From positions 1 through 64,000 of the forward strand of contig CANRNN010000004.1 of the NCBI GenBank assembly GCA_947632025.1: DNA of 64,000 nucleotides, given 5' to 3'. Made by a program: the position numbers and the translations under genes. Below the pieces are notes generated by a model that was given only the letters and a program-made list of their open reading frames with translations, was not told the DNA's origin and ran no database searches. Origin of the DNA: an uncultured Clostridia bacterium. Its GTDB lineage: Bacteria > Bacillota > Clostridia > Oscillospirales > Ruminococcaceae. This document shows positions 1 through 64,000 of the stretch, piece after piece; the first letter of the stretch is position 1; every line of letters starts with the position of its first letter.

Positions 1-17
1 CGTTAGGCGACTTTCTT

Positions 18-46
18 ATTATATCACTTTTCTTCAAACTTGTCAA
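18..46 (-). promoter_or_regulatory. Near-consensus promoter reading off the left end
   Basis: On the minus strand TTGACA (41-46) and TATAAT (18-23) are separated by 17 bp, with an extended TGN before the -10. It is the downstream one of two tandem promoters whose target gene lies outside the window. Confidence 0.8.
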
Positions 47-138
47 GGGGTTTTTATAAAAAATTATTAAAATTTTTCAAAAATTTTTAATTTTTCGATT
101 TTATCCGCCCTCAAAGTCAAAAGCCGTGACAAATATAT

Positions 139-167
139 ATTTTATCACAAAAACTCTCGTTTGTCAA
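139..167 (-). promoter_or_regulatory. Second tandem promoter downstream of nrdR
   Basis: Minus-strand TTGACA (162-167), a 17-bp spacer with TGA before the -10, and TAAAAT (139-144). It sits just past the nrdR stop codon and reads in the same direction as the promoter at 18-46. Confidence 0.75.
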
Positions 168-186
168 GGGGGTTTTACTCAAAAAA

Positions 187-645
187 TCAAATTTTTTTCT
201 TGGCGTCCTTGACCTCGGAAATGATCTTCATAAAACTGTCAACATCGCCGAACTCTCTGTAAACGGACGCAAAACGGATATATGCCACGTCGTCTATCTC
301 TCTGAGCTTACCCAATGCCATATCGCCGATCCTGTCGGACGTCACCTCGCGCTGGAGCGTGTTTTTCAGCTCGGTCGCGATTTCCTCGACGATACTCTCT
401 ATCCTTTCAAGCGATATAGGTCGCTTTACGGTTGCACGCCGAAGCCTTTCGACGAGCTTCTCTCGGTCGAACGGCTCGATGGAATGATCCTTTTTAATAA
501 CCATCAGCGGTACTTCTTCGATGATCTCATAGGTGGTAAAGCGCGAGCCGCACTTAATGCACTCACGGCGACGGCGCACCTTATTCTCGGTGGGACGCGA
601 ATCAATTACCTTGCTTTCCTCACAGCCGCAATCAGGACATTTCAT
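187..645 (-). CDS. nrdR: Transcriptional repressor NrdR
   Basis: This is a 152-residue regulator of ribonucleotide reductase genes. The N-terminus has a zinc ribbon with CPDC (Cys3, Cys6) and a second Cys pair around residues 31-34, followed by an ATP-cone domain from about residue 46 that senses (d)ATP. The length is the usual one for the family. The ATG at 645 has the ribosome binding site AAGGAG (653-659 region) and its own promoter at 680-708. No ribonucleotide reductase gene is visible nearby, so its targets lie elsewhere. Identification is by sequence pattern and is secure. Confidence 0.97.
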
Positions 646-679
646 AGCAAATTCTCCTTATAAATTGTTATACACTAAT

Positions 680-708
680 ATTATATCACAATATTTTGTA
701 TTTTTCAA
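680..708 (-). promoter_or_regulatory. nrdR promoter
   Basis: TTGAAA (703-708), 17-bp spacer, TGA extension and TATAAT (680-685) on the minus strand, 35 bp upstream of the nrdR start. Confidence 0.75.
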
Positions 709-735
709 TAATTTTAATAAAATTTTTGGAATTAG

Positions 736-764
736 TTGAAAAAATTTTGGGAATGTGGTATACT
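736..764 (+). promoter_or_regulatory. Promoter of the hypothetical gene at 796
   Basis: TTGAAA (736-741), 17-bp spacer, TGG extension and TATACT (759-764). The in-frame upstream TTG at 736 is this -35 box, so the coding sequence must start later, at 796. Confidence 0.75.
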
Positions 765-795
765 TAATATTAAGGAATGTGCCGGAGGTGATTTT

Positions 796-1362
796 ATGAA
801 TGTTTCTTTTTCGGAGCTTTCGCCTGAGCTTTTCGCGGGAAAAGGGTTGCCGTCGGCGGAATGTTCTTCAGATGGCTCGTTTATGGATTTCGTGGAAAAA
901 GCTCTTGCCGAAAAATCTCCTGTTCCCGAAGAATATCTCCAAAGCGAAAACGTTATCGTTTCTCCCAGGCTCGAAAGAAAAATGAAAGACGATCCGGAAC
1001 TTGCGGGCAGGATCTTAGAGGAAATAAAAAATTTCAGAGGAAATTCCAACAACTCCCGTGAGGAGATGCTTATTATCAACCGAAACGGCGAGTCATTCCA
1101 TTATTCGCCAAAAGAGAACGACAGACCCGAACATCCCACTGCCGAAGAACTTAAAGAGGTCGCACGCGCACGCGCCCGCAAAAAAGCTCGCCTTGACGCT
1201 TATTTTCACCTCCTTGAAAAAGTCTGCATAAAACGCAAGCTTATAGAGCAGGAAAACGCCAAGCGCGGCAGGCGTTACCGCTGTTCTGTCACAAAGCTCG
1301 ACCTTACCGCCGAAAGCCGCAGAATTACTGAACCGCCCAAAAATCCCGACTATTATTTCTGA
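796..1362 (+). CDS. Hypothetical protein, 188 aa
   Basis: I do not recognise this protein. It is soluble, rich in charged residues, with no signal peptide or membrane segment. The middle (about residues 60-80) is predicted helical, and the second half is strongly basic, with runs of Ala/Arg/Lys around residues 120-170 that could contact nucleic acid or form a coiled coil. The ATG at 796 is chosen because GGAGGTG lies 6 bases upstream and the longer reading frame begins inside the promoter. The next gene starts 16 bp downstream, so the two are probably co-transcribed. Confidence 0.75.
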   Translation: MNVSFSELSPELFAGKGLPSAECSSDGSFMDFVEKALAEKSPVPEEYLQSENVIVSPRLERKMKDDPELAGRILEEIKNFRGNSNNSREEMLIINRNGESFHYSPKENDRPEHPTAEELKEVARARARKKARLDAYFHLLEKVCIKRKLIEQENAKRGRRYRCSVTKLDLTAESRRITEPPKNPDYYF

Positions 1363-1378
1363 AACTGTGAGGTAAAAA

Positions 1379-1774
1379 ATGCTGGATCTTGTTTTTCTTG
1401 TGCTTATGATCATCGTTCTGGTAAACGCCATAAGGGGAAATTTTCTCGAAACTCCCTGCAATGTCGCCATCGTCATAGGATTTCTCGCTGCAATAATAGG
1501 TGTTATAACCGCTTTTCTGTCAACCGGAAGCAGCAGCGGGGCAGCTTTTTTCCTCAACATATTGTGCGCGGTCATAGCAGGGCTGTTAAAGCCCGCGGCA
1601 AAGCATTTTGTCAAGCTCTACAATAACAAACTTGCAGAGGAACAGGAGCGTTTGTCTCGGGAGCTTGAACGTATGGACCGCTTCAACAACAAACCTCCCG
1701 TCTACACCGAGGAAAATTTTGACGACCCGAACCTACGATTCAACGGCGAATATAAAAACGTAAAACACAAATAA
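1379..1774 (+). CDS. Small membrane protein, 131 aa, unknown function
   Basis: An unrecognised protein with three hydrophobic segments (about residues 1-18, 27-48 and 53-72) followed by a charged cytoplasmic-type tail of about 55 residues rich in Glu, Arg and Asn. It is the second gene of a two-gene unit with the hypothetical at 796; GTGAGGT precedes the ATG at 1379. A hairpin terminator starts at its stop codon. The segment between the second and third helices is Gly/Ser rich. No catalytic motif is visible. Confidence 0.75.
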   Translation: MLDLVFLVLMIIVLVNAIRGNFLETPCNVAIVIGFLAAIIGVITAFLSTGSSSGAAFFLNILCAVIAGLLKPAAKHFVKLYNNKLAEEQERLSRELERMDRFNNKPPVYTEENFDDPNLRFNGEYKNVKHK

Positions 1775-1798
1775 ACGCGGGAATTTCTCCCGCGTTTT
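1774..1798. terminator. Bidirectional terminator
   Basis: AACGCGGGA / TCCCGCGTT stem (9 bp, 4-base loop) with T runs on both sides. It sits between the convergent gene at 1379 and leuA. Confidence 0.8.
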
Positions 1799-1825
1799 GT
1801 TTTGTTATTTTGTTACATTTTTATT

Positions 1826-3487
1826 TTATATAAGACCAGAATTATTAAGAGCGGATACAAGCGCCTTTATCGACGAGTTGATAATATCCGTATCAATTCC
1901 TACGCCCCAGCTTGCCGAGCCGTTCGGGAGAGTTATTCCGATATAGGACGCGGCTTTCGACTTAGAACTTACCTCCACGGCGTTTTCCGTAAATACCGAC
2001 AGTGTATAGTCAAGACCGAGATTGTCCTTGATAGCATTTGAAACAGCGTCCAGACGTCCGTTGCCCATACCGCGCAGCTTTCTTGTTTCGCCGTGAATTT
2101 TCACAGTGACTTCGGTGGAGATCTGCTCGCCCTGAGTGTAGTGCGCTTCGGTCACTTCAAGCTTGTTTTTGAGGTTGACATAAGTTTTCTCGAATATCTC
2201 GTAGACTTCGGCGGGCTTAAGCTCCTTGTGAGCGCGGTCGGAAACGCCCTTTACCGTGTAGCCGAAATGCTCTCTCATCTTCGGCGGCATTACTATGCCG
2301 TAATTCTGCTCCATAAGATAACCTATGCCGCCCTTGCCCGACTGCGAATTTATTCTTATAACGTCGCCCTCGTACTCTCTGCCGAGGTCGTGCGGGTCAA
2401 TGGGAATATACGGAACGTTCCACTGCGTGAGTTTTTTCTCCTCGCGGTATTTCATACCCTTTGCGATAGCGTCCTGATGAGAGCCCGAAAACGCTGCGAA
2501 CACCAACGCCCCGCTGTACGGCATACGCTCGTAAACTCTCATTCTTGTAAGACGCTCATAATTCTGCGTAAGCTCCGGCAGATTTGAAAAGTCAAGATTC
2601 GGCTCTATCCCGTGAGTATACATATTCAAAGCGAGAGTGATTATATCGACGTTTCCCGTGCGTTCGCCGTTTCCGAAAAGCGTACCCTCCACACGGTCAG
2701 CACCCGCAAGCAGTCCAAGCTCGGTGTCGGCGACGGCGCAGCCGCGGTCGTTATGCGGGTGGAGCGACACAATAATATTCTCGCGGTCGTGAAGCTCCTT
2801 ACACATATACTCTATCTGCGACGCGTAAACGTGCGACATACTCTCCGCGACGGTCACGGGCAAATTTATTATCACCTTGTTGTCGGGAGTAGGTTTCCAG
2901 ATGTCGATAACGGCGTTGCAGATTTCTGCAGCGAATTCGGGCTCTGTTCCCGTAAAACTTTCGGGCGAATACTCAAAACGGAAGTTGCCTTTTGTGTTAG
3001 CCTTAAACTCGTTCATCAACTTTGCGCCGCTTGTCGCTATTTCGATTATTTCTTCCTTGCTCTTGCGGAAAACCTGTTCGCGCTGGGCAACGGAGGTTGA
3101 ATTGTAAAGGTGAACTATCGCGTTTTTGCAGCCTTCGAGAGCCTCGAAGGTTTTCTTTATGATATGCTCGCGGCTCTGCGTGAGGACTTGTATGGTCACA
3201 TCATCCGGGATAAGATCTCTTTCGATAAGCGCACGGCAGAACTCGTATTCGGTATCGCTCGCGGCAGGAAAACCTACTTCGATTTCCTTAAAACCGACGT
3301 TCACAAGATATGTGAAAAATTCGAGCTTTTCTTCAAGGCTCATGGGGATTATAAGAGCCTGGTTTCCGTCGCGCAAATCGACGCTGCACCACACGGGCGG
3401 CTTTTCGATATACTCGCGCTTCGTCCATTCAAGGCACGGATACGGCGGCATAAAATAACGCCGCTGGTATTTGTTTGCAAATTTCAT
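1826..3487 (-). CDS. leuA: 2-isopropylmalate synthase (long type)
   Basis: Catalyses the first committed step of leucine synthesis, joining acetyl-CoA to 2-oxoisovalerate. The 553-residue protein has the N-terminal lead-in and catalytic barrel of the longer LeuA subfamily (also found in actinobacteria and yeast): the RDGNQ motif near residue 40, the metal-binding HPHND motif and GNGERTGN in the second half of the barrel. A C-terminal leucine-feedback domain of about 120 residues follows. The ATG at 3487 is preferred over the TTG at 3505 because the latter contains the ribosome binding site AAAGGAG. It lies downstream of a T-box leader and a secreted hydrolase gene and is probably co-transcribed with both, so leucyl-tRNA charging should control it. 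Confidence 0.95.
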   Translation of the reverse strand: MKFANKYQRRYFMPPYPCLEWTKREYIEKPPVWCSVDLRDGNQALIIPMSLEEKLEFFTYLVNVGFKEIEVGFPAASDTEYEFCRALIERDLIPDDVTIQVLTQSREHIIKKTFEALEGCKNAIVHLYNSTSVAQREQVFRKSKEEIIEIATSGAKLMNEFKANTKGNFRFEYSPESFTGTEPEFAAEICNAVIDIWKPTPDNKVIINLPVTVAESMSHVYASQIEYMCKELHDRENIIVSLHPHNDRGCAVADTELGLLAGADRVEGTLFGNGERTGNVDIITLALNMYTHGIEPNLDFSNLPELTQNYERLTRMRVYERMPYSGALVFAAFSGSHQDAIAKGMKYREEKKLTQWNVPYIPIDPHDLGREYEGDVIRINSQSGKGGIGYLMEQNYGIVMPPKMREHFGYTVKGVSDRAHKELKPAEVYEIFEKTYVNLKNKLEVTEAHYTQGEQISTEVTVKIHGETRKLRGMGNGRLDAVSNAIKDNLGLDYTLSVFTENAVEVSSKSKAASYIGITLPNGSASWGVGIDTDIINSSIKALVSALNNSGLI

Positions 3488-3506
3488 TAAAAAATCTCCT
3501 TTCAAT

Positions 3507-3541
3507 TTAGAGGTAAGAGGTTGGATGTAAGAGGTAAGAAA
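3507..3541. repeat. Heptanucleotide repeat array (5 units) before leuA
   Basis: Five consecutive 7-base units (TTAGAGG, TAAGAGG, TTGGATG, TAAGAGG, TAAGAAA) fill the gap between the hydrolase stop codon and the leuA ribosome binding site. The leuA mRNA strand reads CUUACCUC. Same family as the arrays at 9971, 10911, 20936, 21364 and 26561. Confidence 0.8.
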
Positions 3542-4639
3542 TCAGTTGTTGCCTTTCAGCTTGCCGAAAAACTCGCGCGTTTCAACATCAAACCAACTTT
3601 GCGGAGTCTCGTGACCTATTCCCTCGTATATTTTCAGAACAAATTTTTCGCCGCCCAAAGCCTCTACCGCGTTTTTCAGATTTTCCATTCTTTCAAGAGG
3701 ATTGTCCTCGTCAAGCTCACCGCAGCACGCGTAAACCCACACGTCCTTAAAATACTCAGGATAATTTATCGGCTTTACCTTTGCAACAAATTCCTCAAGC
3801 TGTTCGTCCGTCCACACGGAGGTTTGCCAGTTCTGACCCTTATCAAAGCAATCCCAAATCGGTCCGTGGTCGGTAAGCGGGTCGGGGCAGGCGTTTTCTG
3901 CGGTTATAGCCGTGGGCTTATACTTTCCGTATACAACATAATTCAACGCTATATTCCCGCCCATGGAGCTGCCGATCAAGCCGAAATTTGACGCGTCAAC
4001 ATCTGATTTCGTGTTGTAATACTCCACAAGTGTGTCAATGTCCTTTACCGTTTCCATAAACGCCGCGGGAGCCTGTATCGGTCCGTCCTGCGACTCGCCG
4101 CTGCCCGCGCAGTCGATAGAAACAGCGCAAAAGCCCTCCGCAGCAAGGTTTGCCGCATAGTTCAAATCCTTATGCCAGCCGCCGCCGTGTATCTGAATAA
4201 GAAGCGGCTTCGGCGTGCCGTCGTCTTTCTTTACCTCATAAAGCGGTATGCCGTCTATTTCCAGCTTTCTCACAGAATAACCCTGACTTGTATAGTCGCC
4301 GTAACTGCCTTTATATTCGTCGGGAATAGGCAATTCCTTTACCTGCGCGTTAAACTCGTCAATTTCCGTCTTGAACTCCACAGGCTCTCCGGAATAATCC
4401 TCAGGCATTGTGCGCGAGGCAATCACAGGCGCGGGCGCGTCTGCGTATTTTTCCTCCTCCGAGGGCGTTTCCGAGGCATCAGGAATTGAACTTTCCGAAG
4501 ATGATGAGGACGAAGATGACGTTGAATCCGACGAACTTACCTCCGAAGAGGACTGCTCGCTCTCGGACGGCTCTCCGGGAGCGCACCCCGACAGCATTAT
4601 GACCACCGCAATTGCCGCCGCATAAATTTTCTTTTTCGT
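3542..4639 (-). CDS. Alpha/beta-hydrolase lipoprotein with apparent ACG start
   Basis: A secreted, lipid-anchored serine hydrolase of about 365 residues. It shows a signal peptide with lipobox LSGC, a long Ser/Glu-rich linker, then an alpha/beta-hydrolase fold with the oxyanion motif HGGGW, the nucleophile elbow GSSMGG and a late His in GIGHETP. Substrate is not predictable. Start choice: the ribosome binding site AAAGGAG (about 4647-4653) is followed after 6 bases by ACG (4637-4639) directly before the Lys-rich signal-peptide start. No ATG, GTG or TTG is in frame there, and the in-frame GTG at 4675 lies inside the T-box terminator. Either ACG is used or an ATG was recently lost. The gene lies between a leucine-type T-box and leuA. 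Confidence 0.8.
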   Translation of the reverse strand, partial: TKKKIYAAAIAVVIMLSGCAPGEPSESEQSSSEVSSSDSTSSSSSSSSESSIPDASETPSEEEKYADAPAPVIASRTMPEDYSGEPVEFKTEIDEFNAQVKELPIPDEYKGSYGDYTSQGYSVRKLEIDGIPLYEVKKDDGTPKPLLIQIHGGGWHKDLNYAANLAAEGFCAVSIDCAGSGESQDGPIQAPAAFMETVKDIDTLVEYYNTKSDVDASNFGLIGSSMGGNIALNYVVYGKYKPTAITAENACPDPLTDHGPIWDCFDKGQNWQTSVWTDEQLEEFVAKVKPINYPEYFKDVWVYACCGELDEDNPLERMENLKNAVEALGGEKFVLKIYEGIGHETPQSWFDVETREFFGKLKGNN

Positions 4640-4656
4640 AAAATGCTCCTTTCCAT

Positions 4657-4935
4657 TAAAAAAGTCCCCGCCCACACTTGGGGACGAGAACTAACCCGTG
4701 TTACCACTCCAATTTGCGAAAATCCTCCCGGAAAATCGCCTCTGCCACGCCAAACAGCGCGTCTCTCTGTAACGGAAGAAACCCGTAACGGACTAGTTGC
4801 AAAAATAAGCGTTCGCCCGTTCTGCTCAGGAGCGAGTTATCTCCCTGCCGCTCTGCCGTTTCGCACCAAACAACGGCTCTCTGGAAAAGCGCGCAGGTTC
4901 TTGTTCCCCTTCAACGCATTTAACTATTCAATTAT
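4657..4935 (-). promoter_or_regulatory. T-box leader, probably leucine (CUC) specific
   Basis: On the minus strand the leader contains the stem I motif AGAGAGCCG with GGUGCGAA in the apical loop, and a specifier region reading GAUAACUCGCUCC. It ends with the T-box sequence GGAGUGGUAACACGGGUU and a terminator stem GTCCCC/GGGGAC (4664-4669 and 4680-4685) followed by a run of seven T. The specifier region contains CUC (Leu). The base after UGG in the T-box is U, which pairs with a discriminator A such as that of tRNA-Leu and fits Asn or Ser (both G) poorly. Proximity of leuA supports leucine. Uncharged tRNA should allow read-through into the hydrolase and leuA. Confidence 0.88.
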
Positions 4936-4941
4936 ATTATC

Positions 4942-4970
4942 AGTATAACATATATTTTTTATTTTGTCAA
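4942..4970 (-). promoter_or_regulatory. Promoter of the T-box/hydrolase/leuA unit
   Basis: TTGACA (4965-4970), 17-bp spacer, TGT extension and TATACT (4942-4947) on the minus strand, immediately upstream of the T-box. Confidence 0.8.
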
Positions 4971-5009
4971 GATTATTTTCAAGAAAATTTCAAAATGTCG
5001 AAAAAGCCC

Positions 5010-5038
5010 TTGACAAGGGACGGCATATATGGTATAAT
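5010..5038 (+). promoter_or_regulatory. metK promoter
   Basis: TTGACA (5010-5015), 17-bp spacer, TGG extension and TATAAT (5033-5038), directly upstream of the SAM riboswitch. Confidence 0.85.
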
Positions 5039-5054
5039 AAGTATTGACAAAATG

Positions 5055-5264
5055 CCTTATCAAGAGCGGCTTCAAGCGAGCGGCGATAAATTTCATCTGA
5101 TTTTCGCCGTTCAAGGGGACTGGTCCCTCAGAAGCCCGGCAACCACCGATTTTCGATTTCTGTATATCGAAAGCCGGAACGGTGCTACTTCCTGCGGCAA
5201 AAAGCCGAGAGATGAGGAGTGAACGGAATTTAACTGCTCGCTCCTTGACGGAACGAGCATTTTG
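5055..5264 (+). promoter_or_regulatory. SAM-I (S-box) riboswitch with terminator
   Basis: The aptamer shows the conserved S-box blocks: CTTATCAAGAG at 5056, GGGGACTGGTCCC, AAGCCCGGCAACC, GGTGCTACTTCCTGC and GAGATGAGG in order up to about 5219. A terminator stem TGCTCG (5235-5240) / CGAGCA (5254-5259) with a T run follows. SAM binding should terminate transcription before metK, giving feedback on SAM synthesis. Confidence 0.96.
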
Positions 5265-5305
5265 TTGTGTCATTAAAATTCAACCGAAAAGAAAGGACAA
5301 TCATT

Positions 5306-6478
5306 ATGAACACAAGTAAGCTCTTTACTTCCGAAAGCGTCACCGAGGGACACCCCGACAAGATATGCGACTGCATTTCCGACGCGGTGCTTGACGCTAT
5401 CCTTGAACAGGATCCTATGGGTCGTGTTGCCTGCGAAACCACTACAACAACAGGTATGGTAATGGTTATGGGAGAAATTACTACCACGGCTCAGGTGGAT
5501 ATCCCCGCAATAGTCAGAAAGACCGTCCGCGAGATAGGCTACACAAGCTCCGAATACGGCTTTGACGCCGATTCCTGCGCCGTATTCACAACTATTGACA
5601 AGCAGTCGCCCGATATTGCTATGGGCGTAAACAACGCTCTCGAAGGACGCGAACAGAACGCCGGCGATACAGGCGCGGGCGACCAGGGTATGATGTTCGG
5701 GTTTGCCTGCTCGGAAACCTCCGAGCTTATGCCTATGCCGATAAGCCTTGCTCACAAACTCTCGAAAAAACTTACGGAAGTGCGCAAAAACGGCACGATA
5801 CCGTATCTTCTTCCCGACGGGAAAACACAGGTCACTGTCGAATATGACGGCAACAAGCCCGTGCGCGTCGATACGGTTGTTGTATCTTCCCAGCACCTCG
5901 CTTCCGCTACTCTTGAACAGATACGTTCCGACATTATCGAAAAGGTAATCAAGACCACCATTCCCGCCGAGCTTCTTGACGAGAACACAAAGTACTTCGT
6001 AAATCCTACCGGACGTTTCGTTGTCGGCGGTCCTATGGGCGACAGCGGACTTACGGGGCGCAAAATTATCGTTGATACATACGGCGGATATTCCCGTCAC
6101 GGCGGCGGAGCGTTTTCGGGAAAAGACCCGACAAAGGTCGACCGTTCGGCTGCGTATATGGCGCGCTACGTCACGAAAAATATAGTTGCTGCAGGACTTG
6201 CCGAGCGTGCCGAGCTTCAGCTGGCTTACGCTATCGGAGTTGCAAAGCCTGTTTCCGTTATGGTGGACACATTCGGTACGGGAAAAATTTCCGACGATAA
6301 GATCGCCGAGGCGGTCATGAAGGAGTTCGACCTCCGTCCCGCGGCTATTATCGAAACTCTTAAACTTCGCCGTCCGCAGTACCGTCAGGTCGCGGCTTAC
6401 GGACATATGGGACGTGAGGATCTCGACGTTATGTGGGAAAAGACCGACCGCGTAAATGACTTGAAGAAGTACTTGTAA
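5306..6478 (+). CDS. metK: S-adenosylmethionine synthase
   Basis: Makes S-adenosylmethionine from methionine and ATP. The 390-residue protein matches the family length and carries GHPDKICD near the N-terminus, the GAGDQG motif near residue 120 and the phosphate-binding [16 protein letters not shown] segment in the last third. The ATG at 5306 follows AAAGGA; a longer in-frame extension to 5267 starts inside the riboswitch expression platform and is rejected. Expression is under the upstream SAM-I riboswitch. Confidence 0.98.
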
Positions 6479-6629
6479 GGAAAGTTTTTGGTATACTAGC
6501 ACATTTGTGGGGCAAAGCCTCGTAACAGGCTTAGAGAGGATACCGTTCTCAAAGACTTTCCTCTTTGCTGTCCGAAATGTTGACAGGAACGTTTGATTGA
6601 CGCATCTGATTTGCAAGCGACAAATCAGA
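6479..6629 (+). other. Structured intergenic region between metK and the AlkD-like gene
   Basis: This gap holds nested inverted repeats. GGAAAGT (6479-6485) pairs with ACTTTCC (6555-6561), and GGTATAC (6490-6496) with GGATACC (6538-6543, imperfect). Hairpins AGCCT/AGGCT (6516-6531) and CACATTTGTG lie inside. A second perfect hairpin CTGATTTG/CAAATCAG (about 6606-6628) lies just before the next ribosome binding site. There is no T run and no clear promoter. It does not match a leader class I know. Confidence 0.5.
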
Positions 6630-6647
6630 ATTTGGAGGAAGTTGCAG

Positions 6648-7334
6648 GTGAATAGTGAGGACATTATAGCAGAATTATTTCGTTTACAGGATAAGAAGTA
6701 TGCAGCTTTCAACTCAAAGCTGCTCCCGACAGTAGAAACGGATAGAATCATAGGTGTCAGGACACCGGAACTCCGTATCTTGGCAAAGAAACTGATCAAA
6801 GACAAGGACATAAACCTGTTTCTGACATCTCTTCCGCATCAATATTTTGATGAAAATCAACTGCATACGTTTGTAATATCGCAAGAGAAAGATTTTGATA
6901 AATGTATTGCAGAAATTGAAACTTTTCTTCCGTTTATTGATAATTGGGCTACCTGCGACCAGCTTTCACCAAAGGTGTTCAAAAAAGAGCCGGAAAAACT
7001 TCTACCGTATATCTGCACGTGGATCAAATCAGATAAGGTGTATACTGTCCGATTTGCAATCGGTATGCTTATGCAACATTTCTTAGATGAAAGATTTGAT
7101 ACAAAATATGCAGATATGGTTGCGGCGATAAGAACAGAAGAATACTACATAAATATCATGATCGCGTGGTATTTTGCTACTGCTCTGGCAAAACAGTACA
7201 ATTTTATACTTCCGTATCTGGAAGGTAAAAAACTTGATGATTGGACACACAATAAAACAATTCAAAAAAGCCTAGAAAGCAACAGGATAACATCAGACCA
7301 AAAAGATTATCTGAAAACCCTAAAAATCAGATAG
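6648..7334 (+). CDS. DNA alkylation repair protein (AlkD family)
   Basis: A HEAT-repeat DNA glycosylase of the AlkD type that removes alkylated bases. The 228-residue protein is all helical, with the family motif DNWATCD near residue 96 (the Trp and Asp of the AlkD active site) and a conserved Arg in YTVRFAIG further on. The GTG at 6648 is chosen because GGAGG lies 9 bases upstream. Codon use is visibly more AT-rich than in metK or the ATP synthase genes, which suggests later acquisition. It may be read from the metK promoter or from an unseen one in the structured gap. Confidence 0.88.
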   Translation: MNSEDIIAELFRLQDKKYAAFNSKLLPTVETDRIIGVRTPELRILAKKLIKDKDINLFLTSLPHQYFDENQLHTFVISQEKDFDKCIAEIETFLPFIDNWATCDQLSPKVFKKEPEKLLPYICTWIKSDKVYTVRFAIGMLMQHFLDERFDTKYADMVAAIRTEEYYINIMIAWYFATALAKQYNFILPYLEGKKLDDWTHNKTIQKSLESNRITSDQKDYLKTLKIR

Positions 7335-7361
7335 TTTATAAATCAATATATTTCATTTTCT

Positions 7362-7396
7362 TTCCCCCATTCGTGTGAACGGGGGAAGTTTTTTAT
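7362..7396. terminator. Terminator between convergent genes
   Basis: TTCCCCC/GGGGGAA stem (7362-7387) followed by a T run on the plus strand. It overlaps the 3' end of the XRE regulator gene. Confidence 0.75.
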
Positions 7397-7728
7397 TTAA
7401 GTGTGAGAATCCAGTCAAGCAGGCTTAACGCAAGCTTTGACTGCTCGGCAGACATCAGTTTAACCTTTTGAGCGGCGGCTTCCGCAAAACCGCCCTGTTC
7501 GACCTCTTTCCTCTGCGTTCCCAGAAGAAGAGCGTCGGGAGTGGTTTCCAACGCCTCGCAGAGCTTCATCAGCACATCTATGCTCGGCACGGAGGACGCT
7601 CTCTCAATATTCGAGAGATATTTATCCGAAAGCTCCGCCATTTCGTTTACCTGCCATTGTTTCAGACCAAGCTCGCGGCGGCGGTCAGCTATTCTCCGAC
7701 CAAGCTCTTTGTAATCCACATAAAACAC
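7393..7728 (-). CDS. XRE-family transcriptional regulator, 111 aa
   Basis: A small DNA-binding protein with an N-terminal helix-turn-helix of the Cro/C1 type (about residues 7-62: LGLKQWQVNEMA, then the recognition helix with YLSNIERA). A short C-terminal helical region of about 45 residues probably mediates dimerisation. The start is GTG at 7728, 6 bases after GAGGTGA. A perfect 9-bp inverted repeat lies just upstream, and a divergent basic membrane peptide gene follows, so autoregulation and control of that gene are likely. Confidence 0.9.
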   Translation of the reverse strand: MFYVDYKELGRRIADRRRELGLKQWQVNEMAELSDKYLSNIERASSVPSIDVLMKLCEALETTPDALLLGTQRKEVEQGGFAEAAAQKVKLMSAEQSKLALSLLDWILTLK

Positions 7729-7741
7729 AAAAAATCACCTC

Positions 7742-7775
7742 ATACTATAATTGTACACTTATAGTATTACTATAA
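7742..7775. promoter_or_regulatory. Palindromic operator of the XRE regulator
   Basis: ATACTATAA (7742-7750) and TTATAGTAT (7759-7767) form a perfect 9-bp inverted repeat with an 8-base spacer. TATAGTAT/TACTATA (7760-7775) overlaps as a second, adjacent palindrome. It covers the expected promoter of the regulator gene. Confidence 0.7.
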
Positions 7776-7801
7776 AAACCTAATTTAGAGTGAAATTTCA
7801 C

Positions 7802-7830
7802 TTGACAATATGAATTATTTGTGATATACT
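7802..7830 (+). promoter_or_regulatory. Promoter of the basic membrane peptide gene
   Basis: TTGACA (7802-7807), 17-bp spacer, TGA extension and TATACT (7825-7830), divergent from the XRE gene. Confidence 0.8.
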
Positions 7831-7870
7831 GATATTGTGGATCCCGCTTATGATCTTCAATGGGGGTATT

Positions 7871-8041
7871 ATGAAAATTCGCATAAACAGGAGAACAATT
7901 CGCCGCACATTTACGGGAAGAAAAACTTTTCCGACCGAGAAATTCAAGATAACGAAACGCCGCACACACAACGTCTTGCTTATCTCTGCGGCGTGCATAT
8001 TGGGATTTATCGCTGCCGTAATCATTTTAGCAATCGTCTGA
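7871..8041 (+). CDS. Small basic single-span membrane peptide, 56 aa
   Basis: The protein has a strongly cationic N-terminal half (about 13 Lys/Arg in the first 34 residues) and one hydrophobic segment of about 20 residues at the C-terminus, so it looks tail-anchored with the basic part in the cytoplasm. The ATG at 7871 follows GGGGGT closely. It has its own near-consensus promoter and terminator and is divergent from an XRE regulator with a palindromic operator between them. No family recognised; the layout is compatible with a small regulated peptide or a toxin-like gene, but nothing proves either. Confidence 0.7.
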   Translation: MKIRINRRTIRRTFTGRKTFPTEKFKITKRRTHNVLLISAACILGFIAAVIILAIV

Positions 8042-8057
8042 ACCCGCGGGATTCACA

Positions 8058-8085
8058 AACGCCCCCGAATTTCGAGGGCGTTTTG
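8058..8085 (+). terminator. Terminator of the small peptide gene
   Basis: AACGCCC/GGGCGTT stem with an inner CGAATTTCG followed by TTTTGTTTT. Confidence 0.8.
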
Positions 8086-8092
8086 TTTTGCA

Positions 8093-8129
8093 AAAAAAAT
8101 CTCCCCCCGAACGTCAGTCCGGAGGGAGC
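8093..8129 (-). terminator. ATP synthase operon terminator
   Basis: On the minus strand a GC-rich stem (CTCCC / GGGAG at its ends) is followed by a run of eight T, just after the atpC stop codon. Confidence 0.8.
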
Positions 8130-8134
8130 ATTTT

Positions 8135-8536
8135 TTAATTAAACCTTGAAGTGTCGATTCGGTTGAGGGCGCGTTTGAGCTTCGCGTCCGCAAGCAGCAA
8201 TTCCTTGTCGCTCTTGGCGGCTTTTATGCGCTCCTCGGCGGTCGCCTTCGCGGCGTTCGCACGCTCAACGTCTATCTCGTCCGACCATTCGCAAGTCTGA
8301 ACGAGTATCGTCGTCTTTTCCTTCGACACCTTGATAATTCCGCCCGAAGTCGCCGCACGGCGGAACTGTCCGTCTATCATTATCCGCATCTGCCCGATAC
8401 TTATTGCCGCGCAGTACGGCTCGTGCCCGTTTAGTATACCCACGTCGCCGACCGTCGTTCTCACGATCACCTGTTCGGTTTCTCCGTCGAAAACGGTCTT
8501 TTCGGGCGTTATGATCTGAAGCTTAAACGGTGTCAT
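8135..8536 (-). CDS. atpC: ATP synthase F1 epsilon subunit
   Basis: The central-stalk epsilon subunit, which links gamma to the c-ring and restrains ATP hydrolysis. The 133-residue protein has the N-terminal beta sandwich (MTPFKLQIITPEK start, GDVGILNGHEP motif near residue 35) and a C-terminal two-helix hairpin rich in Ala, Lys and Glu. It is the last gene of the operon, 15 bp after atpD, with a terminator following. Confidence 0.97.
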   Translation of the reverse strand: MTPFKLQIITPEKTVFDGETEQVIVRTTVGDVGILNGHEPYCAAISIGQMRIMIDGQFRRAATSGGIIKVSKEKTTILVQTCEWSDEIDVERANAAKATAEERIKAAKSDKELLLADAKLKRALNRIDTSRFN

Positions 8537-8551
8537 CGGCTTTTCCTTTCG

Positions 8552-9952
<1,401 letters not shown>

Positions 9953-9970
9953 CTAACTTTTCCTTTCCGT

Positions 9971-9999
9971 CTAGAGGTTAGAAATTAAGAAGTAAGAGA
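9971..9999. repeat. Heptanucleotide repeat array before atpD
   Basis: CTAGAGG, TTAGAAA, TTAAGAAG (one base longer) and TAAGAGA occupy the atpG-atpD gap next to the atpD ribosome binding site; the mRNA strand is the pyrimidine strand. A short palindrome around AGATCT follows. Confidence 0.7.
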
Positions 10000-10038
10000 T
10001 CAGATTTTTAGATCTGGGTTCTAAGGAATATTATTTTT

Positions 10039-10890
10039 TTATTCCTGTGCCGACGCTCCCGAAACTATATCAATGATTTCGGTCGTGATGCTTGCCTGAC
10101 GCGCTCTGTTGTAGAGCAGCGACAGACTTTCCGTCATAGCGTCCGCGTTGTCGGTGGCGTTCTCCATAGCGGTGCGCCTTGCGCCCTGTTCTGACGCGAA
10201 GGACTCCACGACTGCGCACTGGATAAGCGAAGCCGTAAATTTCGGCACGATCCTGTTGAACACTGCCTCCGGAGAGGGGTCGTAGTTCATAGTGCCGTAA
10301 TCTTCAAGCTGCACTGTATCCATAGGAAGCACACGCATACTTTCGGGCTGCTGGCTCATTGACGACACAAACATCGTGTAGAAAACGTATACCTCGTCGA
10401 CCTCGCCCTTCGAGAACATTTCTATTGCAATATCCGCAATATCCTGAGCCGTATTCGGCTTTATGTCCTCGGCGATATTCGAGTACGACTCGACCATTTC
10501 GTATCCGCGTTTTGAAAAGAACTCGCCTGCTTTTCTTCCTATGGCGAGAATTTTCGGCTTTTCGGCATCGTCCTTGTGCGCGGCTGCCGCCATTTTAAGG
10601 ACATTTGAGTTATAGCCTCCCGCCAAGCCTCTGTCGCCTGCTATAACGATAAAGAGTTTATGCTTGACCTCTCTTTTTTCCGTGAATATTGTAGAGAAGT
10701 CGGTATTTGCGGAAGCTATCTCGCACATAGTCTTGTACAGCTCGTTAAAGTACGGACGTGCAAGCTCTGCGCGGGATTTCGCCTTGCGGAGTTTACTAGA
10801 AGCGACAAGCTCCATCGCCTTTGTTATCTGTCTTGTAGACCCGACAGACTTTATCCGGCGCTTTATCGCTTTCATATTTCCGCTTGCCAA
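10039..10890 (-). CDS. atpG: ATP synthase F1 gamma subunit
   Basis: Rotating central shaft of the enzyme. The 283-residue protein has the conserved N-terminal coiled-coil start (RRIKSVGSTRQITKAME) and the matching C-terminal helix (ENATDNADAM). The start is TTG at 10890, 9 bases after GGAG; it gives the usual MASGN-type N-terminus. The 5' gap to the upstream small gene is filled by a heptanucleotide repeat array. Confidence 0.98.
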   Translation of the reverse strand: MASGNMKAIKRRIKSVGSTRQITKAMELVASSKLRKAKSRAELARPYFNELYKTMCEIASANTDFSTIFTEKREVKHKLFIVIAGDRGLAGGYNSNVLKMAAAAHKDDAEKPKILAIGRKAGEFFSKRGYEMVESYSNIAEDIKPNTAQDIADIAIEMFSKGEVDEVYVFYTMFVSSMSQQPESMRVLPMDTVQLEDYGTMNYDPSPEAVFNRIVPKFTASLIQCAVVESFASEQGARRTAMENATDNADAMTESLSLLYNRARQASITTEIIDIVSGASAQE

Positions 10891-10910
10891 AATATATCAC
10901 TCCTTTGCAT

Positions 10911-10980
10911 TTAGATGTAAGAGGCAAGGGTCAGTTACATAGATTAAGAAGTATGATGTAAGAGGTAGGATTTAAGGTAA
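10911..10980. repeat. Heptanucleotide repeat arrays before atpG
   Basis: Two groups of 7-base units: TTAGATG, TAAGAGG at 10911-10924, and TTAAGAAG, TATGATG, TAAGAGG, TAGGATT at 10944-10972. They extend from just past the 41-residue gene to the atpG ribosome binding site. The pyrimidine strand is the mRNA strand. Confidence 0.7.
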
Positions 10981-10999
10981 GACGCAGAACTATCCTACC

Positions 11000-11125
11000 T
11001 CAAATATTATCCTCGGTAGTGATATACTTGACCTTTTTCTCAATGTAGAGCCAAGCCACGGCAAGCGCCGTCACAGTCGCGAGAACCGTTGCTACAATGC
11101 CCAATACAAAAGAAGCCTGTTTCAT
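11000..11125 (-). CDS. 41-aa membrane protein within the ATP synthase operon
   Basis: An open frame too short for routine gene calling: ATG at 11125, TGA at 11000-11002. The product begins MKQASFVLGIVATVLA, has one hydrophobic span (about residues 5-25) and a charged tail ending TTEDNI. The ribosome binding site AAAGGAG overlaps the atpA stop codon, so it is translationally coupled to atpA. It lies between atpA and atpG, a position where ATP synthase operons normally have no gene. Family unknown; a role in assembly or stability of the complex is an inference from position only. Confidence 0.72.
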   Translation of the reverse strand: MKQASFVLGIVATVLATVTALAVAWLYIEKKVKYITTEDNI

Positions 11126-11137
11126 ATTTGCGCTCCT

Positions 11138-12646
11138 TTACCCTGCGTAGGATTCCGCGAAGCTCGAAAGCACGGACTTCAGTGCTTCCTCATTTTCGGG
11201 CGAAATTACCTTCTCGTTCTTGATCCCGTCGAGAATTTCAGGCTTTGTCGTCTTGATGTTCTCGATAAGATCTTTCTGATACTGCTTGATTTTTTCAACA
11301 GGTATCTTTGCCAGATAGTTGTTGATAACGGCGTAAATAATTACGACCTGCTCTTCGACCTCCAGCGGAGAATTCTGATCCTGTTTCAGAACCTCAACGA
11401 TACGTTCACCCTTTGCAAGACGGTCCTTTGTATCCTTATCAAGGTCAGAACCGAACTGCGAGAACGACTGCAGCTCACGATACTGCGAATAGTCGAGCTT
11501 AAGCGTACCCGCGACTTTCTTCATTGCCTTTATCTGCGCGTTTCCTCCGACACGGGATACCGAGATACCGGGGTTTACCGCGGGACGAACGCCCGAATTG
11601 AACAACTCTGTTTCGAGGAATATCTGACCGTCGGTAATTGAAATTACGTTTGTCGGAATATACGCCGAAACGTCGCCTGCCTGCGTTTCGATGATAGGCA
11701 GTGCGGTAAGAGAGCCTCCGCCGTACTCGCTGTTAAGACGAGCAGCGCGTTCAAGCAGTCTTGAATGGAGATAGAATACGTCGCCGGGGTACGCCTCACG
11801 TCCCGGCGGGCGCTTCAGAAGAAGCGACAGCGCACGGTAAGCGACCGCGTGCTTCGACAGATCGTCGTATACTATAAGTACGTCCTTGCCGTTCTCCATA
11901 AAGTATTCGCCCATAGCGCAGCCCGCGTAAGGCGCGATATACTGGAGCGGTGCAAGCTCCGACGCAGTGGACGAAACTACGATAGTATAGTCCATAGCGC
12001 CGTTTGTGGTAAGTGTTTCCACTACGTTTGCCACAGTCGAGTTTTTCTGACCGATAGCGACGTAAATGCAGATAACGTCCTTACCTCTCTGGTTGATTAT
12101 GGTGTCAATGGCGATAGCGGTCTTACCCGTTTGTCTGTCGCCGATGATAAGCTCACGCTGACCTCTGCCTATCGGGATCATAGAGTCGATTGCCTTGATT
12201 CCCGTCTGGAGAGGGACGTTTACAGGTTCTCTTGTGATGATACCCGAAGCTATCTTCTCGATGGGGCGTGTTTCCTTCGCGAGGATACTGCCCTTGCCGT
12301 CAAGCGGCTGTCCGAGAGAGTTCACAACGCGTCCGAGAAGCGCCTCTCCGACAGGCACGGACACGATGCTGTTCGTGCGCTTTACGCTGTCGCCCTCTTT
12401 AATGCCCGCGTCCGAGCCCAGCATAACCGCACCTACGAATCCCTGCTCAAGGTTGAGTGCCATACACTGGATCCCGTTCTCGAATTCGAGAAGCTCATTC
12501 AGCATACAGTTTTCAAGTCCGTGGATACGAACGATACCGTCGCCGACGGTAACGACCGTTCCCACATCTCCGAGCTGGATCTTCGCGCTGTAATTCTTGA
12601 TGCGGTCTTTGATAAGACCCGTTATTTCATCGGGGCGTAAATCCAT
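11138..12646 (-). CDS. atpA: ATP synthase F1 alpha subunit
   Basis: Non-catalytic nucleotide-binding subunit of the F1 head, 502 residues. It has the GDRQTGKT P-loop, the alpha signature [14 protein letters not shown] and the N-terminal DLRPDEI start. The second ATG (12646) is chosen: the first (12655) directly touches the ribosome binding site AAAGGG. Followed immediately by the 41-residue membrane protein gene. Confidence 0.98.
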
Positions 12647-12696
12647 TACATACATCCCTTTCTAAAACGTATTGCAAGTAAAACTCAACAAAAAGC

Positions 12697-13248
12697 TTAT
12701 GCTATAACGCTTCCAAGCTCTTTCTTGAGCGCGTCAAGCCTTGCCCTGACGCTTCCGTCATAACGGCGCGTGCCGTAATCTATGACGATTCCGCCGATTA
12801 TCGACTTGTCGACCTTTTCCCTTATAGTAACGGTCTTGCCGATTATCGTCGACATCTTCGCGGCGATTTGTTCCTTCATCTTATCGGACAGAGGCTCCGA
12901 AGCCGTAACGGTTATTTCCGCCAGCTTGAATTTGTCGTTGTAAAGCTCGTTAAAACGCTTTACAATATCCGAAAAGCAGCCCATTCTGTTCTTTTCCGCG
13001 AGTACGCACAGCAGATTTCCGCACAGACTGCTCAGTTTCCCGTTTTCGGTAATATCTCTGCACAGTCCGACCTTTTCCTCTACAGAAACGGTCGGCGTTC
13101 CCATGACCTTGATAAAGCCGGGATTCTCGTCAAAAATATCCGAAAGCGTTCTGAGTTCTGTCAGATAATCGGAAAGCCCGCCCTCGCCCTGCTCGCAGCA
13201 AAGCTCGAAGTACGCGTCGCCGTATACATTTTCAGCCTTGTCGTTCAT
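12697..13248 (-). CDS. atpH: ATP synthase F1 delta subunit
   Basis: Peripheral-stalk connector between the F1 head and subunit b (OSCP-like), 183 residues. The helical N-terminal domain carries AYFELC, and the C-terminal part has VDKSIIGGIVIDYGTRRYDGS, shared by delta subunits. The ATG at 13248 follows AGGAAA; an earlier in-frame TTG is at 13254. Located between atpF and atpA as usual. Confidence 0.97.
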   Translation of the reverse strand: MNDKAENVYGDAYFELCCEQGEGGLSDYLTELRTLSDIFDENPGFIKVMGTPTVSVEEKVGLCRDITENGKLSSLCGNLLCVLAEKNRMGCFSDIVKRFNELYNDKFKLAEITVTASEPLSDKMKEQIAAKMSTIIGKTVTIREKVDKSIIGGIVIDYGTRRYDGSVRARLDALKKELGSVIA

Positions 13249-13290
13249 AAGCAATTTCCTTTCTGTACGGACAAAAGTCCAAACACTCGC

Positions 13291-13845
13291 CTAATCCTTA
13301 TCTTTGTCGTTGACTTCGTTAAGGAAGCGGGTGATAAGCTCCTCGTTGTCCTTGGCGGAAATTTCCTTTTCAACGACCTTGCCCGCTGCCATTACAACAA
13401 GCTCGGATATTTCGTCCTTTACCTCGTTGAGGGCGCGTTGTTTGTCGCGTTCGATATTTTCCTCCGCCTTTGTGCGGATATCCGCTGCTTTGCGGTTTGC
13501 TTCGTTTACGATCTCTTCCTCGCGCTTCTGCGCACGAAGCGTCGCCTGCTTTACTATCTCGGCGGCTTCGTTCTTTGCGTCCGCCAGACGCTGTATGTAT
13601 TCCTCTTCAGCCTTTTGCGCAGCTTCCTTGGCTTGCTGTGCCTCGGAGATTTCCGCTGCTGCCATTTCCTTGCGCTTGTCAAGGATCTTGCACACGGGCT
13701 TGTACAGGAAAAATCTGAAGATGAGGAAGATGATAAACGTGTTTATCAGCGTAAAGACGATAGTTCCGGGATTGATGGACACGAGAGCCTCGTACCAATC
13801 TCTTCCTGCTGCCGTCTGGCTGACGTTGCTGAGGATATTCAGCAT
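13291..13845 (-). CDS. atpF: ATP synthase F0 subunit b
   Basis: Peripheral stalk. The 184-residue protein has one membrane span (about residues 28-48), then a long charged coiled coil rich in Ala, Glu and Lys that reaches up to the delta subunit. The KPVCKILDKRK segment after the membrane is typical. The start ATG at 13845 follows AGGAGG. Confidence 0.97.
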   Translation of the reverse strand: MLNILSNVSQTAAGRDWYEALVSINPGTIVFTLINTFIIFLIFRFFLYKPVCKILDKRKEMAAAEISEAQQAKEAAQKAEEEYIQRLADAKNEAAEIVKQATLRAQKREEEIVNEANRKAADIRTKAEENIERDKQRALNEVKDEISELVVMAAGKVVEKEISAKDNEELITRFLNEVNDKDKD

Positions 13846-13885
13846 TAAATTTTCCTCCTCCCTTTATGCGTTATACCCGTGGGAA

Positions 13886-14286
<401 letters not shown>

Positions 14287-14292
14287 AGCGTG

Positions 14293-15021
14293 TCAGTCAC
14301 ATTCCGCCGACGATATGTACGACATAGACAGCATAATGAATATGTACGCCTGCATTACCGCCGAGAAAATGTCAAAGTACAGCGAAGTTACTGCCGGAAT
14401 AACCAGCGCGAAATTGCCCAGAGCGAAATAGATAAGCGAGCCGATGACCAGTCCCGCCGTCATATTGCCGAACAGACGGAGCGCAAGTGCTAAAGGGTTC
14501 GCAAACTCTCCGATTATATTGAACGGCAGCATAAACGGCAGCGGCTCGACAAAGCTCTTGAAATAGCCCTTGAACTTGCCTGTTTTTGCGCGGTTGTACT
14601 GAACCAGAAAGAACGTTATTATCGCGAGCGTGCCCGTGACCGAAACGTCCGCCGTCGGATTCCGCAGTCCGAGCAGACCCATAAGGTTGCTTATCATTAT
14701 GTAGCACAGCAGCGTCATAATGTACGGAGTGTACGCGCCGTATTTTTCGCCCATAGTGCCGTTTACGGTATTGCGGACGAATTCCACCAGCATTTCCGCT
14801 GCAGCTTGACGCTTTGTTTCCGGCACGACCTTCATATTATGAGTCAATATAAGGATCACTGCCAGCAGGATAAGCATTACTACCCACTGAACTATGACGC
14901 TTTCCGTAAGCCATATTTCCGTTCCGCCTATTTCAAAGAGTTTTGCGACCTTCAGCGCGCCGTTGACCTCCAGCTCCTTTGCGGCAGCGGCTTCGGCGGC
15001 TAACATTAACGCGTTTGGCAT
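14293..15021 (-). CDS. atpB: ATP synthase F0 subunit a
   Basis: Membrane stator that forms the ion path with the c-ring, 242 residues. It has five to six hydrophobic helices and the essential Arg in helix 4 (ALALRLFGNM). The N-terminus is Ala-rich. The ATG at 15021 lies 11 bases after AGGAGG; a closer ATG is out of frame. Follows the subunit I-like gene by 6 bp. Confidence 0.97.
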   Translation of the reverse strand: MPNALMLAAEAAAAKELEVNGALKVAKLFEIGGTEIWLTESVIVQWVVMLILLAVILILTHNMKVVPETKRQAAAEMLVEFVRNTVNGTMGEKYGAYTPYIMTLLCYIMISNLMGLLGLRNPTADVSVTGTLAIITFFLVQYNRAKTGKFKGYFKSFVEPLPFMLPFNIIGEFANPLALALRLFGNMTAGLVIGSLIYFALGNFALVIPAVTSLYFDIFSAVMQAYIFIMLSMSYISSAECD

Positions 15022-15027
15022 TTCGCA

Positions 15028-15423
15028 TCAGTCCTCCTTTCTTAAAAATGCTCTTATCATTATGGCTATCCTCGGAAAGAACAGAGGTATCACCGATGCG
15101 ATAAGGCTTATAAACGGCGCAAGCGCGCCGATTGTGAGCAGTGCGAACAGACCGAGATACCTCGCGCAGTACATCGCGCTCATATAGGTATTCGCGGATT
15201 TTTCGCTCTTTCGCAGAGCGTTCTGAGCGGATTTTCCCAGCATCAGGAAATTAAGTGCCGCAACTATCATTCCGTAAACCGCGCCTACGGGAATAGTGTA
15301 ATCCCTCACCGCGAACGAAATAATCACCGTTACTGCCATATATATTCCGCTTATTACAAGAAAATACGGCGCCAAAGAGCGCATTTCCTCATACACGGGC
15401 TCGTTCTTTTTGATTGTTACCAC
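15028..15423 (-). CDS. ATP synthase subunit I-like membrane protein (AtpI)
   Basis: A 131-residue protein with four hydrophobic segments in the place of AtpI, upstream of atpB; AtpI-type proteins help c-ring assembly. The start is uncertain. The GTG at 15423 overlaps the ribosome binding site (AAAAGGTGG); a better spaced start would be the non-standard ATC at 15414 or the GTG at about 15396. The 3' end is directly before atpB. Confidence 0.85.
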   Translation of the reverse strand: MVTIKKNEPVYEEMRSLAPYFLVISGIYMAVTVIISFAVRDYTIPVGAVYGMIVAALNFLMLGKSAQNALRKSEKSANTYMSAMYCARYLGLFALLTIGALAPFISLIASVIPLFFPRIAIMIRAFLRKED

Positions 15424-15493
15424 CTTTTGGATCTACATTATAACATTAAGCTCAAAGCCGAACATTCCTCCGCCTTCGGATAAAACAAGCCGC

Positions 15494-15796
15494 TTACTTT
15501 CTATGGTCGTCATAGTAATCATTATCCCTGCGCGACGAAGTAAACGCACGGGGAACTTTCTTGTCTTTGTCCTGCTTTTCATAATAGCGGATAAGCGTTG
15601 TAAGATAATTTACCGCTCCGCCCAACATAAAAATAATAGCCAGCGCAACACAGATACCCATTACCCAGTCGGGCAGACCGAAATGCTTTACCAGTGCGCT
15701 CCCGCCCCATAGGAAAAGTAGAAGCGGCGCAATTATCACAAACGCTATCTGACTTACTTTAGCGTATACCGCAAACGGACTTTCGTTCTTCTTCAT
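15494..15796 (-). CDS. AtpZ/AtpI-family membrane protein
   Basis: A 100-residue protein with two hydrophobic segments (about residues 12-35 and 43-65) and a basic, Asp-rich tail, of the small AtpZ type often found first in ATP synthase operons. Its ATG overlaps the stop codon of the upstream gene (TAATG), indicating translational coupling. A 70-bp gap follows before the AtpI-like gene. Confidence 0.8.
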   Translation of the reverse strand: MKKNESPFAVYAKVSQIAFVIIAPLLLFLWGGSALVKHFGLPDWVMGICVALAIIFMLGGAVNYLTTLIRYYEKQDKDKKVPRAFTSSRRDNDYYDDHRK

Positions 15797-16476
15797 TACT
15801 TAAGAAACTCCGTAAGCCTCCAGCCGTCGTCGGTCTTTATCATTTTGGCGGAAAGCACTGATTCGGGGTGTTCTGCGGCTTCCTCGACCGTTATCCCGTT
15901 AATGTAAACGGTAATATCACAGGAGCTTTCGCTCGTCGGGATCACCTCAAGCATACACGACGACCAGTCCGCCGTATAGCTCGTATCGGGCGCGAAACGC
16001 GCGTCTATTCCGAGAAAAATATCGCCGAAAACGTCGCGGTTTTTATAAAGCTCCACAGCCTGCGTCGAGCCGTCTTTCAGCTTCAGCTCGAAATTGTGGA
16101 GTATTCTGTCCGCTTCCTCGGCAGTATAGACCGATTTGACCAGCTCCTCTATATCATCAATAGAATCGTACATATCCGAATCTACGGTATAAATCCCGTC
16201 CTCCGGCTCATTACCGTAAGGTTCGTCTTTATGCGCCAGTCCCTCTGTGATATAGAGCTTAATTATCTCATAGTTTTTCGACACGAGGTCGTGGGCGCTT
16301 GTGCCGCACTCGTCCAGAAGCTCCTGAGTTGCTTTGAAATTGTTTTCTCCCGAATTCTCCCCGTCATTTTTGTTCAGGACGACCAGAAGAACTATCACAG
16401 CCGCCAGCGCCAGTGCTGCAACAATTATTGTCGCGATAAGCGCCGAGTTGGAGCTGCTTTGCTTTTTACTGCTCAT
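15796..16476 (-). CDS. Membrane-anchored hypothetical protein, 226 aa
   Basis: An unrecognised protein with a Ser/Lys-rich N-terminus, one membrane span (about residues 12-35) and an extracytoplasmic acidic domain. The soluble part could be a SnoaL/NTF2-like or lumazine-binding-type fold, judging only from alternating strands and the ending DDGWRLTEFLK. The ATG at 16476 follows AAAGGT. Coupled by overlap to the AtpZ gene, so it belongs to the same transcript as the ATP synthase genes. Confidence 0.75.
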   Translation of the reverse strand: MSSKKQSSSNSALIATIIVAALALAAVIVLLVVLNKNDGENSGENNFKATQELLDECGTSAHDLVSKNYEIIKLYITEGLAHKDEPYGNEPEDGIYTVDSDMYDSIDDIEELVKSVYTAEEADRILHNFELKLKDGSTQAVELYKNRDVFGDIFLGIDARFAPDTSYTADWSSCMLEVIPTSESSCDITVYINGITVEEAAEHPESVLSAKMIKTDDGWRLTEFLK

Positions 16477-16510
16477 TAGTTAATTTGACCTTTCAAAAGA
16501 TATTATGCCG

Positions 16511-17647
16511 TCAGGTTTCGGAAGGATTAGGCTGAACGTTCTGCTTCCCATCCTTTGTATCGAGCGAGATAGCGTCTGGGAATACGTTTCTGCTGTCCTC
16601 TTTTGAGAGGAAAGTGGTGTTGACGTATCCTTGAATGATAGCGCCGTCCGTTACCGCTATAGTCGAAGCGTTTATATCTCCGAAAACGATAGCGTCACGT
16701 TTAAGCTCGGCTTTTCCGACAATATCGAGCTTGCCGCGTATTCTTCCGTTTATGTCGGCATACTGCGAGGAAAGATCCCCGATAAGTATAGTATCCCTGT
16801 CCATTTTCATACGTCCCTTGAGGGAAACATTTCCCTGCATAGCCGCCGAATTCATTGCCGCATTGTTGCAGGTAATATCGCCGATTATTTTTCCCGTCAT
16901 ATCAACGTTTCGTGTGGTTTCGACATTTCCCTTGACGTTTCCGTCTATCTGCATATTCGCAAGAGAACGCACATTTCCGTCTATAGATGTGTTTTTGGAA
17001 ATTATAGTAATTTCCTCGGTTTCGTTATTCATCTGCCCTGCGGGATTCTGCACGGGAGGAACATAGCCGTTGTTTCCGCCGTAGCCCCCGTTTCCGCCGA
17101 TACCGCCCATATTTCCCTGACCATAGCCTTGGTTCTGATAGGTACCCGCGCCGTTGGGTGTGACGTAGCCGCCCTGTGGGAAACCTGCGTTTCTGTTGTA
17201 GGAATCCTGTGCGCCCGCTCCGTTATTCTGCCCCATATTCTGCTGAACATTCCGAACATTTCTGTTTATCGAAGCTTCCTCTGCGGCGGTACCCGCGGGC
17301 TCCTGCGGCTTGCTCTGCACATTCGGGATACCGACATTTTCAGCGGGAGCGGCAGGATTCGCGTCAGCAGGATTTGAAGCCATATTTACAGCGCCGTTGT
17401 TTGCCGCACCTATATTCTGTGTATCCTGATTGCTCTGCGGGTTCTGGTTCGGATAATACGGCGTTTCAAGAGGAACTCCGTTGCTGTTCACCTCAACGCC
17501 CGCCGGCGGTGTTGTCTGTCCCCCGTTCTGCCGGAGGTATTTATCTAATTCGCTCGGCTGATTTCCGCTCTGCTGAGTATTATCGCCCTGTCCGTCTTTT
17601 TTCCACAATTCCTTAACAGCTTGTGAAAAATTATCTTTGATTCCCAT
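16511..17647 (-). CDS. Bactofilin-family cytoskeletal protein with Asn/Gly-rich N-terminus
   Basis: A 378-residue protein with a C-terminal polymer-forming bactofilin domain (about residues 210-350) made of short repeated strands with motifs such as IDGNVKGNV and IRGKLDIVGKAEL. The first 200 residues are low complexity, rich in Asn, Gln, Gly and Pro, much longer than in typical bactofilins. Bactofilins form filaments at the membrane and often position cell-wall enzymes; the neighbour is a polysaccharide deacetylase. The ATG at 17647 follows AAAGGA. Confidence 0.9.
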   Translation of the reverse strand: MGIKDNFSQAVKELWKKDGQGDNTQQSGNQPSELDKYLRQNGGQTTPPAGVEVNSNGVPLETPYYPNQNPQSNQDTQNIGAANNGAVNMASNPADANPAAPAENVGIPNVQSKPQEPAGTAAEEASINRNVRNVQQNMGQNNGAGAQDSYNRNAGFPQGGYVTPNGAGTYQNQGYGQGNMGGIGGNGGYGGNNGYVPPVQNPAGQMNNETEEITIISKNTSIDGNVRSLANMQIDGNVKGNVETTRNVDMTGKIIGDITCNNAAMNSAAMQGNVSLKGRMKMDRDTILIGDLSSQYADINGRIRGKLDIVGKAELKRDAIVFGDINASTIAVTDGAIIQGYVNTTFLSKEDSRNVFPDAISLDTKDGKQNVQPNPSET

Positions 17648-17709
17648 AGCATATTCCTTTCGTTATATTCCCCAAAAACCAAATGAATTGGCATTTTACT
17701 CAAAATCCG

Positions 17710-19053
17710 TCACGCGAACGGTCCGACAAACTGCACGGGCTGAGTATCATTGTTTATCCTGTCAAACTTATAGCCTGCGTTTATAAGAACCTTAAGCACA
17801 TCGTCGAGAACGTAAAGTCCGCCCTTGCTTGTATCATGCATAAGCACGAACGAGCGGAATTTTCCCTCTATATCGGTCGGAATGGAGTTATACATTTCCG
17901 TCCACGTTTTTCCCGCTATGTCGCCGCTTTCGACGTTCCAGTCAAAATATCGGAATCCTCTGCGTGTCATTTCTGCTATAATAGCGTCGCGGGTAGCGAC
18001 GTCATAATCATTCTTGCTGCCGCCGGGAAAACGGAAGATCTGTGTTTTCTGCCCCGTCGCCTGATAAATTATATCCCACGCCTCGTGAAAATCCTCTAGA
18101 AAAGCCTCTACCGACGCATAAATTTTTTCATACTCGTGCGAAGCGCTGTGAACTCCTATCGCGTGACCGTCGGCTGCTATCTGGCGCAGGGTTTCCGCGC
18201 ACGCCTCGCTTCTGTTCGGGACTACGAAAAACGTCGCCTTGACATTTCTGTTCTTCAAAGTGTATAAAATCGAGTAAGTATACTGTGATGGTCCGTCGTC
18301 GAACGTCATATAGATCGTTCCTTCTTCGCGGACATAGCTTTCCGGCGCATCGACGTACATATCCGGATAGAGCGCCTCATACGAGTGTTCTCCGCTCACG
18401 TTCGGGGAGCTTGTGTTTCCGCTTGAGTTGACGTCGGAGCTTGTGTCGCCCTGCGAATTTTCGGTATCGGAATTATCCGAGGTATTTGACGTATCATTCC
18501 CACCATTCGGCGGATCATATGTTCCTGCAACGAGCTTGGCTATATCCGAATCCGAAAGCCCGCACGACTTCAGCAAACTGTAAAAACCGTCGGTCGAGCC
18601 GCCGTTTCTTCTTATCACTGCCATAAGCAGGTCTTTATCGGAGATCCCGTTTGATGTCATGATATTGTACAGGCTCTCGCCGCTTAATGTTCCCTTAGAA
18701 ACCGCCGCGGCAATGATATCGGCGTCCGAAATACCTATCTTGGACATTTCATTGTACAAAGTTTCCGCGTCGATATTTTCCTTTTCGTTGATAAGGGCGA
18801 GGAATTCCTCATAAGAAACTCCGCTTTTCTCGAAAATATTGCGGAAATCGACCGCCGTGCCGCTTTTTTCTCCGAGGAGTATGCCGTTAAGCTCTGAGAT
18901 CTCGGAATTCTGCTCGGTAAGCGCCTTAACGTCGTTATTTTTTTTCACCAGAAACACGCCGAGAATCACTGCGATTATCAGCGGGACAAAAAATAATATT
19001 GCAAGCACGGTTTTTATAAGTGCCTTAAAAAACTCAACGCTGCCGAAACGCAT
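17710..19053 (-). CDS. Membrane-anchored polysaccharide deacetylase with repeat stalk
   Basis: A CE4-type deacetylase (probably acting on peptidoglycan or another N-acetylated glycan) of 447 residues. The N-terminal membrane anchor is at about residues 12-34. Next come three to four copies of a helical unit of about 33 residues (pattern LYxxMxxxGISDxDI), a Ser/Asn/Asp-rich linker, and the NodB domain. All catalytic motifs are present: TFDDGP, HSASH, RFPGG, a DWN segment and LMHD. It is the first gene after the promoter at 19130-19158 and may share a transcript with bactofilin and the ATP synthase genes. Confidence 0.93.
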   Translation of the reverse strand: MRFGSVEFFKALIKTVLAILFFVPLIIAVILGVFLVKKNNDVKALTEQNSEISELNGILLGEKSGTAVDFRNIFEKSGVSYEEFLALINEKENIDAETLYNEMSKIGISDADIIAAAVSKGTLSGESLYNIMTSNGISDKDLLMAVIRRNGGSTDGFYSLLKSCGLSDSDIAKLVAGTYDPPNGGNDTSNTSDNSDTENSQGDTSSDVNSSGNTSSPNVSGEHSYEALYPDMYVDAPESYVREEGTIYMTFDDGPSQYTYSILYTLKNRNVKATFFVVPNRSEACAETLRQIAADGHAIGVHSASHEYEKIYASVEAFLEDFHEAWDIIYQATGQKTQIFRFPGGSKNDYDVATRDAIIAEMTRRGFRYFDWNVESGDIAGKTWTEMYNSIPTDIEGKFRSFVLMHDTSKGGLYVLDDVLKVLINAGYKFDRINNDTQPVQFVGPFA

Positions 19054-19129
19054 TTAACGACCTCTTTTTGACTTTAATGCAAGAAAGCTCTCGATTTTTA
19101 TTTCAAAAAACAAACACTTCCCCTCTTTA

Positions 19130-19158
19130 ATAATACAATAAAAAATATGTTTTGTCAA
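19130..19158 (-). promoter_or_regulatory. Promoter of the deacetylase/bactofilin (and possibly ATP synthase) unit
   Basis: TTGACA (19153-19158), 17-bp spacer, TATTAT (19130-19135) on the minus strand. No other clear promoter was seen between here and atpC, 11 kb downstream. Confidence 0.75.
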
Positions 19159-19243
19159 GAGCAGTTTGAACAATTCCGAGCCATTCCGAAAAAACCTTAA
19201 AGATTATGACAAAATATTCCGTTAATTTTTGTGAAACTTGTAC

Positions 19244-19271
19244 AAAAAATGCGGAAACGAGCGCTTCCACA
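19244..19271 (-). terminator. proC terminator
   Basis: On the minus strand TGTGGAA pairs with TTCCGCA and is followed by six T, 19 bp after the proC stop. Confidence 0.75.
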
Positions 19272-19289
19272 TTTTCCTTATTTTTCCTA

Positions 19290-20093
19290 TTACTTCTTTT
19301 CTCCGCCAAGCTCGTAAGCGCGCTTAGTGCAAGCCTCACAAGCGTTCATAACGGTTTCGGTCAATTTTCCCTCATAAAGCTTGTCAAGTCCCGCGAGAGT
19401 TGTGCCTCCCGGAGAAGAAACCTGTTTTATCAGCTCGTCTACTGTCATTTTGCTCTCCGTAAGCATTTTTGCCGAACCGATAAGCGACTGTGCGAACAGC
19501 CGCAAAGCTGCGTCTTTATCTATACCGACCTTCTCGGCATAGTCCACAAAGCCCTTTGCGTAAAGGTAAATGAAAGCGGGCGAGCTTCCGTTTATCGCTA
19601 TGACCTCTTTCATTTTGTCGGCGGGAACAGTTTCGGTTATGCCGCACGCACCGATTATCTTTCTTGCAAACGCGAACTCCGCGTCGGAAACTCCCTCACA
19701 GTGCGCCAGAGCGGACGCTCCCGCTCCGAGCATCATCGGGGTATTCGGCATAACGGGAACGACCTTTGCTTTCGGAAAAGTCCTCTCGCGGATATATTCC
19801 GCGGAAATTCCCGCACATATAGAAATTATGACCAGATCTTCATTTCCTGTTTGTTTTATCTGTTCAAGAACGCTGTCGAGCTGCTGAGGTTTCACCGCAA
19901 GCAGCACATAATCGCACCGCTTTGCTATATCGTTGACGCTTGCCGACGATGTCGCGCCGATATTTCGCAGACCCGTGAGCTTTTCGGGATTGCTGTCATA
20001 AGCGAACACCGCCGTGTTACCCAACTTTCCGTTGATTCCCCTGATGATAGCGCCGCCCATATTCCCGACACCGACAAATCCAAGTTTTATCAT
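19290..20093 (-). CDS. proC: Pyrroline-5-carboxylate reductase
   Basis: Last step of proline synthesis, reducing 1-pyrroline-5-carboxylate with NAD(P)H. The 267-residue protein has the N-terminal Rossmann motif GVGNMGGAI, VMPNTP near residue 115 and the C-terminal signature VSSPGGTTLAGL. Full length. It begins 13 bp after folT in the same direction. Confidence 0.97.
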   Translation of the reverse strand: MIKLGFVGVGNMGGAIIRGINGKLGNTAVFAYDSNPEKLTGLRNIGATSSASVNDIAKRCDYVLLAVKPQQLDSVLEQIKQTGNEDLVIISICAGISAEYIRERTFPKAKVVPVMPNTPMMLGAGASALAHCEGVSDAEFAFARKIIGACGITETVPADKMKEVIAINGSSPAFIYLYAKGFVDYAEKVGIDKDAALRLFAQSLIGSAKMLTESKMTVDELIKQVSSPGGTTLAGLDKLYEGKLTETVMNACEACTKRAYELGGEKK

Positions 20094-20106
20094 AGATATT
20101 CCCTTT

Positions 20107-20766
20107 CTAAACCGTGTATTTTTTCTCTCTGAAAATAGCTCTGTACGCTGCCCATATCGGGAACAGCGTCAGGAAAAGTATAAGTATATGCACCGGCGCT
20201 TCTACGAGATTCTTGACGACGCGTGTACCGATCCTTGAAACAAATCCCGCCCAGAAAACGTTCGTGTCAAAAACTCCCGACTCAGCCTGCTTTTGTATTG
20301 TAATAAACAGCGGGGTCATAATGAGATTGCATACCACCGCAACAGATATTTTCGCGAGGATTATCCTCAATGCTGCGATCCTGTTTGAAAAAATCGAGCC
20401 GAAAAAACTCTTCGCGCTTGAAAAATCGGGCTTCACGGGCGAAAATCCGTACAAAAACAGCCCATACAGCACGCCGCCCGCAACTTCCACCAGCGTAAAC
20501 AGCGGAGAAAAGCTCCCCGTGGGCTTCAACAAAAATCCCAGCACGTCCGTCACCACGCAGGACAGCGCGCACACTGTCGGACCGTACAGCATACCGATAG
20601 CCGCTATTGCGACGAACGCGAAACTTATCTTAAGATCCTCCGTAAGCTGAACATTCAAGAAAAATTTCAGCACCAGATCCAGCGCGATAAGTATCGCCGT
20701 AACGGCTATGCAGCGCAGGTTTTTAAGCTCCCGCGCCGATTTTTTGAATTTGTCGAAAAAAGCCAT
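20107..20766 (-). CDS. folT: ECF transporter S component, folate (FolT family)
   Basis: Substrate-binding membrane subunit of an energy-coupling-factor vitamin transporter, about 219 residues with six hydrophobic segments. The ATG at 20766 follows AGGAGG; the longer in-frame extension upstream lies inside the riboswitch and is rejected. A tetrahydrofolate riboswitch directly upstream makes folate the likely substrate. The shared ECF energising genes are not in this window. Confidence 0.93.
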   Translation of the reverse strand: MAFFDKFKKSARELKNLRCIAVTAILIALDLVLKFFLNVQLTEDLKISFAFVAIAAIGMLYGPTVCALSCVVTDVLGFLLKPTGSFSPLFTLVEVAGGVLYGLFLYGFSPVKPDFSSAKSFFGSIFSNRIAALRIILAKISVAVVCNLIMTPLFITIQKQAESGVFDTNVFWAGFVSRIGTRVVKNLVEAPVHILILFLTLFPIWAAYRAIFREKKYTV

Positions 20767-20833
20767 TGTCTTATCCTCCTTTTCGTTATACACAAAGGAA
20801 TAAATAAGCACAACGGCTCTTATTCGGTTATGT

Positions 20834-20931
20834 ACAGCGAGATGCGGAAACTCCACCGCAAGCGTACTGCTTTTCGTCCGTCCGACAACTCTCCGTTCGG
20901 GCGGCACTTAACGCGGAATTCCCTACTCTGT
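20834..20931 (-). promoter_or_regulatory. Tetrahydrofolate riboswitch
   Basis: The minus strand shows the THF-riboswitch blocks in order: AGAGTAG, CGCGTTAAGTG, a paired GACGAAAAGC region, TGCGGTGGA and CCGCATCTC. It lies 68 bases upstream of folT. No terminator was seen between aptamer and gene, so control is probably at translation start. Confidence 0.9.
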
Positions 20932-20935
20932 GCTT

Positions 20936-21030
20936 TTAGAGGTTAGAAGTTAGAGGTAAGAGGTTAGAGAACAGGGGGATTTCGTGTTCTCCTACGGTTT
21001 GTGGTTCTTACTTCTTATTTCTTACCTCTA
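20936..21030. repeat. Composite palindromic heptamer element, copy 1
   Basis: Five perfect heptads (TTAGAGG, TTAGAAG, TTAGAGG, TAAGAGG, TTAGAGA; 20936-20970) lead into a core hairpin GAGAACA/TGTTCTC (20967-20973 and 20985-20991). The core continues through GGTTTGTGGT and ends in inverted heptads (TTCTTAC, TTCTTAT, TTCTTAC, CTCTAAT). The last heptad supplies the TAG stop codon of the neighbouring gene. Core shared with the element at 21364. Confidence 0.85.
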
Positions 21031-21345
21031 ATTTATCAGCCCAAAAAGCAATGCAGCTAAGGCTGAAATTATACCCAACGTCAACATTACCCCCACAAGC
21101 GTGCTTATGAAATGCAAATCCTTTGAAATCCTCATAAGAACGTACATCTGTTCCTTTTCGGGAGGTATGAGTTCTTTTATGTGAAAGAAAATTTTATCGT
21201 CCTGCGCGGACTTAGCTACCCCCTCCGGAAGCTGCTCTCCGTTTTTGAGCATTTCGGCAAACCGCCGGTTTTCCTCTTCTGTGCAAGGCTCGGTTTCTAT
21301 CATATCCGTAAGCTCGCGGAGTCTGTCATAAGATGGTCCTGCCAT
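21028..21345 (-). CDS. Small membrane protein between two palindromic repeats, 105 aa
   Basis: An unrecognised 105-residue protein. The N-terminal 75 residues are acidic and soluble, probably helical, and one hydrophobic span lies at about residues 80-102, at the very C-terminus. The ATG at 21345 follows GAAGGG. It is flanked on both sides by copies of the same palindromic heptamer element, one of which provides its stop codon, so gene and repeats may have moved or expanded together. Confidence 0.7.
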   Translation of the reverse strand: MAGPSYDRLRELTDMIETEPCTEEENRRFAEMLKNGEQLPEGVAKSAQDDKIFFHIKELIPPEKEQMYVLMRISKDLHFISTLVGVMLTLGIISALAALLFGLIN

Positions 21346-21363
21346 GTCGTTTTCCCTTCACAA

Positions 21364-21459
21364 GTTAAGAGGTTAGAGAACAGGGAGAATTCGTGTTCTC
21401 CTAATGGTTTGTGGTTCTTACCTCTTTCTTACCCCTTACCTCTTATTTCTTACTTCTTA
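21364..21459. repeat. Composite palindromic heptamer element, copy 2
   Basis: Same architecture as 20936-21030: short purine heptads, a core with GAGAACAGGG, TTCGTGTTCTCCTA and GGTTTGTGGTTCTTAC nearly identical to copy 1, then about seven pyrimidine heptads. The TAA stop codon of pfkA comes from the last heptad. Confidence 0.85.
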
Positions 21460-22422
21460 AAAATTGATTTCGTTGCAGATTTTATAGCGGCGTTCATTGA
21501 ACGGTTTTTTCATGGAAAGCGCTTCCTGTATATCAACATCGTACACCTTGCCGTCCTTGTAGCCTACAACGCGGTTTCCGATGCCTTTTTCAAGAAGTTC
21601 CACCGCATAATAGCCCATTTCGGAAGCCATTACTCTGTCGCGGACCGTCGGAGAACCGCCGCGCTGAACGTGACCGAATACAGTAGCCCTCGACTCAATG
21701 CCTGTAGCCTCCTGAATTTCCTTAGCGATCTTGTCAACGCCGCCGACGCCCTCGGCAACCACGATTATAAACTGCTTTTTGCCCATAGCGCGGACTTCCT
21801 TGATACGGGAAACAATAGCGTCCATATCATGCGGCATTTCGGGCACGATAACCGCGGTCGCTCCGCAGGCAAGTCCCGTTGACAGCGCGATATGTCCCGC
21901 GTGTCTGCCCATTACCTCGACAACAGCGCAGCGCTCGTGCGACTGCGACGTATCACGTATCTTATCTATCATCTCAACTACCGTATTCATCGCGGTGTCG
22001 TAGCCTATCGTATACTCCGAACACTGGATATCGTTGTCGATAGTGCCGGGAATACCGATACACGGAACGCCCGCCCTCGACAGATCAGCCGCGCCCCTGA
22101 ACGTGCCGTCGCCGCCTATTGCGACAATACCGCACATATTCTCGCGTTCGCAGATCTCTTTCGCGCGCATGATATTTTCCCATTCCTTGAATTCGGGACA
22201 TCTCGCGGTATAGATCATTGTGCCGCCGCGCTGAATAATATCGGAAACAGAACCTCTCGTAAGTGTTCTGAACTCGCTGTTGAGAAGTCCGTTGTATCCG
22301 CGCAGAATTCCGACGACCTCAAATCCCTTGTAGATAGCGGTTCTGGTGACAGCTCTTACCGCCGCGTTCATTCCGGGAGCGTCTCCGCCGCTTGTAAGTA
22401 CGCCTATCTTCTTTTTCTCCAT
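21457..22422 (-). CDS. pfkA: ATP-dependent 6-phosphofructokinase
   Basis: Commits fructose 6-phosphate to glycolysis. The 321-residue protein carries the N-terminal TSGGDAPGMNAA motif, GGDGTFRGA (Gly at the ATP/PPi discriminating position, so ATP-dependent), the catalytic PGTIDND motif and the signature MGRHAGHIAL. Normal length. It has its own promoter at 22513-22542; its stop codon lies in a heptamer repeat. Confidence 0.98.
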   Translation of the reverse strand: MEKKKIGVLTSGGDAPGMNAAVRAVTRTAIYKGFEVVGILRGYNGLLNSEFRTLTRGSVSDIIQRGGTMIYTARCPEFKEWENIMRAKEICERENMCGIVAIGGDGTFRGAADLSRAGVPCIGIPGTIDNDIQCSEYTIGYDTAMNTVVEMIDKIRDTSQSHERCAVVEVMGRHAGHIALSTGLACGATAVIVPEMPHDMDAIVSRIKEVRAMGKKQFIIVVAEGVGGVDKIAKEIQEATGIESRATVFGHVQRGGSPTVRDRVMASEMGYYAVELLEKGIGNRVVGYKDGKVYDVDIQEALSMKKPFNERRYKICNEINF

Positions 22423-22512
22423 AATTTGCCTCCGAAAAAAATATATTTCGGGAATAAGAGACTATTTGTCTATAAAATCGTCCCGTTCTCTTGTCTCTAT
22501 CCTCTGATTATA

Positions 22513-22542
22513 ATTTTACTACAAACAGAATCATTTCGTCAA
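22513..22542 (-). promoter_or_regulatory. pfkA promoter
   Basis: TTGACG (22537-22542), 18-bp spacer, TAAAAT (22513-22518) on the minus strand. Confidence 0.65.
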
Positions 22543-22657
22543 GTCCCTTTTCCCGTTAACAACGTTTTCGTGCTTAATAATAGTGCTTTTCAACAAAAAA
22601 TCCCGCAAAAAATAAAAAAAACTGTACATTTTTCGATAATAAAATTTTTCTAAAATT

Positions 22658-25600
22658 TCACCTGAGCATGATATTTTTCTCTCCGAGGAGTGCCGACAGC
22701 GTCCGCATAAGTGCATAAGCGAGTCGCACTCCCGAAACCGAATTTACCCGACAGACCTCTCTGGTATCCTCAAAGCAGAACCTCACTCCTGTCACTCCTT
22801 TGTATTCTGCAAGGCGCATCAGTGCTTCAGCTATTCTGCCGTCGCTTTCCGAGCGAAAATTCAGATAGAGCGTTTTTCTTCCGAGAACAGGCAGTGCTTC
22901 GGCTTCGGCGACCTTGTCCGTAATAAAACTCCGTCTGCCGTTATTTTCGGAAATTTTTCCCCTGAAACGGTATACCTGCCCCGAAACCAATCTCGGCGAC
23001 TGCGCAAGTACATTCGGGAACAGCACACACTCGGCGCTTCCTGTTGCGTCCTCAAATTCCGCGAAAGCCATAGGCTCACCTTTTTTTGTGGTTATTCTCC
23101 GAAGCGAGGACAGCATTCCTATTACCGAAACGGTTTCTCCTATGCGAAGTCCCGCCATATCCGCTGCGTAGACCCCGTCGTCCTCGGAGCGGTCCAGATA
23201 CATCGACGCGGGGTGTCCCGAAATATATACTCCCAGTGCTTCTTTTTCCATAGCGAGCTTTTTCGTGTTGGAAAAGTCGGTCGTATCCGCGAACGAAAAT
23301 TCCTCAGACGATCCATCGTTCCCGAACAAATCGAGCTGCCCGCCGGAACACCGTGAAAATTCCCTCTCCGCAAACCCCATAAGCTTCGACGAACACTCCA
23401 ACAGCTGATTTCTGTTCTGTGGAAATCCGTCGAGAGCGCCGCTTCTGATAAGAGCGTCCAGATATCGGCGGTTAAGGTCCTTGTCGTACATTCTCACAGC
23501 AAAATCCGTTACCGACTTGAACTCTCCGTTTTTTTCCCTTTCCTCAGAAAGCGAAACAGCAAAATTTCTGCCCATTCCCTTAACGGACGCAAGACCGAAC
23601 CTTATTCCGCCGTTTTCCACCGTAAAATCCGCGAAACTGTGATTCACGTCCGGCGGGAGTATCGGTGTGTTGTTTTCACCAAGGTCGGCGATATATTCCG
23701 CAAGCTTGTCTGTTGACTGGCAGGCGGAAATGAGCGCTGTCATATATTCCGCATAATAATGCCGCCTGAGGAACGCAGTTCTGTACGCCACCGTAGCGTA
23801 AGCCGCCGCGTGAGCCTTGTTGAACGCGTATGACGCGAATCCCGCAAGCTCGTCGAAAATAGCGTTGGCGACCTCGGCGGGAACGCCGTTTTTCACAGCA
23901 CCGACGTTCTCGTCCGTACCATACACGAACGCGCCGCGTTCTTTCTCCATAACGTCATGTTTTTTCTTTGACATGGCGCGTCGGACAAGATCCGCCCGCC
24001 CATAGGAGTACCCTGCCATTTCACGGCAGATCTGCATTACCTGCTCCTGATAGACGATACACCCGTAAGTCACGCCGAGGATATTTTTCAGCAGCGGATG
24101 AGCGTAGGTTATCTCGTCCGGCGACTTGTGACGGTTTTCGATATATTTCGGGATAGAGTTCATAGGTCCCGGACGGTAGAGCGCTATTGCCGCAGTCAGA
24201 TCCTCTATCGAGGAGGGCTTAAGTCTCATAAGCACAGAAGTCATTCCCGCCGACTCGAACTGGAAAACCCCGACAGTGCCGCCCTCACTCAACATTTTGT
24301 AGACAGCCTTATCATTCTCGTCTATTTTTTCTATGTTGAATTCGGGCTCTTTCTCACGAATAAGGTCACACGCTCTGCGGATTATCGTCAAGTTCCGAAG
24401 TCCGAGAAAATCCATTTTCAGAAGTCCCAGACGCTCAAGCTCTGTCATTGTGTATTGAGCGGTAAATCCATCGTTCTCATACTGCAGCGGAACATATTCG
24501 ACAGCCGGCTCTCTGGTTATAACTACACCCGCCGCGTGAACAGACGTGTGTCTGGGGAAACCCTCGATGGTTTTCGCTGCTTCAACAAGTCGTTTTATTT
24601 CGGGATCGGACGAACAGAGCCTGCCCAGTTCACCGTTTGCAAGCTCCTCGTCAAGAGTTGAATTGAACGAGCTTACAGTCTTTGCAGCCGAATCTACCTT
24701 TGGAAGCGGGATTCCGAGTACCCTGCCTGCGTCGCGGAGAGCGGCTCTGGCTTTAAGCGTATCGAACGCCACGATCTGCGCGACGTGGTCGCTGCCGTAA
24801 CGGCGCTTGACATACTCGATGACTTCGCCGCGCCGTTCATTACAGAAGTCTATATCAAAATCCGGCATTGATACCCGTTCGGGATTCAGGAACCTCTCAA
24901 AAAGCAGATTATACCGCAGCGGGTCAATATCGGTTATTCTCATACAATATGCACAGATGCTCGCTGCGCCGCTTCCTCTGCCCGGTCCTACAGGAATACC
25001 CGAATTCTTGGCGAAATTTACAAAATCCCACACGATCAGAAAATAATCAACAAAGCCCATTTTCTCGATGATTCCGGCTTCGTAGGAGATCCTGTCCTCA
25101 ATTTCGGGAGTTATTTCCCCATAACGAGAGAGTGCGCCGTCGTTCACGAGCTTGCGGAAAAACTCGGTATTATCGGAAACTCCCTCTTCGACAAAACGCG
25201 GGAGCTTTGTATTCCCGAACTCGAATCTGAACGAACATTTTTCGGCGATCTCAAGCGTTCGGTCAAGCTCCTCTTCCGTAAAGAATCCGCTCATTTCAGC
25301 ACGGCTTTTAAGGTAAAATTCATCATTCGGGAGAGCGTTCGGGTCGGCTTCGGCAAGAGTGACTCCGCTTCGGATACACGACATAACGGCTCGGACGGTG
25401 CTTTGCTCACGCCTTACATAATGGACGTTGTTTGTCGGAACAGTCGGTATGCCGGTTTTTTTGGAAAGCTCTCGGAGCTTTATTGACACACGCTTTTCAT
25501 CGGTCGTATGGTCGGAAAGCTCAAAATAGAACTCTCCGTGAAAGATACCGGAAAGTGTGAGTGCGCGTTTTTCAGCTTCTGTATTACGATTTTCCGAAAG

Positions 25601-26020
25601 TAAGCGAGAGATCTCGCCTTCAGATTCGCCCGACAGTGCGATAAGTCCCTCGGAATGTTTTGCTATCGTTTCCATATCCGAAAACAATAAGCCGCGGCTT
25701 TCACGTTCTTCGGAAATTATATGGCAGAGGTTTTTATAACCTGTTTCGTTTCTGCACAGCAGAGTAAGCAGATTTCCCTTGAAGCCCGACGAAAGTCCTG
25801 AGCTTTCGGGAATCCTCAATTCGCAGCCGATTATAGCTTTTATTCCGAGCTTTTCGCACTCGTCAAAAAACTCGACAGCACCGTACAACGCGTCGTTGTC
25901 GGTTATCGCGAGGGCGGTCTGTCCGAGCGACTTTGCCGTTCCGACAAGCTCGCCTATACGACACGCTCCGCTTTGCAGGCTGTATTCGGTATGAACATTA
26001 AGGTGGACGAAATCTTTCAT
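22658..26020 (-). CDS. dnaE: DNA polymerase III alpha subunit (DnaE)
   Basis: Replicative polymerase of the DnaE class, 1120 residues. An N-terminal PHP domain (HLNVHTEYS at the start) is followed by the polymerase core with the catalytic segment MPDFDIDFC near residue 390 and GPGRGS before it. The fingers region, a tandem helix-hairpin-helix and an OB-fold (about residues 960-1040) follow. No 3'-5' exonuclease domain is inserted. The ATG at 26020 follows AAAGGAG; an upstream in-frame Met at 26041 lacks one. Firmicutes usually also have PolC, not seen here. The structured GC-rich element lies directly upstream. Confidence 0.97.
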   Translation of the reverse strand: MKDFVHLNVHTEYSLQSGACRIGELVGTAKSLGQTALAITDNDALYGAVEFFDECEKLGIKAIIGCELRIPESSGLSSGFKGNLLTLLCRNETGYKNLCHIISEERESRGLLFSDMETIAKHSEGLIALSGESEGEISRLLSENRNTEAEKRALTLSGIFHGEFYFELSDHTTDEKRVSIKLRELSKKTGIPTVPTNNVHYVRREQSTVRAVMSCIRSGVTLAEADPNALPNDEFYLKSRAEMSGFFTEEELDRTLEIAEKCSFRFEFGNTKLPRFVEEGVSDNTEFFRKLVNDGALSRYGEITPEIEDRISYEAGIIEKMGFVDYFLIVWDFVNFAKNSGIPVGPGRGSGAASICAYCMRITDIDPLRYNLLFERFLNPERVSMPDFDIDFCNERRGEVIEYVKRRYGSDHVAQIVAFDTLKARAALRDAGRVLGIPLPKVDSAAKTVSSFNSTLDEELANGELGRLCSSDPEIKRLVEAAKTIEGFPRHTSVHAAGVVITREPAVEYVPLQYENDGFTAQYTMTELERLGLLKMDFLGLRNLTIIRRACDLIREKEPEFNIEKIDENDKAVYKMLSEGGTVGVFQFESAGMTSVLMRLKPSSIEDLTAAIALYRPGPMNSIPKYIENRHKSPDEITYAHPLLKNILGVTYGCIVYQEQVMQICREMAGYSYGRADLVRRAMSKKKHDVMEKERGAFVYGTDENVGAVKNGVPAEVANAIFDELAGFASYAFNKAHAAAYATVAYRTAFLRRHYYAEYMTALISACQSTDKLAEYIADLGENNTPILPPDVNHSFADFTVENGGIRFGLASVKGMGRNFAVSLSEEREKNGEFKSVTDFAVRMYDKDLNRRYLDALIRSGALDGFPQNRNQLLECSSKLMGFAEREFSRCSGGQLDLFGNDGSSEEFSFADTTDFSNTKKLAMEKEALGVYISGHPASMYLDRSEDDGVYAADMAGLRIGETVSVIGMLSSLRRITTKKGEPMAFAEFEDATGSAECVLFPNVLAQSPRLVSGQVYRFRGKISENNGRRSFITDKVAEAEALPVLGRKTLYLNFRSESDGRIAEALMRLAEYKGVTGVRFCFEDTREVCRVNSVSGVRLAYALMRTLSALLGEKNIMLR

Positions 26021-26071
26021 CGGAACTCCTTTGTGTTTCAATGTCCTTCGGCAGGGTAGCTAAGGATCGGG

Positions 26072-26227
26072 GGCACGGCGGCGGGGGGCGGGCGAATTTG
26101 CTCCGCAAATTCCGACCGTGAGCGCAGGCGCTGCTCTGCAGCGCGGTTTCCCGTGCTTTGCACGGGAAACTTTTAGCTGCGCTCGCGGTCAGCTCCCGCA
26201 CAGCGGGAGCGCCCGCCCCCGCCGCCC
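26072..26227. repeat. GC-rich branched structured element, copy A
   Basis: No gene fits the gap 26021-26359; it is dominated by one foldable element. An outer stem of about 17 bp (26078-26094 with 26210-26225) encloses three branches. P1 is 95-101/105-111 (offsets from 26000). P2 is 14 bp, 114-127/177-190, and carries two hairpins: P2a 128-134/138-144 and P2b 146-155/161-170. P3 is 193-199/203-209. Every stem is perfect apart from one bulge and one G-T pair. A second copy lies at 43511-43674. Confidence 0.88.
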
Positions 26228-26300
26228 GCAGCATTTAAGCCCCCAAACCGCCTCAGAAAACAGGGGCATTATCTTTTCGGGATACAGACTCTCGATACAG

Positions 26301-26334
26301 AAAAAGCAGACCCGGCAAACGCCGAGCCTGCTGC
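26301..26334 (-). terminator. rpmF terminator
   Basis: On the minus strand AGCAGGCTCGGC pairs imperfectly with GCCGGGTCTGCT and is followed by TTTT, 25 bp after the rpmF stop. Confidence 0.7.
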
Positions 26335-26359
26335 TCGTACAAACGTTATATCACAAAAA

Positions 26360-26545
26360 TCAGTCAGCGTCCTTAACGACTACGACCTTATCCTTGTAAT
26401 AACCGCAATTTCCGCAAACTCTGTGTGCAAGCTTAAGCTCACCGCAGTTTTTGCAGCGGGAGAAAGCGGGAGCGGAGAGCTTCCACACCGCGGAACGTCT
26501 CTTATCACGTCTTGCGCGAGATACTTTTCTCTTAGGAACTGCCAT
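26360..26545 (-). CDS. rpmF: 50S ribosomal protein L32
   Basis: Small zinc-ribbon ribosomal protein, 61 residues. It begins MAVPKRKVSRARRDKRR and has two Cys pairs (CKNC, CGNC), so this is the zinc-binding form. The leader between its promoter and start contains a heptanucleotide repeat array. The usual upstream YceD-family gene is absent. Confidence 0.98.
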   Translation of the reverse strand: MAVPKRKVSRARRDKRRSAVWKLSAPAFSRCKNCGELKLAHRVCGNCGYYKDKVVVVKDAD

Positions 26546-26560
26546 TATTGAAACCCCCTT

Positions 26561-26600
26561 CTAGAAGTAATATATTCAGAAGTAAGAAGTTAGAATTTAA
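26561..26600. repeat. Heptanucleotide repeat array in the rpmF leader
   Basis: CTAGAAG, TAAGAAG, TTAGAAT and related units lie between the rpmF promoter and its ribosome binding site; the mRNA strand reads CUUACUUCU. Confidence 0.6.
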
Positions 26601-26651
26601 CAGGCTAAACCGCCGACCTCTGCACTTCTTAACGGAAAAATCCTAAACAAT

Positions 26652-26680
26652 ATTATACCACACCCAAAGGTCTTTGTCAA
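26652..26680 (-). promoter_or_regulatory. rpmF promoter
   Basis: TTGACA (26675-26680), 17-bp spacer, TGG extension and TATAAT (26652-26657) on the minus strand. Confidence 0.8.
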
Positions 26681-26745
26681 GGGGATTTTAAAAATTTATG
26701 CAATTTTCACAAATAAACAGTCCCGAACTTGCCGCAAAGCGACTA

Positions 26746-27147
26746 TTATGCAAATTTTTTCACGTTTTCGGGAAGCTCGCTGTTATCAGCAGAAACGGTA
26801 AGCGTAACGGTCGTCGAGGGAGTTATCTTAACGAGCTTGTCGAACATCTCGCCTAACTTGTCATAATCCCTGCCCGTGATCTTAAGTGTAGCGTCCACGA
26901 AAATATCTGTGCAGTCGTGGTCGGACGAAAGTATACCCGCGATAAAGCCGTAGAACGCGTCTACTCCCTCCACAGCGTAATCCTCAATATTTATCAGACG
27001 AACCTTATAGGTAATGTCGGTGTTGAGAGAAGAACCCTTCTGGATTGCTACAACGTTTCCCTTTGATTCCTTTTCGGCAGCGTGAATAGCGTCGATAAGG
27101 ACCTTGGTCTTTCCCGAACCTCTTTTTCCCGTAATGATCTTAACCAT
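26746..27147 (-). CDS. Small P-loop ATP-binding protein, 133 aa
   Basis: The N-terminus has a clear Walker A motif, GKRGSGKT (residues 7-14), and an IFVDATLKI segment near residue 83 that could be Walker B. The rest alternates strands and helices. At 133 residues this is a minimal P-loop fold without further recognisable domains. The ATG at 27147 follows GAGG. It is 82 bp downstream of pgi in the same direction. Function unknown; ATP binding is the only supported activity. Confidence 0.8.
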   Translation of the reverse strand: MVKIITGKRGSGKTKVLIDAIHAAEKESKGNVVAIQKGSSLNTDITYKVRLINIEDYAVEGVDAFYGFIAGILSSDHDCTDIFVDATLKITGRDYDKLGEMFDKLVKITPSTTVTLTVSADNSELPENVKKFA

Positions 27148-27229
27148 AATATTTTCCTCCGTAGTCAGTTAAAAGTGAACAGTGCGAAACGCACCGCATT
27201 CGGTGTGTATGGATCCCGCGTCCAGTGTA

Positions 27230-28570
27230 TCAGAGTCCCAGTTTCTTTTCAAGCTCTGCTTTCTGAGCCTCGTAACCGGGCTTTCCGAGGAGCGCGAACA
27301 TATTTTTCTTATAGCTCTCTACTCCGGGCTGGTCGAACGGATTTACTCCGAGCATATATCCCGAAACAGCACACGCTTTCTCAAAGAAATAAATCAAAGA
27401 TCCAAGCTCGTATTCGTTAAGTTCGGGAACCTCTACCACGATATTCGGCGTTCCGCCCTCGGTATGAGCGATGACCGTTCCCTCAAACGCCTTGCGGTTT
27501 ACGATAGACATATTTTGATTTGAAAGGAAATTCAAACCGTCAATGTTGTTCGGGTCGTCCTTAAGGAAAAACTCCTTCTGCGGTTTTCCGAACTGAACGA
27601 CAGTTTCAAACATCACTCTTGAGCCGTCCTGAACAAATTGACCGAGTGAGTGAAGGTCTGTCGAGAACACCGCGCTTGACGGATAAAGACCCTTGTTGTC
27701 TTTGCCCTCGCTCTCACCGTAGAGCTGCTTCCACCACTCTGCCATCATCTGGAACGACGGTTCGTAGCTTACAAACATCTCAACGCTCTTTCCCTTTTTA
27801 TAAAGGAGCTGTCTGTACGCGGCGTATTTGTAGCAATCATTCTTTTCAAGATCGCACACGCTGTACTTCTCACGCGCGTCCGCTGCGCCTTTCATAAGAG
27901 CGTCAATATCGCACCCCGCGCACGCTATCGGCAAAAGTCCTACAGCCGTGAGGACTGAGAATCTTCCTCCCATGTCGTCGGGGATAACGAAAGTTTCGTA
28001 GCCCATCTTATCGGAGAGTTCCTTAAGAGTACCGCGAGCCTTATCGGTAGTCGCGTAGATTCTTCCCTTAGCGCCCTCCTCGCCGTATTTCTCAACGAGC
28101 ATATCGCGGAACACTCTGAACGCCAGAGCAGGCTCCGTAGTAGTACCGGACTTTGAGATGATATTCACGGAGAAATCACGACCCTCGACCAGCGAGATAA
28201 TCTCGCTCAGATACGTCGGGCTTAGGCTGCACCCTACGAAGTAGATATCGGGCGTATCCTTTTTGAGGGAGTTGTACAGTGACGAGCGCAGAGCCTCTAT
28301 AGCTGCTCTTGCGCCGAGATACGAGCCGCCTATTCCGATAACGATAAGCACGTCGCTGTCGCTTTTTATTTTAGCGGCGGCTTTCTTTATGCGCTCGAAC
28401 TCCTCCTTATCGTAATTTACGGGCAGATCCACCCAACCGAGGAAATCGTTTCCGAGTCCCTGTCTGCTTTCGAGAGTATCATGAGCGGCTTTTACGGCGG
28501 GAGCTATTCCCGCAAGCTCGTGATCTCTCACAAAGTCCTTAAGATATCTGTCGTCAAGCTTGATTGCCAT
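27230..28570 (-). CDS. pgi: Glucose-6-phosphate isomerase
   Basis: Interconverts glucose 6-phosphate and fructose 6-phosphate. The 446-residue protein has the SIS-fold motif [11 protein letters not shown] near residue 78, the serine-rich [10 protein letters not shown] motif and the C-terminal [16 protein letters not shown] segment. This is the shorter bacterial form. It has its own promoter at 28615-28643. Confidence 0.98.
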
Positions 28571-28614
28571 AGTATTATCCTCCTGAAGAAATTTATATCG
28601 GAATACCTAATCTT

Positions 28615-28643
28615 ATTATATATTAAATTTCAAAATTTTTCAA
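28615..28643 (-). promoter_or_regulatory. pgi promoter
   Basis: TTGAAA (28638-28643), 17-bp spacer and TATAAT (28615-28620) on the minus strand. Confidence 0.7.
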
Positions 28644-28720
28644 GGAGTTTTGTCCCTCTCGTTACATTTCGGTGAAATACCACTTTTTCACCATCGTTTT
28701 TTGTGCATTTTGCACAAAAA

Positions 28721-29677
28721 TTACGCAAAAGCAGTTTTTGTAATAACACCATTCTGCGAAAAAACCACCGTGGCGTCGGCAGGAAAGCTCGTTTCGGGAT
28801 TTTCCGACAATTCCTCGGCAAACTCGCGGAACGCCAGCCACTCGCGCATTTTGCCGAGAGTTTCCGGAGTTGACGCGATAAGCGAATCGTTCTTATGCGT
28901 TATTTTTACCGTACCGCCGCGCATTATCAGCCTTCCCGCAAGCGCGAGCGCCTTATCGCAGCAAACCGGCATTGCGTCCTCTGTGATATAAAGATTTGTC
29001 GCTGCGCTTCCGGCACTCTCGTCAAGACGCACCATAAGCTTGCTCTTTTTTGCTGACAGCTTATAATTTACCTTTCTCGGAGAATCTCCGGGAGTGTATT
29101 CGCGGTGTTCGTAGCCCGGCATACCTCCCGCAAGCGTTGTAACGCCCTCCTCCACTTCCTCTTCCTCGGACGGAAGAGTGTTCGGGATAATTTCCGGACC
29201 GTCATACTCAATGATTCTCGGCAAAGCCGCCATACAGGTTTCACTCACTACAGGAACTTTCAGGTACAGATCTCCAAGAAAATCGCTTATCTGCACCTTT
29301 TCAAGGCGCAGTCTGTTAAGTCCGCTGTGACTGAGCTTCATTTTGCCCACCGCTGAGGTCTTCCCCTTGAAAAGCAGCGCGGTCCTTATTCTTATCGGAG
29401 AATCCGCCATAAGACAAAGCTCGACAAACGGGATAAAACAAAAGCCCGTCTTTTTCAGCACTACTTCAAATTCCACTTCCGTTCCGCACTCCGCCGTTCC
29501 GGAAAGCTCCTTAAGCTCCACCGAAAAGCGCTTTTTTGAAATAAGCAGCAGTATTATCGAAACAATATTCGACCCCACTATGACATAAAGCAAAAGGCTT
29601 CCTATCCCGCCGTCGATAAACAGCATAAAAAAGGTCGCGCCCAGAGCAGCCGTAACAAATCCGAAAAGATTGCTCAT
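28721..29677 (-). CDS. DUF58-domain membrane protein
   Basis: A 318-residue protein with two N-terminal membrane spans (about residues 3-48), a beta-rich region, and the DUF58 signature in the second half (HREYTPGDSPRKVNYKLSA). DUF58 proteins commonly pair with MoxR ATPases and transglutaminase-like proteins. Here the ATG overlaps the transglutaminase stop (ATGA), but no MoxR gene is adjacent. Last gene of the purD operon. Role probably in envelope maturation, by family. Confidence 0.9.
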   Translation of the reverse strand: MSNLFGFVTAALGATFFMLFIDGGIGSLLLYVIVGSNIVSIILLLISKKRFSVELKELSGTAECGTEVEFEVVLKKTGFCFIPFVELCLMADSPIRIRTALLFKGKTSAVGKMKLSHSGLNRLRLEKVQISDFLGDLYLKVPVVSETCMAALPRIIEYDGPEIIPNTLPSEEEEVEEGVTTLAGGMPGYEHREYTPGDSPRKVNYKLSAKKSKLMVRLDESAGSAATNLYITEDAMPVCCDKALALAGRLIMRGGTVKITHKNDSLIASTPETLGKMREWLAFREFAEELSENPETSFPADATVVFSQNGVITKTAFA

Positions 29678-31857
29678 TTCTTCATACTCCTTTTCATTCT
29701 GTAAACGGCTTTATAGTCCTTGTACAGTTGCTTCCCGCTGATTTCGGGAGTCTTACCGCCGTACATCAGCTCGTTCGCCGCGCTTGTTATTTCGTCGGCT
29801 TCTTTTTCGAGCCGCAGACTTCTCGCGATTATCCCGCGCACCTCCTCTGCGGTGGCGCTCTTCGGGTCTATATCGGGAATTTTGCAGACCAGTTTTCTTG
29901 TGCGCAGATAAACCGCACGGATCTTATTTTCCTTGTTTTTGAATTGATAACCGACCGCAAAAACGGCTTCCGAAATCGGCTTTCTGAAAATGATCCCAAG
30001 AACCGTAAGGATCCCCGCTGCGGCTATGATAATAAATACTGTCCACCTCAAAGCCTCGCCGCTGTCAGCTGTTTCGGCAAATCGGGTGCCGTCTATTTCT
30101 ATCCAGCCCGCACCCTCAATATACGCGGTCGAAAACGCGTGCGCCTGTTCGGGCGTGACGACGTATCTTCCCATAAGATCCATTGAATCCTCCGAAAGCA
30201 CAAATCCCTCGGTATATCTCGCGGGTATTCCCGCGGCACGAAGAAGCAGTGTGGAAGCCGTCGCAAAATCTGTGCATATCCCTCTCCTGCTCTCGAAAAG
30301 GAAATACTCCGCTGTAGCCTCTCTCGGCACAAAATCCATATCGTATACAAATCCCGCTCCGCCGAACCACTTTTCTATCGCGAGAGCCTTTTCGTAATCT
30401 GTGGTAAGACCTGCTGTTATTTCGTCTGCGAGAGCCTGTATCCTTGCGGTCGATTCTTTCGGGTCGTATAGCGAGCGCTCCGAAACGGGAAGCTCCTTGA
30501 ATCCGTTATCGGAATAATATTCCATAGCAGAATCATACTCACTGTCAAACGCGTTGAACGTTATATAGTCGATAACGCCCTCTGAATACGCGTCGTTCAG
30601 AAGCTCCGAAAAATCCACCCGTTCAAGCATATTGACAAACGACTCGTTCACGGGCTCGGCAAGATAACTAACAAGATAGGACGCATTTTTCCCCATATTT
30701 TCCTTTGTGAAGATCTCATCTTTCGGATTGCGATAGGTGTTTTCGTCAAGATTCGTGATGCTTACGCCTGTGGTGCGGTTCGGGTGAAGCACGACCGCCG
30801 TGGAGCTTCCGTCTGTTACCCGGACAGTCATCTGAACGGGATAGCTTTCGCCCGCGTCCAGCGCGGTTATCTCCTCACGGTATTTTTCAAGTTTCCCCTC
30901 GCTTACGCCCTGTTTCAAAGAATCAACAAGACGCTTGAAGCTCAGTCTGCGGCTTGAGCTTTCCCAGTCGGCGTAACCCATAGAGTAATTTTCGTCGTAT
31001 GACCAACCGTCGTTTCCCTCATAAATATCAAACGACCAACGTATCACATTCTGCGGGTACATTGCGGAAACCACAAAAAGAGAATCCGTCGTAGGATTGT
31101 TGTTGCCTCTGTTCGGGATAGAGCTTTCGGAAAAATTCGTAAGCGACTGTCTGCCGTAGATAGAGGTCCTCCCCCTAAGAACGGTGTTCAGCCAATCGAG
31201 GTAAGGGGTATTGTTGACTCTCGGTAAAACGAAGAAAACCAACGACACTGCCAGTGCCGCTGTCGAAAGAGCGATGATCTTTCCCTTGTCCGGAGTTTTT
31301 TCCTCAAAATACACCGTATCAGTACTCTTTGCTCTCGAAGTTCCCATAGCGGCTGCGACAAATCCGATAACCAGAAGCAGAAGTATTCCCTCAGGAAGTC
31401 CTCCGAGAGTTCTCGCTCCGAGAATAAGCGGTATATACGCGGGCAGAAGCAGAAATCCCGGACGCGGCAGATACGCAGTGAAATAACACACGGGAAATGT
31501 CACGATAAGCGAAAAGACCGCTATCGTCACCGCCGCGTAAAACGGGTCGAAAAAATTCGACGTGGTAAACAGGAATTCCCAGTAAGCAGGCGAACGGTAC
31601 GGATTCGACGCGAACGCAAACAGCAGATATACGACAATAAAAATCCCCGTAAACGTTAAAAATGATATCAGCTTGCGCGTTCTTACCTTGTAAAAAAGAA
31701 AATATATCCCACAGCACAATGCCGTCATAATTATCGTACAGATCACAGCCTGACTTCTGCACCAGACGTACATAAGCGCCGCACTCAGCGCAAACAGATA
31801 GAACATCGCGGCAAAAACCGCCGTACCGTCATATTGTATTTTGATTTTTTTCTTCAT
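29674..31857 (-). CDS. Transglutaminase-like membrane protein
   Basis: A 727-residue protein with about six membrane spans in the first 210 residues, a large extracytoplasmic region, a transglutaminase-core domain and a further span near residue 605. The catalytic triad is visible: Cys528 (GICTDFA), His573 (QAHAF) and Asp589 (IDGT). This layout is the DUF3488/TgpA type. It sits between the RNA methylase gene and the DUF58 gene, 3 bp after the former and overlapping the latter. Confidence 0.92.
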   Translation of the reverse strand: MKKKIKIQYDGTAVFAAMFYLFALSAALMYVWCRSQAVICTIIMTALCCGIYFLFYKVRTRKLISFLTFTGIFIVVYLLFAFASNPYRSPAYWEFLFTTSNFFDPFYAAVTIAVFSLIVTFPVCYFTAYLPRPGFLLLPAYIPLILGARTLGGLPEGILLLLVIGFVAAAMGTSRAKSTDTVYFEEKTPDKGKIIALSTAALAVSLVFFVLPRVNNTPYLDWLNTVLRGRTSIYGRQSLTNFSESSIPNRGNNNPTTDSLFVVSAMYPQNVIRWSFDIYEGNDGWSYDENYSMGYADWESSSRRLSFKRLVDSLKQGVSEGKLEKYREEITALDAGESYPVQMTVRVTDGSSTAVVLHPNRTTGVSITNLDENTYRNPKDEIFTKENMGKNASYLVSYLAEPVNESFVNMLERVDFSELLNDAYSEGVIDYITFNAFDSEYDSAMEYYSDNGFKELPVSERSLYDPKESTARIQALADEITAGLTTDYEKALAIEKWFGGAGFVYDMDFVPREATAEYFLFESRRGICTDFATASTLLLRAAGIPARYTEGFVLSEDSMDLMGRYVVTPEQAHAFSTAYIEGAGWIEIDGTRFAETADSGEALRWTVFIIIAAAGILTVLGIIFRKPISEAVFAVGYQFKNKENKIRAVYLRTRKLVCKIPDIDPKSATAEEVRGIIARSLRLEKEADEITSAANELMYGGKTPEISGKQLYKDYKAVYRMKRSMKK

Positions 31858-31860
31858 AAA

Positions 31861-32976
31861 CTACTTATAATAGGTATAGAGCCTGCACATCAACATTCCG
31901 TTGTAAAGCTTGCGGTTTTTGTCCGCCTTCTGTCCGAAAATGCTTTCAAATTCCTCATCGGGAGTTATGACATAAAGCCCTCTCCCCTCAAGCGGCAGCA
32001 GCTTTCTGCCCATAATTCCGTAAAGTTCCCTTGCTTCGTTCACTTCGAGAAGTCTTTTTCCGTAGGGCGGATTGGTGAGTATCTTCACACGTTCGGGAAG
32101 TTTTTCCTGATCTCTTATATCACGTTTTTCGGCACGGATATATTTGCCCACACCTGCCTTTTTCGCGTTTTCGAGAGTCAGCCTTACGCACTCCTCGTCG
32201 TTATCAAAACCCAAAGCGGTAAAACCGCCGTCGGTGATAATTTCCGAACGAGCCTCCTCGCGGGCGTTTTTCCAAGCCTCGGCTGGAAGAAACTTCATTC
32301 GCTCTCCCGCGAATCTTCTGTTAAGTCCGGGGGCAATATTCAGAGCCTTGAACGCAGATTCGATAAGCAAAGTCCCCGAACCGCAGAACGGGTCAACGAC
32401 CTTATCCTCTGCCCGTACTCTCGCAATATCCGCTATTCCCGCCGCCAGTGTTTCGCGTATCGGCGCGGCGTTGCTGTCGCGGCGATAACCGCGCTTGTGA
32501 AGTCCCTCGCCGGACGTATCAAGCATAAGCGTCACTTCGTTCTTCATTATCGAAAAACGTATCTCACACATTTCTCCTGTTTCGGGAAGAATATTCAGAC
32601 CGTAAGTCTTTCCGAGATTTGCCGCCATAGCTTTCTTGACGATTTTCTGACAGGCAGGCACACTCGTAAGCTTTGAGTTCAGCGAGTGTCCTTTATTCGG
32701 GAATTTGTCGTTTTTTCTGATAAATTCCGACAGCGGAAGCTTTTTTATCCCCTCGAAAAGTTCGTCAAACGTTTCCGCACGGAACCTTCCAAGCACGACG
32801 CACACCCTTTCAGCGACCGACAGCGAAATATTCGCCAAAGCGCAAACCTTTGCGTCCCCCGAAAAGAATACCCGTCCGTCATTTACCTCGACGTTCTCGC
32901 CGCCTATTCGCTTTACCTCAAAGGAAAGCGTTTTCTCCAGCCCGAAATGGCACGGAGCGACATAATTATACTTCAT
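31861..32976 (-). CDS. THUMP-domain class I rRNA guanine methyltransferase
   Basis: A 371-residue RNA methylase of the RlmL/YpsC type: an N-terminal THUMP RNA-binding region (about residues 40-155) and a SAM-dependent methylase domain with DPFCGSGTLLIE and the catalytic motif TNPPYGKR. Probably makes N2-methylguanine in 23S rRNA. The start codon is 1 bp after the purD stop, so it is co-translated with purD. Confidence 0.93.
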   Translation of the reverse strand: MKYNYVAPCHFGLEKTLSFEVKRIGGENVEVNDGRVFFSGDAKVCALANISLSVAERVCVVLGRFRAETFDELFEGIKKLPLSEFIRKNDKFPNKGHSLNSKLTSVPACQKIVKKAMAANLGKTYGLNILPETGEMCEIRFSIMKNEVTLMLDTSGEGLHKRGYRRDSNAAPIRETLAAGIADIARVRAEDKVVDPFCGSGTLLIESAFKALNIAPGLNRRFAGERMKFLPAEAWKNAREEARSEIITDGGFTALGFDNDEECVRLTLENAKKAGVGKYIRAEKRDIRDQEKLPERVKILTNPPYGKRLLEVNEARELYGIMGRKLLPLEGRGLYVITPDEEFESIFGQKADKNRKLYNGMLMCRLYTYYK

Positions 32977-32977
32977 C

Positions 32978-34255
32978 TTACCTCTTACCCAGAGCCCTTG
33001 CGCCTATGTCTTTTCTGTAGTGAGCTTTTTCAAAGGAAATATTATCAACGGCTTTGTACGCCGAATCAAGAGCCTTTTCGAGAGTTTCCCCCGTACAGGT
33101 GACACCGAGAACACGTCCGCCCGATGTGATATATTTTCCGTTTTCGAGCTTTGTCCCCGCGTGATAGATGTAAGCGTCGGGGCATTGACCGTTTTCGTCA
33201 AGACCGGAAATTTCCTTGCCCGTTTCGTATTTTTCGGGATAGCCGCCCGACGCCATTACAACACACGCGCAGGAGTTACGGCTCCACTTGATGTCAAGCG
33301 CGTCCAGCCGCTCGTCCCATACTGCTTCCATAATATCGACAAGGTCGGTTTCAAGCAGCGGCAAAACGACCTGCGTTTCGGGGTCGCCGAAACGGCAGTT
33401 GTACTCGACAACTTTCGCGCCGTTTTTCGTCAGCATAAGTCCGAAGTACAGACACCCCTTAAACGGTCTGCCCTCAGCATTCATAGCGGCGATAGTGGGC
33501 TTAAAGATCTTCTCCATACATTCTGCGGCAATTTCGGGAGTATACAGCGGGTTCGGCGCGACAGTTCCCATGCCGCCCGTGTTTAAGCCCTCGTCGCCGT
33601 CGTTTGCGCGCTTGTGGTCCATGGAGGATACCATAGGCTTTACGGTTTTGCCATCCGTGAACGCAAGAACCGTCACCTCATTGCCATCCATAAACTCTTC
33701 GACAACTATCTCCGAGCCGCTCTTGCCGAATTTTCCGTCAACGAGCATAGAATGAACGGCAGCCTTTGCCTCGTCGAAATCTTTCGCGATAATAACGCCC
33801 TTTCCGAGAGCCAGTCCGTCCGCCTTAATGACCGCAGGATAGGAATTCTGCTTTTTAATGTATTCGACAGCCTTTTCCTCGTCGGTGAAAGTTTCGTAAG
33901 CCGCGGTAGGAATGCCGTATTTCTTCATAAGTCCCTTCGAGAACGCCTTGCTCCCCTCAAGAATAGCTGCGTTTGCGCACGGACCGAACGTTTTGAAGCC
34001 CTCGGCGTTCAGTTTGTCCACCATTCCCATAACAAGCGGGTCGTCGGGGGCTACAAATACATAATCGGGGCGGAGCTTTTTCGCAAGCTCGACAATTCCG
34101 TCAATATCGGTCGCCTTTACCGGAAAGCATTCCGCAAGCGCGGAAATTCCGCCGTTTCCGGGAGCGCAGTATAATTTTTCCACCTTAGGTGATTTTTTCA
34201 GCGCTGCCGCGATAGCGTGTTCGCGTCCGCCGCCGCCTACTATCAAAATGTTCAT
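32978..34255 (-). CDS. purD: Phosphoribosylamine-glycine ligase
   Basis: ATP-grasp enzyme of purine synthesis (GAR synthetase), 425 residues. It begins MNILIVGGGGREHA and has GLALGKGV, the family signature RFGDPETQ, and a normal C-terminus. First gene of a four-gene leftward operon (purD, RNA methylase, transglutaminase, DUF58). No other purine genes are nearby. Confidence 0.98.
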   Translation of the reverse strand: MNILIVGGGGREHAIAAALKKSPKVEKLYCAPGNGGISALAECFPVKATDIDGIVELAKKLRPDYVFVAPDDPLVMGMVDKLNAEGFKTFGPCANAAILEGSKAFSKGLMKKYGIPTAAYETFTDEEKAVEYIKKQNSYPAVIKADGLALGKGVIIAKDFDEAKAAVHSMLVDGKFGKSGSEIVVEEFMDGNEVTVLAFTDGKTVKPMVSSMDHKRANDGDEGLNTGGMGTVAPNPLYTPEIAAECMEKIFKPTIAAMNAEGRPFKGCLYFGLMLTKNGAKVVEYNCRFGDPETQVVLPLLETDLVDIMEAVWDERLDALDIKWSRNSCACVVMASGGYPEKYETGKEISGLDENGQCPDAYIYHAGTKLENGKYITSGGRVLGVTCTGETLEKALDSAYKAVDNISFEKAHYRKDIGARALGKR

Positions 34256-34302
34256 AATATCTCTCCTTAAAGTTAAAATTCCGAAAAATGCTATACATAT
34301 TT

Positions 34303-34331
34303 ATTATACAACATTTCACACAGGATTTCAA
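34303..34331 (-). promoter_or_regulatory. purD promoter
   Basis: TTGAAA (34326-34331), 17-bp spacer and TATAAT (34303-34308) on the minus strand. Confidence 0.75.
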
Positions 34332-34407
34332 GGGATTTTGGCGGTTTGCACATACGGTCGGCAAATTTCACAAATTTAACACAAAAAATTTGTGCAAAAG
34401 CTCCTCC

Positions 34408-34435
34408 TTGTTTTTCGGGAAGATTATGGTATAAT
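34408..34435 (+). promoter_or_regulatory. Promoter of the GH94 gene
   Basis: TTGTTT (34408-34413), 16-bp spacer, TGG extension and TATAAT (34430-34435). The -35 box is weak, the extended -10 is strong. Confidence 0.65.
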
Positions 34436-34514
34436 TATAAGAGGATCAGATAAGCCCTTTGAGGCGGCAAATACGAACGGCAAAGCCGCAAAAACAACTA
34501 CAAGGAGAAACAGT

Positions 34515-36893
34515 ATGAACTACGGTTATTTTGACGAACAGAACAGGGAGTACGTCATCACCCGCCCCGATACTCCCGAACCTTGGGCAAACTATCTCGG
34601 CTCACCCGAATACGGCGCGATAATTTCAAATAACGCCGCGGGCTACAGCTTCGAGAAAAGCGGCGCTAAGGGAAGAATACTGCGCTACCGCTTCAACAGC
34701 TTCTCGAACGACCTGCCCGGACGCTATATCTACATCAGGGACAGCGCCGACGGCGATTACTGGAGCGCATCGTGGTCCCCCGTGTGCAAGCCGCTCGCGG
34801 AATATAAAAGCGAATGCCGCCACGGTACTGCATACACTGTCATCTCCTCGGAATATAAAGGTATCCGTGCCGAAACCTCTTACTATGTCCCGCTCGGAAA
34901 GACTTACGAGGTCTGGGCTGCGAAGATCACCAATACGGGAAGCTCCGCAAGAAAACTCTCCGTAACGGGCGTCTGCGAATTTGTCAACGAAAATTATTAC
35001 GAGCAGGATCAGATAAATCTGCAATATACCCTTTTTATCACGCATACCTACTTTAAGGATAAATTCATTCTACAAAGACAAAACGAACTTCAGGGCGGGA
35101 TATCGCGCTTTTTCGGTCTGGCAAAGGCTCCTGTTTCGGCGTACTGCGGCGACCGTGACGTTTTTCTCGGAAATTACAGAAACTATGGCAATCCCGTCGG
35201 CATCGAGAAAGGGCTTTCAAATGAGCTGAATTTCTGCGGCAATTCCGTCGGAGCGCTTCAGAGCGATATTGAGCTTGCCCCGAACGAAACAAAGGAACTC
35301 GTCTTTATAGTCGGTCAGAAGGACGAACAGGAAGCCGCAAAACTCGTCGAACTTTACGAAAGCTCCGACCTTGTGAGCGCGGAATTATCGGAGCTTAAAA
35401 ATTTCTGGCATTCCAAGCTTGACAATTTCAAAGTCAAAACTCCCGACCCCGACTTTAATAATATGATAAACACATGGAACGCTTACAACTGCTTTATCAC
35501 GTTCATCTGGTCAAGAGCGGCTTCTTTCCAGTACTGCGGACTGCGGAACGGCTACGGCTACCGCGATACGGTTCAGGACATACGCGGAATTATCCACCTC
35601 GCTCCGGAAATGGCGAAAAAGCAGATAGAATTTATGCTTTCGGCTCAGGTAACCAACGGCGCGGGACTGCCGCTGGTAAAGTATACTCACAATGCCGGTC
35701 ACGAAAACACTCCCGATGACCCCGAATATGTCAAGGAAACAGGACACCCGTCCTACCGTGCCGACGACGCGCTCTGGCTTTTCCCGACGATAGAACACTA
35801 TATCGGTGAAAGCGGCGACATCGCCTTTCTTGATGAGGAAATTTACTTTGCAAACGACGGAGAGAAAGCGACAGTCTACGAGCATCTGAAACGCGCCATT
35901 GAATTTTCGATGAACAACCTCGGCACTCACGGAATGCCCGCGGGACTTCACGCCGACTGGAACGACTGTCTGCGTCTGGGGAAGCGCGGCGAAAGTACAT
36001 TCGTGGCGTTCCAGCTCGTTTATGCCATAAAAATACTGCGCGGTTACGCGGAAATGAAAAATGACGGCGATTACATCGGTTATCTCGACGAAATTCGTGA
36101 AAAGCTCGGCTCGGCGCTTGACGAATGTTGGAACTCCGACCGTTTCATTCGCGGTTACAAGGAGGACGGCACAGTCATCGGACAGCGCTCCGACGACGAA
36201 GCTTTCATGTGGCTCAATCCACAGTCGTGGGCGGTCATTTCGGGATTCGCGGGACAGGAGCGCGGAGAACAGGCGCTTGATACGGTCTATTCCGAACTCA
36301 ACACCCCCTACGGCGCTATGGTGATGTACCCGCCTTATGCCGACCACGCTTTTGAGGGCGCTCTTATGCACTGCTTTAACAGATGTGTAAAAGAAAACGC
36401 AGGCATTTTCTCGCAGCCGCAGGGGTGGCTCATTCTCGCGGAGGCAATGCTCGGACGCGGCGATATGGCATATATGTACTGGAAAGAGGCTTCACCCGCA
36501 ACTTATAACGATTTCGCCGAAAAGCGCTCTATGGAACCTTACGTTTACGGTCAGTTCACAGAGGGCAAAGACAGCCCGTTCGCGGGGCGCTCTCATGTAC
36601 ACTGGCTGACGGGGACGGCGTCAACTATGATGGTCGGAGCTATGGAGGGAATTCTCGGCTTGAAGCCCGTTCCCAACGGTCTTGTGATAGACCCGTCTGT
36701 TCCGTCGGAGTGGAACGAGATTTCGATAGAAAAGGTTTTCAGAGGAAAGAAGCTTTCGATAAAAATACAAAATTCCGCAGGAGTTCAGCACGGCGTTTCG
36801 AGAGTGACCCTTAACGGAAACGTCCTCGAAGGGAATAAGATCCCCGCTTCAAAGCTCGCCGAGTTTAATGATATACTCGTGGAAATGGAATAG
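34515..36893 (+). CDS. GH94 glycoside phosphorylase
   Basis: A cytoplasmic inverting phosphorylase of family GH94 (792 residues) that splits a beta-linked disaccharide with phosphate. An N-terminal beta-sandwich (to about residue 270) precedes the helical barrel with GYGYRDTVQD, the acid catalyst in HADWNDCL near residue 485, and the late QPQGWLILAEAMLGRG segment. The motifs resemble the chitobiose or cellobionic acid phosphorylase side of the family more than classical cellobiose phosphorylase, but the substrate cannot be fixed from sequence. The ATG at 34515 follows AAGGAG; upstream extension lacks a ribosome binding site. Monocistronic. Confidence 0.93.
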   Translation: MNYGYFDEQNREYVITRPDTPEPWANYLGSPEYGAIISNNAAGYSFEKSGAKGRILRYRFNSFSNDLPGRYIYIRDSADGDYWSASWSPVCKPLAEYKSECRHGTAYTVISSEYKGIRAETSYYVPLGKTYEVWAAKITNTGSSARKLSVTGVCEFVNENYYEQDQINLQYTLFITHTYFKDKFILQRQNELQGGISRFFGLAKAPVSAYCGDRDVFLGNYRNYGNPVGIEKGLSNELNFCGNSVGALQSDIELAPNETKELVFIVGQKDEQEAAKLVELYESSDLVSAELSELKNFWHSKLDNFKVKTPDPDFNNMINTWNAYNCFITFIWSRAASFQYCGLRNGYGYRDTVQDIRGIIHLAPEMAKKQIEFMLSAQVTNGAGLPLVKYTHNAGHENTPDDPEYVKETGHPSYRADDALWLFPTIEHYIGESGDIAFLDEEIYFANDGEKATVYEHLKRAIEFSMNNLGTHGMPAGLHADWNDCLRLGKRGESTFVAFQLVYAIKILRGYAEMKNDGDYIGYLDEIREKLGSALDECWNSDRFIRGYKEDGTVIGQRSDDEAFMWLNPQSWAVISGFAGQERGEQALDTVYSELNTPYGAMVMYPPYADHAFEGALMHCFNRCVKENAGIFSQPQGWLILAEAMLGRGDMAYMYWKEASPATYNDFAEKRSMEPYVYGQFTEGKDSPFAGRSHVHWLTGTASTMMVGAMEGILGLKPVPNGLVIDPSVPSEWNEISIEKVFRGKKLSIKIQNSAGVQHGVSRVTLNGNVLEGNKIPASKLAEFNDILVEME

Positions 36894-36915
36894 TCTGGCA
36901 ATAAGCAGAAACAAT

Positions 36916-36950
36916 AGTGCGCCGTTTTTTGTACGGCGCGCTAATTTTTT
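36916..36950 (+). terminator. Terminator of the GH94 gene
   Basis: AGTGCGCCGT/ACGGCGCGCT stem followed by eight T. Confidence 0.8.
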
Positions 36951-37002
36951 TTGACCAAGAAAAAATTTTTTGTGCAAAAATTATAAAATTATAAGTTTTT
37001 TC

Positions 37003-37031
37003 TTGACATACAAACTCAATAGGTGTAAAAT
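37003..37031 (+). promoter_or_regulatory. Promoter of the chemoreceptor gene
   Basis: TTGACA (37003-37008), 17-bp spacer, TAAAAT (37026-37031). Confidence 0.75.
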
Positions 37032-37082
37032 AATAATGTATTTTGAGGTTTATTACACATTTTATTCGGGAGGTAAACTGTT

Positions 37083-39068
37083 ATGAGAAAAAAGAAGAGC
37101 TTGCTTAAAAGTATCCTCATATGCTCGGTCGGAGTTCTCACGGCGGTCACGGTGGTGATCTGCGCGGTCTATTCTATCTGCGTAAACGCTCAGTACACAA
37201 AATCCATCAAAGCCAACCTGTTCCATACTGTCGCTAATGAGTCAGAAAAAATGAACACATGGTTTGAAAAACATATATCCCTCTCCGAAGAGCTGGCAAA
37301 AGCGGGAGTAAAGGAAAACCTCCACGGAAAAGAGTTGGAGGAATACCTGCTCGATGTGTCAATGGCTTCATCCGCTTCTATTATGAATAACTATTTCGCA
37401 TGGGAAACAGATCCTACGGGAGTTATGGCATGCGGAAAATATCCCGTAGACTCCGATTATGTTTCACAGGAGCGCGGTTGGTATAAAAGCGCCAAGGCGG
37501 CAGGAACGACTATAATAACCGCACCTTATGTCGACGCTATCACGGGAATGCTCGTCATTACAATAGCAACACCCGCCGTAGATTCCTCCGGAGCGGTCGT
37601 CGGAGTGTGCGGACTCGACGTCGAAATAAACGAGCTTGTATCCCTTACACAGAATCTCAAAGCCGACGGCAGCGGATACGCAATACTCGTGGACGATTCA
37701 AACAATATTGTGGTTGATGCTAAAAATCAGGATTATTCCTATCATATGGACGGCGAAACAGAAATCATTACCGCACTTGAATCGGTATCGCCCGCGTTTA
37801 CAAAAGCTCTCGGCGCTGTAGACAACACGAATATCGTTTCGGGCTATATCGACGGCAAGAAACAATATTTCCCGATAGTTTCCATCGGCGACACCAACTG
37901 GAAAGTCCTGTATGTCGCGGATTACGGCGAAGCTATAAAGCCCCTTAACGGCATCATAATTCTTACGATCGTCATTTCGGCAATATTCATAGCGCTCGGA
38001 ACGCTGTTCTTTATGTTCAAGTTTACGGAAAGACTTAAACCGCTCTCCCAGATAGAAGAAATAGTACAGCAGATGTCCAACGGCGTTCTCGACCACAAAT
38101 ACCCCAAGGATACGGGAGATGAAATAGGTACGATATGCAAATCTCTCGAAATTACGAATACCTCTCTCAAATCCTATATCGACGAGATAGGACGTATCCT
38201 TTCCGGAATGGCGGACGGAAACTTCCGCTATACGTCAAATACGGTGTTTAACGGAGAGTTTACGGCTATACAGACAAGTATGAAGAATATCTGCGAAGCT
38301 CTCGGAAAAACTTTCGAGAATTTCGGAAACGTCGCCGAGGAAATTTCCATGGGTTCAAGCAATGTTGCCAACGGCGCATCTGAACTTGCCAACTCCGCAA
38401 CGGACGAATCTCAGCTTGTAAGCGTCGTGCAGAACTCCGTCGAGGATATAAGCAAGCGCGTTTCGCAGTCGGCTGAAAACGCATTCGACGTGAAAAAGCG
38501 TTCGCAGGGTGCTAATCATACTGTACAGCAGTCCAACAAGAAAATGCAGGATATGCTCAATATTATGAACAGTATCTCTAAATCTGCAACAGAGATAGTC
38601 AAAATAAACGCGGCAATCGAGGATATTGCGTTCCAGACAAATATACTCGCGCTTAATGCGTCTATAGAGGCTGCAAGAGCAGGAGCGGCAGGAAAGGGCT
38701 TCGCCGTGGTCGCTGAAGAAGTCCGCAACCTTGCGTCCAAGTCAAGTGAGGCTTCCGCAAGTACAAGCGTCCTCATCGACCAAACCGTACAGTCCATAGG
38801 AAAAGGTATGGAAGCCGCAAACGAAACGGCAGCAATGCTCGACGAGGTGGTCGTGGAAACAGCTTCTATCACGGATTCCATTACAACGATCGCGGACGTT
38901 TCCGAGGAGCAGAAAAAAATGCTTGCGGAAATCGTCGTCAAGCTCGAAGAAGTTTCGGCAGTTATTCAGGCAACGGCGGCAACAGCCCAAGAAAGCGCTG
39001 CGACAAGCGAATCCCTCGACAGTCAGGTAGCTTCCTTGAAGAAAAACCTTAAGTCCTACAAGATCTGA
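37083..39068 (+). CDS. Methyl-accepting chemotaxis protein with dCache sensor
   Basis: A 661-residue receptor. A membrane span at about residues 10-32 is followed by an extracytoplasmic double-Cache domain (about 35-280, with ERGWYKSA and YVDAITG), a second span (about 285-308), HAMP, and the cytoplasmic signalling domain with the hairpin tip [14 protein letters not shown] near residue 520. It has the Cache form known for small organic ligands. No other chemotaxis gene is in the window; the SQEDIE-repeat protein at 61024 may be linked. Monocistronic with own promoter and terminator. Confidence 0.95.
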
Positions 39069-39080
39069 TTTTGAATATTT

Positions 39081-39111
39081 TCGCGGCAGGAGTATCTGCC
39101 GCGATTTTTTT
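39081..39111 (+). terminator. Terminator of the chemoreceptor gene
   Basis: TCGCGGCAG/CTGCCGCGA stem (9 bp) followed by seven T. Confidence 0.85.
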
Positions 39112-39123
39112 ACGGAATTGCTC

Positions 39124-39152
39124 TTTACAAAATGATAAATTTGGTGTAAAAT
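39124..39152 (+). promoter_or_regulatory. Promoter of the Rsm22-like/Sfp unit
   Basis: TTTACA (39124-39129), 17-bp spacer, TAAAAT (39147-39152). Confidence 0.65.
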
Positions 39153-39169
39153 AAAAGAGGGTGATTTTT

Positions 39170-40117
39170 GTGGAATTTCCGTCGGCAATAAGGGAAAGAA
39201 TTTCGGAGCTTTCGGAGGAATACGACATAAAAACGCTTATCCGAGCCGCAGAGCGGATCTCGGAGGGATACCGCTCGGAACAGGGATTTTCGGCTTCGTC
39301 AAGGGAAGAGATAATAGCCTATGCGTCAGTCAGAATGCCGGCGACTTTCGCGGCGGTATCACGGGCTCTGGAGCTTTCACTGGAGGTTTTCGGCGGAAAA
39401 ATTTCAACCGTCCTTGATGTCGGCGCGGGAACAGGTGCGGGGGCAATAGCCGCCGACCTGCTCACGGACTGCGAAAGGATCACCTGCCTTGAACGCGATG
39501 GGGATATGCTTTCGCTTGGAGAGGAATTCTGCGGGCTTGTGGGCGCTCCGACCGAATGGGTAAAGTACGATATTTCGGACGGAATTTCCGAACGGGCGGA
39601 GCTTGTAGTCTGTTCTTACTGCCTGAACGAGCTGAACGGCAAAACTCTTCGAGAAACGCTTGAAAGACTGGCAAATTCTACAGAAAAAATCCTTGTTATC
39701 GTCGAGCGCGGAACTCCAAAGGCGTTCGGCGAAATAAAAGAGATCCGAAAAACACTTGAAGCTTTCGGAATGAAAGTACTCGCGCCGTGTACTTTTTCGG
39801 GAGAGTGTAAACTCCCGCAGAAAGACTGGTGTCACTTCACGGCAAGGGCTTCGCGAACGGCGCTCCACAGGAAGCTGAAAAACGCCGACGCTCCGTATGA
39901 GGACGAGAAATTCTGTTTTCTGGCGATGACAAGAGAGGAAAATCCCGTGGAAAACAGTGCAAGGGTCCTACGTCACCCTATTATAGGTTCCGGAAAAATA
40001 ACGCTTGAACTTTGTTCCGCGGACGGGATCTCAACAAAGCTTATAACGCGAAAGACCCCGCTGTTCAAGCAGGCACGAAAGGCAAAAACGGGAGATCTGT
40101 TCCCTATGGAGAAATGA
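39170..40117 (+). CDS. Rsm22-family small-subunit rRNA methyltransferase-like protein
   Basis: A 315-residue protein of the Rsm22 family, which in mitochondria supports small-subunit maturation. It has a SAM-binding motif (LDVGAGTGAGA, about residue 85), SYCLNEL in the core, and a late Cys cluster (APCTF, GECKLP, DWCHF) that in the family binds an iron-sulfur cluster. The GTG at 39170 is chosen because GAGGGTGA precedes it at the right distance; an in-frame GTG at 39161 lies within that site. Followed 7 bp later by sfp. Confidence 0.88.
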   Translation: MEFPSAIRERISELSEEYDIKTLIRAAERISEGYRSEQGFSASSREEIIAYASVRMPATFAAVSRALELSLEVFGGKISTVLDVGAGTGAGAIAADLLTDCERITCLERDGDMLSLGEEFCGLVGAPTEWVKYDISDGISERAELVVCSYCLNELNGKTLRETLERLANSTEKILVIVERGTPKAFGEIKEIRKTLEAFGMKVLAPCTFSGECKLPQKDWCHFTARASRTALHRKLKNADAPYEDEKFCFLAMTREENPVENSARVLRHPIIGSGKITLELCSADGISTKLITRKTPLFKQARKAKTGDLFPMEK

Positions 40118-40124
40118 GGAGAAT

Positions 40125-40754
40125 ATGGAAATATTAGCACTTAAAGTCCCCGAAAATCTTACTTTTGCGGAAATTTCGGGATATATGGGGTGGCTCTCGC
40201 CCGCAAGAAGAAAATCAATTGAGAAGAAAAAAAACGAGGGCGATAAGATAAACGCTCTCTTGTCAAGACTGCTGATCTTGTCGGAAATTTCGCAGCGAAC
40301 GGGGCTTTCCGAAAAAAAGATATCGTTTCGCAAGGGAAGTCAAGGAAAACCGTATCTGAAAAACAGCGAACTTCAGTTTTCGCTTTCACATACCAAAGGC
40401 GCGATAGCCGCAGGCTTCGGCGATATAATGGAGCTTGGCGTGGACATTGAACGCAAGTCGCGGAAAATAAATCCGTCGTTGTACGGGCGGACACTATCGG
40501 CAGGGGAACTTGAAAAAACACATTCCGATGAGGATTTCCTGCGGTTCTGGGTGCGCAAGGAAGCGTTCCTGAAACGTCTGGGACTGGGGATAGCTCATGA
40601 CCTTAAGGAGATAAATACGCTTGTCGTTCCCGACACGGCTGTTTACGAATGGGATGATTTTTTTATCGGAGCTTCTGGAGAGGGCGCGGAAAGCGCAGCT
40701 GTCAAAGAAATTTCCCTTGATGAGCTGTTGGGGAGATTCGTAAAGATGCTGTAA
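40125..40754 (+). CDS. 4'-phosphopantetheinyl transferase (Sfp type)
   Basis: Transfers phosphopantetheine from CoA to a carrier protein. The 209-residue protein has the Sfp-type motifs GVDIE near residue 105 and FWVRKEAFLK near residue 140, both with the expected acidic metal ligands. No carrier protein, NRPS or PKS gene is in the window. The ATG at 40125 follows GAGGAG; co-transcribed with the Rsm22-like gene. Confidence 0.92.
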   Translation: MEILALKVPENLTFAEISGYMGWLSPARRKSIEKKKNEGDKINALLSRLLILSEISQRTGLSEKKISFRKGSQGKPYLKNSELQFSLSHTKGAIAAGFGDIMELGVDIERKSRKINPSLYGRTLSAGELEKTHSDEDFLRFWVRKEAFLKRLGLGIAHDLKEINTLVVPDTAVYEWDDFFIGASGEGAESAAVKEISLDELLGRFVKML

Positions 40755-40833
40755 TTTAATAAGTCACAGCCGCGCCATTTTTTGTCAAAATAATTAAAGG
40801 ACAGGGTTCAAAGTCAAATCTCTCTTTTTTGTC

Positions 40834-40862
40834 TTGAAAAAGATGTAAAGATATGTTATACT
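40834..40862 (+). promoter_or_regulatory. der operon promoter
   Basis: TTGAAA (40834-40839), 17-bp spacer, TGT extension, TATACT (40857-40862). Confidence 0.8.
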
Positions 40863-40896
40863 ATAATTATAGGTACAAAAGAACAGGAGAATAAAA

Positions 40897-42216
40897 ATGC
40901 AGCTGGTAGCAATTGTCGGTCGCCCGAACGTCGGGAAGTCCGCACTTTTTAATAAACTTGTCGGGAAAAGGCTCTCTATCGTTGATGATTCTCCGGGAGT
41001 TACCCGCGACAGGATCTACAGCAGGTGTGAGTGGCTCAACCGTGAGTTCACGCTTATAGATACGGGAGGCATCGAGCCGAAAACCGACGACGTTATTCTG
41101 GCGCAGATGCGTGAACAGGCAATGCTCGCGATAGAGTCGGCGGATTGTATAATCTTCGTCACGGATATTACAGCGGGGGTTACCGCAAACGACGCGGAAG
41201 TCGCCGCCATGCTCCGCAAAAGCGGTAAGCCCGTCGTGCTTGCAGTTAATAAGGACGACGATATCGGCGCTCCGCCGCCCGGATTTTACGAATTCTATAA
41301 TCTCGGTCTGGGAGATCCTATTTCCATTTCGGCGGTTCACGGTCACGGTACGGGCGATCTGCTTGAAGCCGTGTTCGACAAACTCCCTCCCGAAGAAGCC
41401 GAGCCTTACGAGGACGACGCTATAAAGGTTGCCGTTATCGGAAAACCGAACGTAGGAAAGTCCTCTCTTGTAAATCACATCACGGGTACCGAACGTTCAA
41501 TTGTTTCGGATATTGCAGGAACGACACGCGACGCTGTCGACAGCGAGGTCGTGCGCGGAGAAGACAAGTATATCTTTATCGACACGGCAGGTATGCGGCG
41601 CAAGGCAAAGGTCACTGAAAATATCGAACATTTCAGCGTGCTGAGAGCGCTTATGGCGGTCGACAGGGCTGACGTATGCGTGGTTATGATAGACGCTACG
41701 GTCGGATTTACGGAACAGGACAGCAAGGTCGCGGGGTATGCTCATGACAAAGGACGCGCCGTTGTCGTCGCCGTAAACAAATGGGACGCAGTCACAGACA
41801 AAACTGACAGCACTATGCGGGAATTTTCCAAAAAGCTTGAAAAGGATCTCGCGTTTATGAGCTATGCGCCGCTTGTGTTCATCTCGGCGAAAACGGGGCA
41901 GCGTATCGACAAACTGTTCGAGATGATAAAGCTCGTTCACGAACAGCACGGCAGACGTATCTCCACGGGAGTCCTCAACGATATGTTGAGTTATGCCACC
42001 TCGCGTGTTCAGCCCCCGTCCGACAAGGGCAAGCGTCTGAAACTCTATTATATGACGCAGGCTTCGGCAAATCCGCCGACGTTTGTTGTGTTCTGTAACA
42101 GCAAGGACCTGTTCCACTACTCGTATCAGAGATATATTGAAAATCAGATACGCGAAACGTTCGGGCTTGACAAAACTCCGATAAAGCTGCAAATACGCGA
42201 AAGAGGAGATCAATGA
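40897..42216 (+). CDS. der: Ribosome-assembly GTPase Der (EngA)
   Basis: Tandem-GTPase needed for 50S maturation, 439 residues. Domain 1 has GRPNVGKS (residues 7-14) and domain 2 GKPNVGKS near residue 183; both have DTGG/DTAG and NKxD motifs. A C-terminal KH-like domain follows (about 350-439). First of a der-hypothetical-plsY-gpsA series typical of Clostridia. Confidence 0.98.
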   Translation: MQLVAIVGRPNVGKSALFNKLVGKRLSIVDDSPGVTRDRIYSRCEWLNREFTLIDTGGIEPKTDDVILAQMREQAMLAIESADCIIFVTDITAGVTANDAEVAAMLRKSGKPVVLAVNKDDDIGAPPPGFYEFYNLGLGDPISISAVHGHGTGDLLEAVFDKLPPEEAEPYEDDAIKVAVIGKPNVGKSSLVNHITGTERSIVSDIAGTTRDAVDSEVVRGEDKYIFIDTAGMRRKAKVTENIEHFSVLRALMAVDRADVCVVMIDATVGFTEQDSKVAGYAHDKGRAVVVAVNKWDAVTDKTDSTMREFSKKLEKDLAFMSYAPLVFISAKTGQRIDKLFEMIKLVHEQHGRRISTGVLNDMLSYATSRVQPPSDKGKRLKLYYMTQASANPPTFVVFCNSKDLFHYSYQRYIENQIRETFGLDKTPIKLQIRERGDQ

Positions 42217-42764
42217 ACAGGATAATCTCGGATTTCCGCAGATATTATCGGAAAAAAATCATAATTTTCTGGGTGGAATTTGCGGTGATAGCTCTCGGAC
42301 TTGCGGTATCGGGAGTCATAGTCCGTGAAAAAACACGTCTAATGACGATAATAGTACTGGCGTCGCTGTTTGCGCTCACGCTGTGGAATATGCTGAGTAT
42401 CCTTGTCATAGCGCCGCGCGATTTCGGAAAAAGACTCTCGGAGCTTCCCGAAAAAACAAGGACTGAGATCATTTCGCAGTATCAATCTGCAAAGGATATG
42501 GGCGGGCGTTGGTTTTTGGAAGAATACGTTCTGTTCCACCGAAACAGGAAGATCGTACTTCTGAGGTACGATGAGATACGTTCGGCAGAGCCGAAGGGCT
42601 TTAATCTTGAACTCAAGCTGCAGGACGGAAAAACGGAACTTCTTCCGATAAAGCCCGACGAAAATCCTGCCGTGACAGTAGCTGTACTGCGAAGCCGCGA
42701 ACCGCGGATCAGCGTAATGCTGAACGGCAAGATAATCGAAAAAATGGAAAATAAGAGGAAATAA
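42213..42764 (+). CDS. Membrane protein between der and plsY, 183 aa
   Basis: An unrecognised 183-residue protein with two hydrophobic segments (about residues 18-38 and 44-66) and a cytoplasmic domain of mixed strands (about 85-183) that looks like a small PH- or YcxB-like fold. The ATG overlaps the der stop (ATGA), and plsY starts 1 bp after it ends, so it is tightly coupled in the operon. Confidence 0.8.
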   Translation: MNRIISDFRRYYRKKIIIFWVEFAVIALGLAVSGVIVREKTRLMTIIVLASLFALTLWNMLSILVIAPRDFGKRLSELPEKTRTEIISQYQSAKDMGGRWFLEEYVLFHRNRKIVLLRYDEIRSAEPKGFNLELKLQDGKTELLPIKPDENPAVTVAVLRSREPRISVMLNGKIIEKMENKRK

Positions 42765-42765
42765 A

Positions 42766-43428
42766 ATGATTTGGCTGTGTTATGGGATAATGCTTCTCGT
42801 GCCGTATCTTCTGGCGGGAATAAACACGTCTATAATCGTCGCGAAAGTGAAAACAGGCAAGGACATTCGCACAATGGGCAGCGGAAACGCGGGGCTTACG
42901 AATACTCTGCGCGTACTTGGAAAAGGCGCGGCAGGAATAGTGCTGCTGGGCGATGTTTCAAAAGCGGCGATAGCGGTGCTGCTGGTCAGAGCAGCGTTCA
43001 GATTTTTCGGCGGAATTGACACGACCGACCCGACATCGGATATGACGTGGGTAGAGTATATAGCGGTATTTATGGCGATAGTGGGACATTGTTTTCCGAT
43101 CTATTACGGATTTAAGGGCGGAAAGGGCGTTCTGGCGGCTATCTCGGCGATTTTCGTTCTTGACTGGAGAATCGCTTGTATCCTTCTCGGAATTTTCATT
43201 GTTCTCGTTGTAATAACAAGATACGTTTCGCTTGGCAGTATTGTCGCTTCGTCCTGTTTCTGCATAGCGTCGCCGCTGTTCGGGTATTTTCTCGACCACG
43301 ACCCCGCGTTTATCGCAAATGCAGTTATAGCTGCGTTCTGCGGAGGGCTTATTGTTTTCAGGCACAGGGGAAACATTAAGCGCCTTGTAACTCATACGGA
43401 GAAAAAGCTCGGAGAAAAAGCAAAATAG
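42766..43428 (+). CDS. plsY: Acyl-phosphate glycerol-3-phosphate acyltransferase
   Basis: Membrane enzyme that makes lysophosphatidic acid from acyl phosphate and glycerol 3-phosphate. The 220-residue protein has the three PlsY motifs: GSGNAGLTNTLRVLG near residue 39, GHCFPIYYGFKGGKGV near residue 107, and the GGLIVFRHRGNIKRL ending. About five to six spans. Next to gpsA, which supplies glycerol 3-phosphate, though a structured element separates them. Confidence 0.97.
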   Translation: MIWLCYGIMLLVPYLLAGINTSIIVAKVKTGKDIRTMGSGNAGLTNTLRVLGKGAAGIVLLGDVSKAAIAVLLVRAAFRFFGGIDTTDPTSDMTWVEYIAVFMAIVGHCFPIYYGFKGGKGVLAAISAIFVLDWRIACILLGIFIVLVVITRYVSLGSIVASSCFCIASPLFGYFLDHDPAFIANAVIAAFCGGLIVFRHRGNIKRLVTHTEKKLGEKAK

Positions 43429-43510
43429 CAGATCCTACAACAACTAACGTGATTTGTACCCCGCCTGCCGAATAAGGCGGATATCCCGCTCAAACGCACA
43501 ACCTATTCAG

Positions 43511-43674
43511 GGGCTGTCGGTGGGGGGCGGGCGGATTTGCGAAGCAAATCCTAAGCCGCAAGCGCAAACGCTGCGCTGCAGCGAGCATTTCCCGCGTAAA
43601 ACGCGGGAAATGCCATATGTTGCGCTTGCGGCTTTGCTCCCGCGAAGCGGGAGCGCCCGCCCCCCGCCGCAGCT
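43511..43674. repeat. GC-rich branched structured element, copy B
   Basis: The 337-bp gap between plsY and gpsA contains no gene. The element repeats the fold of copy A. The outer stem is 43513-43533/43654-43673. P1 is 534-540/544-550 (offsets from 43000). P2 is 15 bp, 553-567/620-634, with hairpins P2a 569-574/578-583 and P2b 585-596/602-613. P3 is 637-643/647-653. Several stem positions differ from copy A on both strands at once, keeping pairing. Confidence 0.88.
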
Positions 43675-43765
43675 TTCCGCGAAAAAGGCGCGTAATACAA
43701 AAGACAGCACATCTGCGCTGATTTTGAATACAAAATTATTTATGTATTAAAGAGGTTGAACAGAT

Positions 43766-44764
43766 ATGGCTAAGATCACAATTCTCGGCTGCGGATACGG
43801 CACGGCTCTGGGCGTGCTGTATTCAAAATACGGACACGAGGTCATGACTTGGACGAAATTCGAGAGCGAAGCAGAACAGCTCCGCACGGAACGTGAGCAT
43901 AAACGCCTGCTTCCGGGAGTGAAGCTGCCCGCCGAGTTGGGCGTTACAACAGACCCGAAGTGCGTTTCCGGAGCAGATATAGTCGTCGTATGCATACCGT
44001 CGGCGTTCTATCGGGAGGCTGTTAAATCCGTCAAGCCGTATGTTTCCGAAAATACTGTTATCGTAAACGCAAGCAAGGGTCTTGAGGAATCGGGAAAAAG
44101 ACTTTCCGAGGTGATACGGGAAGAGCTTCCCAAAAACCGTGTCGCGGTGATAACGGGTCCATGTCACGCGGAGGAAATAGCGCGTTTCGTGCCGACTACG
44201 GAGGTCTGCGCGGCTTATGACTCCGAAACCGCAAAGTATATCCAGCGCACACTTTCCAACGAGTGCTACAGGATATATGTGAACGATGACGTGACAGGCT
44301 GCGAGCTGGGCGGCGTTCTGAAAAACCCGATAGCTCTCGGCTGCGGAATAGCAAGGGGAATGGGACTTGGCGACAATACCGTCGCAGCGCTTATGACCCG
44401 CGGAATGACCGAAATAACACGCCTTGGGGTGGGTCTGGGAGCAAACTGGAAAACATTTACGGGAATGGCAGGAATAGGCGACCTTATCGTTACCTGCACT
44501 TCACAGCACTCCAGAAATTTCCGTGCGGGATTTCTGATAGGACAAGGCACTCCCGCTGCCGAAGCAGTAAAGACCGTAGGCACGGTCGAGGGCTACATCA
44601 ACAGCAAGACCGCTTTCCGGCTGGCAAAAGAACACAATATAGATACTCCGATAATCGAGCAGATAGTAAATGTCTGCTATAACGGCAGCGATCCGAGAAA
44701 AAGCATAACCGCGCTTATGACAAGAGAAAGCAAGCACGAACGCGAGGTCTTCTGGACAGACTGA
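43766..44764 (+). CDS. gpsA: Glycerol-3-phosphate dehydrogenase [NAD(P)+]
   Basis: Reduces dihydroxyacetone phosphate to glycerol 3-phosphate for lipid synthesis. The 332-residue protein has a GCGYGTALG Rossmann start, the GPCHAEEIA motif near residue 131, ELGGVLKNPIALGCG with the catalytic Lys, and GDLIVTC. Note GCGYGTA rather than the common GAGSWGTA. Starts after GAGG; no strong promoter in the preceding gap, so read-through from plsY across element B is likely. Confidence 0.97.
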   Translation: MAKITILGCGYGTALGVLYSKYGHEVMTWTKFESEAEQLRTEREHKRLLPGVKLPAELGVTTDPKCVSGADIVVVCIPSAFYREAVKSVKPYVSENTVIVNASKGLEESGKRLSEVIREELPKNRVAVITGPCHAEEIARFVPTTEVCAAYDSETAKYIQRTLSNECYRIYVNDDVTGCELGGVLKNPIALGCGIARGMGLGDNTVAALMTRGMTEITRLGVGLGANWKTFTGMAGIGDLIVTCTSQHSRNFRAGFLIGQGTPAAEAVKTVGTVEGYINSKTAFRLAKEHNIDTPIIEQIVNVCYNGSDPRKSITALMTRESKHEREVFWTD

Positions 44765-44794
44765 ACGTCATTTTCAGATAAAGGAGTGATTCTT

Positions 44795-45670
44795 CTGAAA
44801 GAAAAAATACCTGCTACATCAAACGAACAAATATCCATTCTACGAGAGCGCGGCTGTATAATCCGCGACGAAAAGCTCGTCCGCGAAACTCTCAAATACA
44901 TAAATTATTACCGATTGTCCAACTACTTTGAGCCGTTTTCCGTCGGTAAGCATAAATACGAGGAAGGCACAACTTTCGAGAAAATACTGCGCGTGTATGA
45001 AATGGACAGAAAGCTGCGAAGTGTGCTTATCGCTGCCTTGGAGGAAATAGAGATTGCACTTCGTGCCGCTATCTCCAACTTCCACGCGCTGAAATACGGC
45101 GGTCTGGGCTACCTTAACCCCAACTCTTTTGAGCGCGTACATAATCATCAGAGCTTCATCTCGCGCATAAATCACCTTATCGAATGTAACGACGAGCGCG
45201 AATTTGTCAGGCACTATAACTCAAAATATAACGGCAAATTCCCGCTGTGGGTGGTTATGGAGCTTTTCAGTTTCGGCACTCTGGCGTTCTTCTATAAGGA
45301 TATGAAGTCGGAAGACAAGAAAGCCCTCGCGTCGGAATACTACAAATGCTCCGCGTCGGAAATGGACAACTGGATATTCTGTCTGAACGAGCTTCGCAAC
45401 TACTGTGCGCATTACAACCGCCTTTACGGGAACAGATTTCCTATTCTTCCGAGGACGCCGAAAAACTTTCCTGTTGAGCTTTCGGACAATGTTTTCGGGT
45501 ATATGATAGTAATGAAACAGCTCTATCACAGCAAGTCGAACTGGAACGAGCGGGTCGTGAAGCCCGTTTCGCGAATGCTTCGGAAAAATTCGGAGGACAT
45601 ACGTCTTTCGGATCTGGGATTTCCGGAGGGGTGGGAAACGATGATAGCGTTCGGCGATACCTCGAAATAA
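44795..45670 (+). CDS. Abi_2 family protein (AbiD/AbiF-like)
   Basis: A protein of about 291 residues of the Abi_2 family, whose founding members abort phage infection in lactococci. The family pattern is visible: an early YINYYRLSNYFEPF block (about residue 45), ALEEIEIALRAAI near residue 95, and a late CLNELRNYCAHYNRLYGNRF block with the RNxxxH-type HEPN motif expected for RNA cleavage. Start is unusual: AAAGGAG is followed 8 bases later by CTG (44795); an in-frame GTG at 44786 overlaps the ribosome binding site. No partner antitoxin gene is adjacent. Confidence 0.88.
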   Translation: MKEKIPATSNEQISILRERGCIIRDEKLVRETLKYINYYRLSNYFEPFSVGKHKYEEGTTFEKILRVYEMDRKLRSVLIAALEEIEIALRAAISNFHALKYGGLGYLNPNSFERVHNHQSFISRINHLIECNDEREFVRHYNSKYNGKFPLWVVMELFSFGTLAFFYKDMKSEDKKALASEYYKCSASEMDNWIFCLNELRNYCAHYNRLYGNRFPILPRTPKNFPVELSDNVFGYMIVMKQLYHSKSNWNERVVKPVSRMLRKNSEDIRLSDLGFPEGWETMIAFGDTSK

Positions 45671-45674
45671 TAAA

Positions 45675-45699
45675 AGCGCTCCCTTTTGAGGGGAGCGCT
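45675..45699. terminator. Bidirectional terminator
   Basis: AGCGCTCCC/GGGAGCGCT perfect stem between the convergent Abi_2 and LRR lipoprotein genes. Confidence 0.8.
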
Positions 45700-45705
45700 G
45701 TTTGT

Positions 45706-46662
45706 TTATCCGTTGTTTACTGCGTTGTAAAAGTCCGTTATGTGTTCATAGTCGTATGTATTACCCTTGTAAGTAATTTTAGCATTGTCACAGCCTCCGA
45801 AAGCCCCCACGCCGATGTAGGTCACGCTGTCGGGAATAGTTATGTTTTCCAGGGAAAAACAGTTGCTGAAAGCCTCTGCGTTGATGCTGGTAACGCTATC
45901 GGGAATATCTATTTTTTTAAGCTTTTTGCAACTGCCAAAAGCCCTAACATCAATTTCGGTCACACCGGCGGGAATATTCACGCTCATAAGGCTTTCACAT
46001 CCGTAAAAAGCCAGACTACCGATTTTGGTCACACTGTCGGGAATGGTTACTTCCATAAGACCTTCACATTGGCGGAAAGTAAAAGCTTTGATTTCGGTCA
46101 CGCTGTCCGGAATGTCTATGCTTGAAAGGCTATCGCAAAATTGGAAAGCCTCCATGCCGATTTCAGTCACGCTGTCGGGAATATCTATTTTTTTAAGCTT
46201 TTTGCAGCTGCAAAAAGCCCAAATACCGATTTTGGTCACACTGTCGGGGATAGTTACGCTTGTAATACTTGTGCAATCCCTGAAAGCCTCATCGCCGATT
46301 GCAACTACCTTTTTGCCGTCTATCTCGTCGGGAATATTAACAACACTCTCGTTGCCCTTATAAGCGGTTATGGAAATCCCGCCCGTTCCCGGTTCATCTG
46401 CATACTCATAAAGCTCTTCAACCTGTACGGGAGCAGAGCTTTCCGAACTCTCTGTGCTTTCAGCACTCCCACTTGTACTTTCAGAGCTTTCAGAGTTTTC
46501 CGTGCTTTCCGAACTTTCGGAACTCTCCGTGCTTTCGGAGCTTTCCGTTTTAATCTCCGAGCTGCTCTCGCTTTGATTGTTGTTCTTATTGTTTTCGTTG
46601 CTGCACCCGCAAAGACCTACCGCCAAAACTGCTGTAAGTGTCGCTGCTATAAATTTTTTCAC
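45706..46662 (-). CDS. BspA-type leucine-rich-repeat lipoprotein
   Basis: A surface lipoprotein of 318 residues. Signal peptide with lipobox LCGC, a Ser/Glu-rich linker of about 50 residues, then about eight BspA/TpLRR repeats of 23 residues (pattern IPDSVTEIGxxAFxxCxxL). Such proteins bind host or bacterial partners, but the ligand cannot be told. The start is GTG at 46662 after AAAGGA. Own promoter at 46711-46740. Confidence 0.93.
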   Translation of the reverse strand: MKKFIAATLTAVLAVGLCGCSNENNKNNNQSESSSEIKTESSESTESSESSESTENSESSESTSGSAESTESSESSAPVQVEELYEYADEPGTGGISITAYKGNESVVNIPDEIDGKKVVAIGDEAFRDCTSITSVTIPDSVTKIGIWAFCSCKKLKKIDIPDSVTEIGMEAFQFCDSLSSIDIPDSVTEIKAFTFRQCEGLMEVTIPDSVTKIGSLAFYGCESLMSVNIPAGVTEIDVRAFGSCKKLKKIDIPDSVTSINAEAFSNCFSLENITIPDSVTYIGVGAFGGCDNAKITYKGNTYDYEHITDFYNAVNNG

Positions 46663-46710
46663 TCATCAATTTCCTTTCAATATAATTCACAGGGAAGTTC
46701 CTTAAATACC

Positions 46711-46740
46711 ATTATACTATATGTATTAAGAATATATCAA
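46711..46740 (-). promoter_or_regulatory. Promoter of the LRR lipoprotein gene
   Basis: TTGATA (46735-46740), 18-bp spacer, TATAAT (46711-46716) on the minus strand. Confidence 0.65.
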
Positions 46741-46797
46741 GAAGTTTTTTCGACAAACTTCGTGTGTGCATAAAATTATTTTTGTGAAAAATTAACA

Positions 46798-46817
46798 AAA
46801 GCCCCATCGGGGCTTTT
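46798..46817 (-). terminator. Terminator of the carboxypeptidase gene
   Basis: AAAGCCCC/GGGGCTTT stem overlapping the stop codon of the gene at 46816, followed by TTGTTAATTTT. Confidence 0.7.
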
Positions 46818-47664
46818 ATCCGCAATATTCATCAAACAGCCTTAAAGCGGCTTTATAGCGGCTTTCGTCGTCGGGGCTTCCGAGAATTATGACTATGTAG
46901 CTTTCGTTTCCTTTCTCAAAAACAGCCGCCAGACAATTTCCCGCCTTTTCGGTCGTGCCGGTTTTCATACCCGTGCAGCTTTCGCTGTAGAAATCGCTTT
47001 CGGGGTCAAGCAGGAGATTGGTATTGTGCCAGTCGATAATATGCCCCGATTCAAAGACGGCGTGATAATCGAGCGTTCGGGTTATTTCTCTTATTATTGG
47101 ATCGCCGAGGGCATATTTTACGAGAACGGTAAGATCTCTCGCGGTGGTGAACTGTTTTTGCCCGTCCGAGCCGTCGGGACTCGTGAAACGCGAGTTTTTC
47201 ATTCCGATCTTCACGCAAAACGAATTCATAAGCTCCGCGAAATTTTCAACAGCGGCTTTATCGGTCATTTCCCCGCCCGCCTTACGAGAAACGGAAGCAG
47301 CGACGGTATAAGCCGCGTCGCCTCCCGAACGAATAAGCATTCCCGAAATCAAGTCATAAAGCGTAAGCCTTTGACCCTCTGCTATAAGACAGCGGCTTGC
47401 GTGCTTCGGCAGAAGCTCAAGCTCTGTGCCCACCTCGAAAACCTCGTCGGGTTCCGCATATTCAAGAGCGACGCAAGCCGTCACCAGCTTTGTGATACTC
47501 GCACACGCAAGCCGCTCGTCGGCGTTCTCCGCAAACAAAAGCGCCCCGCTGTCGGCATTTGCCACGGCGGCAGCCTTATAGTCGTGAGTGTCTTTAGCGT
47601 TGCAGCCGAAAATTATTATCCCCGCAAAAATCATAAGCATAATAAAAAATATTGTTTTTTTCAT
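46816..47664 (-). CDS. D-alanyl-D-alanine carboxypeptidase (S11 family) lipoprotein
   Basis: A penicillin-binding peptidase of 282 residues that trims peptidoglycan stem peptides. Lipobox IFGC (Cys21), active-site SITK (Ser56, Lys59), and KTGTT near the end. The second motif, normally SGN, reads SGG here (RSGGDAA), an unusual change at a position that usually helps catalysis. The ATG at 47664 follows GGGGGA; the upstream in-frame extension crosses the promoter and is rejected. Confidence 0.92.
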   Translation of the reverse strand: MKKTIFFIMLMIFAGIIIFGCNAKDTHDYKAAAVANADSGALLFAENADERLACASITKLVTACVALEYAEPDEVFEVGTELELLPKHASRCLIAEGQRLTLYDLISGMLIRSGGDAAYTVAASVSRKAGGEMTDKAAVENFAELMNSFCVKIGMKNSRFTSPDGSDGQKQFTTARDLTVLVKYALGDPIIREITRTLDYHAVFESGHIIDWHNTNLLLDPESDFYSESCTGMKTGTTEKAGNCLAAVFEKGNESYIVIILGSPDDESRYKAALRLFDEYCG

Positions 47665-47683
47665 ATAAATTCCCCCTTTGTAA

Positions 47684-47712
47684 ATTGTAACATACGAAAA
47701 TCCCCCTGTCAA
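47684..47712 (-). promoter_or_regulatory. Promoter of the carboxypeptidase gene
   Basis: TTGACA (47707-47712), 17-bp spacer, TGT extension, TACAAT (47684-47689) on the minus strand. Confidence 0.75.
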
Positions 47713-47788
47713 CGGATTTTCCGAATTGTAAGGAAATCGTAAGATTTGTTTTTTATTTGCCGAATTCGGAAGTTTTCGTATAAAGCCG

Positions 47789-47817
47789 TTGACAATTTCC
47801 AAAAAATGTGGTACAAT
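47789..47817 (+). promoter_or_regulatory. Promoter of the Sel1/TerY-C/kinase cluster
   Basis: TTGACA (47789-47794), 17-bp spacer, TGG extension, TACAAT (47812-47817). Divergent from the carboxypeptidase promoter. Confidence 0.8.
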
Positions 47818-47855
47818 ATATAATGTATAAAAATAATTCAGAGGAGGGAACAGGA

Positions 47856-49133
47856 ATGGTCTGCGGACGCTGCGGACGGGTCTTTGACGAAACAAAACAG
47901 GACTACTGCGGCTATTGCAGGACTGTTCATACTCCGAAAGGCGAACCTATCCGCGACTTAAAAGGTATACTGAAGTATATCACCGATAAATTCGGCAGTG
48001 ATACACTGCTGAATCAGAAGCTGACAGACGCGCTTATCGCCGATTTCTTCCCGAAAGAAAATCAAGCGAGAAGACTGTGCTTCGTGGCACTGTACGACGG
48101 CTGCGCAAAAAAACTGTACGCCGTTCGCGAAAAACCGTTTGAGGTAAGATGCGCCGCTGCGGCGGGCTGTATAAAATCCCTCCGCGATGAGATTGGACTC
48201 AAAGGCAGGATCGCCGCAGAAGCTGTCGAAGCGGTAGGCTGCGCAGTCGGCTGCGAGATATCCTTCAAGAAGTCGGAGATACTTCCCGCTTCCGAAACGG
48301 AATCCAAGAAAAACATCACCGACGCGGCAGAACAGTATTCGCTCGGACGGCATTTCGACAGGATACGCGACTATGAAAAGGCGCTTTACTGGTTTGAAAG
48401 CGCCGCTCTGCAGGATTACGGTGAGGCGGAATATTATATGGGAAGCTACCGTCTGGAGGGACGCGGAGGTGTGCTGGACGTAAACAGCGCCCGCGAATGG
48501 TTCGTCAGAGCCGCCGAGAACGGCGTTGCTCAGGCGATATATATGATGGGATACTTCTACGCGGAGGGAATAGCCTGCGAGCTTGACGAGGATAAGGCTT
48601 TTGACTGTTTTATGAAAGCCGCGAAAAAAGGCTGCGCGGACGCTTCGGAAATGATATCACTCTGCTATGAAAACGGCGTTCACGTCACAAAAAATTCCGA
48701 GCTTGCCCGCAAGTGGAAAAAATATACAGGCATAGGAGATTTCCCGTCAGAGGAAACCGAAGCACCCGAACCCATTCCCGACGACGGCGAGGAGTTGTAT
48801 CAGAGCGCACGGCGCTGCCTTGCCGAAAAGGACGCTGAGGGAGCGGCAATGTTCTACAAACGCGCCGCCGAAGCTGGACACGCAAGGGCACAGTGTTCCT
48901 ACGGAAAGTGCCTTTATACGGGAAACGGCGTTGCAAAAGACCCCGCCGAAGCGTTCCGCTGGTTCAAGCTTTCCGCGGACAGCGGACTTAACATAGCACA
49001 GTATAATCTCGGAGTAATGTATCTCAAGGGCGTTTACGTCCCGAAAGATACGGAGCAGGCAAAGCATTATTTCGCTCTTGCCGCGAAAAACGGTCACGAG
49101 GACGCGGCGAAAATACTTAAAAAGCTTCGCTGA
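47856..49133 (+). CDS. Zinc-ribbon protein with Sel1 repeats
   Basis: A cytoplasmic 425-residue protein. The N-terminal zinc ribbon has Cys3, Cys6, Cys18 and Cys21. A helical region without a name known to me (about residues 35-145) follows, then two blocks of Sel1/TPR-like repeats (about 160-290 and 315-425; pattern AxYxMGxxYxxGxG-x-DxxxAxxWFxxAA). Sel1 repeats mediate protein-protein contacts. The ATG at 47856 follows GAGGAGG. First gene of a cluster with a TerY-C-like zinc protein and a Ser/Thr-type kinase; a scaffold or sensor role there is an inference. Confidence 0.88.
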   Translation: MVCGRCGRVFDETKQDYCGYCRTVHTPKGEPIRDLKGILKYITDKFGSDTLLNQKLTDALIADFFPKENQARRLCFVALYDGCAKKLYAVREKPFEVRCAAAAGCIKSLRDEIGLKGRIAAEAVEAVGCAVGCEISFKKSEILPASETESKKNITDAAEQYSLGRHFDRIRDYEKALYWFESAALQDYGEAEYYMGSYRLEGRGGVLDVNSAREWFVRAAENGVAQAIYMMGYFYAEGIACELDEDKAFDCFMKAAKKGCADASEMISLCYENGVHVTKNSELARKWKKYTGIGDFPSEETEAPEPIPDDGEELYQSARRCLAEKDAEGAAMFYKRAAEAGHARAQCSYGKCLYTGNGVAKDPAEAFRWFKLSADSGLNIAQYNLGVMYLKGVYVPKDTEQAKHYFALAAKNGHEDAAKILKKLR

Positions 49134-49163
49134 GTTGAATTAAATTCAATCGGAGGATAAAAA

Positions 49164-49514
49164 ATGAAAGCAGCTGTAATTCTTACAAAATGCAAAGAAA
49201 AACACGATCTTTTCGGGATTCGCGCCGAGCAGCGCGAGGACGGCGCGTGGTACGCGACGTGGGCGTTCAAGGTAAGCGAGCGCACAGCCGGACGTGAAAA
49301 GTTCGGCGATACACAGATTTCCGGAAACGTTTATATCACAACCGAATACCCCTCCTGCCCGCACTGCGGCGCCAAGGGATTTTTCCAGTGCAGCGAGTGC
49401 GGCAAGACCACCTGTTGGAACGGCGAAACCGAAACAGTCTGCGAATGGTGCGGAAACGCTGCCGAAACCTCCGCCGAGGAGAAATTCGATTCCCTCACGG
49501 GAGGCGGCTTCTGA
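49164..49514 (+). CDS. TerY-C-like zinc-binding protein, 116 aa
   Basis: A short beta-rich region followed by a dense Cys cluster: CPHC (65, 68), CSEC (76, 79), Cys84 and CEWC (93, 96). This resembles the metal-binding domain found at the C-terminus of TerY-type VWA proteins in tellurite/stress clusters, but here it stands alone without a VWA domain. Its stop codon overlaps the kinase start (TGATG), so the two are translated together. Zinc binding is well supported; function is not. Confidence 0.8.
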   Translation: MKAAVILTKCKEKHDLFGIRAEQREDGAWYATWAFKVSERTAGREKFGDTQISGNVYITTEYPSCPHCGAKGFFQCSECGKTTCWNGETETVCEWCGNAAETSAEEKFDSLTGGGF

Positions 49515-50785
49515 TGCTTAAGATCGGAGATAAAATCCCTCTTGAGCTGGGCGGGAGCGCGGAAATTACGGCGGTCCTCGGTTCGGGCGGACAGGGGACG
49601 GTCTACCGCGTTATGTTTTCGGGAAAGGAATACGCGCTTAAGGTCTACTTTCCGAAAAAGCTGAAACGTCCCGATATTTTCCGCGACAACCTGCGCAGAC
49701 TGACTGAGGACAAAACCGCAAACGAGGCGTTCCTTATGCCGAAAATGCTTACCGCTCCGGTGGATAACAGTTTCGGCTTTCTGATGGATATAATACCGTC
49801 TGAATATAAGCCGTTTTCGGAGATTTTAAACGCCAGAGTAAAGTTTTCGGGACTTTATTCGGTCGTGAATTCGGCAATAAGGATAACCTCCGCCTTTCGA
49901 GAGCTTCACAACAGCGGCTACAGCTATCAGGATATGAACGACGGCGGTTTCTTTATTCGACCGTCGGACGGGGACGTGCTTATCTGCGACTGCGACAACA
50001 TAGCGCCTTACGGGGAGCATCTGGGCATTGCGGGAAAGCCGGGGTATATGGCTCCCGAAATCGTGCGCGGTGAAAAAGCTCCGGATAAATTCACGGACAG
50101 ATATTCACTTGCCGTGGTGCTTTTTAGACTGCTTCTGCGGGGAGATCCGTTAGAGGGAAACAAGGTGCTTAAAAGCGTATGCCTTACCGAGGAGGCGGAA
50201 CGCAGGCACTATGGTTTCGAGCCTATTTTTGTTTACGACCCCGACGACGACAGCAACCGACCTGTTCGCGGAGTCCACAACAACATCATAAAATTCTGGA
50301 GAATTATGCCCGACTATATCCGTGAGGCTTTTGAGTTCTCATTTACAACGGGACTTTCCGAGCCATCAAAACGGCTTATCGAAAAACAGTGGCTTGATCT
50401 TTTGAAGCGCCTGCGCGGAGATATTACGGCTTGTCAGTGCGGTGCGCAGAATTTCCTGCCCGCCGTGGAATCCGACAGCGAGGGAAAACTGATATGTCCC
50501 TGCGGGATACACTACTCAAAGCCGCTTTCGCTTGTCGGAGCAAAAAGCTCTATCCTGCTGTTTGACGGGGCGAAACTATTCGGTGATAACGTTGACTTGC
50601 GCGCCGAAGTCGTAAGAAACAAGGTAAATCCCGCTCTATGGGGCTTGAAGAATCACACGTCCGACGAGTGGAAATGTGTACTTCCGAATGGCGAGGAAAA
50701 GAACGTGCCGAGCGGAAAGGCAGCGCCGATTTTTGTCGGGACTTCCGTCGAGATAGACGGCGAGAAATTTGAAGTAAAAGAATAA
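49514..50785 (+). CDS. Ser/Thr-type protein kinase of the TerY-associated kind
   Basis: A 423-residue kinase. Glycine loop GSGGQGTVY (23-31), ATP-binding Lys43, catalytic loop with Asp140 (SYQDMNDGG) and metal-site CDCDN (158-162), then a PGYMAPE activation-segment end near residue 176. The Asn normally five residues after the catalytic Asp is Gly145, so activity may be altered. The C-terminus adds a CxC...CxC pair (QCGAQ, CPCG) and a small beta domain, as in kinases next to TerY-type genes. Overlaps the upstream zinc-protein gene. No PP2C phosphatase or cytosolic VWA gene is adjacent. Confidence 0.87.
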   Translation: MLKIGDKIPLELGGSAEITAVLGSGGQGTVYRVMFSGKEYALKVYFPKKLKRPDIFRDNLRRLTEDKTANEAFLMPKMLTAPVDNSFGFLMDIIPSEYKPFSEILNARVKFSGLYSVVNSAIRITSAFRELHNSGYSYQDMNDGGFFIRPSDGDVLICDCDNIAPYGEHLGIAGKPGYMAPEIVRGEKAPDKFTDRYSLAVVLFRLLLRGDPLEGNKVLKSVCLTEEAERRHYGFEPIFVYDPDDDSNRPVRGVHNNIIKFWRIMPDYIREAFEFSFTTGLSEPSKRLIEKQWLDLLKRLRGDITACQCGAQNFLPAVESDSEGKLICPCGIHYSKPLSLVGAKSSILLFDGAKLFGDNVDLRAEVVRNKVNPALWGLKNHTSDEWKCVLPNGEEKNVPSGKAAPIFVGTSVEIDGEKFEVKE

Positions 50786-50804
50786 GAAACACGAGGTTTT
50801 TGTT

Positions 50805-51281
50805 TTGGAAAATAATGACCACACTATCCGCCGCGCAGAGGAGCGTGACATTCCGCGCATAACAGAGCTTCTGTATCAGGTGCATAAGGTACATTCCGAT
50901 AAGCGTCCGGATCTGTTCAAGCCGGGGTCAAAAAAATATACGGAATCCGAGCTTTCCGAAATAATCGCGGACGACGAACGTCCGATCTTCGTTTACGAAA
51001 GCGACAAGATAAAAGGGTACGCGTTCTGTATTTTTGAGCGCCATACGGGAGAATCCCTCGTGCATTATACCTCGCTGTACATCGACGATCTCTGCGTCGA
51101 CGAGAAAGCCCGCGGGCAGCATGTGGGACGCTCTCTTTATGAATACGTTCTGAAATTCGCCAAAGAACACGGCTGCTACAATGTCACTCTCAATGTATGG
51201 GAATGTAACGAGAACGCAAAAAAATTCTACGAAAAATGCGGTCTTTCCGTTCAGAAGATAGGAATGGAGAAGATCCTGTAA
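50805..51281 (+). CDS. GNAT-family N-acetyltransferase
   Basis: A 158-residue acetyltransferase with the GNAT core: LYIDDLCVDEKARGQHVGRSL (strand 4 and the acetyl-CoA loop RGQHVG, about residues 103-111) and the final NENAKKFYEKCGL block. Start is TTG at 50805, 8 bases after GAGG. It follows the kinase by 19 bp and probably shares its transcript. Substrate unknown. Confidence 0.92.
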   Translation: MENNDHTIRRAEERDIPRITELLYQVHKVHSDKRPDLFKPGSKKYTESELSEIIADDERPIFVYESDKIKGYAFCIFERHTGESLVHYTSLYIDDLCVDEKARGQHVGRSLYEYVLKFAKEHGCYNVTLNVWECNENAKKFYEKCGLSVQKIGMEKIL

Positions 51282-51287
51282 AAATAC

Positions 51288-51312
51288 GCTCCGCTTTCGG
51301 GCGGAGCTTTTT
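51288..51312 (+). terminator. Terminator after the GNAT gene
   Basis: GCTCCGC/GCGGAGC stem followed by five T. Confidence 0.85.
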
Positions 51313-51365
51313 AATAATTTTTAATAAAAAATAAAGCGGCAGACTCACGGAGGTTTACGATAATT

Positions 51366-52298
51366 ATGAGCAGATCGCCAAGGAACAAAACGATAAATAC
51401 GCCCATAAGCGAGGGGAAACGATATCTTGAAAAATGTATACAGATAGTTCAGCCGCAGAATTCTATTGACGGTATTCTGGACAAAACGATTATGGGAGAT
51501 ATGCTTGAAGTATGCAGACTGCTTCCGAAAGAAAGCGCGGATCTGATAATAGCCGACCCGCCGTACAATCTCACAATGACTTACAGCAAAACGACTTTCT
51601 CAAAGAAAAAAACGTCCGAATACGAACAATACACACGAAAGTGGCTATCCGAAATAAAGCCTCTTCTGAAGAAAAACGGCTCGATCTATGTATGCTGTGA
51701 CTGGGAATCAAGTCTTATAATTGGACAGGTGCTGAGTGAATTTTTCCGGATAAGGAACAGGATCACATGGCAGCGTGAAAAGGGACGCGGAGCTAGAGCA
51801 AACTGGAAAAACAGCATGGAGGATATATGGTTCGCCACAAACGGGAGCGAATATACGTTCAATCTGGACGCTGTGAGAATAAGGAAAAAGGTCATCGCTC
51901 CTTACCGCGTCAGCGGCAAACCAAAAGACTGGATCGAATCGGACGCGGGAAACTATCGCGATACCTGCCCGTCAAACTTCTGGGACGATATTACCGTCCC
52001 GTTCTGGTCTATGCCCGAAAACACCGCTCACCCGACGCAGAAGCCCGAAAAACTGATAGCCAAAATAATTCTGGCAAGCTCGTCAGAGGGCGATGTTATC
52101 CTTGATCCTTTTCTTGGTTCGGGAACAACAAGTGTAGTTTCCAAAAAGCTCGGCAGGCATTATATAGGAATAGAAAAGGAAGCCGAATACTGCGTCTGGG
52201 CGGAACAGCGGCTCGAAATGGCTGAAACCGACAAAAGCATACAGGGCTACACGGAGGGAATATTCCGAGAAAGAAACTCGCCTTCGGGCAAGAAGTAA
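51366..52298 (+). CDS. Beta-class DNA methyltransferase (orphan)
   Basis: A 310-residue DNA adenine-N6 or cytosine-N4 methylase. Motif IV ADPPYNL (DPPY at 64-67) precedes motif I DPFLGSGTT (247-255), the beta-class order shared with CcrM and HinfI methylases. A target-recognition region lies between. No restriction endonuclease gene is adjacent, so it may be a solitary epigenetic methylase. The ATG at 51366 has a GGAGG upstream at a longer distance than usual. Confidence 0.93.
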   Translation: MSRSPRNKTINTPISEGKRYLEKCIQIVQPQNSIDGILDKTIMGDMLEVCRLLPKESADLIIADPPYNLTMTYSKTTFSKKKTSEYEQYTRKWLSEIKPLLKKNGSIYVCCDWESSLIIGQVLSEFFRIRNRITWQREKGRGARANWKNSMEDIWFATNGSEYTFNLDAVRIRKKVIAPYRVSGKPKDWIESDAGNYRDTCPSNFWDDITVPFWSMPENTAHPTQKPEKLIAKIILASSSEGDVILDPFLGSGTTSVVSKKLGRHYIGIEKEAEYCVWAEQRLEMAETDKSIQGYTEGIFRERNSPSGKK

Positions 52299-52443
52299 AA
52301 TGTTCTGATAACAAGCAGACGCAGGTCCGTATTTCCCGAAATCTTAAATTTTTTTACGCTGAAAAATTCTTGCAGCATTTTTTGAGGTATGCGGGTATTA
52401 TCATTGAAAGGCAATTCAAACCAAATGAAAGTGAGGAAAATAT

Positions 52444-53736
52444 ATGAAGAAAAAATATCTTGCTATCCTTTCTGCACTGACCGCCGTTTCAATGACAGCC
52501 TGCTCCGCGACATATTCCAACGGCAACGAATTTGTCGGAACGGACTTCGGTGGTACAGGTGTCAAAGACGGCTACGGCGGTGCAGGCGACCTATTTGATA
52601 CTTTAGAAGGAACAGCCGGCACTATTAAAGAAACGACCGACCTTGCCGCACCTATGGGCGTGTCGGGCGGCAATGGCGAAACAGGCGATATAACCACGAC
52701 GTCTATCGGTAATGATGAAATAGAACCGCAGTCGGGGCTGCTTACGGGCGGCGAGTGGAACGACAACGACCACTGGGAGGACTGGCAGGCTCTTTACAAA
52801 TCGCACACCGAATGGAGCAGCTATCAAACCGCATGGGAAAACAAGACCCTCCACAGACTGGCTGTTACCGTCACGACCGACGGGAAAACTCCGCTTGAGG
52901 GCGCGAAGGTTTCGGGCAATGGGTGCCTGAACTCCGCCGTTACCGACAATAAGGGCAGAGCGTTTTTGTTCTTTGACAGGGAAACTGCTCCATACGAAAT
53001 AGAAGTTTCCTGTGGCAGTAAAAGCTGCGCGGCTGAAGTAGACTGGGTCGACCCCGCAGGCGACCAGACCTTCGGCATTACCTTGGAAAAAGCAAAATCC
53101 ACAGTCGGCGGCAAACTTGATCTTATGATAATGTGCGATACGACGGGATCTATGTCCGACGAGCTTAATTATCTTAAGGTTGAATTAGAAGATATTGTAA
53201 GCAAAATCCGCTCCGAAAACGGCAATATCAAGACACGCGTTTCCGTAAACTTCTACCGCGACACCACAGATCAGTACGAAGTGAGAAGTTATCCGTTCTC
53301 GGAAGATATAAACAAAGTGAACAACGCTCTCCGCGAGCAGGAGGCAAGCGGCGGCGGGGATTTCCCTGAGGCGGTTCATTCCGCACTTAACAACGCGATA
53401 AACGAACACGACTGGGACGAGGACGCGGTTAAAATAATGTTCCTCGTGCTGGATGCGCCGCCTCACGAGGACAAACAGATAGTGGATTCCGTTCAGCAGT
53501 CGATACTCAAAGCCTCCGAAATGGGAATTCGCATTATCCCGATAGCCTCCAGCGGCATTGACAAGTCCACCGAGTATCTTCTCCGCACCATGGCGTTCAC
53601 GACGGGCGGCACTTACACGTTTTTAACCAACGACTCCGGCGTTGGAAACGTGCATATCGAGCCTACCGTCGGTGCTTTCAATGTCGAAAAGCTGAATGAT
53701 ATGATGGTAAGAATAGTTAAAGGCTATCTTGAATAA
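52444..53736 (+). CDS. VWA-domain lipoprotein
   Basis: A surface-anchored protein of 430 residues. Lipobox MTAC near residue 20, a Gly/Asp-rich linker, a carboxypeptidase-regulatory or Ig-like beta domain (about residues 137-215) and a von Willebrand A domain (about 225-430) with the MIDAS motif DTTGSMS. Being extracytoplasmic, it is not the missing VWA partner of the TerY-C/kinase cluster. Role probably adhesion or protein binding. Confidence 0.92.
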   Translation: MKKKYLAILSALTAVSMTACSATYSNGNEFVGTDFGGTGVKDGYGGAGDLFDTLEGTAGTIKETTDLAAPMGVSGGNGETGDITTTSIGNDEIEPQSGLLTGGEWNDNDHWEDWQALYKSHTEWSSYQTAWENKTLHRLAVTVTTDGKTPLEGAKVSGNGCLNSAVTDNKGRAFLFFDRETAPYEIEVSCGSKSCAAEVDWVDPAGDQTFGITLEKAKSTVGGKLDLMIMCDTTGSMSDELNYLKVELEDIVSKIRSENGNIKTRVSVNFYRDTTDQYEVRSYPFSEDINKVNNALREQEASGGGDFPEAVHSALNNAINEHDWDEDAVKIMFLVLDAPPHEDKQIVDSVQQSILKASEMGIRIIPIASSGIDKSTEYLLRTMAFTTGGTYTFLTNDSGVGNVHIEPTVGAFNVEKLNDMMVRIVKGYLE

Positions 53737-53801
53737 TATTTATTACACACAGCTTTATAAAAATGCTTCCTCTCCCATAATGGGAATTTATTCACCATAT
53801 T

Positions 53802-53831
53802 TCCCGCCGTGAAATCCGGCGGGAGTTTTCT
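53802..53831 (+). terminator. Terminator of the VWA lipoprotein gene
   Basis: TCCCGCCG/CGGCGGGA stem followed by GTTTTCTT. Confidence 0.75.
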
Positions 53832-53998
53832 TCACGCTATTTCTCGTTTGAGAGTTAGCGTTGAAAACTATTATTTATGTTGAATAAGATGTTGAAAACT
53901 TTTTGTGCAAGATATACAAAATCAGGAGTTTGGTTTAGTCAAATATACGTCAAAAAACAGAAAATCTCAATTTTGAAGCGAAAAATTTAAAATCTCTG

Positions 53999-54027
53999 TT
54001 GACGAATTAGTTTTTTTTGGATATACT
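53999..54027 (+). promoter_or_regulatory. ptsH promoter
   Basis: TTGACG (53999-54004), 17-bp spacer, TATACT (54022-54027). It leaves a leader of about 200 bases before HPr. Confidence 0.7.
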
Positions 54028-54033
54028 TATATA

Positions 54034-54230
54034 TAGAGATTGAAGGAAACGCCAAACAAAAGATACTGAAAAACAAGGCGGGAAATATTACAGGCAGCCC
54101 GAATCTCTTGATTCTCCTGCGCGGGCAGGAACAACAGAAAAGAGAACTCTCTGCGTCTGAACGCAATCGGGGCGGTTTGAACGCAAAAGAAAGGTTACTC
54201 GCTGAACAACACATTTTGTAATGGAGGTTA
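54034..54230 (+). other. Long untranslated leader of ptsH
   Basis: About 200 transcribed bases with no gene. Contains a short hairpin CCTGC/GCAGG near 54115-54130, a small palindrome AGAGAACTCTCT, and a direct repeat TGAACGCAA about 20 bases apart near 54160-54190. The stretch before it, 53832-53998, is AT-rich and shows nothing recognisable. No known riboswitch class was recognised. Confidence 0.5.
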
Positions 54231-54235
54231 CTGTT

Positions 54236-54499
54236 ATGTGCATGAAAGACATTGAAGTGAAAAACCAGGTTGGTTTGCACGCAAGACCCGCTACATTCTT
54301 TATTCAGAAAGCAAACGAATACAAGTCTTCTATCTGGGTAGAAAAGGAAGAGCGGAGAGTCAACGCGAAGTCCCTGCTGGGTATTCTTTCGCTCGGTATC
54401 GTAGGCGGCGCAAAGATCCGCATAATCGCCGACGGTTCTGACGAACAGCTCGCGGTTGACGGTCTTATCAAGCTCGTTGAGAGCGAATTCGCTGAATAA
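54236..54499 (+). CDS. ptsH: Phosphocarrier protein HPr
   Basis: Phosphate carrier of the sugar phosphotransferase system, 87 residues. With the start at 54236 (after GGAGG) the phosphorylated His is residue 15 (GLHARPA) and the regulatory Ser is residue 46 (NAKS), exactly the HPr numbering, so this is HPr rather than Crh, which lacks His15. HPr kinase/CcpA control by Ser46 is expected from the family. Enzyme I is not adjacent. A terminator follows. Confidence 0.96.
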   Translation: MCMKDIEVKNQVGLHARPATFFIQKANEYKSSIWVEKEERRVNAKSLLGILSLGIVGGAKIRIIADGSDEQLAVDGLIKLVESEFAE

Positions 54500-54519
54500 T
54501 TTCAGAAGCTTTAATTTCT

Positions 54520-54548
54520 TGGAGCGGAGTTTATGCCGCTCCTTTTTA
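54520..54548 (+). terminator. ptsH terminator
   Basis: GGAGCGG/CCGCTCC stem followed by five T. Confidence 0.85.
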
Positions 54549-54666
54549 TTATTCCCGAAAAAATCGGTATCTGTACTTTGTTTATTTGTACATATGTACA
54601 GGGCTTACAATTCACATAAAATTTATTCAAAATTCAGTGCCGTTTCACAAATGCCGGATAATCCGC

Positions 54667-54695
54667 TTGCAAAATTCCGCCAAATGTGATATAAT
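54667..54695 (+). promoter_or_regulatory. Promoter of the M23 peptidase gene
   Basis: TTGCAA (54667-54672), 17-bp spacer, TGA extension, TATAAT (54690-54695). Confidence 0.75.
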
Positions 54696-54747
54696 ATTAT
54701 AAATAGATTTATTATAGAACACGGTTTTCATTTTAAGGGAGTTACTT

Positions 54748-56535
54748 ATGTCAACAGAAGAGATAGCGCAGTCAGAGGAGGTAGTCATACCAATCGACGC
54801 AGACAAAGACAAGCCCGCAAATATAAAGCCCGCAGAGGTTCTCGCCTCGGTGGGGGAATTGTTCTTCGGGGCTTTGCTGAAAATGCTGGCACTGCTATCG
54901 GCGGTGGGAAAAAAGATCGGCTCGGCGTTCGCAAAACTCGGAGTGTTTTTCGCGGGAATTTTATCAAAGGTACTGCAAAAAGCCGCGGGAGCCGTCATTA
55001 TGCCGATCTACCGCCATGTCAAAGCTTTCAGGATAGGAAAAAACGAGATCTCCAAAGCCCGTGCGGAAAAAGGCACTGTGGGCGGAGCAGAGGCAGGCGC
55101 ACGCGTGGCAGGACGTGTCGCTTTCGGAAAGCGCGGCGTGGCTGTTACAATCGTAAACTGGGCGCTGCCGATAATTTCCTGCGTTTTTTTGTTTAATATA
55201 ATAAGTTACGCAAACAGTCAGACATATGCACTGAAACTTACCGTAAACGGCGATTTTATAGGGTATATCACGGATGAAACAGTTTTTACCAGCGCCGAAC
55301 AGATGGTGCAGAAACGTATAAACTACACGGGAAGCGACGTTGATGCTATAACTTTCGAGCCTTCCTACGAGGTGGATATAATCGGCTACGGCAAAACGCT
55401 GAATACATATCAGGTAACGGATAAAATCCTCGGACTGCTTTATAAGGATATAAGCGAGGGCTTCGGCGTTTATATCGACGACGAATTTTACGGTACTATC
55501 GACCGTCACGAGATTGTCGACATCACGCTTGATTCAATGCTTTCGGAATACCGCACCGACAGCGATAAGGAAACCGTTTCTTTCGACAAGAACATTTCCT
55601 TTGTTTCGGGAAAATATATGATCGACAGCTTCGTTGAGGAACAGGACATAATCAACCTGCTGACCTCAAACAAAACCGTAGCTTCCTATTATACTGTTCA
55701 GGAAAACGATTCGCCTGCGCTTGTCTGCAATAAAGTGGATATGACTTTCGAGGAGCTGGCAATGCTCAATCCCGGATTCAACAAGAACACATTCCTCCAT
55801 ACGGGCGATAAAATAAAGGTAAATCAGGAAGAGCGCTTCCTTAATATAGTTGTCACCCGTGAGGAGGATTACACCGAAAGCCTGCCGTATGATACAGAGT
55901 ATATCGAGAACGCAAACTCCTATTCGGGCGACGAAATATTGGAGGTCACAGGCAAAAACGGCGAGGTCGCAGTCACCGCGAACGTTTCCTACATTAACGG
56001 CGTGGAAATAAACCGTCAGGTGCTTTCAAGAACAGTCACCAGGGAACCTAAGACCGAGGTCATCTCGATAGGAACAAAGGTTCGTGACTCGAACGCTGCT
56101 CCTCCTACGACTGTAGAAGCGGGTAAATTCCGCTGGCCTGTTGACGGCGGTCTTATAAGCGAATATCCGTGGTTCCACGGCGGATACAGCACTCACAAGG
56201 GTATCGACATTGCGGCTCCGAGAGGAACGGCGATTTACGCGGCGGGTTCGGGAACCATAACAAAAATAGCAGCGCTTCAGACAGGTTATGGCTATCATGT
56301 CGTTATACATCACGATAACGGAGTCGATGTCACATACGCCCATATGTGCGCGTTCAGCTCGACGATTTACGTCGGAAAGCGTGTTACAAGCGGCGAATGC
56401 ATAGGCTATGTCGGAATGACCGGAACAGCAACAGGTAATCACCTACATTTCGAGGTACGAAAGAACAATATCGTACTCGACCCTCTGGATTATCTGCCGT
56501 CACACGCAACTCAAGCGGGAGTGCGGTTTTACTAA
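54748..56535 (+). CDS. Membrane-anchored M23 peptidoglycan endopeptidase with LysM and G5 domains
   Basis: A 595-residue cell-wall hydrolase. The cytoplasmic N-terminal part is unusually long (about 130 residues, with hydrophobic stretches). A main membrane span lies at about residue 130-150, followed by a LysM-like segment (about 315-365), a G5 domain (about 370-445) and a C-terminal M23 domain with the metal ligands HKGIDIA and HLHFEVR. Probably cuts peptide cross-links during growth or division. Own promoter and terminator. Confidence 0.93.
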   Translation: MSTEEIAQSEEVVIPIDADKDKPANIKPAEVLASVGELFFGALLKMLALLSAVGKKIGSAFAKLGVFFAGILSKVLQKAAGAVIMPIYRHVKAFRIGKNEISKARAEKGTVGGAEAGARVAGRVAFGKRGVAVTIVNWALPIISCVFLFNIISYANSQTYALKLTVNGDFIGYITDETVFTSAEQMVQKRINYTGSDVDAITFEPSYEVDIIGYGKTLNTYQVTDKILGLLYKDISEGFGVYIDDEFYGTIDRHEIVDITLDSMLSEYRTDSDKETVSFDKNISFVSGKYMIDSFVEEQDIINLLTSNKTVASYYTVQENDSPALVCNKVDMTFEELAMLNPGFNKNTFLHTGDKIKVNQEERFLNIVVTREEDYTESLPYDTEYIENANSYSGDEILEVTGKNGEVAVTANVSYINGVEINRQVLSRTVTREPKTEVISIGTKVRDSNAAPPTTVEAGKFRWPVDGGLISEYPWFHGGYSTHKGIDIAAPRGTAIYAAGSGTITKIAALQTGYGYHVVIHHDNGVDVTYAHMCAFSSTIYVGKRVTSGECIGYVGMTGTATGNHLHFEVRKNNIVLDPLDYLPSHATQAGVRFY

Positions 56536-56553
56536 AAACAGAATATAAACATC

Positions 56554-56585
56554 AAAGGCGCGGTTTATTCCGCGCCTTTATTTAT
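56554..56585 (+). terminator. Terminator of the M23 peptidase gene
   Basis: AAAGGCGCGG/CCGCGCCTTT perfect stem followed by TATTTATTTT. Confidence 0.85.
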
Positions 56586-56597
56586 TTTCAAATGAAA

Positions 56598-56627
56598 AAC
56601 AGGCAGGACAGTCCTGCCTGTTTAATT
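56598..56627. terminator. Palindromic terminator for the EAL gene
   Basis: AACAGGCAGGAC/GTCCTGCCTGTT, 12-bp perfect inverted repeat between convergent genes, with T-rich flanks both ways. Confidence 0.75.
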
Positions 56628-56656
56628 TGTATGTGGGTTAGGGTTAGGTCATTTCT

Positions 56657-58600
56657 TTAGTTCACGGGAAGCTCCTGCTGCTTATGAGCCTCCATAATAA
56701 ACGCCACAAAATCGTCCTTGCTTATCGGTTTCGAGAAGAAATATCCTTGTATAAAGTCGCACTTCATATTCGAGAATGTATCCAACATTTCCTTTGTTTC
56801 AATTCCCTCCACCACGATCTCCATTTCCATATCCTTCAGCATTTTGACGGTATTATGCAGGAAGATCCACATTTTGGGATTGTTTATGTCATCAACGAAC
56901 GACTTGTCAAGCTTTACGATTTTCAGCGGAAGCGATATTACACGCTTCATATTTGAATATCCCGTTCCGTAATCGTCCAGCGAGAACAGCAATCCTGCCT
57001 GCGACAGCTTGTTCAGATTTTCTGTCATTACCCGCTGTGTATACGACGCGGCTGTTTCGGTTATCTCCAGATTTATCTGGCTTGCCGAAACATTATATTT
57101 TTTCATTATTCCGAGAATATTATCCGCAAGGTCGGAATCCATACACTGAGCGACCGAGAGGTTCACCTCAATATAGTCCAGACCCAGCTTTTTGTACTCG
57201 TCGCTTGCGATAAACCGACAAACCTCTTCAAACACAAAATTTCCTATCCTGTGTATTGCTCCGCTCTTTTCGGCAGCGGTTATAAGAAGTTCCGGAGATA
57301 CAAAGCCGTGTTCAACATCAAAGAGCCGTATCAGCGCCTCCGCCGAAACGAATCTTCCCTGCTCTGTTGAATAAATGGGCTGATAAAACACCTTAAAGCT
57401 GTTATTCTCAAAGCCCCGGTCGATTATTTTCTCGATATTGTTCTGAATAACGAATTCTTTCGCGTTATAAATTTCCGACGCAAGAACCACTCTGCCGGTG
57501 TACAGGTGCTTGTCGTGGAAATCGTTCCCGAAAGCCATAAGTGACTTAAAGCTCTCGATTTCTTCGGGGCAGCGTGAAAGCACGATAAACGGTGTTAAGC
57601 TTATATCAAAGCCCTTGAACTTTGATTGTGTTTTCAAATCATTGAGAACATACTGTGCCGCAAGCTCTGCCTCGTGACGGTATTCCTGATTGAACACCAT
57701 ACGAAAGCGCCCTCTGTCGAGGTAATACACCATACACCCGCACTTGAAGCTCTTTCCTATTGCTTCAATGCGCCTTGCTATCTCGGCGAGCAGAAGATTT
57801 CCGTTGTCGTAGCCTATCATATTCTGAACAACAAGGAAGTTGGCGATATTGAGCATAACGATATTAACGTGCTTGTCTAACATAAACGTTCTTCGCAAAT
57901 CGTTTGCGTAAGCCGACTGCTTATACAGATTTGTGAAAGTGTCGATAAAGTCCTCCGGACGTTGTATCCCGACGCTTACGATAAGCAGTGAAACAGCAAT
58001 TACAAAGCACTCCACCCGCTTCAGAGGGTCTGACATATGGACAATTACGGCTATAGCCACCATAAATGCCATAGAACACAGCGACAGCACCTTTCGCAGA
58101 TTGAACTGCCAACGGTACTTTATAACGTAGACAAAAGTGGAAACTATGTAAATAAACACGCTGACATAAGTAAGGTTAAAGAGCTTTGAGTGAGCGTATC
58201 CGCCCTGTGTTGTAAAAAGGATATGTGTGAACGGATTTATGACAATAAGCACCAGAATAGCCGTATACGGCAATCCTATAAGCGCCAACATCGGTATATT
58301 CTTTTTTATTTTATGCCATGTATCGGTAAGGCTCACCACGAACAGCATATGCAGCGGTGCCTGCCCGACATGGAAAACCAGATACATCGAATGTGCCAAG
58401 CATATAAGAGCTTCATTTGTTGTTCCCGAATTATCCACATTTATAGCAAAAATGTCGAAAGCAGAACCGAGGGCGCCGCAAATTACCGACGCGATAAAGA
58501 TGCGGTTGGTTATTCCCTTTGTCATCTTTCGGAACACTATAGACAGGATAAGCACGCACATTACCACAAGTCCCGCTATATCAAATGACGGATCCTTCAT
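56657..58600 (-). CDS. c-di-GMP phosphodiesterase (7TM, degenerate GGDEF, EAL)
   Basis: A 647-residue protein with about seven N-terminal membrane spans (to about residue 215), a degenerate GGDEF domain whose signature reads LDRGRF, and a C-terminal EAL domain. The EAL residues for metal and substrate are all present: EALIR, EVNLS, ITETA, LDDYGTGYS, KLDKS, VVEGIET and QGYFFSKP. It should therefore degrade c-di-GMP, with the GGDEF part perhaps regulatory. Own promoter at 58649-58677. Confidence 0.94.
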   Translation of the reverse strand: MKDPSFDIAGLVVMCVLILSIVFRKMTKGITNRIFIASVICGALGSAFDIFAINVDNSGTTNEALICLAHSMYLVFHVGQAPLHMLFVVSLTDTWHKIKKNIPMLALIGLPYTAILVLIVINPFTHILFTTQGGYAHSKLFNLTYVSVFIYIVSTFVYVIKYRWQFNLRKVLSLCSMAFMVAIAVIVHMSDPLKRVECFVIAVSLLIVSVGIQRPEDFIDTFTNLYKQSAYANDLRRTFMLDKHVNIVMLNIANFLVVQNMIGYDNGNLLLAEIARRIEAIGKSFKCGCMVYYLDRGRFRMVFNQEYRHEAELAAQYVLNDLKTQSKFKGFDISLTPFIVLSRCPEEIESFKSLMAFGNDFHDKHLYTGRVVLASEIYNAKEFVIQNNIEKIIDRGFENNSFKVFYQPIYSTEQGRFVSAEALIRLFDVEHGFVSPELLITAAEKSGAIHRIGNFVFEEVCRFIASDEYKKLGLDYIEVNLSVAQCMDSDLADNILGIMKKYNVSASQINLEITETAASYTQRVMTENLNKLSQAGLLFSLDDYGTGYSNMKRVISLPLKIVKLDKSFVDDINNPKMWIFLHNTVKMLKDMEMEIVVEGIETKEMLDTFSNMKCDFIQGYFFSKPISKDDFVAFIMEAHKQQELPVN

Positions 58601-58648
58601 ACTTGACCTCCTTTCGAGGATCTGAATGAAAACTCATATGTTAACTAA

Positions 58649-58677
58649 AGTATACCAAATTGAGAATTTTTTGTCAA
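58649..58677 (-). promoter_or_regulatory. Promoter of the EAL gene
   Basis: TTGACA (58672-58677), 17-bp spacer, TGG extension, TATACT (58649-58654) on the minus strand. Confidence 0.8.
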
Positions 58678-58755
58678 GTATTTTACAAATTTGCAATTAT
58701 TTTTCACGAATTTTTGTGCAATTTAACCAAAAAGGCACCTTTTTTTACGAGAGGA

Positions 58756-58820
58756 TTTAATTTAATTCACATTTTGCGAATTAAATTAAAACAAAGTGGG
58801 GCGGCATACTCTGCCGCCCC
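58756..58820 (-). terminator. Double hairpin terminator of the diguanylate cyclase gene
   Basis: A GC stem GGGGCGGCA/TGCCGCCCC (58798-58820) comes directly after the gene, followed by a perfect 13-bp AT-only-type stem TTTAATTTAATTC/GAATTAAATTAAA (58756-58790). Confidence 0.7.
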
Positions 58821-58833
58821 GAACATTACCGAA

Positions 58834-60753
58834 TCAAATGAACGCGTAGTTGGACTTTCCGCTCTTCTTAACGGAATACATAGCGTCGTCCGCTTTACCG
58901 ATGAGATATTCAACGCGGGTGTTGTAATCGTCCTTAATAACGGCGATACCTATAGAAACGCTGACATTCAGCTTCTCGCCTATATCTGCCTCAAAGCCCG
59001 CGCCGAGGGTTTCGATTATCTTCTGTGCGATAAGAGCAGGCTCATTGGTTTCGGCATTTCGTACCAGAGCGATAAATTCATCGCCGCCGTATCTTCCCGC
59101 AAAGCCGTTTTCGCCGACTGTTTCCTTAATTGTCCTTGCGACGAATTTAAGGACTTGGTCGCCTGTTGCGTGGGAATAATTGTCGTTGAAATGCTTGAAA
59201 TCGTCCACGTCGATAAACAGAACCGCCATTTCGGTCTTACGCATTTCGGAAAGAGAAATTTCGTTGTTTATCTGAGTTTCGATAGTTTCGCGGTTATACA
59301 GCTCCGTAAGTGCATCGTAGCTTGCCTGTTCCGTAAGTTTGGCTTCGGACTTCTTTGCGCGGTCTATATCGACCATAACTCCTACGACCTTTATGACCTT
59401 GCCGTCCTTATCCTTAAGTGTTGCGGTTCTCATAAGGACCCAGATAAAGTCGCCGTAGATGTTCTTAATACGGTACTCGTTGCGCTCGAAATTATTTCCC
59501 TTTTCGAGAGCGTCGAGGTCGGCTCTGTATCTGTCCGCGTCGTCGGGGTGGATCTTAGCTTTAAGCAGGAAGCTGTCGCCGAAGTGGTCGGACGGAGCGC
59601 GGTAGCTGAACTTTTTATTGAAGTTATTCGAGAAAGTTACCTCATTTGTAATGAAATTCCACTCGAAAATGATATTATCCGACATATCGGAAATTGTCTT
59701 GTATCTGTCCTCGCTGACAACGATCTCGTCGATAAGGTTGTTGAACTGGCGGGAAAGCTGTCCGTACTCGTTGTTATTGATGGTCGTGATACGGGATTCG
59801 TGGTCGCCGCGGCGCACTCTCTCAAGAGTATCGCCGATTTTCTTAAGGGGCTTTGTCACGGAATTTGAAACTGCGATAGCTGCGCCGATACCTGCCGCTG
59901 CAAGCAGAACGGACACTACCATAATGATAGTGATGTTGCTGTTGGAGAAAAGACCGCTGACGGACTGGTTACAGTCGGCGATAGCGTAAAGACCGTTCTC
60001 CCCGCCTACTCTTACAACGGAAGCCACTCTGTCCGTGCCTTGCGGAGATCTGAACTTTATCACGGCGGAAGCCGCGCCGTCCTGTGTTATGCTCTTCATA
60101 CGGTCAATTACCGAAGAATCGTAATAATTTACAAAATTGTTGTAAATACCCGTTCCCGTTGACCAGTTGAGTCTGGAATCAACGACTGCGATCCTTCCGT
60201 CAGACTTTTTATCGGGGAGATCAAACGCGTTCGAGCAGATTATTCTTGAATAGAGCGCGGGCACGCTGTAGGAAATGATAAGTGTGCAGTTGTTCATCTT
60301 TTTCTTGATGAACATATTGCTCGTAGAAGTGTTTATTGTATCGAAATAGAGGTTATTGTCCTCGTATTCCAGATATTGTTCATAACCGTTAAGCTGGGTA
60401 CCGTCGCCCGTACCTGCGACGATATTTCCCTGAGCGTCAATTATCCTTACCGTTGAGATTATTCTGTTTTCCTCAAGGCTCTTAACGAAATTCTTTACAG
60501 GGATCAGCATTTCAACCTTTGCGGTCGCTGTCGCCATATACGGATTTTCCGAGAGCTTTTTCATTTCGGCACGCGCAATATCCTGCACTGCCTGAAGTGC
60601 CGATGTCTGGTTTTCCGCCATACTTATGACTTCCTGCTCATAAGCGTCTGTCGAATCTTTTCTAATAAAATAATCCGACAAAAAGACTCTCGCCGCCATT
60701 GGGATTATCGCGAAACATATCGCCGCGATAATAATGACAATTTTGATTTTCAT
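58834..60753 (-). CDS. Diguanylate cyclase (Cache-HAMP-PAS-GGDEF)
   Basis: A 639-residue sensor enzyme making c-di-GMP. N-terminal span (about residues 4-22), extracytoplasmic Cache-like region to about 270, second span (about 275-298), HAMP, PAS/PAC (about 350-465) and GGDEF. The active motif is intact (RYGGDEF). The product-inhibition I-site (RxxD five residues before GGDEF) is absent, reading VGENGFAG there. Own promoter at 60809-60837. Confidence 0.95.
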   Translation of the reverse strand: MKIKIVIIIAAICFAIIPMAARVFLSDYFIRKDSTDAYEQEVISMAENQTSALQAVQDIARAEMKKLSENPYMATATAKVEMLIPVKNFVKSLEENRIISTVRIIDAQGNIVAGTGDGTQLNGYEQYLEYEDNNLYFDTINTSTSNMFIKKKMNNCTLIISYSVPALYSRIICSNAFDLPDKKSDGRIAVVDSRLNWSTGTGIYNNFVNYYDSSVIDRMKSITQDGAASAVIKFRSPQGTDRVASVVRVGGENGLYAIADCNQSVSGLFSNSNITIIMVVSVLLAAAGIGAAIAVSNSVTKPLKKIGDTLERVRRGDHESRITTINNNEYGQLSRQFNNLIDEIVVSEDRYKTISDMSDNIIFEWNFITNEVTFSNNFNKKFSYRAPSDHFGDSFLLKAKIHPDDADRYRADLDALEKGNNFERNEYRIKNIYGDFIWVLMRTATLKDKDGKVIKVVGVMVDIDRAKKSEAKLTEQASYDALTELYNRETIETQINNEISLSEMRKTEMAVLFIDVDDFKHFNDNYSHATGDQVLKFVARTIKETVGENGFAGRYGGDEFIALVRNAETNEPALIAQKIIETLGAGFEADIGEKLNVSVSIGIAVIKDDYNTRVEYLIGKADDAMYSVKKSGKSNYAFI

Positions 60754-60808
60754 ATTTTCTCCCCATTTCTGCCTTAAGACTTACCCGTATATATAGAGGG
60801 TTACTTTA

Positions 60809-60837
60809 ATTATATCATAAATTCTTCTGTGTGTAAA
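60809..60837 (-). promoter_or_regulatory. Promoter of the diguanylate cyclase gene
   Basis: TTTACA (60832-60837), 17-bp spacer, TGA extension, TATAAT (60809-60814) on the minus strand. Confidence 0.75.
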
Positions 60838-60960
60838 CAGTTAAATAAATTTTTATCCCGTTTTTTGAAATTTTTATGAATTTTTCACAAATTAAGCCCA
60901 ACGATTTTGTGTAAGTTACATTGAGAATTATATCGGACGATAAAAAATTTTATTTAGGTA

Positions 60961-60989
60961 TTGATAAAAAATGCACGTTGTGCTATAAT
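60961..60989 (+). promoter_or_regulatory. Promoter of the SQEDIE-repeat gene
   Basis: TTGATA (60961-60966), 17-bp spacer, TGC extension, TATAAT (60984-60989). The rest of the 60754-61023 gap is AT-rich with nothing else recognisable. Confidence 0.75.
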
Positions 60990-61023
60990 GTATATGTATA
61001 GAGTACAATAAAGGAGCGATAAT

Positions 61024-62109
61024 ATGGGAAGCGTACTTAAAGGTCACAAATACAGACTGGTGGACAACCGCTCGTTTGAACTTCCTCTGCCGCTGAAATA
61101 TGTTCTCCTCAAGGAGGATACCGAGATCGCGGAGTATGCCATAGGAACGGACGAAAACGTCGATTATACTGTTCTCACCAAATTTAAGGAGGATATGCTT
61201 ACTCCCATTTACCGAAAACTTTCTATTTCGGATATATATTACTTTTTTTCTACCAGAGTTTTCCAAGACAAGACACCGTTTACTTTTCACGAGCTTTCCC
61301 TGCTCGGAATGGAAAAATATAATGTCTATGAAATAATCCGCAAAACGCGGGGCATCACTCCTTATGATACATACTGGATAAAATTCGACGGGGATAAGTG
61401 CGACTACGACGAGGCTCGCAAACATTGGGACGAGCTTATGTCAATGGTTCACGCACCCGAAAAGGAAGAGCCGAAATTATCCAAGAAAGACCCTACCGTA
61501 AAGGCTATCCTAAATCAGCATAAGTTGGATTACAGTGCGCGTCTTGCGGCTGCGGAGGCTGAAAAAGCCGCCGAGCCTGCGCCGTCCGAGGAATCGTCGG
61601 GCGGAAAAATGTCGCAAGAGGACATTGAGAAAATGTTAGCGGCTGCGGCTACAGCGGCTGAACCGGAACCTGTTCCCGAAGCTCCCGATCCCGAATCCGA
61701 AAAACCGTCGGGCGGGAAGATGTCGCAGGAGGACATTGAGAAAATGTTAGCTGCTGCGACTGCGGCTGCTGAACCGGAACCTGTTCCCGAAGCTCCCGTT
61801 GCCGAACCCGAAAAACCGTCGGGTGGAAAAATGTCGCAGGAGGACATTGAAAAAATGTTAGCTGCGGCGACTGCAGCGGCTGAACCCGAACCTGTTCCCG
61901 AAGCTCCCGTTTCCGAACCCGAAAAGCCGTCGGGTGGAAAAATGTCGCAAGAGGACATTGAGAAAATGTTAGCTGCTGCAACTGCAGCGGCTGAACCCGA
62001 ACCTGTTCCCGAAGCTCCTGCTCCCGAACCCGAAAAGCCGTCGGGTGGAAAAATGTCGCAGGACGACATCGAACGCCTGCTTAACGGAATGAAGGACGAC
62101 GCTACATAA
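61024..62109 (+). CDS. Protein with five FliM-like SQEDIE motifs
   Basis: A 361-residue soluble protein. The N-terminal 150 residues form an unrecognised mixed domain (with a TPYDTYWIKFDG block near residue 112). The rest is four perfect 37-residue units plus a partial fifth. Each unit has a short helix motif GGKMSQEDIEKMLA and a Glu/Pro linker (EPEPVPEAP). The last unit reads MSQDDIERLLNG. This motif closely resembles the N-terminal peptide of FliM and FliY (LSQ-E-E-I-D-A-L-L), which binds CheY~P. No flagellar genes are in the window. ATG at 61024 after GGAG; own promoter. Confidence 0.8.
   Translation: MGSVLKGHKYRLVDNRSFELPLPLKYVLLKEDTEIAEYAIGTDENVDYTVLTKFKEDMLTPIYRKLSISDIYYFFSTRVFQDKTPFTFHELSLLGMEKYNVYEIIRKTRGITPYDTYWIKFDGDKCDYDEARKHWDELMSMVHAPEKEEPKLSKKDPTVKAILNQHKLDYSARLAAAEAEKAAEPAPSEESSGGKMSQEDIEKMLAAAATAAEPEPVPEAPDPESEKPSGGKMSQEDIEKMLAAATAAAEPEPVPEAPVAEPEKPSGGKMSQEDIEKMLAAATAAAEPEPVPEAPVSEPEKPSGGKMSQEDIEKMLAAATAAAEPEPVPEAPAPEPEKPSGGKMSQDDIERLLNGMKDDAT
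61597..62106 (+). repeat. 111-bp tandem repeat within the coding region
   Basis: Unit starts at 61597, 61708, 61819, 61930 and 62041, a constant 111-bp period; four complete copies and a partial last. Units differ by a few synonymous changes and a few residues in the linker. Confidence 0.95.
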
Positions 62110-62186
62110 ATTTTCAGCTTATTTTCACATTATTATAACGCAGAATTCCGTTTTATTTTGTAAAATCCTGTTAAGGACAAAATATC

Positions 62187-62217
62187 CGCCGCACCGAATT
62201 TTTCCGTGCGGCGTTTT
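62187..62217 (+). terminator. Terminator before the alarmone synthetase gene
   Basis: CGCCGCAC/GTGCGGCG stem followed by TTTT. It ends only about 20 bases upstream of the next start and no clear promoter lies between, so it may act as an attenuator. Confidence 0.7.
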
Positions 62218-62237
62218 ATCAAGGAGGAGTGACTTTT

Positions 62238-62930
62238 TTGAAAAGAAAAACAATAGAAGCTTCACCAAACGCGCTTTCAACCGTTCAGCATATCCTCACG
62301 GAACAAAACGGCGACCGCATTATGGACGAAATGTACAAGTTCATAGAGCTTGAACATCTTTACGAATCCGCTATCAAAGAGGTAAAGACAAAACTTGAGA
62401 TCCTCGACAGCGAATTCCGAGCGAAATATTCCTACAATCCTATACACCATATAGAGGACAGACTTAAATCTCCTCAGAGCATTTTCGGCAAGCTGCAGAG
62501 AAAAGGCGTCCCGTTCAGCGCCCAATCCGCAAAAGAGAATCTTCAGGATATCGCGGGAGTGCGGGTCATCTGCAACTACATAGAAGATATATATTCCGTA
62601 GCCGAGCTTCTTATCTCGCAAGACGACGTCAATCTCGTGACGCGAAAGGATTATATCGAAAATCCAAAGCCGAACGGCTATCGTTCGCTTCACCTTGTTG
62701 TTGAAACTCCGGTATACCTATCCGATAAAAAAGAGCTGGTAAACGTCGAGGTGCAGATACGCACCATAGCAATGGATTTCTGGGCGAGCCTTGAACACGA
62801 GCTGAAATATAAATCCGATACCGAGGTTTCCTCAGAGCTTGCCGTGCAATTAAAGGAATGTGCCGAAACAATAGCCGCGACCGATTCCAAAATGCAGCAG
62901 ATCTACAAAGCCTTAAAAGAGATAGACTGA
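62238..62930 (+). CDS. Small alarmone synthetase (RelQ/RelP-like)
   Basis: A 230-residue (p)ppGpp synthetase with only the RelA/SpoT synthetase domain, no hydrolase, TGS or ACT domains. Motifs: IAGVRVICNY, KDYIENPKPNGYRSLH and VEVQIRT, all present. Start TTG at 62238, after AAGGAGG; the in-frame GTG at 62229 overlaps that site. Its stop codon overlaps the start of the LRR gene (TGATG). A terminator-like hairpin lies just upstream. Confidence 0.94.
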   Translation: MKRKTIEASPNALSTVQHILTEQNGDRIMDEMYKFIELEHLYESAIKEVKTKLEILDSEFRAKYSYNPIHHIEDRLKSPQSIFGKLQRKGVPFSAQSAKENLQDIAGVRVICNYIEDIYSVAELLISQDDVNLVTRKDYIENPKPNGYRSLHLVVETPVYLSDKKELVNVEVQIRTIAMDFWASLEHELKYKSDTEVSSELAVQLKECAETIAATDSKMQQIYKALKEID

Positions 62931-64000
62931 TGAAAGCCAAAAGAATAATTATAAGAATACTTCAAAGCCTGCTTATCACGTTTATGGTGTTGTTTACCGT
63001 TGCCGGAATTGCTCTGCGGTTCTATCCGCCCATGGATTTCAGATTCTATCTTGACGAGGGCGAAAACGCGGCGGTCTACTCCTACAGAGGGAAAAGCGAT
63101 AACATTACGCTTCCGACAAAGTTTTTATGGAAAGACGTCGTTGCGGTGAAGTCATTTTCCTTTTCGGGACAAAATATAAAGCACATAATCGTTCCCGACG
63201 GAATAACCGAACTTAATGAGGCAGCATTCGGAAAGTGCATCACACTTGAAAGTGTGACGCTTCCGAAAAGACTGAAAAAAATCGGCAATGGTTTGTTCTG
63301 TGAATGTGAAAAACTTAAAGAAGTAAAGATCCCCGACGACTGGACAAGCATTCCCGATTATACTTTTATCGGCTGTGAATCGCTTGAGGAAATGGTTATC
63401 CCGGAAGGCGTCAAAACTATAGGCGTAGGAGCATTTGAAAACTGTTACTCACTAAAAAAAGTAACACTTCCGGAAAGTCTGGAAGTCATTGACGCAATGG
63501 CGTTTAACGGCTGCGAAAAGCTGGAAACGATAGAACTCCCGAAAAACCTTAAGGTCATCGGCGACTACGCTTTCAAATCCTGTTCAGGGCTTCGGGAAAT
63601 AACATTCCCCGATAGTCTTGAGTCGGTAAAGACGGGCGCTTTTCAGTCAAGCGGGATAACCTCCGTGCATATGGAAAACAATAAAATTAAAATAGATAGT
63701 ATTGCGTTTTCCGATTGTGATAAGCTTCATGCTGTTTACATCACATCTGCCGGAGAATACGACATAAACTCTTTGGCATTCAGCGATAATTACAAAGAGG
63801 GTCTGCTTGTCGACGAGCCGAAATTTTATTTCGACGGCAAAGGAATCGACTTCTACAAATTCGCTGCTTTTGAGCGGCAGGGGAATGTCCATATAACAAA
63901 CGAAGATACAACAGATACCACGGAGTATACCGATACCACCGACCACGAAACAGATAAAGACTTCTCCGAAACATCTCTTTACAAGATGAATCATATCTCA
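62930..64000 (+). CDS. BspA-type LRR protein, truncated by the window edge
   Basis: An open frame of 357 codons running off the right end. N-terminal membrane span (about residues 5-27), then BspA/TpLRR repeats (pattern LPxxLKxIGxxAFxxCxxL) from about residue 70 to 275, and a Thr/Asp-rich segment near the end. No lipobox was seen; it appears anchored by the N-terminal span. The ATG overlaps the stop codon of the alarmone synthetase, suggesting co-expression. Related in type to the lipoprotein at 45706. Confidence 0.9.
   Translation, partial: MKAKRIIIRILQSLLITFMVLFTVAGIALRFYPPMDFRFYLDEGENAAVYSYRGKSDNITLPTKFLWKDVVAVKSFSFSGQNIKHIIVPDGITELNEAAFGKCITLESVTLPKRLKKIGNGLFCECEKLKEVKIPDDWTSIPDYTFIGCESLEEMVIPEGVKTIGVGAFENCYSLKKVTLPESLEVIDAMAFNGCEKLETIELPKNLKVIGDYAFKSCSGLREITFPDSLESVKTGAFQSSGITSVHMENNKIKIDSIAFSDCDKLHAVYITSAGEYDINSLAFSDNYKEGLLVDEPKFYFDGKGIDFYKFAAFERQGNVHITNEDTTDTTEYTDTTDHETDKDFSETSLYKMNHIS

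Follow-up and report, generated by a model that had tools for sequence, protein, structure and literature searches.

The window, a stretch of 64,000 nucleotides from an uncultured Clostridia bacterium (contig CANRNN010000004.1), carries two copies of a branched palindromic element between genes, here called A and B (Table 1). The name of one neighbour of copy A, which we take to be dnaE, is based upon a PHP domain match and the length of its open reading frame. An earlier note on this DNA had proposed that both copies share one fold, made of an outer stem, a hairpin P1, a long stem P2 carrying hairpins P2a and P2b, and a hairpin P3, and folding bears this out. The minimum free energies of A and B, computed with about 10 flanking bases per side, are -126.7 and -134.5 kcal/mol (z -10.0 and -11.9), and for each copy 0/200 dinucleotide shuffles were as stable as the native sequence. 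The note had also listed pairs that change on both sides between the copies. In the A/B alignment, the P2b changes from T-A to C-G and from G-C to A-T are both present, together with a third, C-G to T-A, that had been overlooked. The A-T to G-C change in P1 exists, though at the second pair of the arm rather than the closing pair, and the four changes in P2 appear when that arm is aligned by stem, where a plain alignment inserts a one-base gap. The loops differ freely, as described.

Table 1. Positions of copies A and B and of their arms in the window.
Feature	Position	Strand	Remarks
Copy A, whole element	26072..26227	+	between rpmF and dnaE, both genes on the - strand
Copy A, outer stem, 5' strand, conserved inner 10 bp	26084..26093	+	pairs with 26211-26220; outward extension with one bulge
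Copy A, arm P1, 8 bp	26094..26112	+	loop TCC
Copy A, arm P2, stem ~14 bp	26114..26190	+	encloses P2a (26128-26144) and P2b (26146-26170)
Copy A, arm P3, 8 bp	26192..26210	+	loop ACA
Copy A, outer stem, 3' strand	26211..26220	+	
Copy B, whole element	43511..43674	+	between plsY and gpsA; orthologous copies in G009 and G058
Copy B, outer stem, 5' strand	43522..43532	+	pairs with 43655-43665; stem extends outward
Copy B, arm P1, 8 bp	43533..43551	+	loop GAA
Copy B, arm P2, stem 15 bp	43553..43634	+	encloses P2a (43569-43583) and P2b (43585-43613); interior inverted relative to orthologous copies
Copy B, arm P3, 8 bp	43636..43654	+	loop GAA
Copy B, outer stem, 3' strand	43655..43665	+	

An absence of further copies from related genomes, which the earlier note would have counted against the element, is not what we find: the host genome (G000) holds five copies of the window family, and two relatives from the rabbit gut (G009 and G058) hold three each. 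The plsY-gpsA and FtsK/radical-SAM sites are filled in all three species. Site D (gyrA/GyrI-like) is filled in G000 only and cleanly empty in both relatives; about 245 bases (counted by hand) lie in G000 between a left flank ending in GGAACA and the right flank TTTGGAGG, and in G009 and G058 these flanks nearly abut. D is the one clean empty site, and at two others the element is absent: the glycosyltransferase site E has it in G000 only, and the thiD leader site in G009 and G058 only. At the copy A locus, dnaE is likewise missing in the two relatives. In two orthologous sets the interior of P2 is inverted. The window family thus shows two of the features expected of a mobile, MITE-like palindromic repeat, namely dispersed copies at unrelated intergenic sites, and orthologous sites both filled and empty (cleanly at D, by absence at E and thiD).

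Copies A and B belong to a wider class, defined by shape, that is invisible from the window alone. A core model found elements of the same plan and unrelated sequence within the genus, first in genomes G016 and G024; what they share is one outer stem and three hairpins around a four-way junction. In the plain form, the three arms are hairpins of mostly 7-9 bp with loops of 3-4 bases; the window form has an extended middle arm, P2, that branches into two hairpins, or into three in copy E. The junction has no unpaired base in 28 of 47 elements. Model R2, used for the genus, placed the element in 15/43 genomes at E ≤ 1e-3, or 11/39 in a more independent count, R2 having been built with copies of G009, G016, G024 and G058; 24 of the 43 had no match at E ≤ 0.1. 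One genome, G055, gave at least 109 scored matches, both strands counted. Model R3, used for family, order and phylum, found the element more rarely in the family (3/40 other genomes) and not in 100 other genomes of the phylum, in searches that are not strictly comparable, the candidates scored per genome being 109 for the genus, 114 for the family, 15 for the order and 46 for the phylum. The copies used to build models R1 to R3 are among those that the models recover, and calibration was short.

The three-hairpin plan also emerged from pattern finders. A strict finder, which required at least two perfect hairpins under one stem, gave 29 matches in 94 kb of G055 and one in 275 kb of DNA that no model had chosen, each with exactly three hairpins. 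A looser finder (outer stem of at least 5 bp) returned two hairpins in 22 of 69 distinct clusters; we do not treat these as a two-hairpin type, since they may be pieces of three-hairpin elements and the strict finder gave three in 30/30. The F1 copies of G055 lie mainly outside open reading frames of at least 150 aa in 31 of 33 cases, such frames covering 68% of those regions.

Pairing is strongly conserved across copies. In a nine-copy alignment of the core, hand-trimmed to the structure in a way that favours the result, 96.9% of 351 cells are paired; 29 cells show a change in both partners and 2 in one partner only, and 0/500 shuffles reached either the pairing percentage or the count of two-sided changes. 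The wider set of same-plan elements has 98.0% of 1538 cells paired, with two-sided changes in 514 cells and one-sided changes in 9; one set, A6, contains both strands of the same places. Rates of change were compared between two species at two orthologous sites, a and b, as substitutions (one gap column per site omitted), with flank numbers that derive from flank identities and include coding bases. Paired bases differ at 9/230 positions, flanks at 53/592 and unpaired bases at 13/49. Stems are slower than flanks (p 0.012), nearly all of this coming from site a (1/112), while stems at site b (8/118) are hardly below the flanks; unpaired bases are faster than flanks (p 6e-4). Including a third, hand-added site gives stems at 9/330 and flanks at 75/896 (p 3e-4), a stronger result than the cleaner count of a and b. 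The earlier note had read the changes between A and B as selection on base pairing. Conserved pairing and covariation stand, and selection is the less firm part.

Conserved pairing of this kind could reflect a structured RNA, transcribed in leaders or between genes and acting in cis, for example as a 3' exonuclease shield for the upstream mRNA or by tuning the next gene. The lower rate in paired than in unpaired bases of the orthologous copies fits such an RNA, as does the position of A, B and C, each between co-directional genes. The thiD copies of G009 and G058 fit as well: a TPP riboswitch with a terminator-like hairpin precedes them and the start codon follows, which probably places them in the transcript leader. 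The pairs themselves argue against it. G-U pairs make up 13/693 in the predicted folds of 11 copies and 10/98 in three riboswitch-type RNAs of the window (p 1.6e-4), a control that consists of Rfam consensus pairs (9 further consensus pairs do not pair) and that we used because only one tRNA lay in the DNA examined. The two strands have almost the same folding potential; the strand of copy A given here runs antisense to its genes, although the opposite strand can fold as well. The F1 copies of G055 are oriented at random, 16 with and 20 against the local genes, so that no strand bias of the sort expected from an RNA or from lagging-strand use is seen, and of the 23 that lie between two genes 10 are in co-directional, 9 in convergent and 4 in divergent settings. 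A structured RNA would be expected to tolerate G-U pairs and to keep a fixed strand relative to genes, and neither is found here; the differences in sites between close species also speak against it.

The loops point the same way. DNA has its own rule for extraordinarily stable mini-hairpins, d(cGNNAg), and the elements prefer GNA/GNNA loops with a C-G closing pair, most strongly in G055: 90/135 of their loops are of this type or its complement, compared with 15/85 in other hairpins, and outside G055 the figure is 26/54 (p 2e-4). In the window, 1/4 loops of copy A and 2/4 of copy B fit GNA or its complement. The third base of GNNA is C in 27, T in 15, A in 15 and G in 0, mostly a pyrimidine and unlike the GNRA loops of RNA, a result that rests on G055, which supplies 53/57 of these loops from copies that share descent. 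The four-base loops of G055 thus follow the DNA rule and not the RNA rule. No Rfam family matched the elements at the gathering cut-off, in keeping with the earlier note, which had not recognised A and B as a known RNA family, and we reject membership of one; at relaxed thresholds A and B had three matches, with E of 0.35 to 0.36 and well short of the cut-offs. Together, the evidence on conserved pairing leans to DNA hairpins over RNA, and we regard a structured RNA as unlikely. Of the two readings that the earlier note left standing, structured RNA or hairpin mobile element, the second is the one strengthened by the further copies.

The elements could also be a mutational by-product: template switching from one arm of an imperfect palindrome to the other would keep the stems perfect, and the elements would be functionless and unable to move by themselves. 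Such correction would account for the great excess of two-sided over one-sided changes (514 against 9 cells), for unpaired bases that outpace the flanks, for the flipped P2 interior in two orthologous sets and for the stems of site b, which change nearly as fast as their flanks. However, if correction were the only force, stems would not be expected to change more slowly than flanks, as they do for a and b together and above all at site a. Nor does it explain why copies of common sequence are dispersed, why site D is empty in the relatives or why the hairpins so steadily number three. We consider this quite improbable as the whole account. That the element benefits the host, and has spread and persisted for that reason, as a binding site for a chromosome protein (a junction-binding or nucleoid protein, or gyrase) or as a transcription insulator, would agree with the intergenic bias in G055 and with two sites kept across three species, but is very unlikely given that matches range from none in 24/43 genomes (E ≤ 0.1) to very many in one, that sites differ between close species and that families share shape and not sequence.

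We therefore favour, as somewhat the more probable reading, that A and B represent a short, palindromic and mobile DNA element of about 80-175 bp that acts as folded single-stranded DNA, because copies are dispersed and intergenic, sites are filled or empty, unrelated sequences follow the same plan, G-U pairs are scarce, loops show a preference, P2 is inverted in places and orientation is random. The small number of copies in the window family, 3-5 per genome, is few for an active element and counts against mobility. In the mechanism that we envisage, replication or the extrusion of a cruciform would expose a single strand, which would fold into a four-way junction of outer stem and three arms that leaves hardly any base unpaired, or none, and a putative enzyme would recognise this folded strand while copying or moving the element. 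Copies that could not fold would fail to spread, which would keep the stems perfect, and copying from arm to arm may help.

A more tentative possibility, and a doubtful one, is that the elements form a class of DNA defined by shape only, in which a folded single strand makes a perfect four-way (Holliday-like) junction and three of its arms are mini-hairpins. The putative enzyme would then read the junction and the GNA/GNNA loops instead of the sequence, and unrelated families in the genus would converge on the cloverleaf or retain it. If mobility by shape is true, these elements offer a direct route to a junction-reading enzyme of transposition or replication in little-studied gut Clostridia. 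Covariation of paired bases is normally taken as a sign of functional RNA, and here it is very strong in a DNA-like family; what sets this family apart from RNA is its low share of G-U pairs, the symmetry between its strands and its loop rule, and other orphan "structured RNAs" could be re-examined by the same three features.

Several known systems come close. Pneumococcal BOX, ERIC, NEMIS and mitochondrial double-hairpin elements are short, mobile or presumed mobile, and strongly folding, as are the elements here, but to our knowledge none has a four-way junction of three like arms or a shape common to unrelated sequences. The d(GCGAAGC) and d(cGNNAg) mini-hairpins share the C-G closing pair and GNA/GNNA loops, but are chemical motifs and not genomic elements; in the excerpts available, the DNA hairpin CGCGAAGCG is described as stable (PMC10527192), and DNA mini-hairpins as having d(GNA) triloops and a C-G closing pair (PMC5815330). 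REP/BIME/REPIN sequences are, in the sections available of the sources, short extragenic palindromic repeats, dispersed and usually in more than 100 copies per genome (PMC2817692), and REP elements are thought to be moved by RAYTs of the IS200/IS605 family (PMC3733652). The element here is likewise short, dispersed, extragenic and palindromic, but a REP is one palindrome of 20-40 bp, compared with three hairpins under one outer stem. The CGTC-tagged REPs, which include Rickettsia palindromic elements, are described in part of the same source as dispersed palindromes without a dedicated transposase (PMC3733652), a likeness to our element, but are single hairpins with a fixed tag, in contrast to a four-way junction whose sequence varies between families. 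Two thirds of the stem-loop families of Cozzuto et al. have a common predicted fold and are intergenic, according to the portion of that paper available (PMC2267715), and so resemble ours; the HMMs that define them describe sequence, a distinction of description that leaves room for a multi-arm member among them. Among the matches listed for literature on palindromic repeats and DNA loops, a set with subscription papers mostly outside it, titles and the beginnings of abstracts name no such element.

RAYT (Y1_Tnp) transposases act on single-stranded DNA. In draft genomes of the genus, Y1_Tnp (PF01797) matched 9 of 43, comprising 2/15 carriers of the element (E ≤ 1e-3) and 7/28 others (p 0.46). 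The two carriers are G000, with one match that has one stop counted inside, and G051, with a partial match; G055, G016, G009, G058, G045, G054 and G047 gave none, although absence from draft genomes is not proof. With the transposase in only 2/15 carriers, we reject membership of the REP/RAYT system. An origin in phages or plasmids was likewise rejected, since two exact patterns had 0 matches in viral contigs, copy A had none in phages and copy B none in plasmids. Flanks of the window family at different sites have only the outer stem in common, plus 14-base matches at chance level, and so no shared ends, and target duplications were neither found for this family nor seen at D. Inspection by eye showed a 9-base inverted pair, CGTGATTTT/AAAATCACG, only at site D.

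The two copies in the window, A and B, are real and fold as the earlier note described, with an outer stem, hairpin P1, a long P2 arm forked into P2a and P2b, and hairpin P3; in stability both folds greatly exceed shuffled sequence. The paired two-sided changes reported between them are visible in their alignment, no Rfam family fits either copy, in line with the view that this was no known RNA family, and the covariance-model search of related genomes called for beforehand, here with a model of the element core (R1), found more copies, with matches in 5 of the 43 genus genomes at E<=0.01. The claim of a structured element with conserved pairing stands, and its reading as RNA is not favoured: the element is most likely a mobile DNA cloverleaf rather than a new RNA.

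Coordinates of the elements and neighbouring features discussed in the text (L numbers are genome stretches).
Feature	Stretch	Positions	Neighbouring genes
T-box leader	window	4677-4923	
SAM riboswitch	window	5054-5218	
THF riboswitch	window	20833-20932	
Site A locus	window	25421-26545	
Copy A	window	26072-26227	rpmF, dnaE
Copy B	window	43511-43674	plsY, gpsA
TPP riboswitch and terminator-like hairpin	L027	261-531	thiD
Nested palindromes of G049 and G018	L039; L042	150-326; 1200-1500	gpsA
Three-hairpin element of G054	L077	937-1023	dnaE

The host genome (G000) holds five copies: A, B, C (contig C7), D (contig C11) and E (contig C2). A pattern search of the genus for the outer stem and P1, allowing up to 3 mismatches, found them in 3 of 43 genomes, namely the host and two relatives, G009 and G058. 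Among public genomes, the exact pattern turned up in 5 stretches belonging to two MAGs with the name 'uncultured Clostridia bacterium isolate Lapin', apparently these same relatives; going by the word alone, we take 'Lapin' to indicate rabbit. The outer stem, P1 and P3 are common to all 11 copies examined. Between P1 and P3, most carry a long P2 stem with two hairpins, copy E has three hairpins, and the thiD copies of G009 and G058 have a single short one. Because this interval varies, the core reduces to one outer stem and three arms that meet in a four-way junction; in the window form the middle arm is enlarged and forked. Across the nine copies that carry P2, pairing holds in 96.9% of 351 cells, with two-sided changes in 29 cells and one-sided changes in 2.

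Outside the window family, R1 matched elements in two genomes (G016 and G024) whose sequence is unrelated and whose plan is identical, an outer stem carrying three perfect hairpins whose loops are 3-4 bases long. A second model, R2, matched 19 of the 43 genus genomes at E<=0.1 and 15 at E<=1e-3. At least 109 of its matches were scored in one genome, G055, and since one place can score on both strands these represent 55 places or more. The G055 regions examined contain two sequence families: F1, whose conserved tail runs to roughly 120 bases, and F2, located next to F1. Over 48 distinct rows from both strands, 98.0% of 1538 cells are paired, and departures from the commonest pair are two-sided in 514 cells and one-sided in 9. 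A strict finder, which requires only two or more perfect hairpins under one stem of at least 6 bp and misses A and B because of their forked middle arm, found 29 elements in 94 kb of G055, each with three hairpins. In 275 kb of DNA picked without the models it found a single element, again with three, and in five mononucleotide shuffles of the 275 kb none. With looser criteria, the junction was free of unpaired bases in 28 of 47 three-hairpin elements, and the loop-closing pair was C-G in 137 of 141 cases. The shape is rarer outside the genus, in a set of searches that were not uniform in model or scoring depth: it was matched in 3 of 40 further family genomes, in 2 genomes from other genera out of 295 in the order (E<=1e-4, 15 candidates scored per genome) and in 0 of 100 further phylum genomes.

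In G055 (L114-L120) the intergenic DNA is a mosaic pieced together from repeat modules: F1 and its tail, F2, short repeats like CAGCACTATGCACTGTAAACTGTTA and a hairpin around ACTCCTACGGAGT. Several of the model matches fall at the ends of contigs (C14, C18, C23, C26 and C34), so the assembly is probably broken by these repeats. Other palindromes, long and nested but imperfect in their arms, were seen upstream of gpsA in G049 and next to that gene in G018.

The pairing of the element is DNA-like, with G-U pairs making up 13 of 693 in 11 copies; in the window's own T-box, THF and SAM elements they make up 10 of 98 (p 1.6e-4). The two strands had near-equal folding energies as DNA in five examples, the core model matches the element on both strands, and F1 is oriented with local genes in 16 cases and against them in 20, in co-directional (10), convergent (9) and divergent (4) contexts. 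In G055 the loops are DNA-like as well. Loops 2 and 3 of F1 are nearly always G..A (GACA, GTAA, GTCA, GTTA and others) with free middle bases, the first loop being of mixed sequence. DNA tetraloops follow a d(cGNNAg) rule. GNA, GNNA or a complement is found in 90 of 135 loops of 45 elements, as against 15 of 85 other hairpins, and in 26 of 54 loops outside G055; A fits in 1 of 4 loops and B in 2 of 4. The third base of GNNA is C in 27, T in 15, A in 15 and G in 0, which is not the GNRA rule of RNA, 53 of these 57 loops coming from G055. PMC5815330 describes d(GNA) triloops closed by a C-G pair as stable, and PMC10527192 does the same for the CGCGAAGCG hairpin.

Change in place could be followed at two orthologous sites, a and b, between G009 and G058, where 9 of 230 paired, 53 of 592 flanking and 13 of 49 unpaired bases differ. 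Stems differ less than flanks over the two sites (p 0.012); the difference is clear at site a (1 of 112) and barely present at site b (8 of 118), where compensated changes occur. Unpaired bases differ more than flanks (p 6e-4). This points to mutation-prone loops, as expected of single strands that are exposed. The P2 interior fits far better when inverted: copy B against its partner G9b scores 52.0 inverted and 23.5 direct, and copy C against G9a 52.5 and 31.0, with shuffles at about 18 to 20 (SD about 5). Inverted alignments outscore direct ones in both orthologous sets, so the stretch enclosed by the P2 arms has been turned round, which is a DNA event.

Occupancy was compared among G000, G009 and G058, with neighbouring genes named by Pfam where tested. 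Sites B and C (FtsK / radical SAM) are filled in all three, D (gyrA / GyrI-like) and E (downstream of a glycosyltransferase and a short ORF) in G000 only, and the thiD leader in G009 and G058 only. At D, G000 has about 245 extra, element-bearing bases relative to a short sequence on which G009 and G058 agree. By eye, the DNA upstream of gpsA showed no such element in 27 other relatives, 11 more matching genomes lying outside this count. Neither target duplication nor common ends were found for the window family, and the known REP-element transposase occurs in 2 of 15 carrier genomes versus 7 of 28 others. The analysis establishes the family, its shape, the difference in occupancy at D, the DNA-like pairing and, for G055, the DNA-like loops; we infer that the element acts as a folded single strand, which a putative enzyme would recognise.

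The insertion at D directly adjoins the palindrome TGTTCCACGTGGAACA, presumably parS-like, between gyrA and the GyrI-like gene; CCGAACNTTTGTTCGG, which we take to be LexA-box-like, also lies between them, upstream of the latter (L131, L133, L134). The site A locus of G009 and G058 (L141, L142) is without both the element and dnaE, rpmF being followed by another gene, presumably pfkA. The N-terminus of the G000 dnaE has no match in either genome, so dnaE seems to have been lost, moved or left unassembled in their lineage. G054 carries a three-hairpin element about 480 bases upstream of dnaE, the gene that also neighbours copy A, possibly by chance. A TPP riboswitch (an Rfam match in L027) and a terminator-like hairpin lie upstream of thiD (also L030 and L137); in G009 and G058 the cloverleaf sits between these and the thiD start codon, and G000 is without it there.
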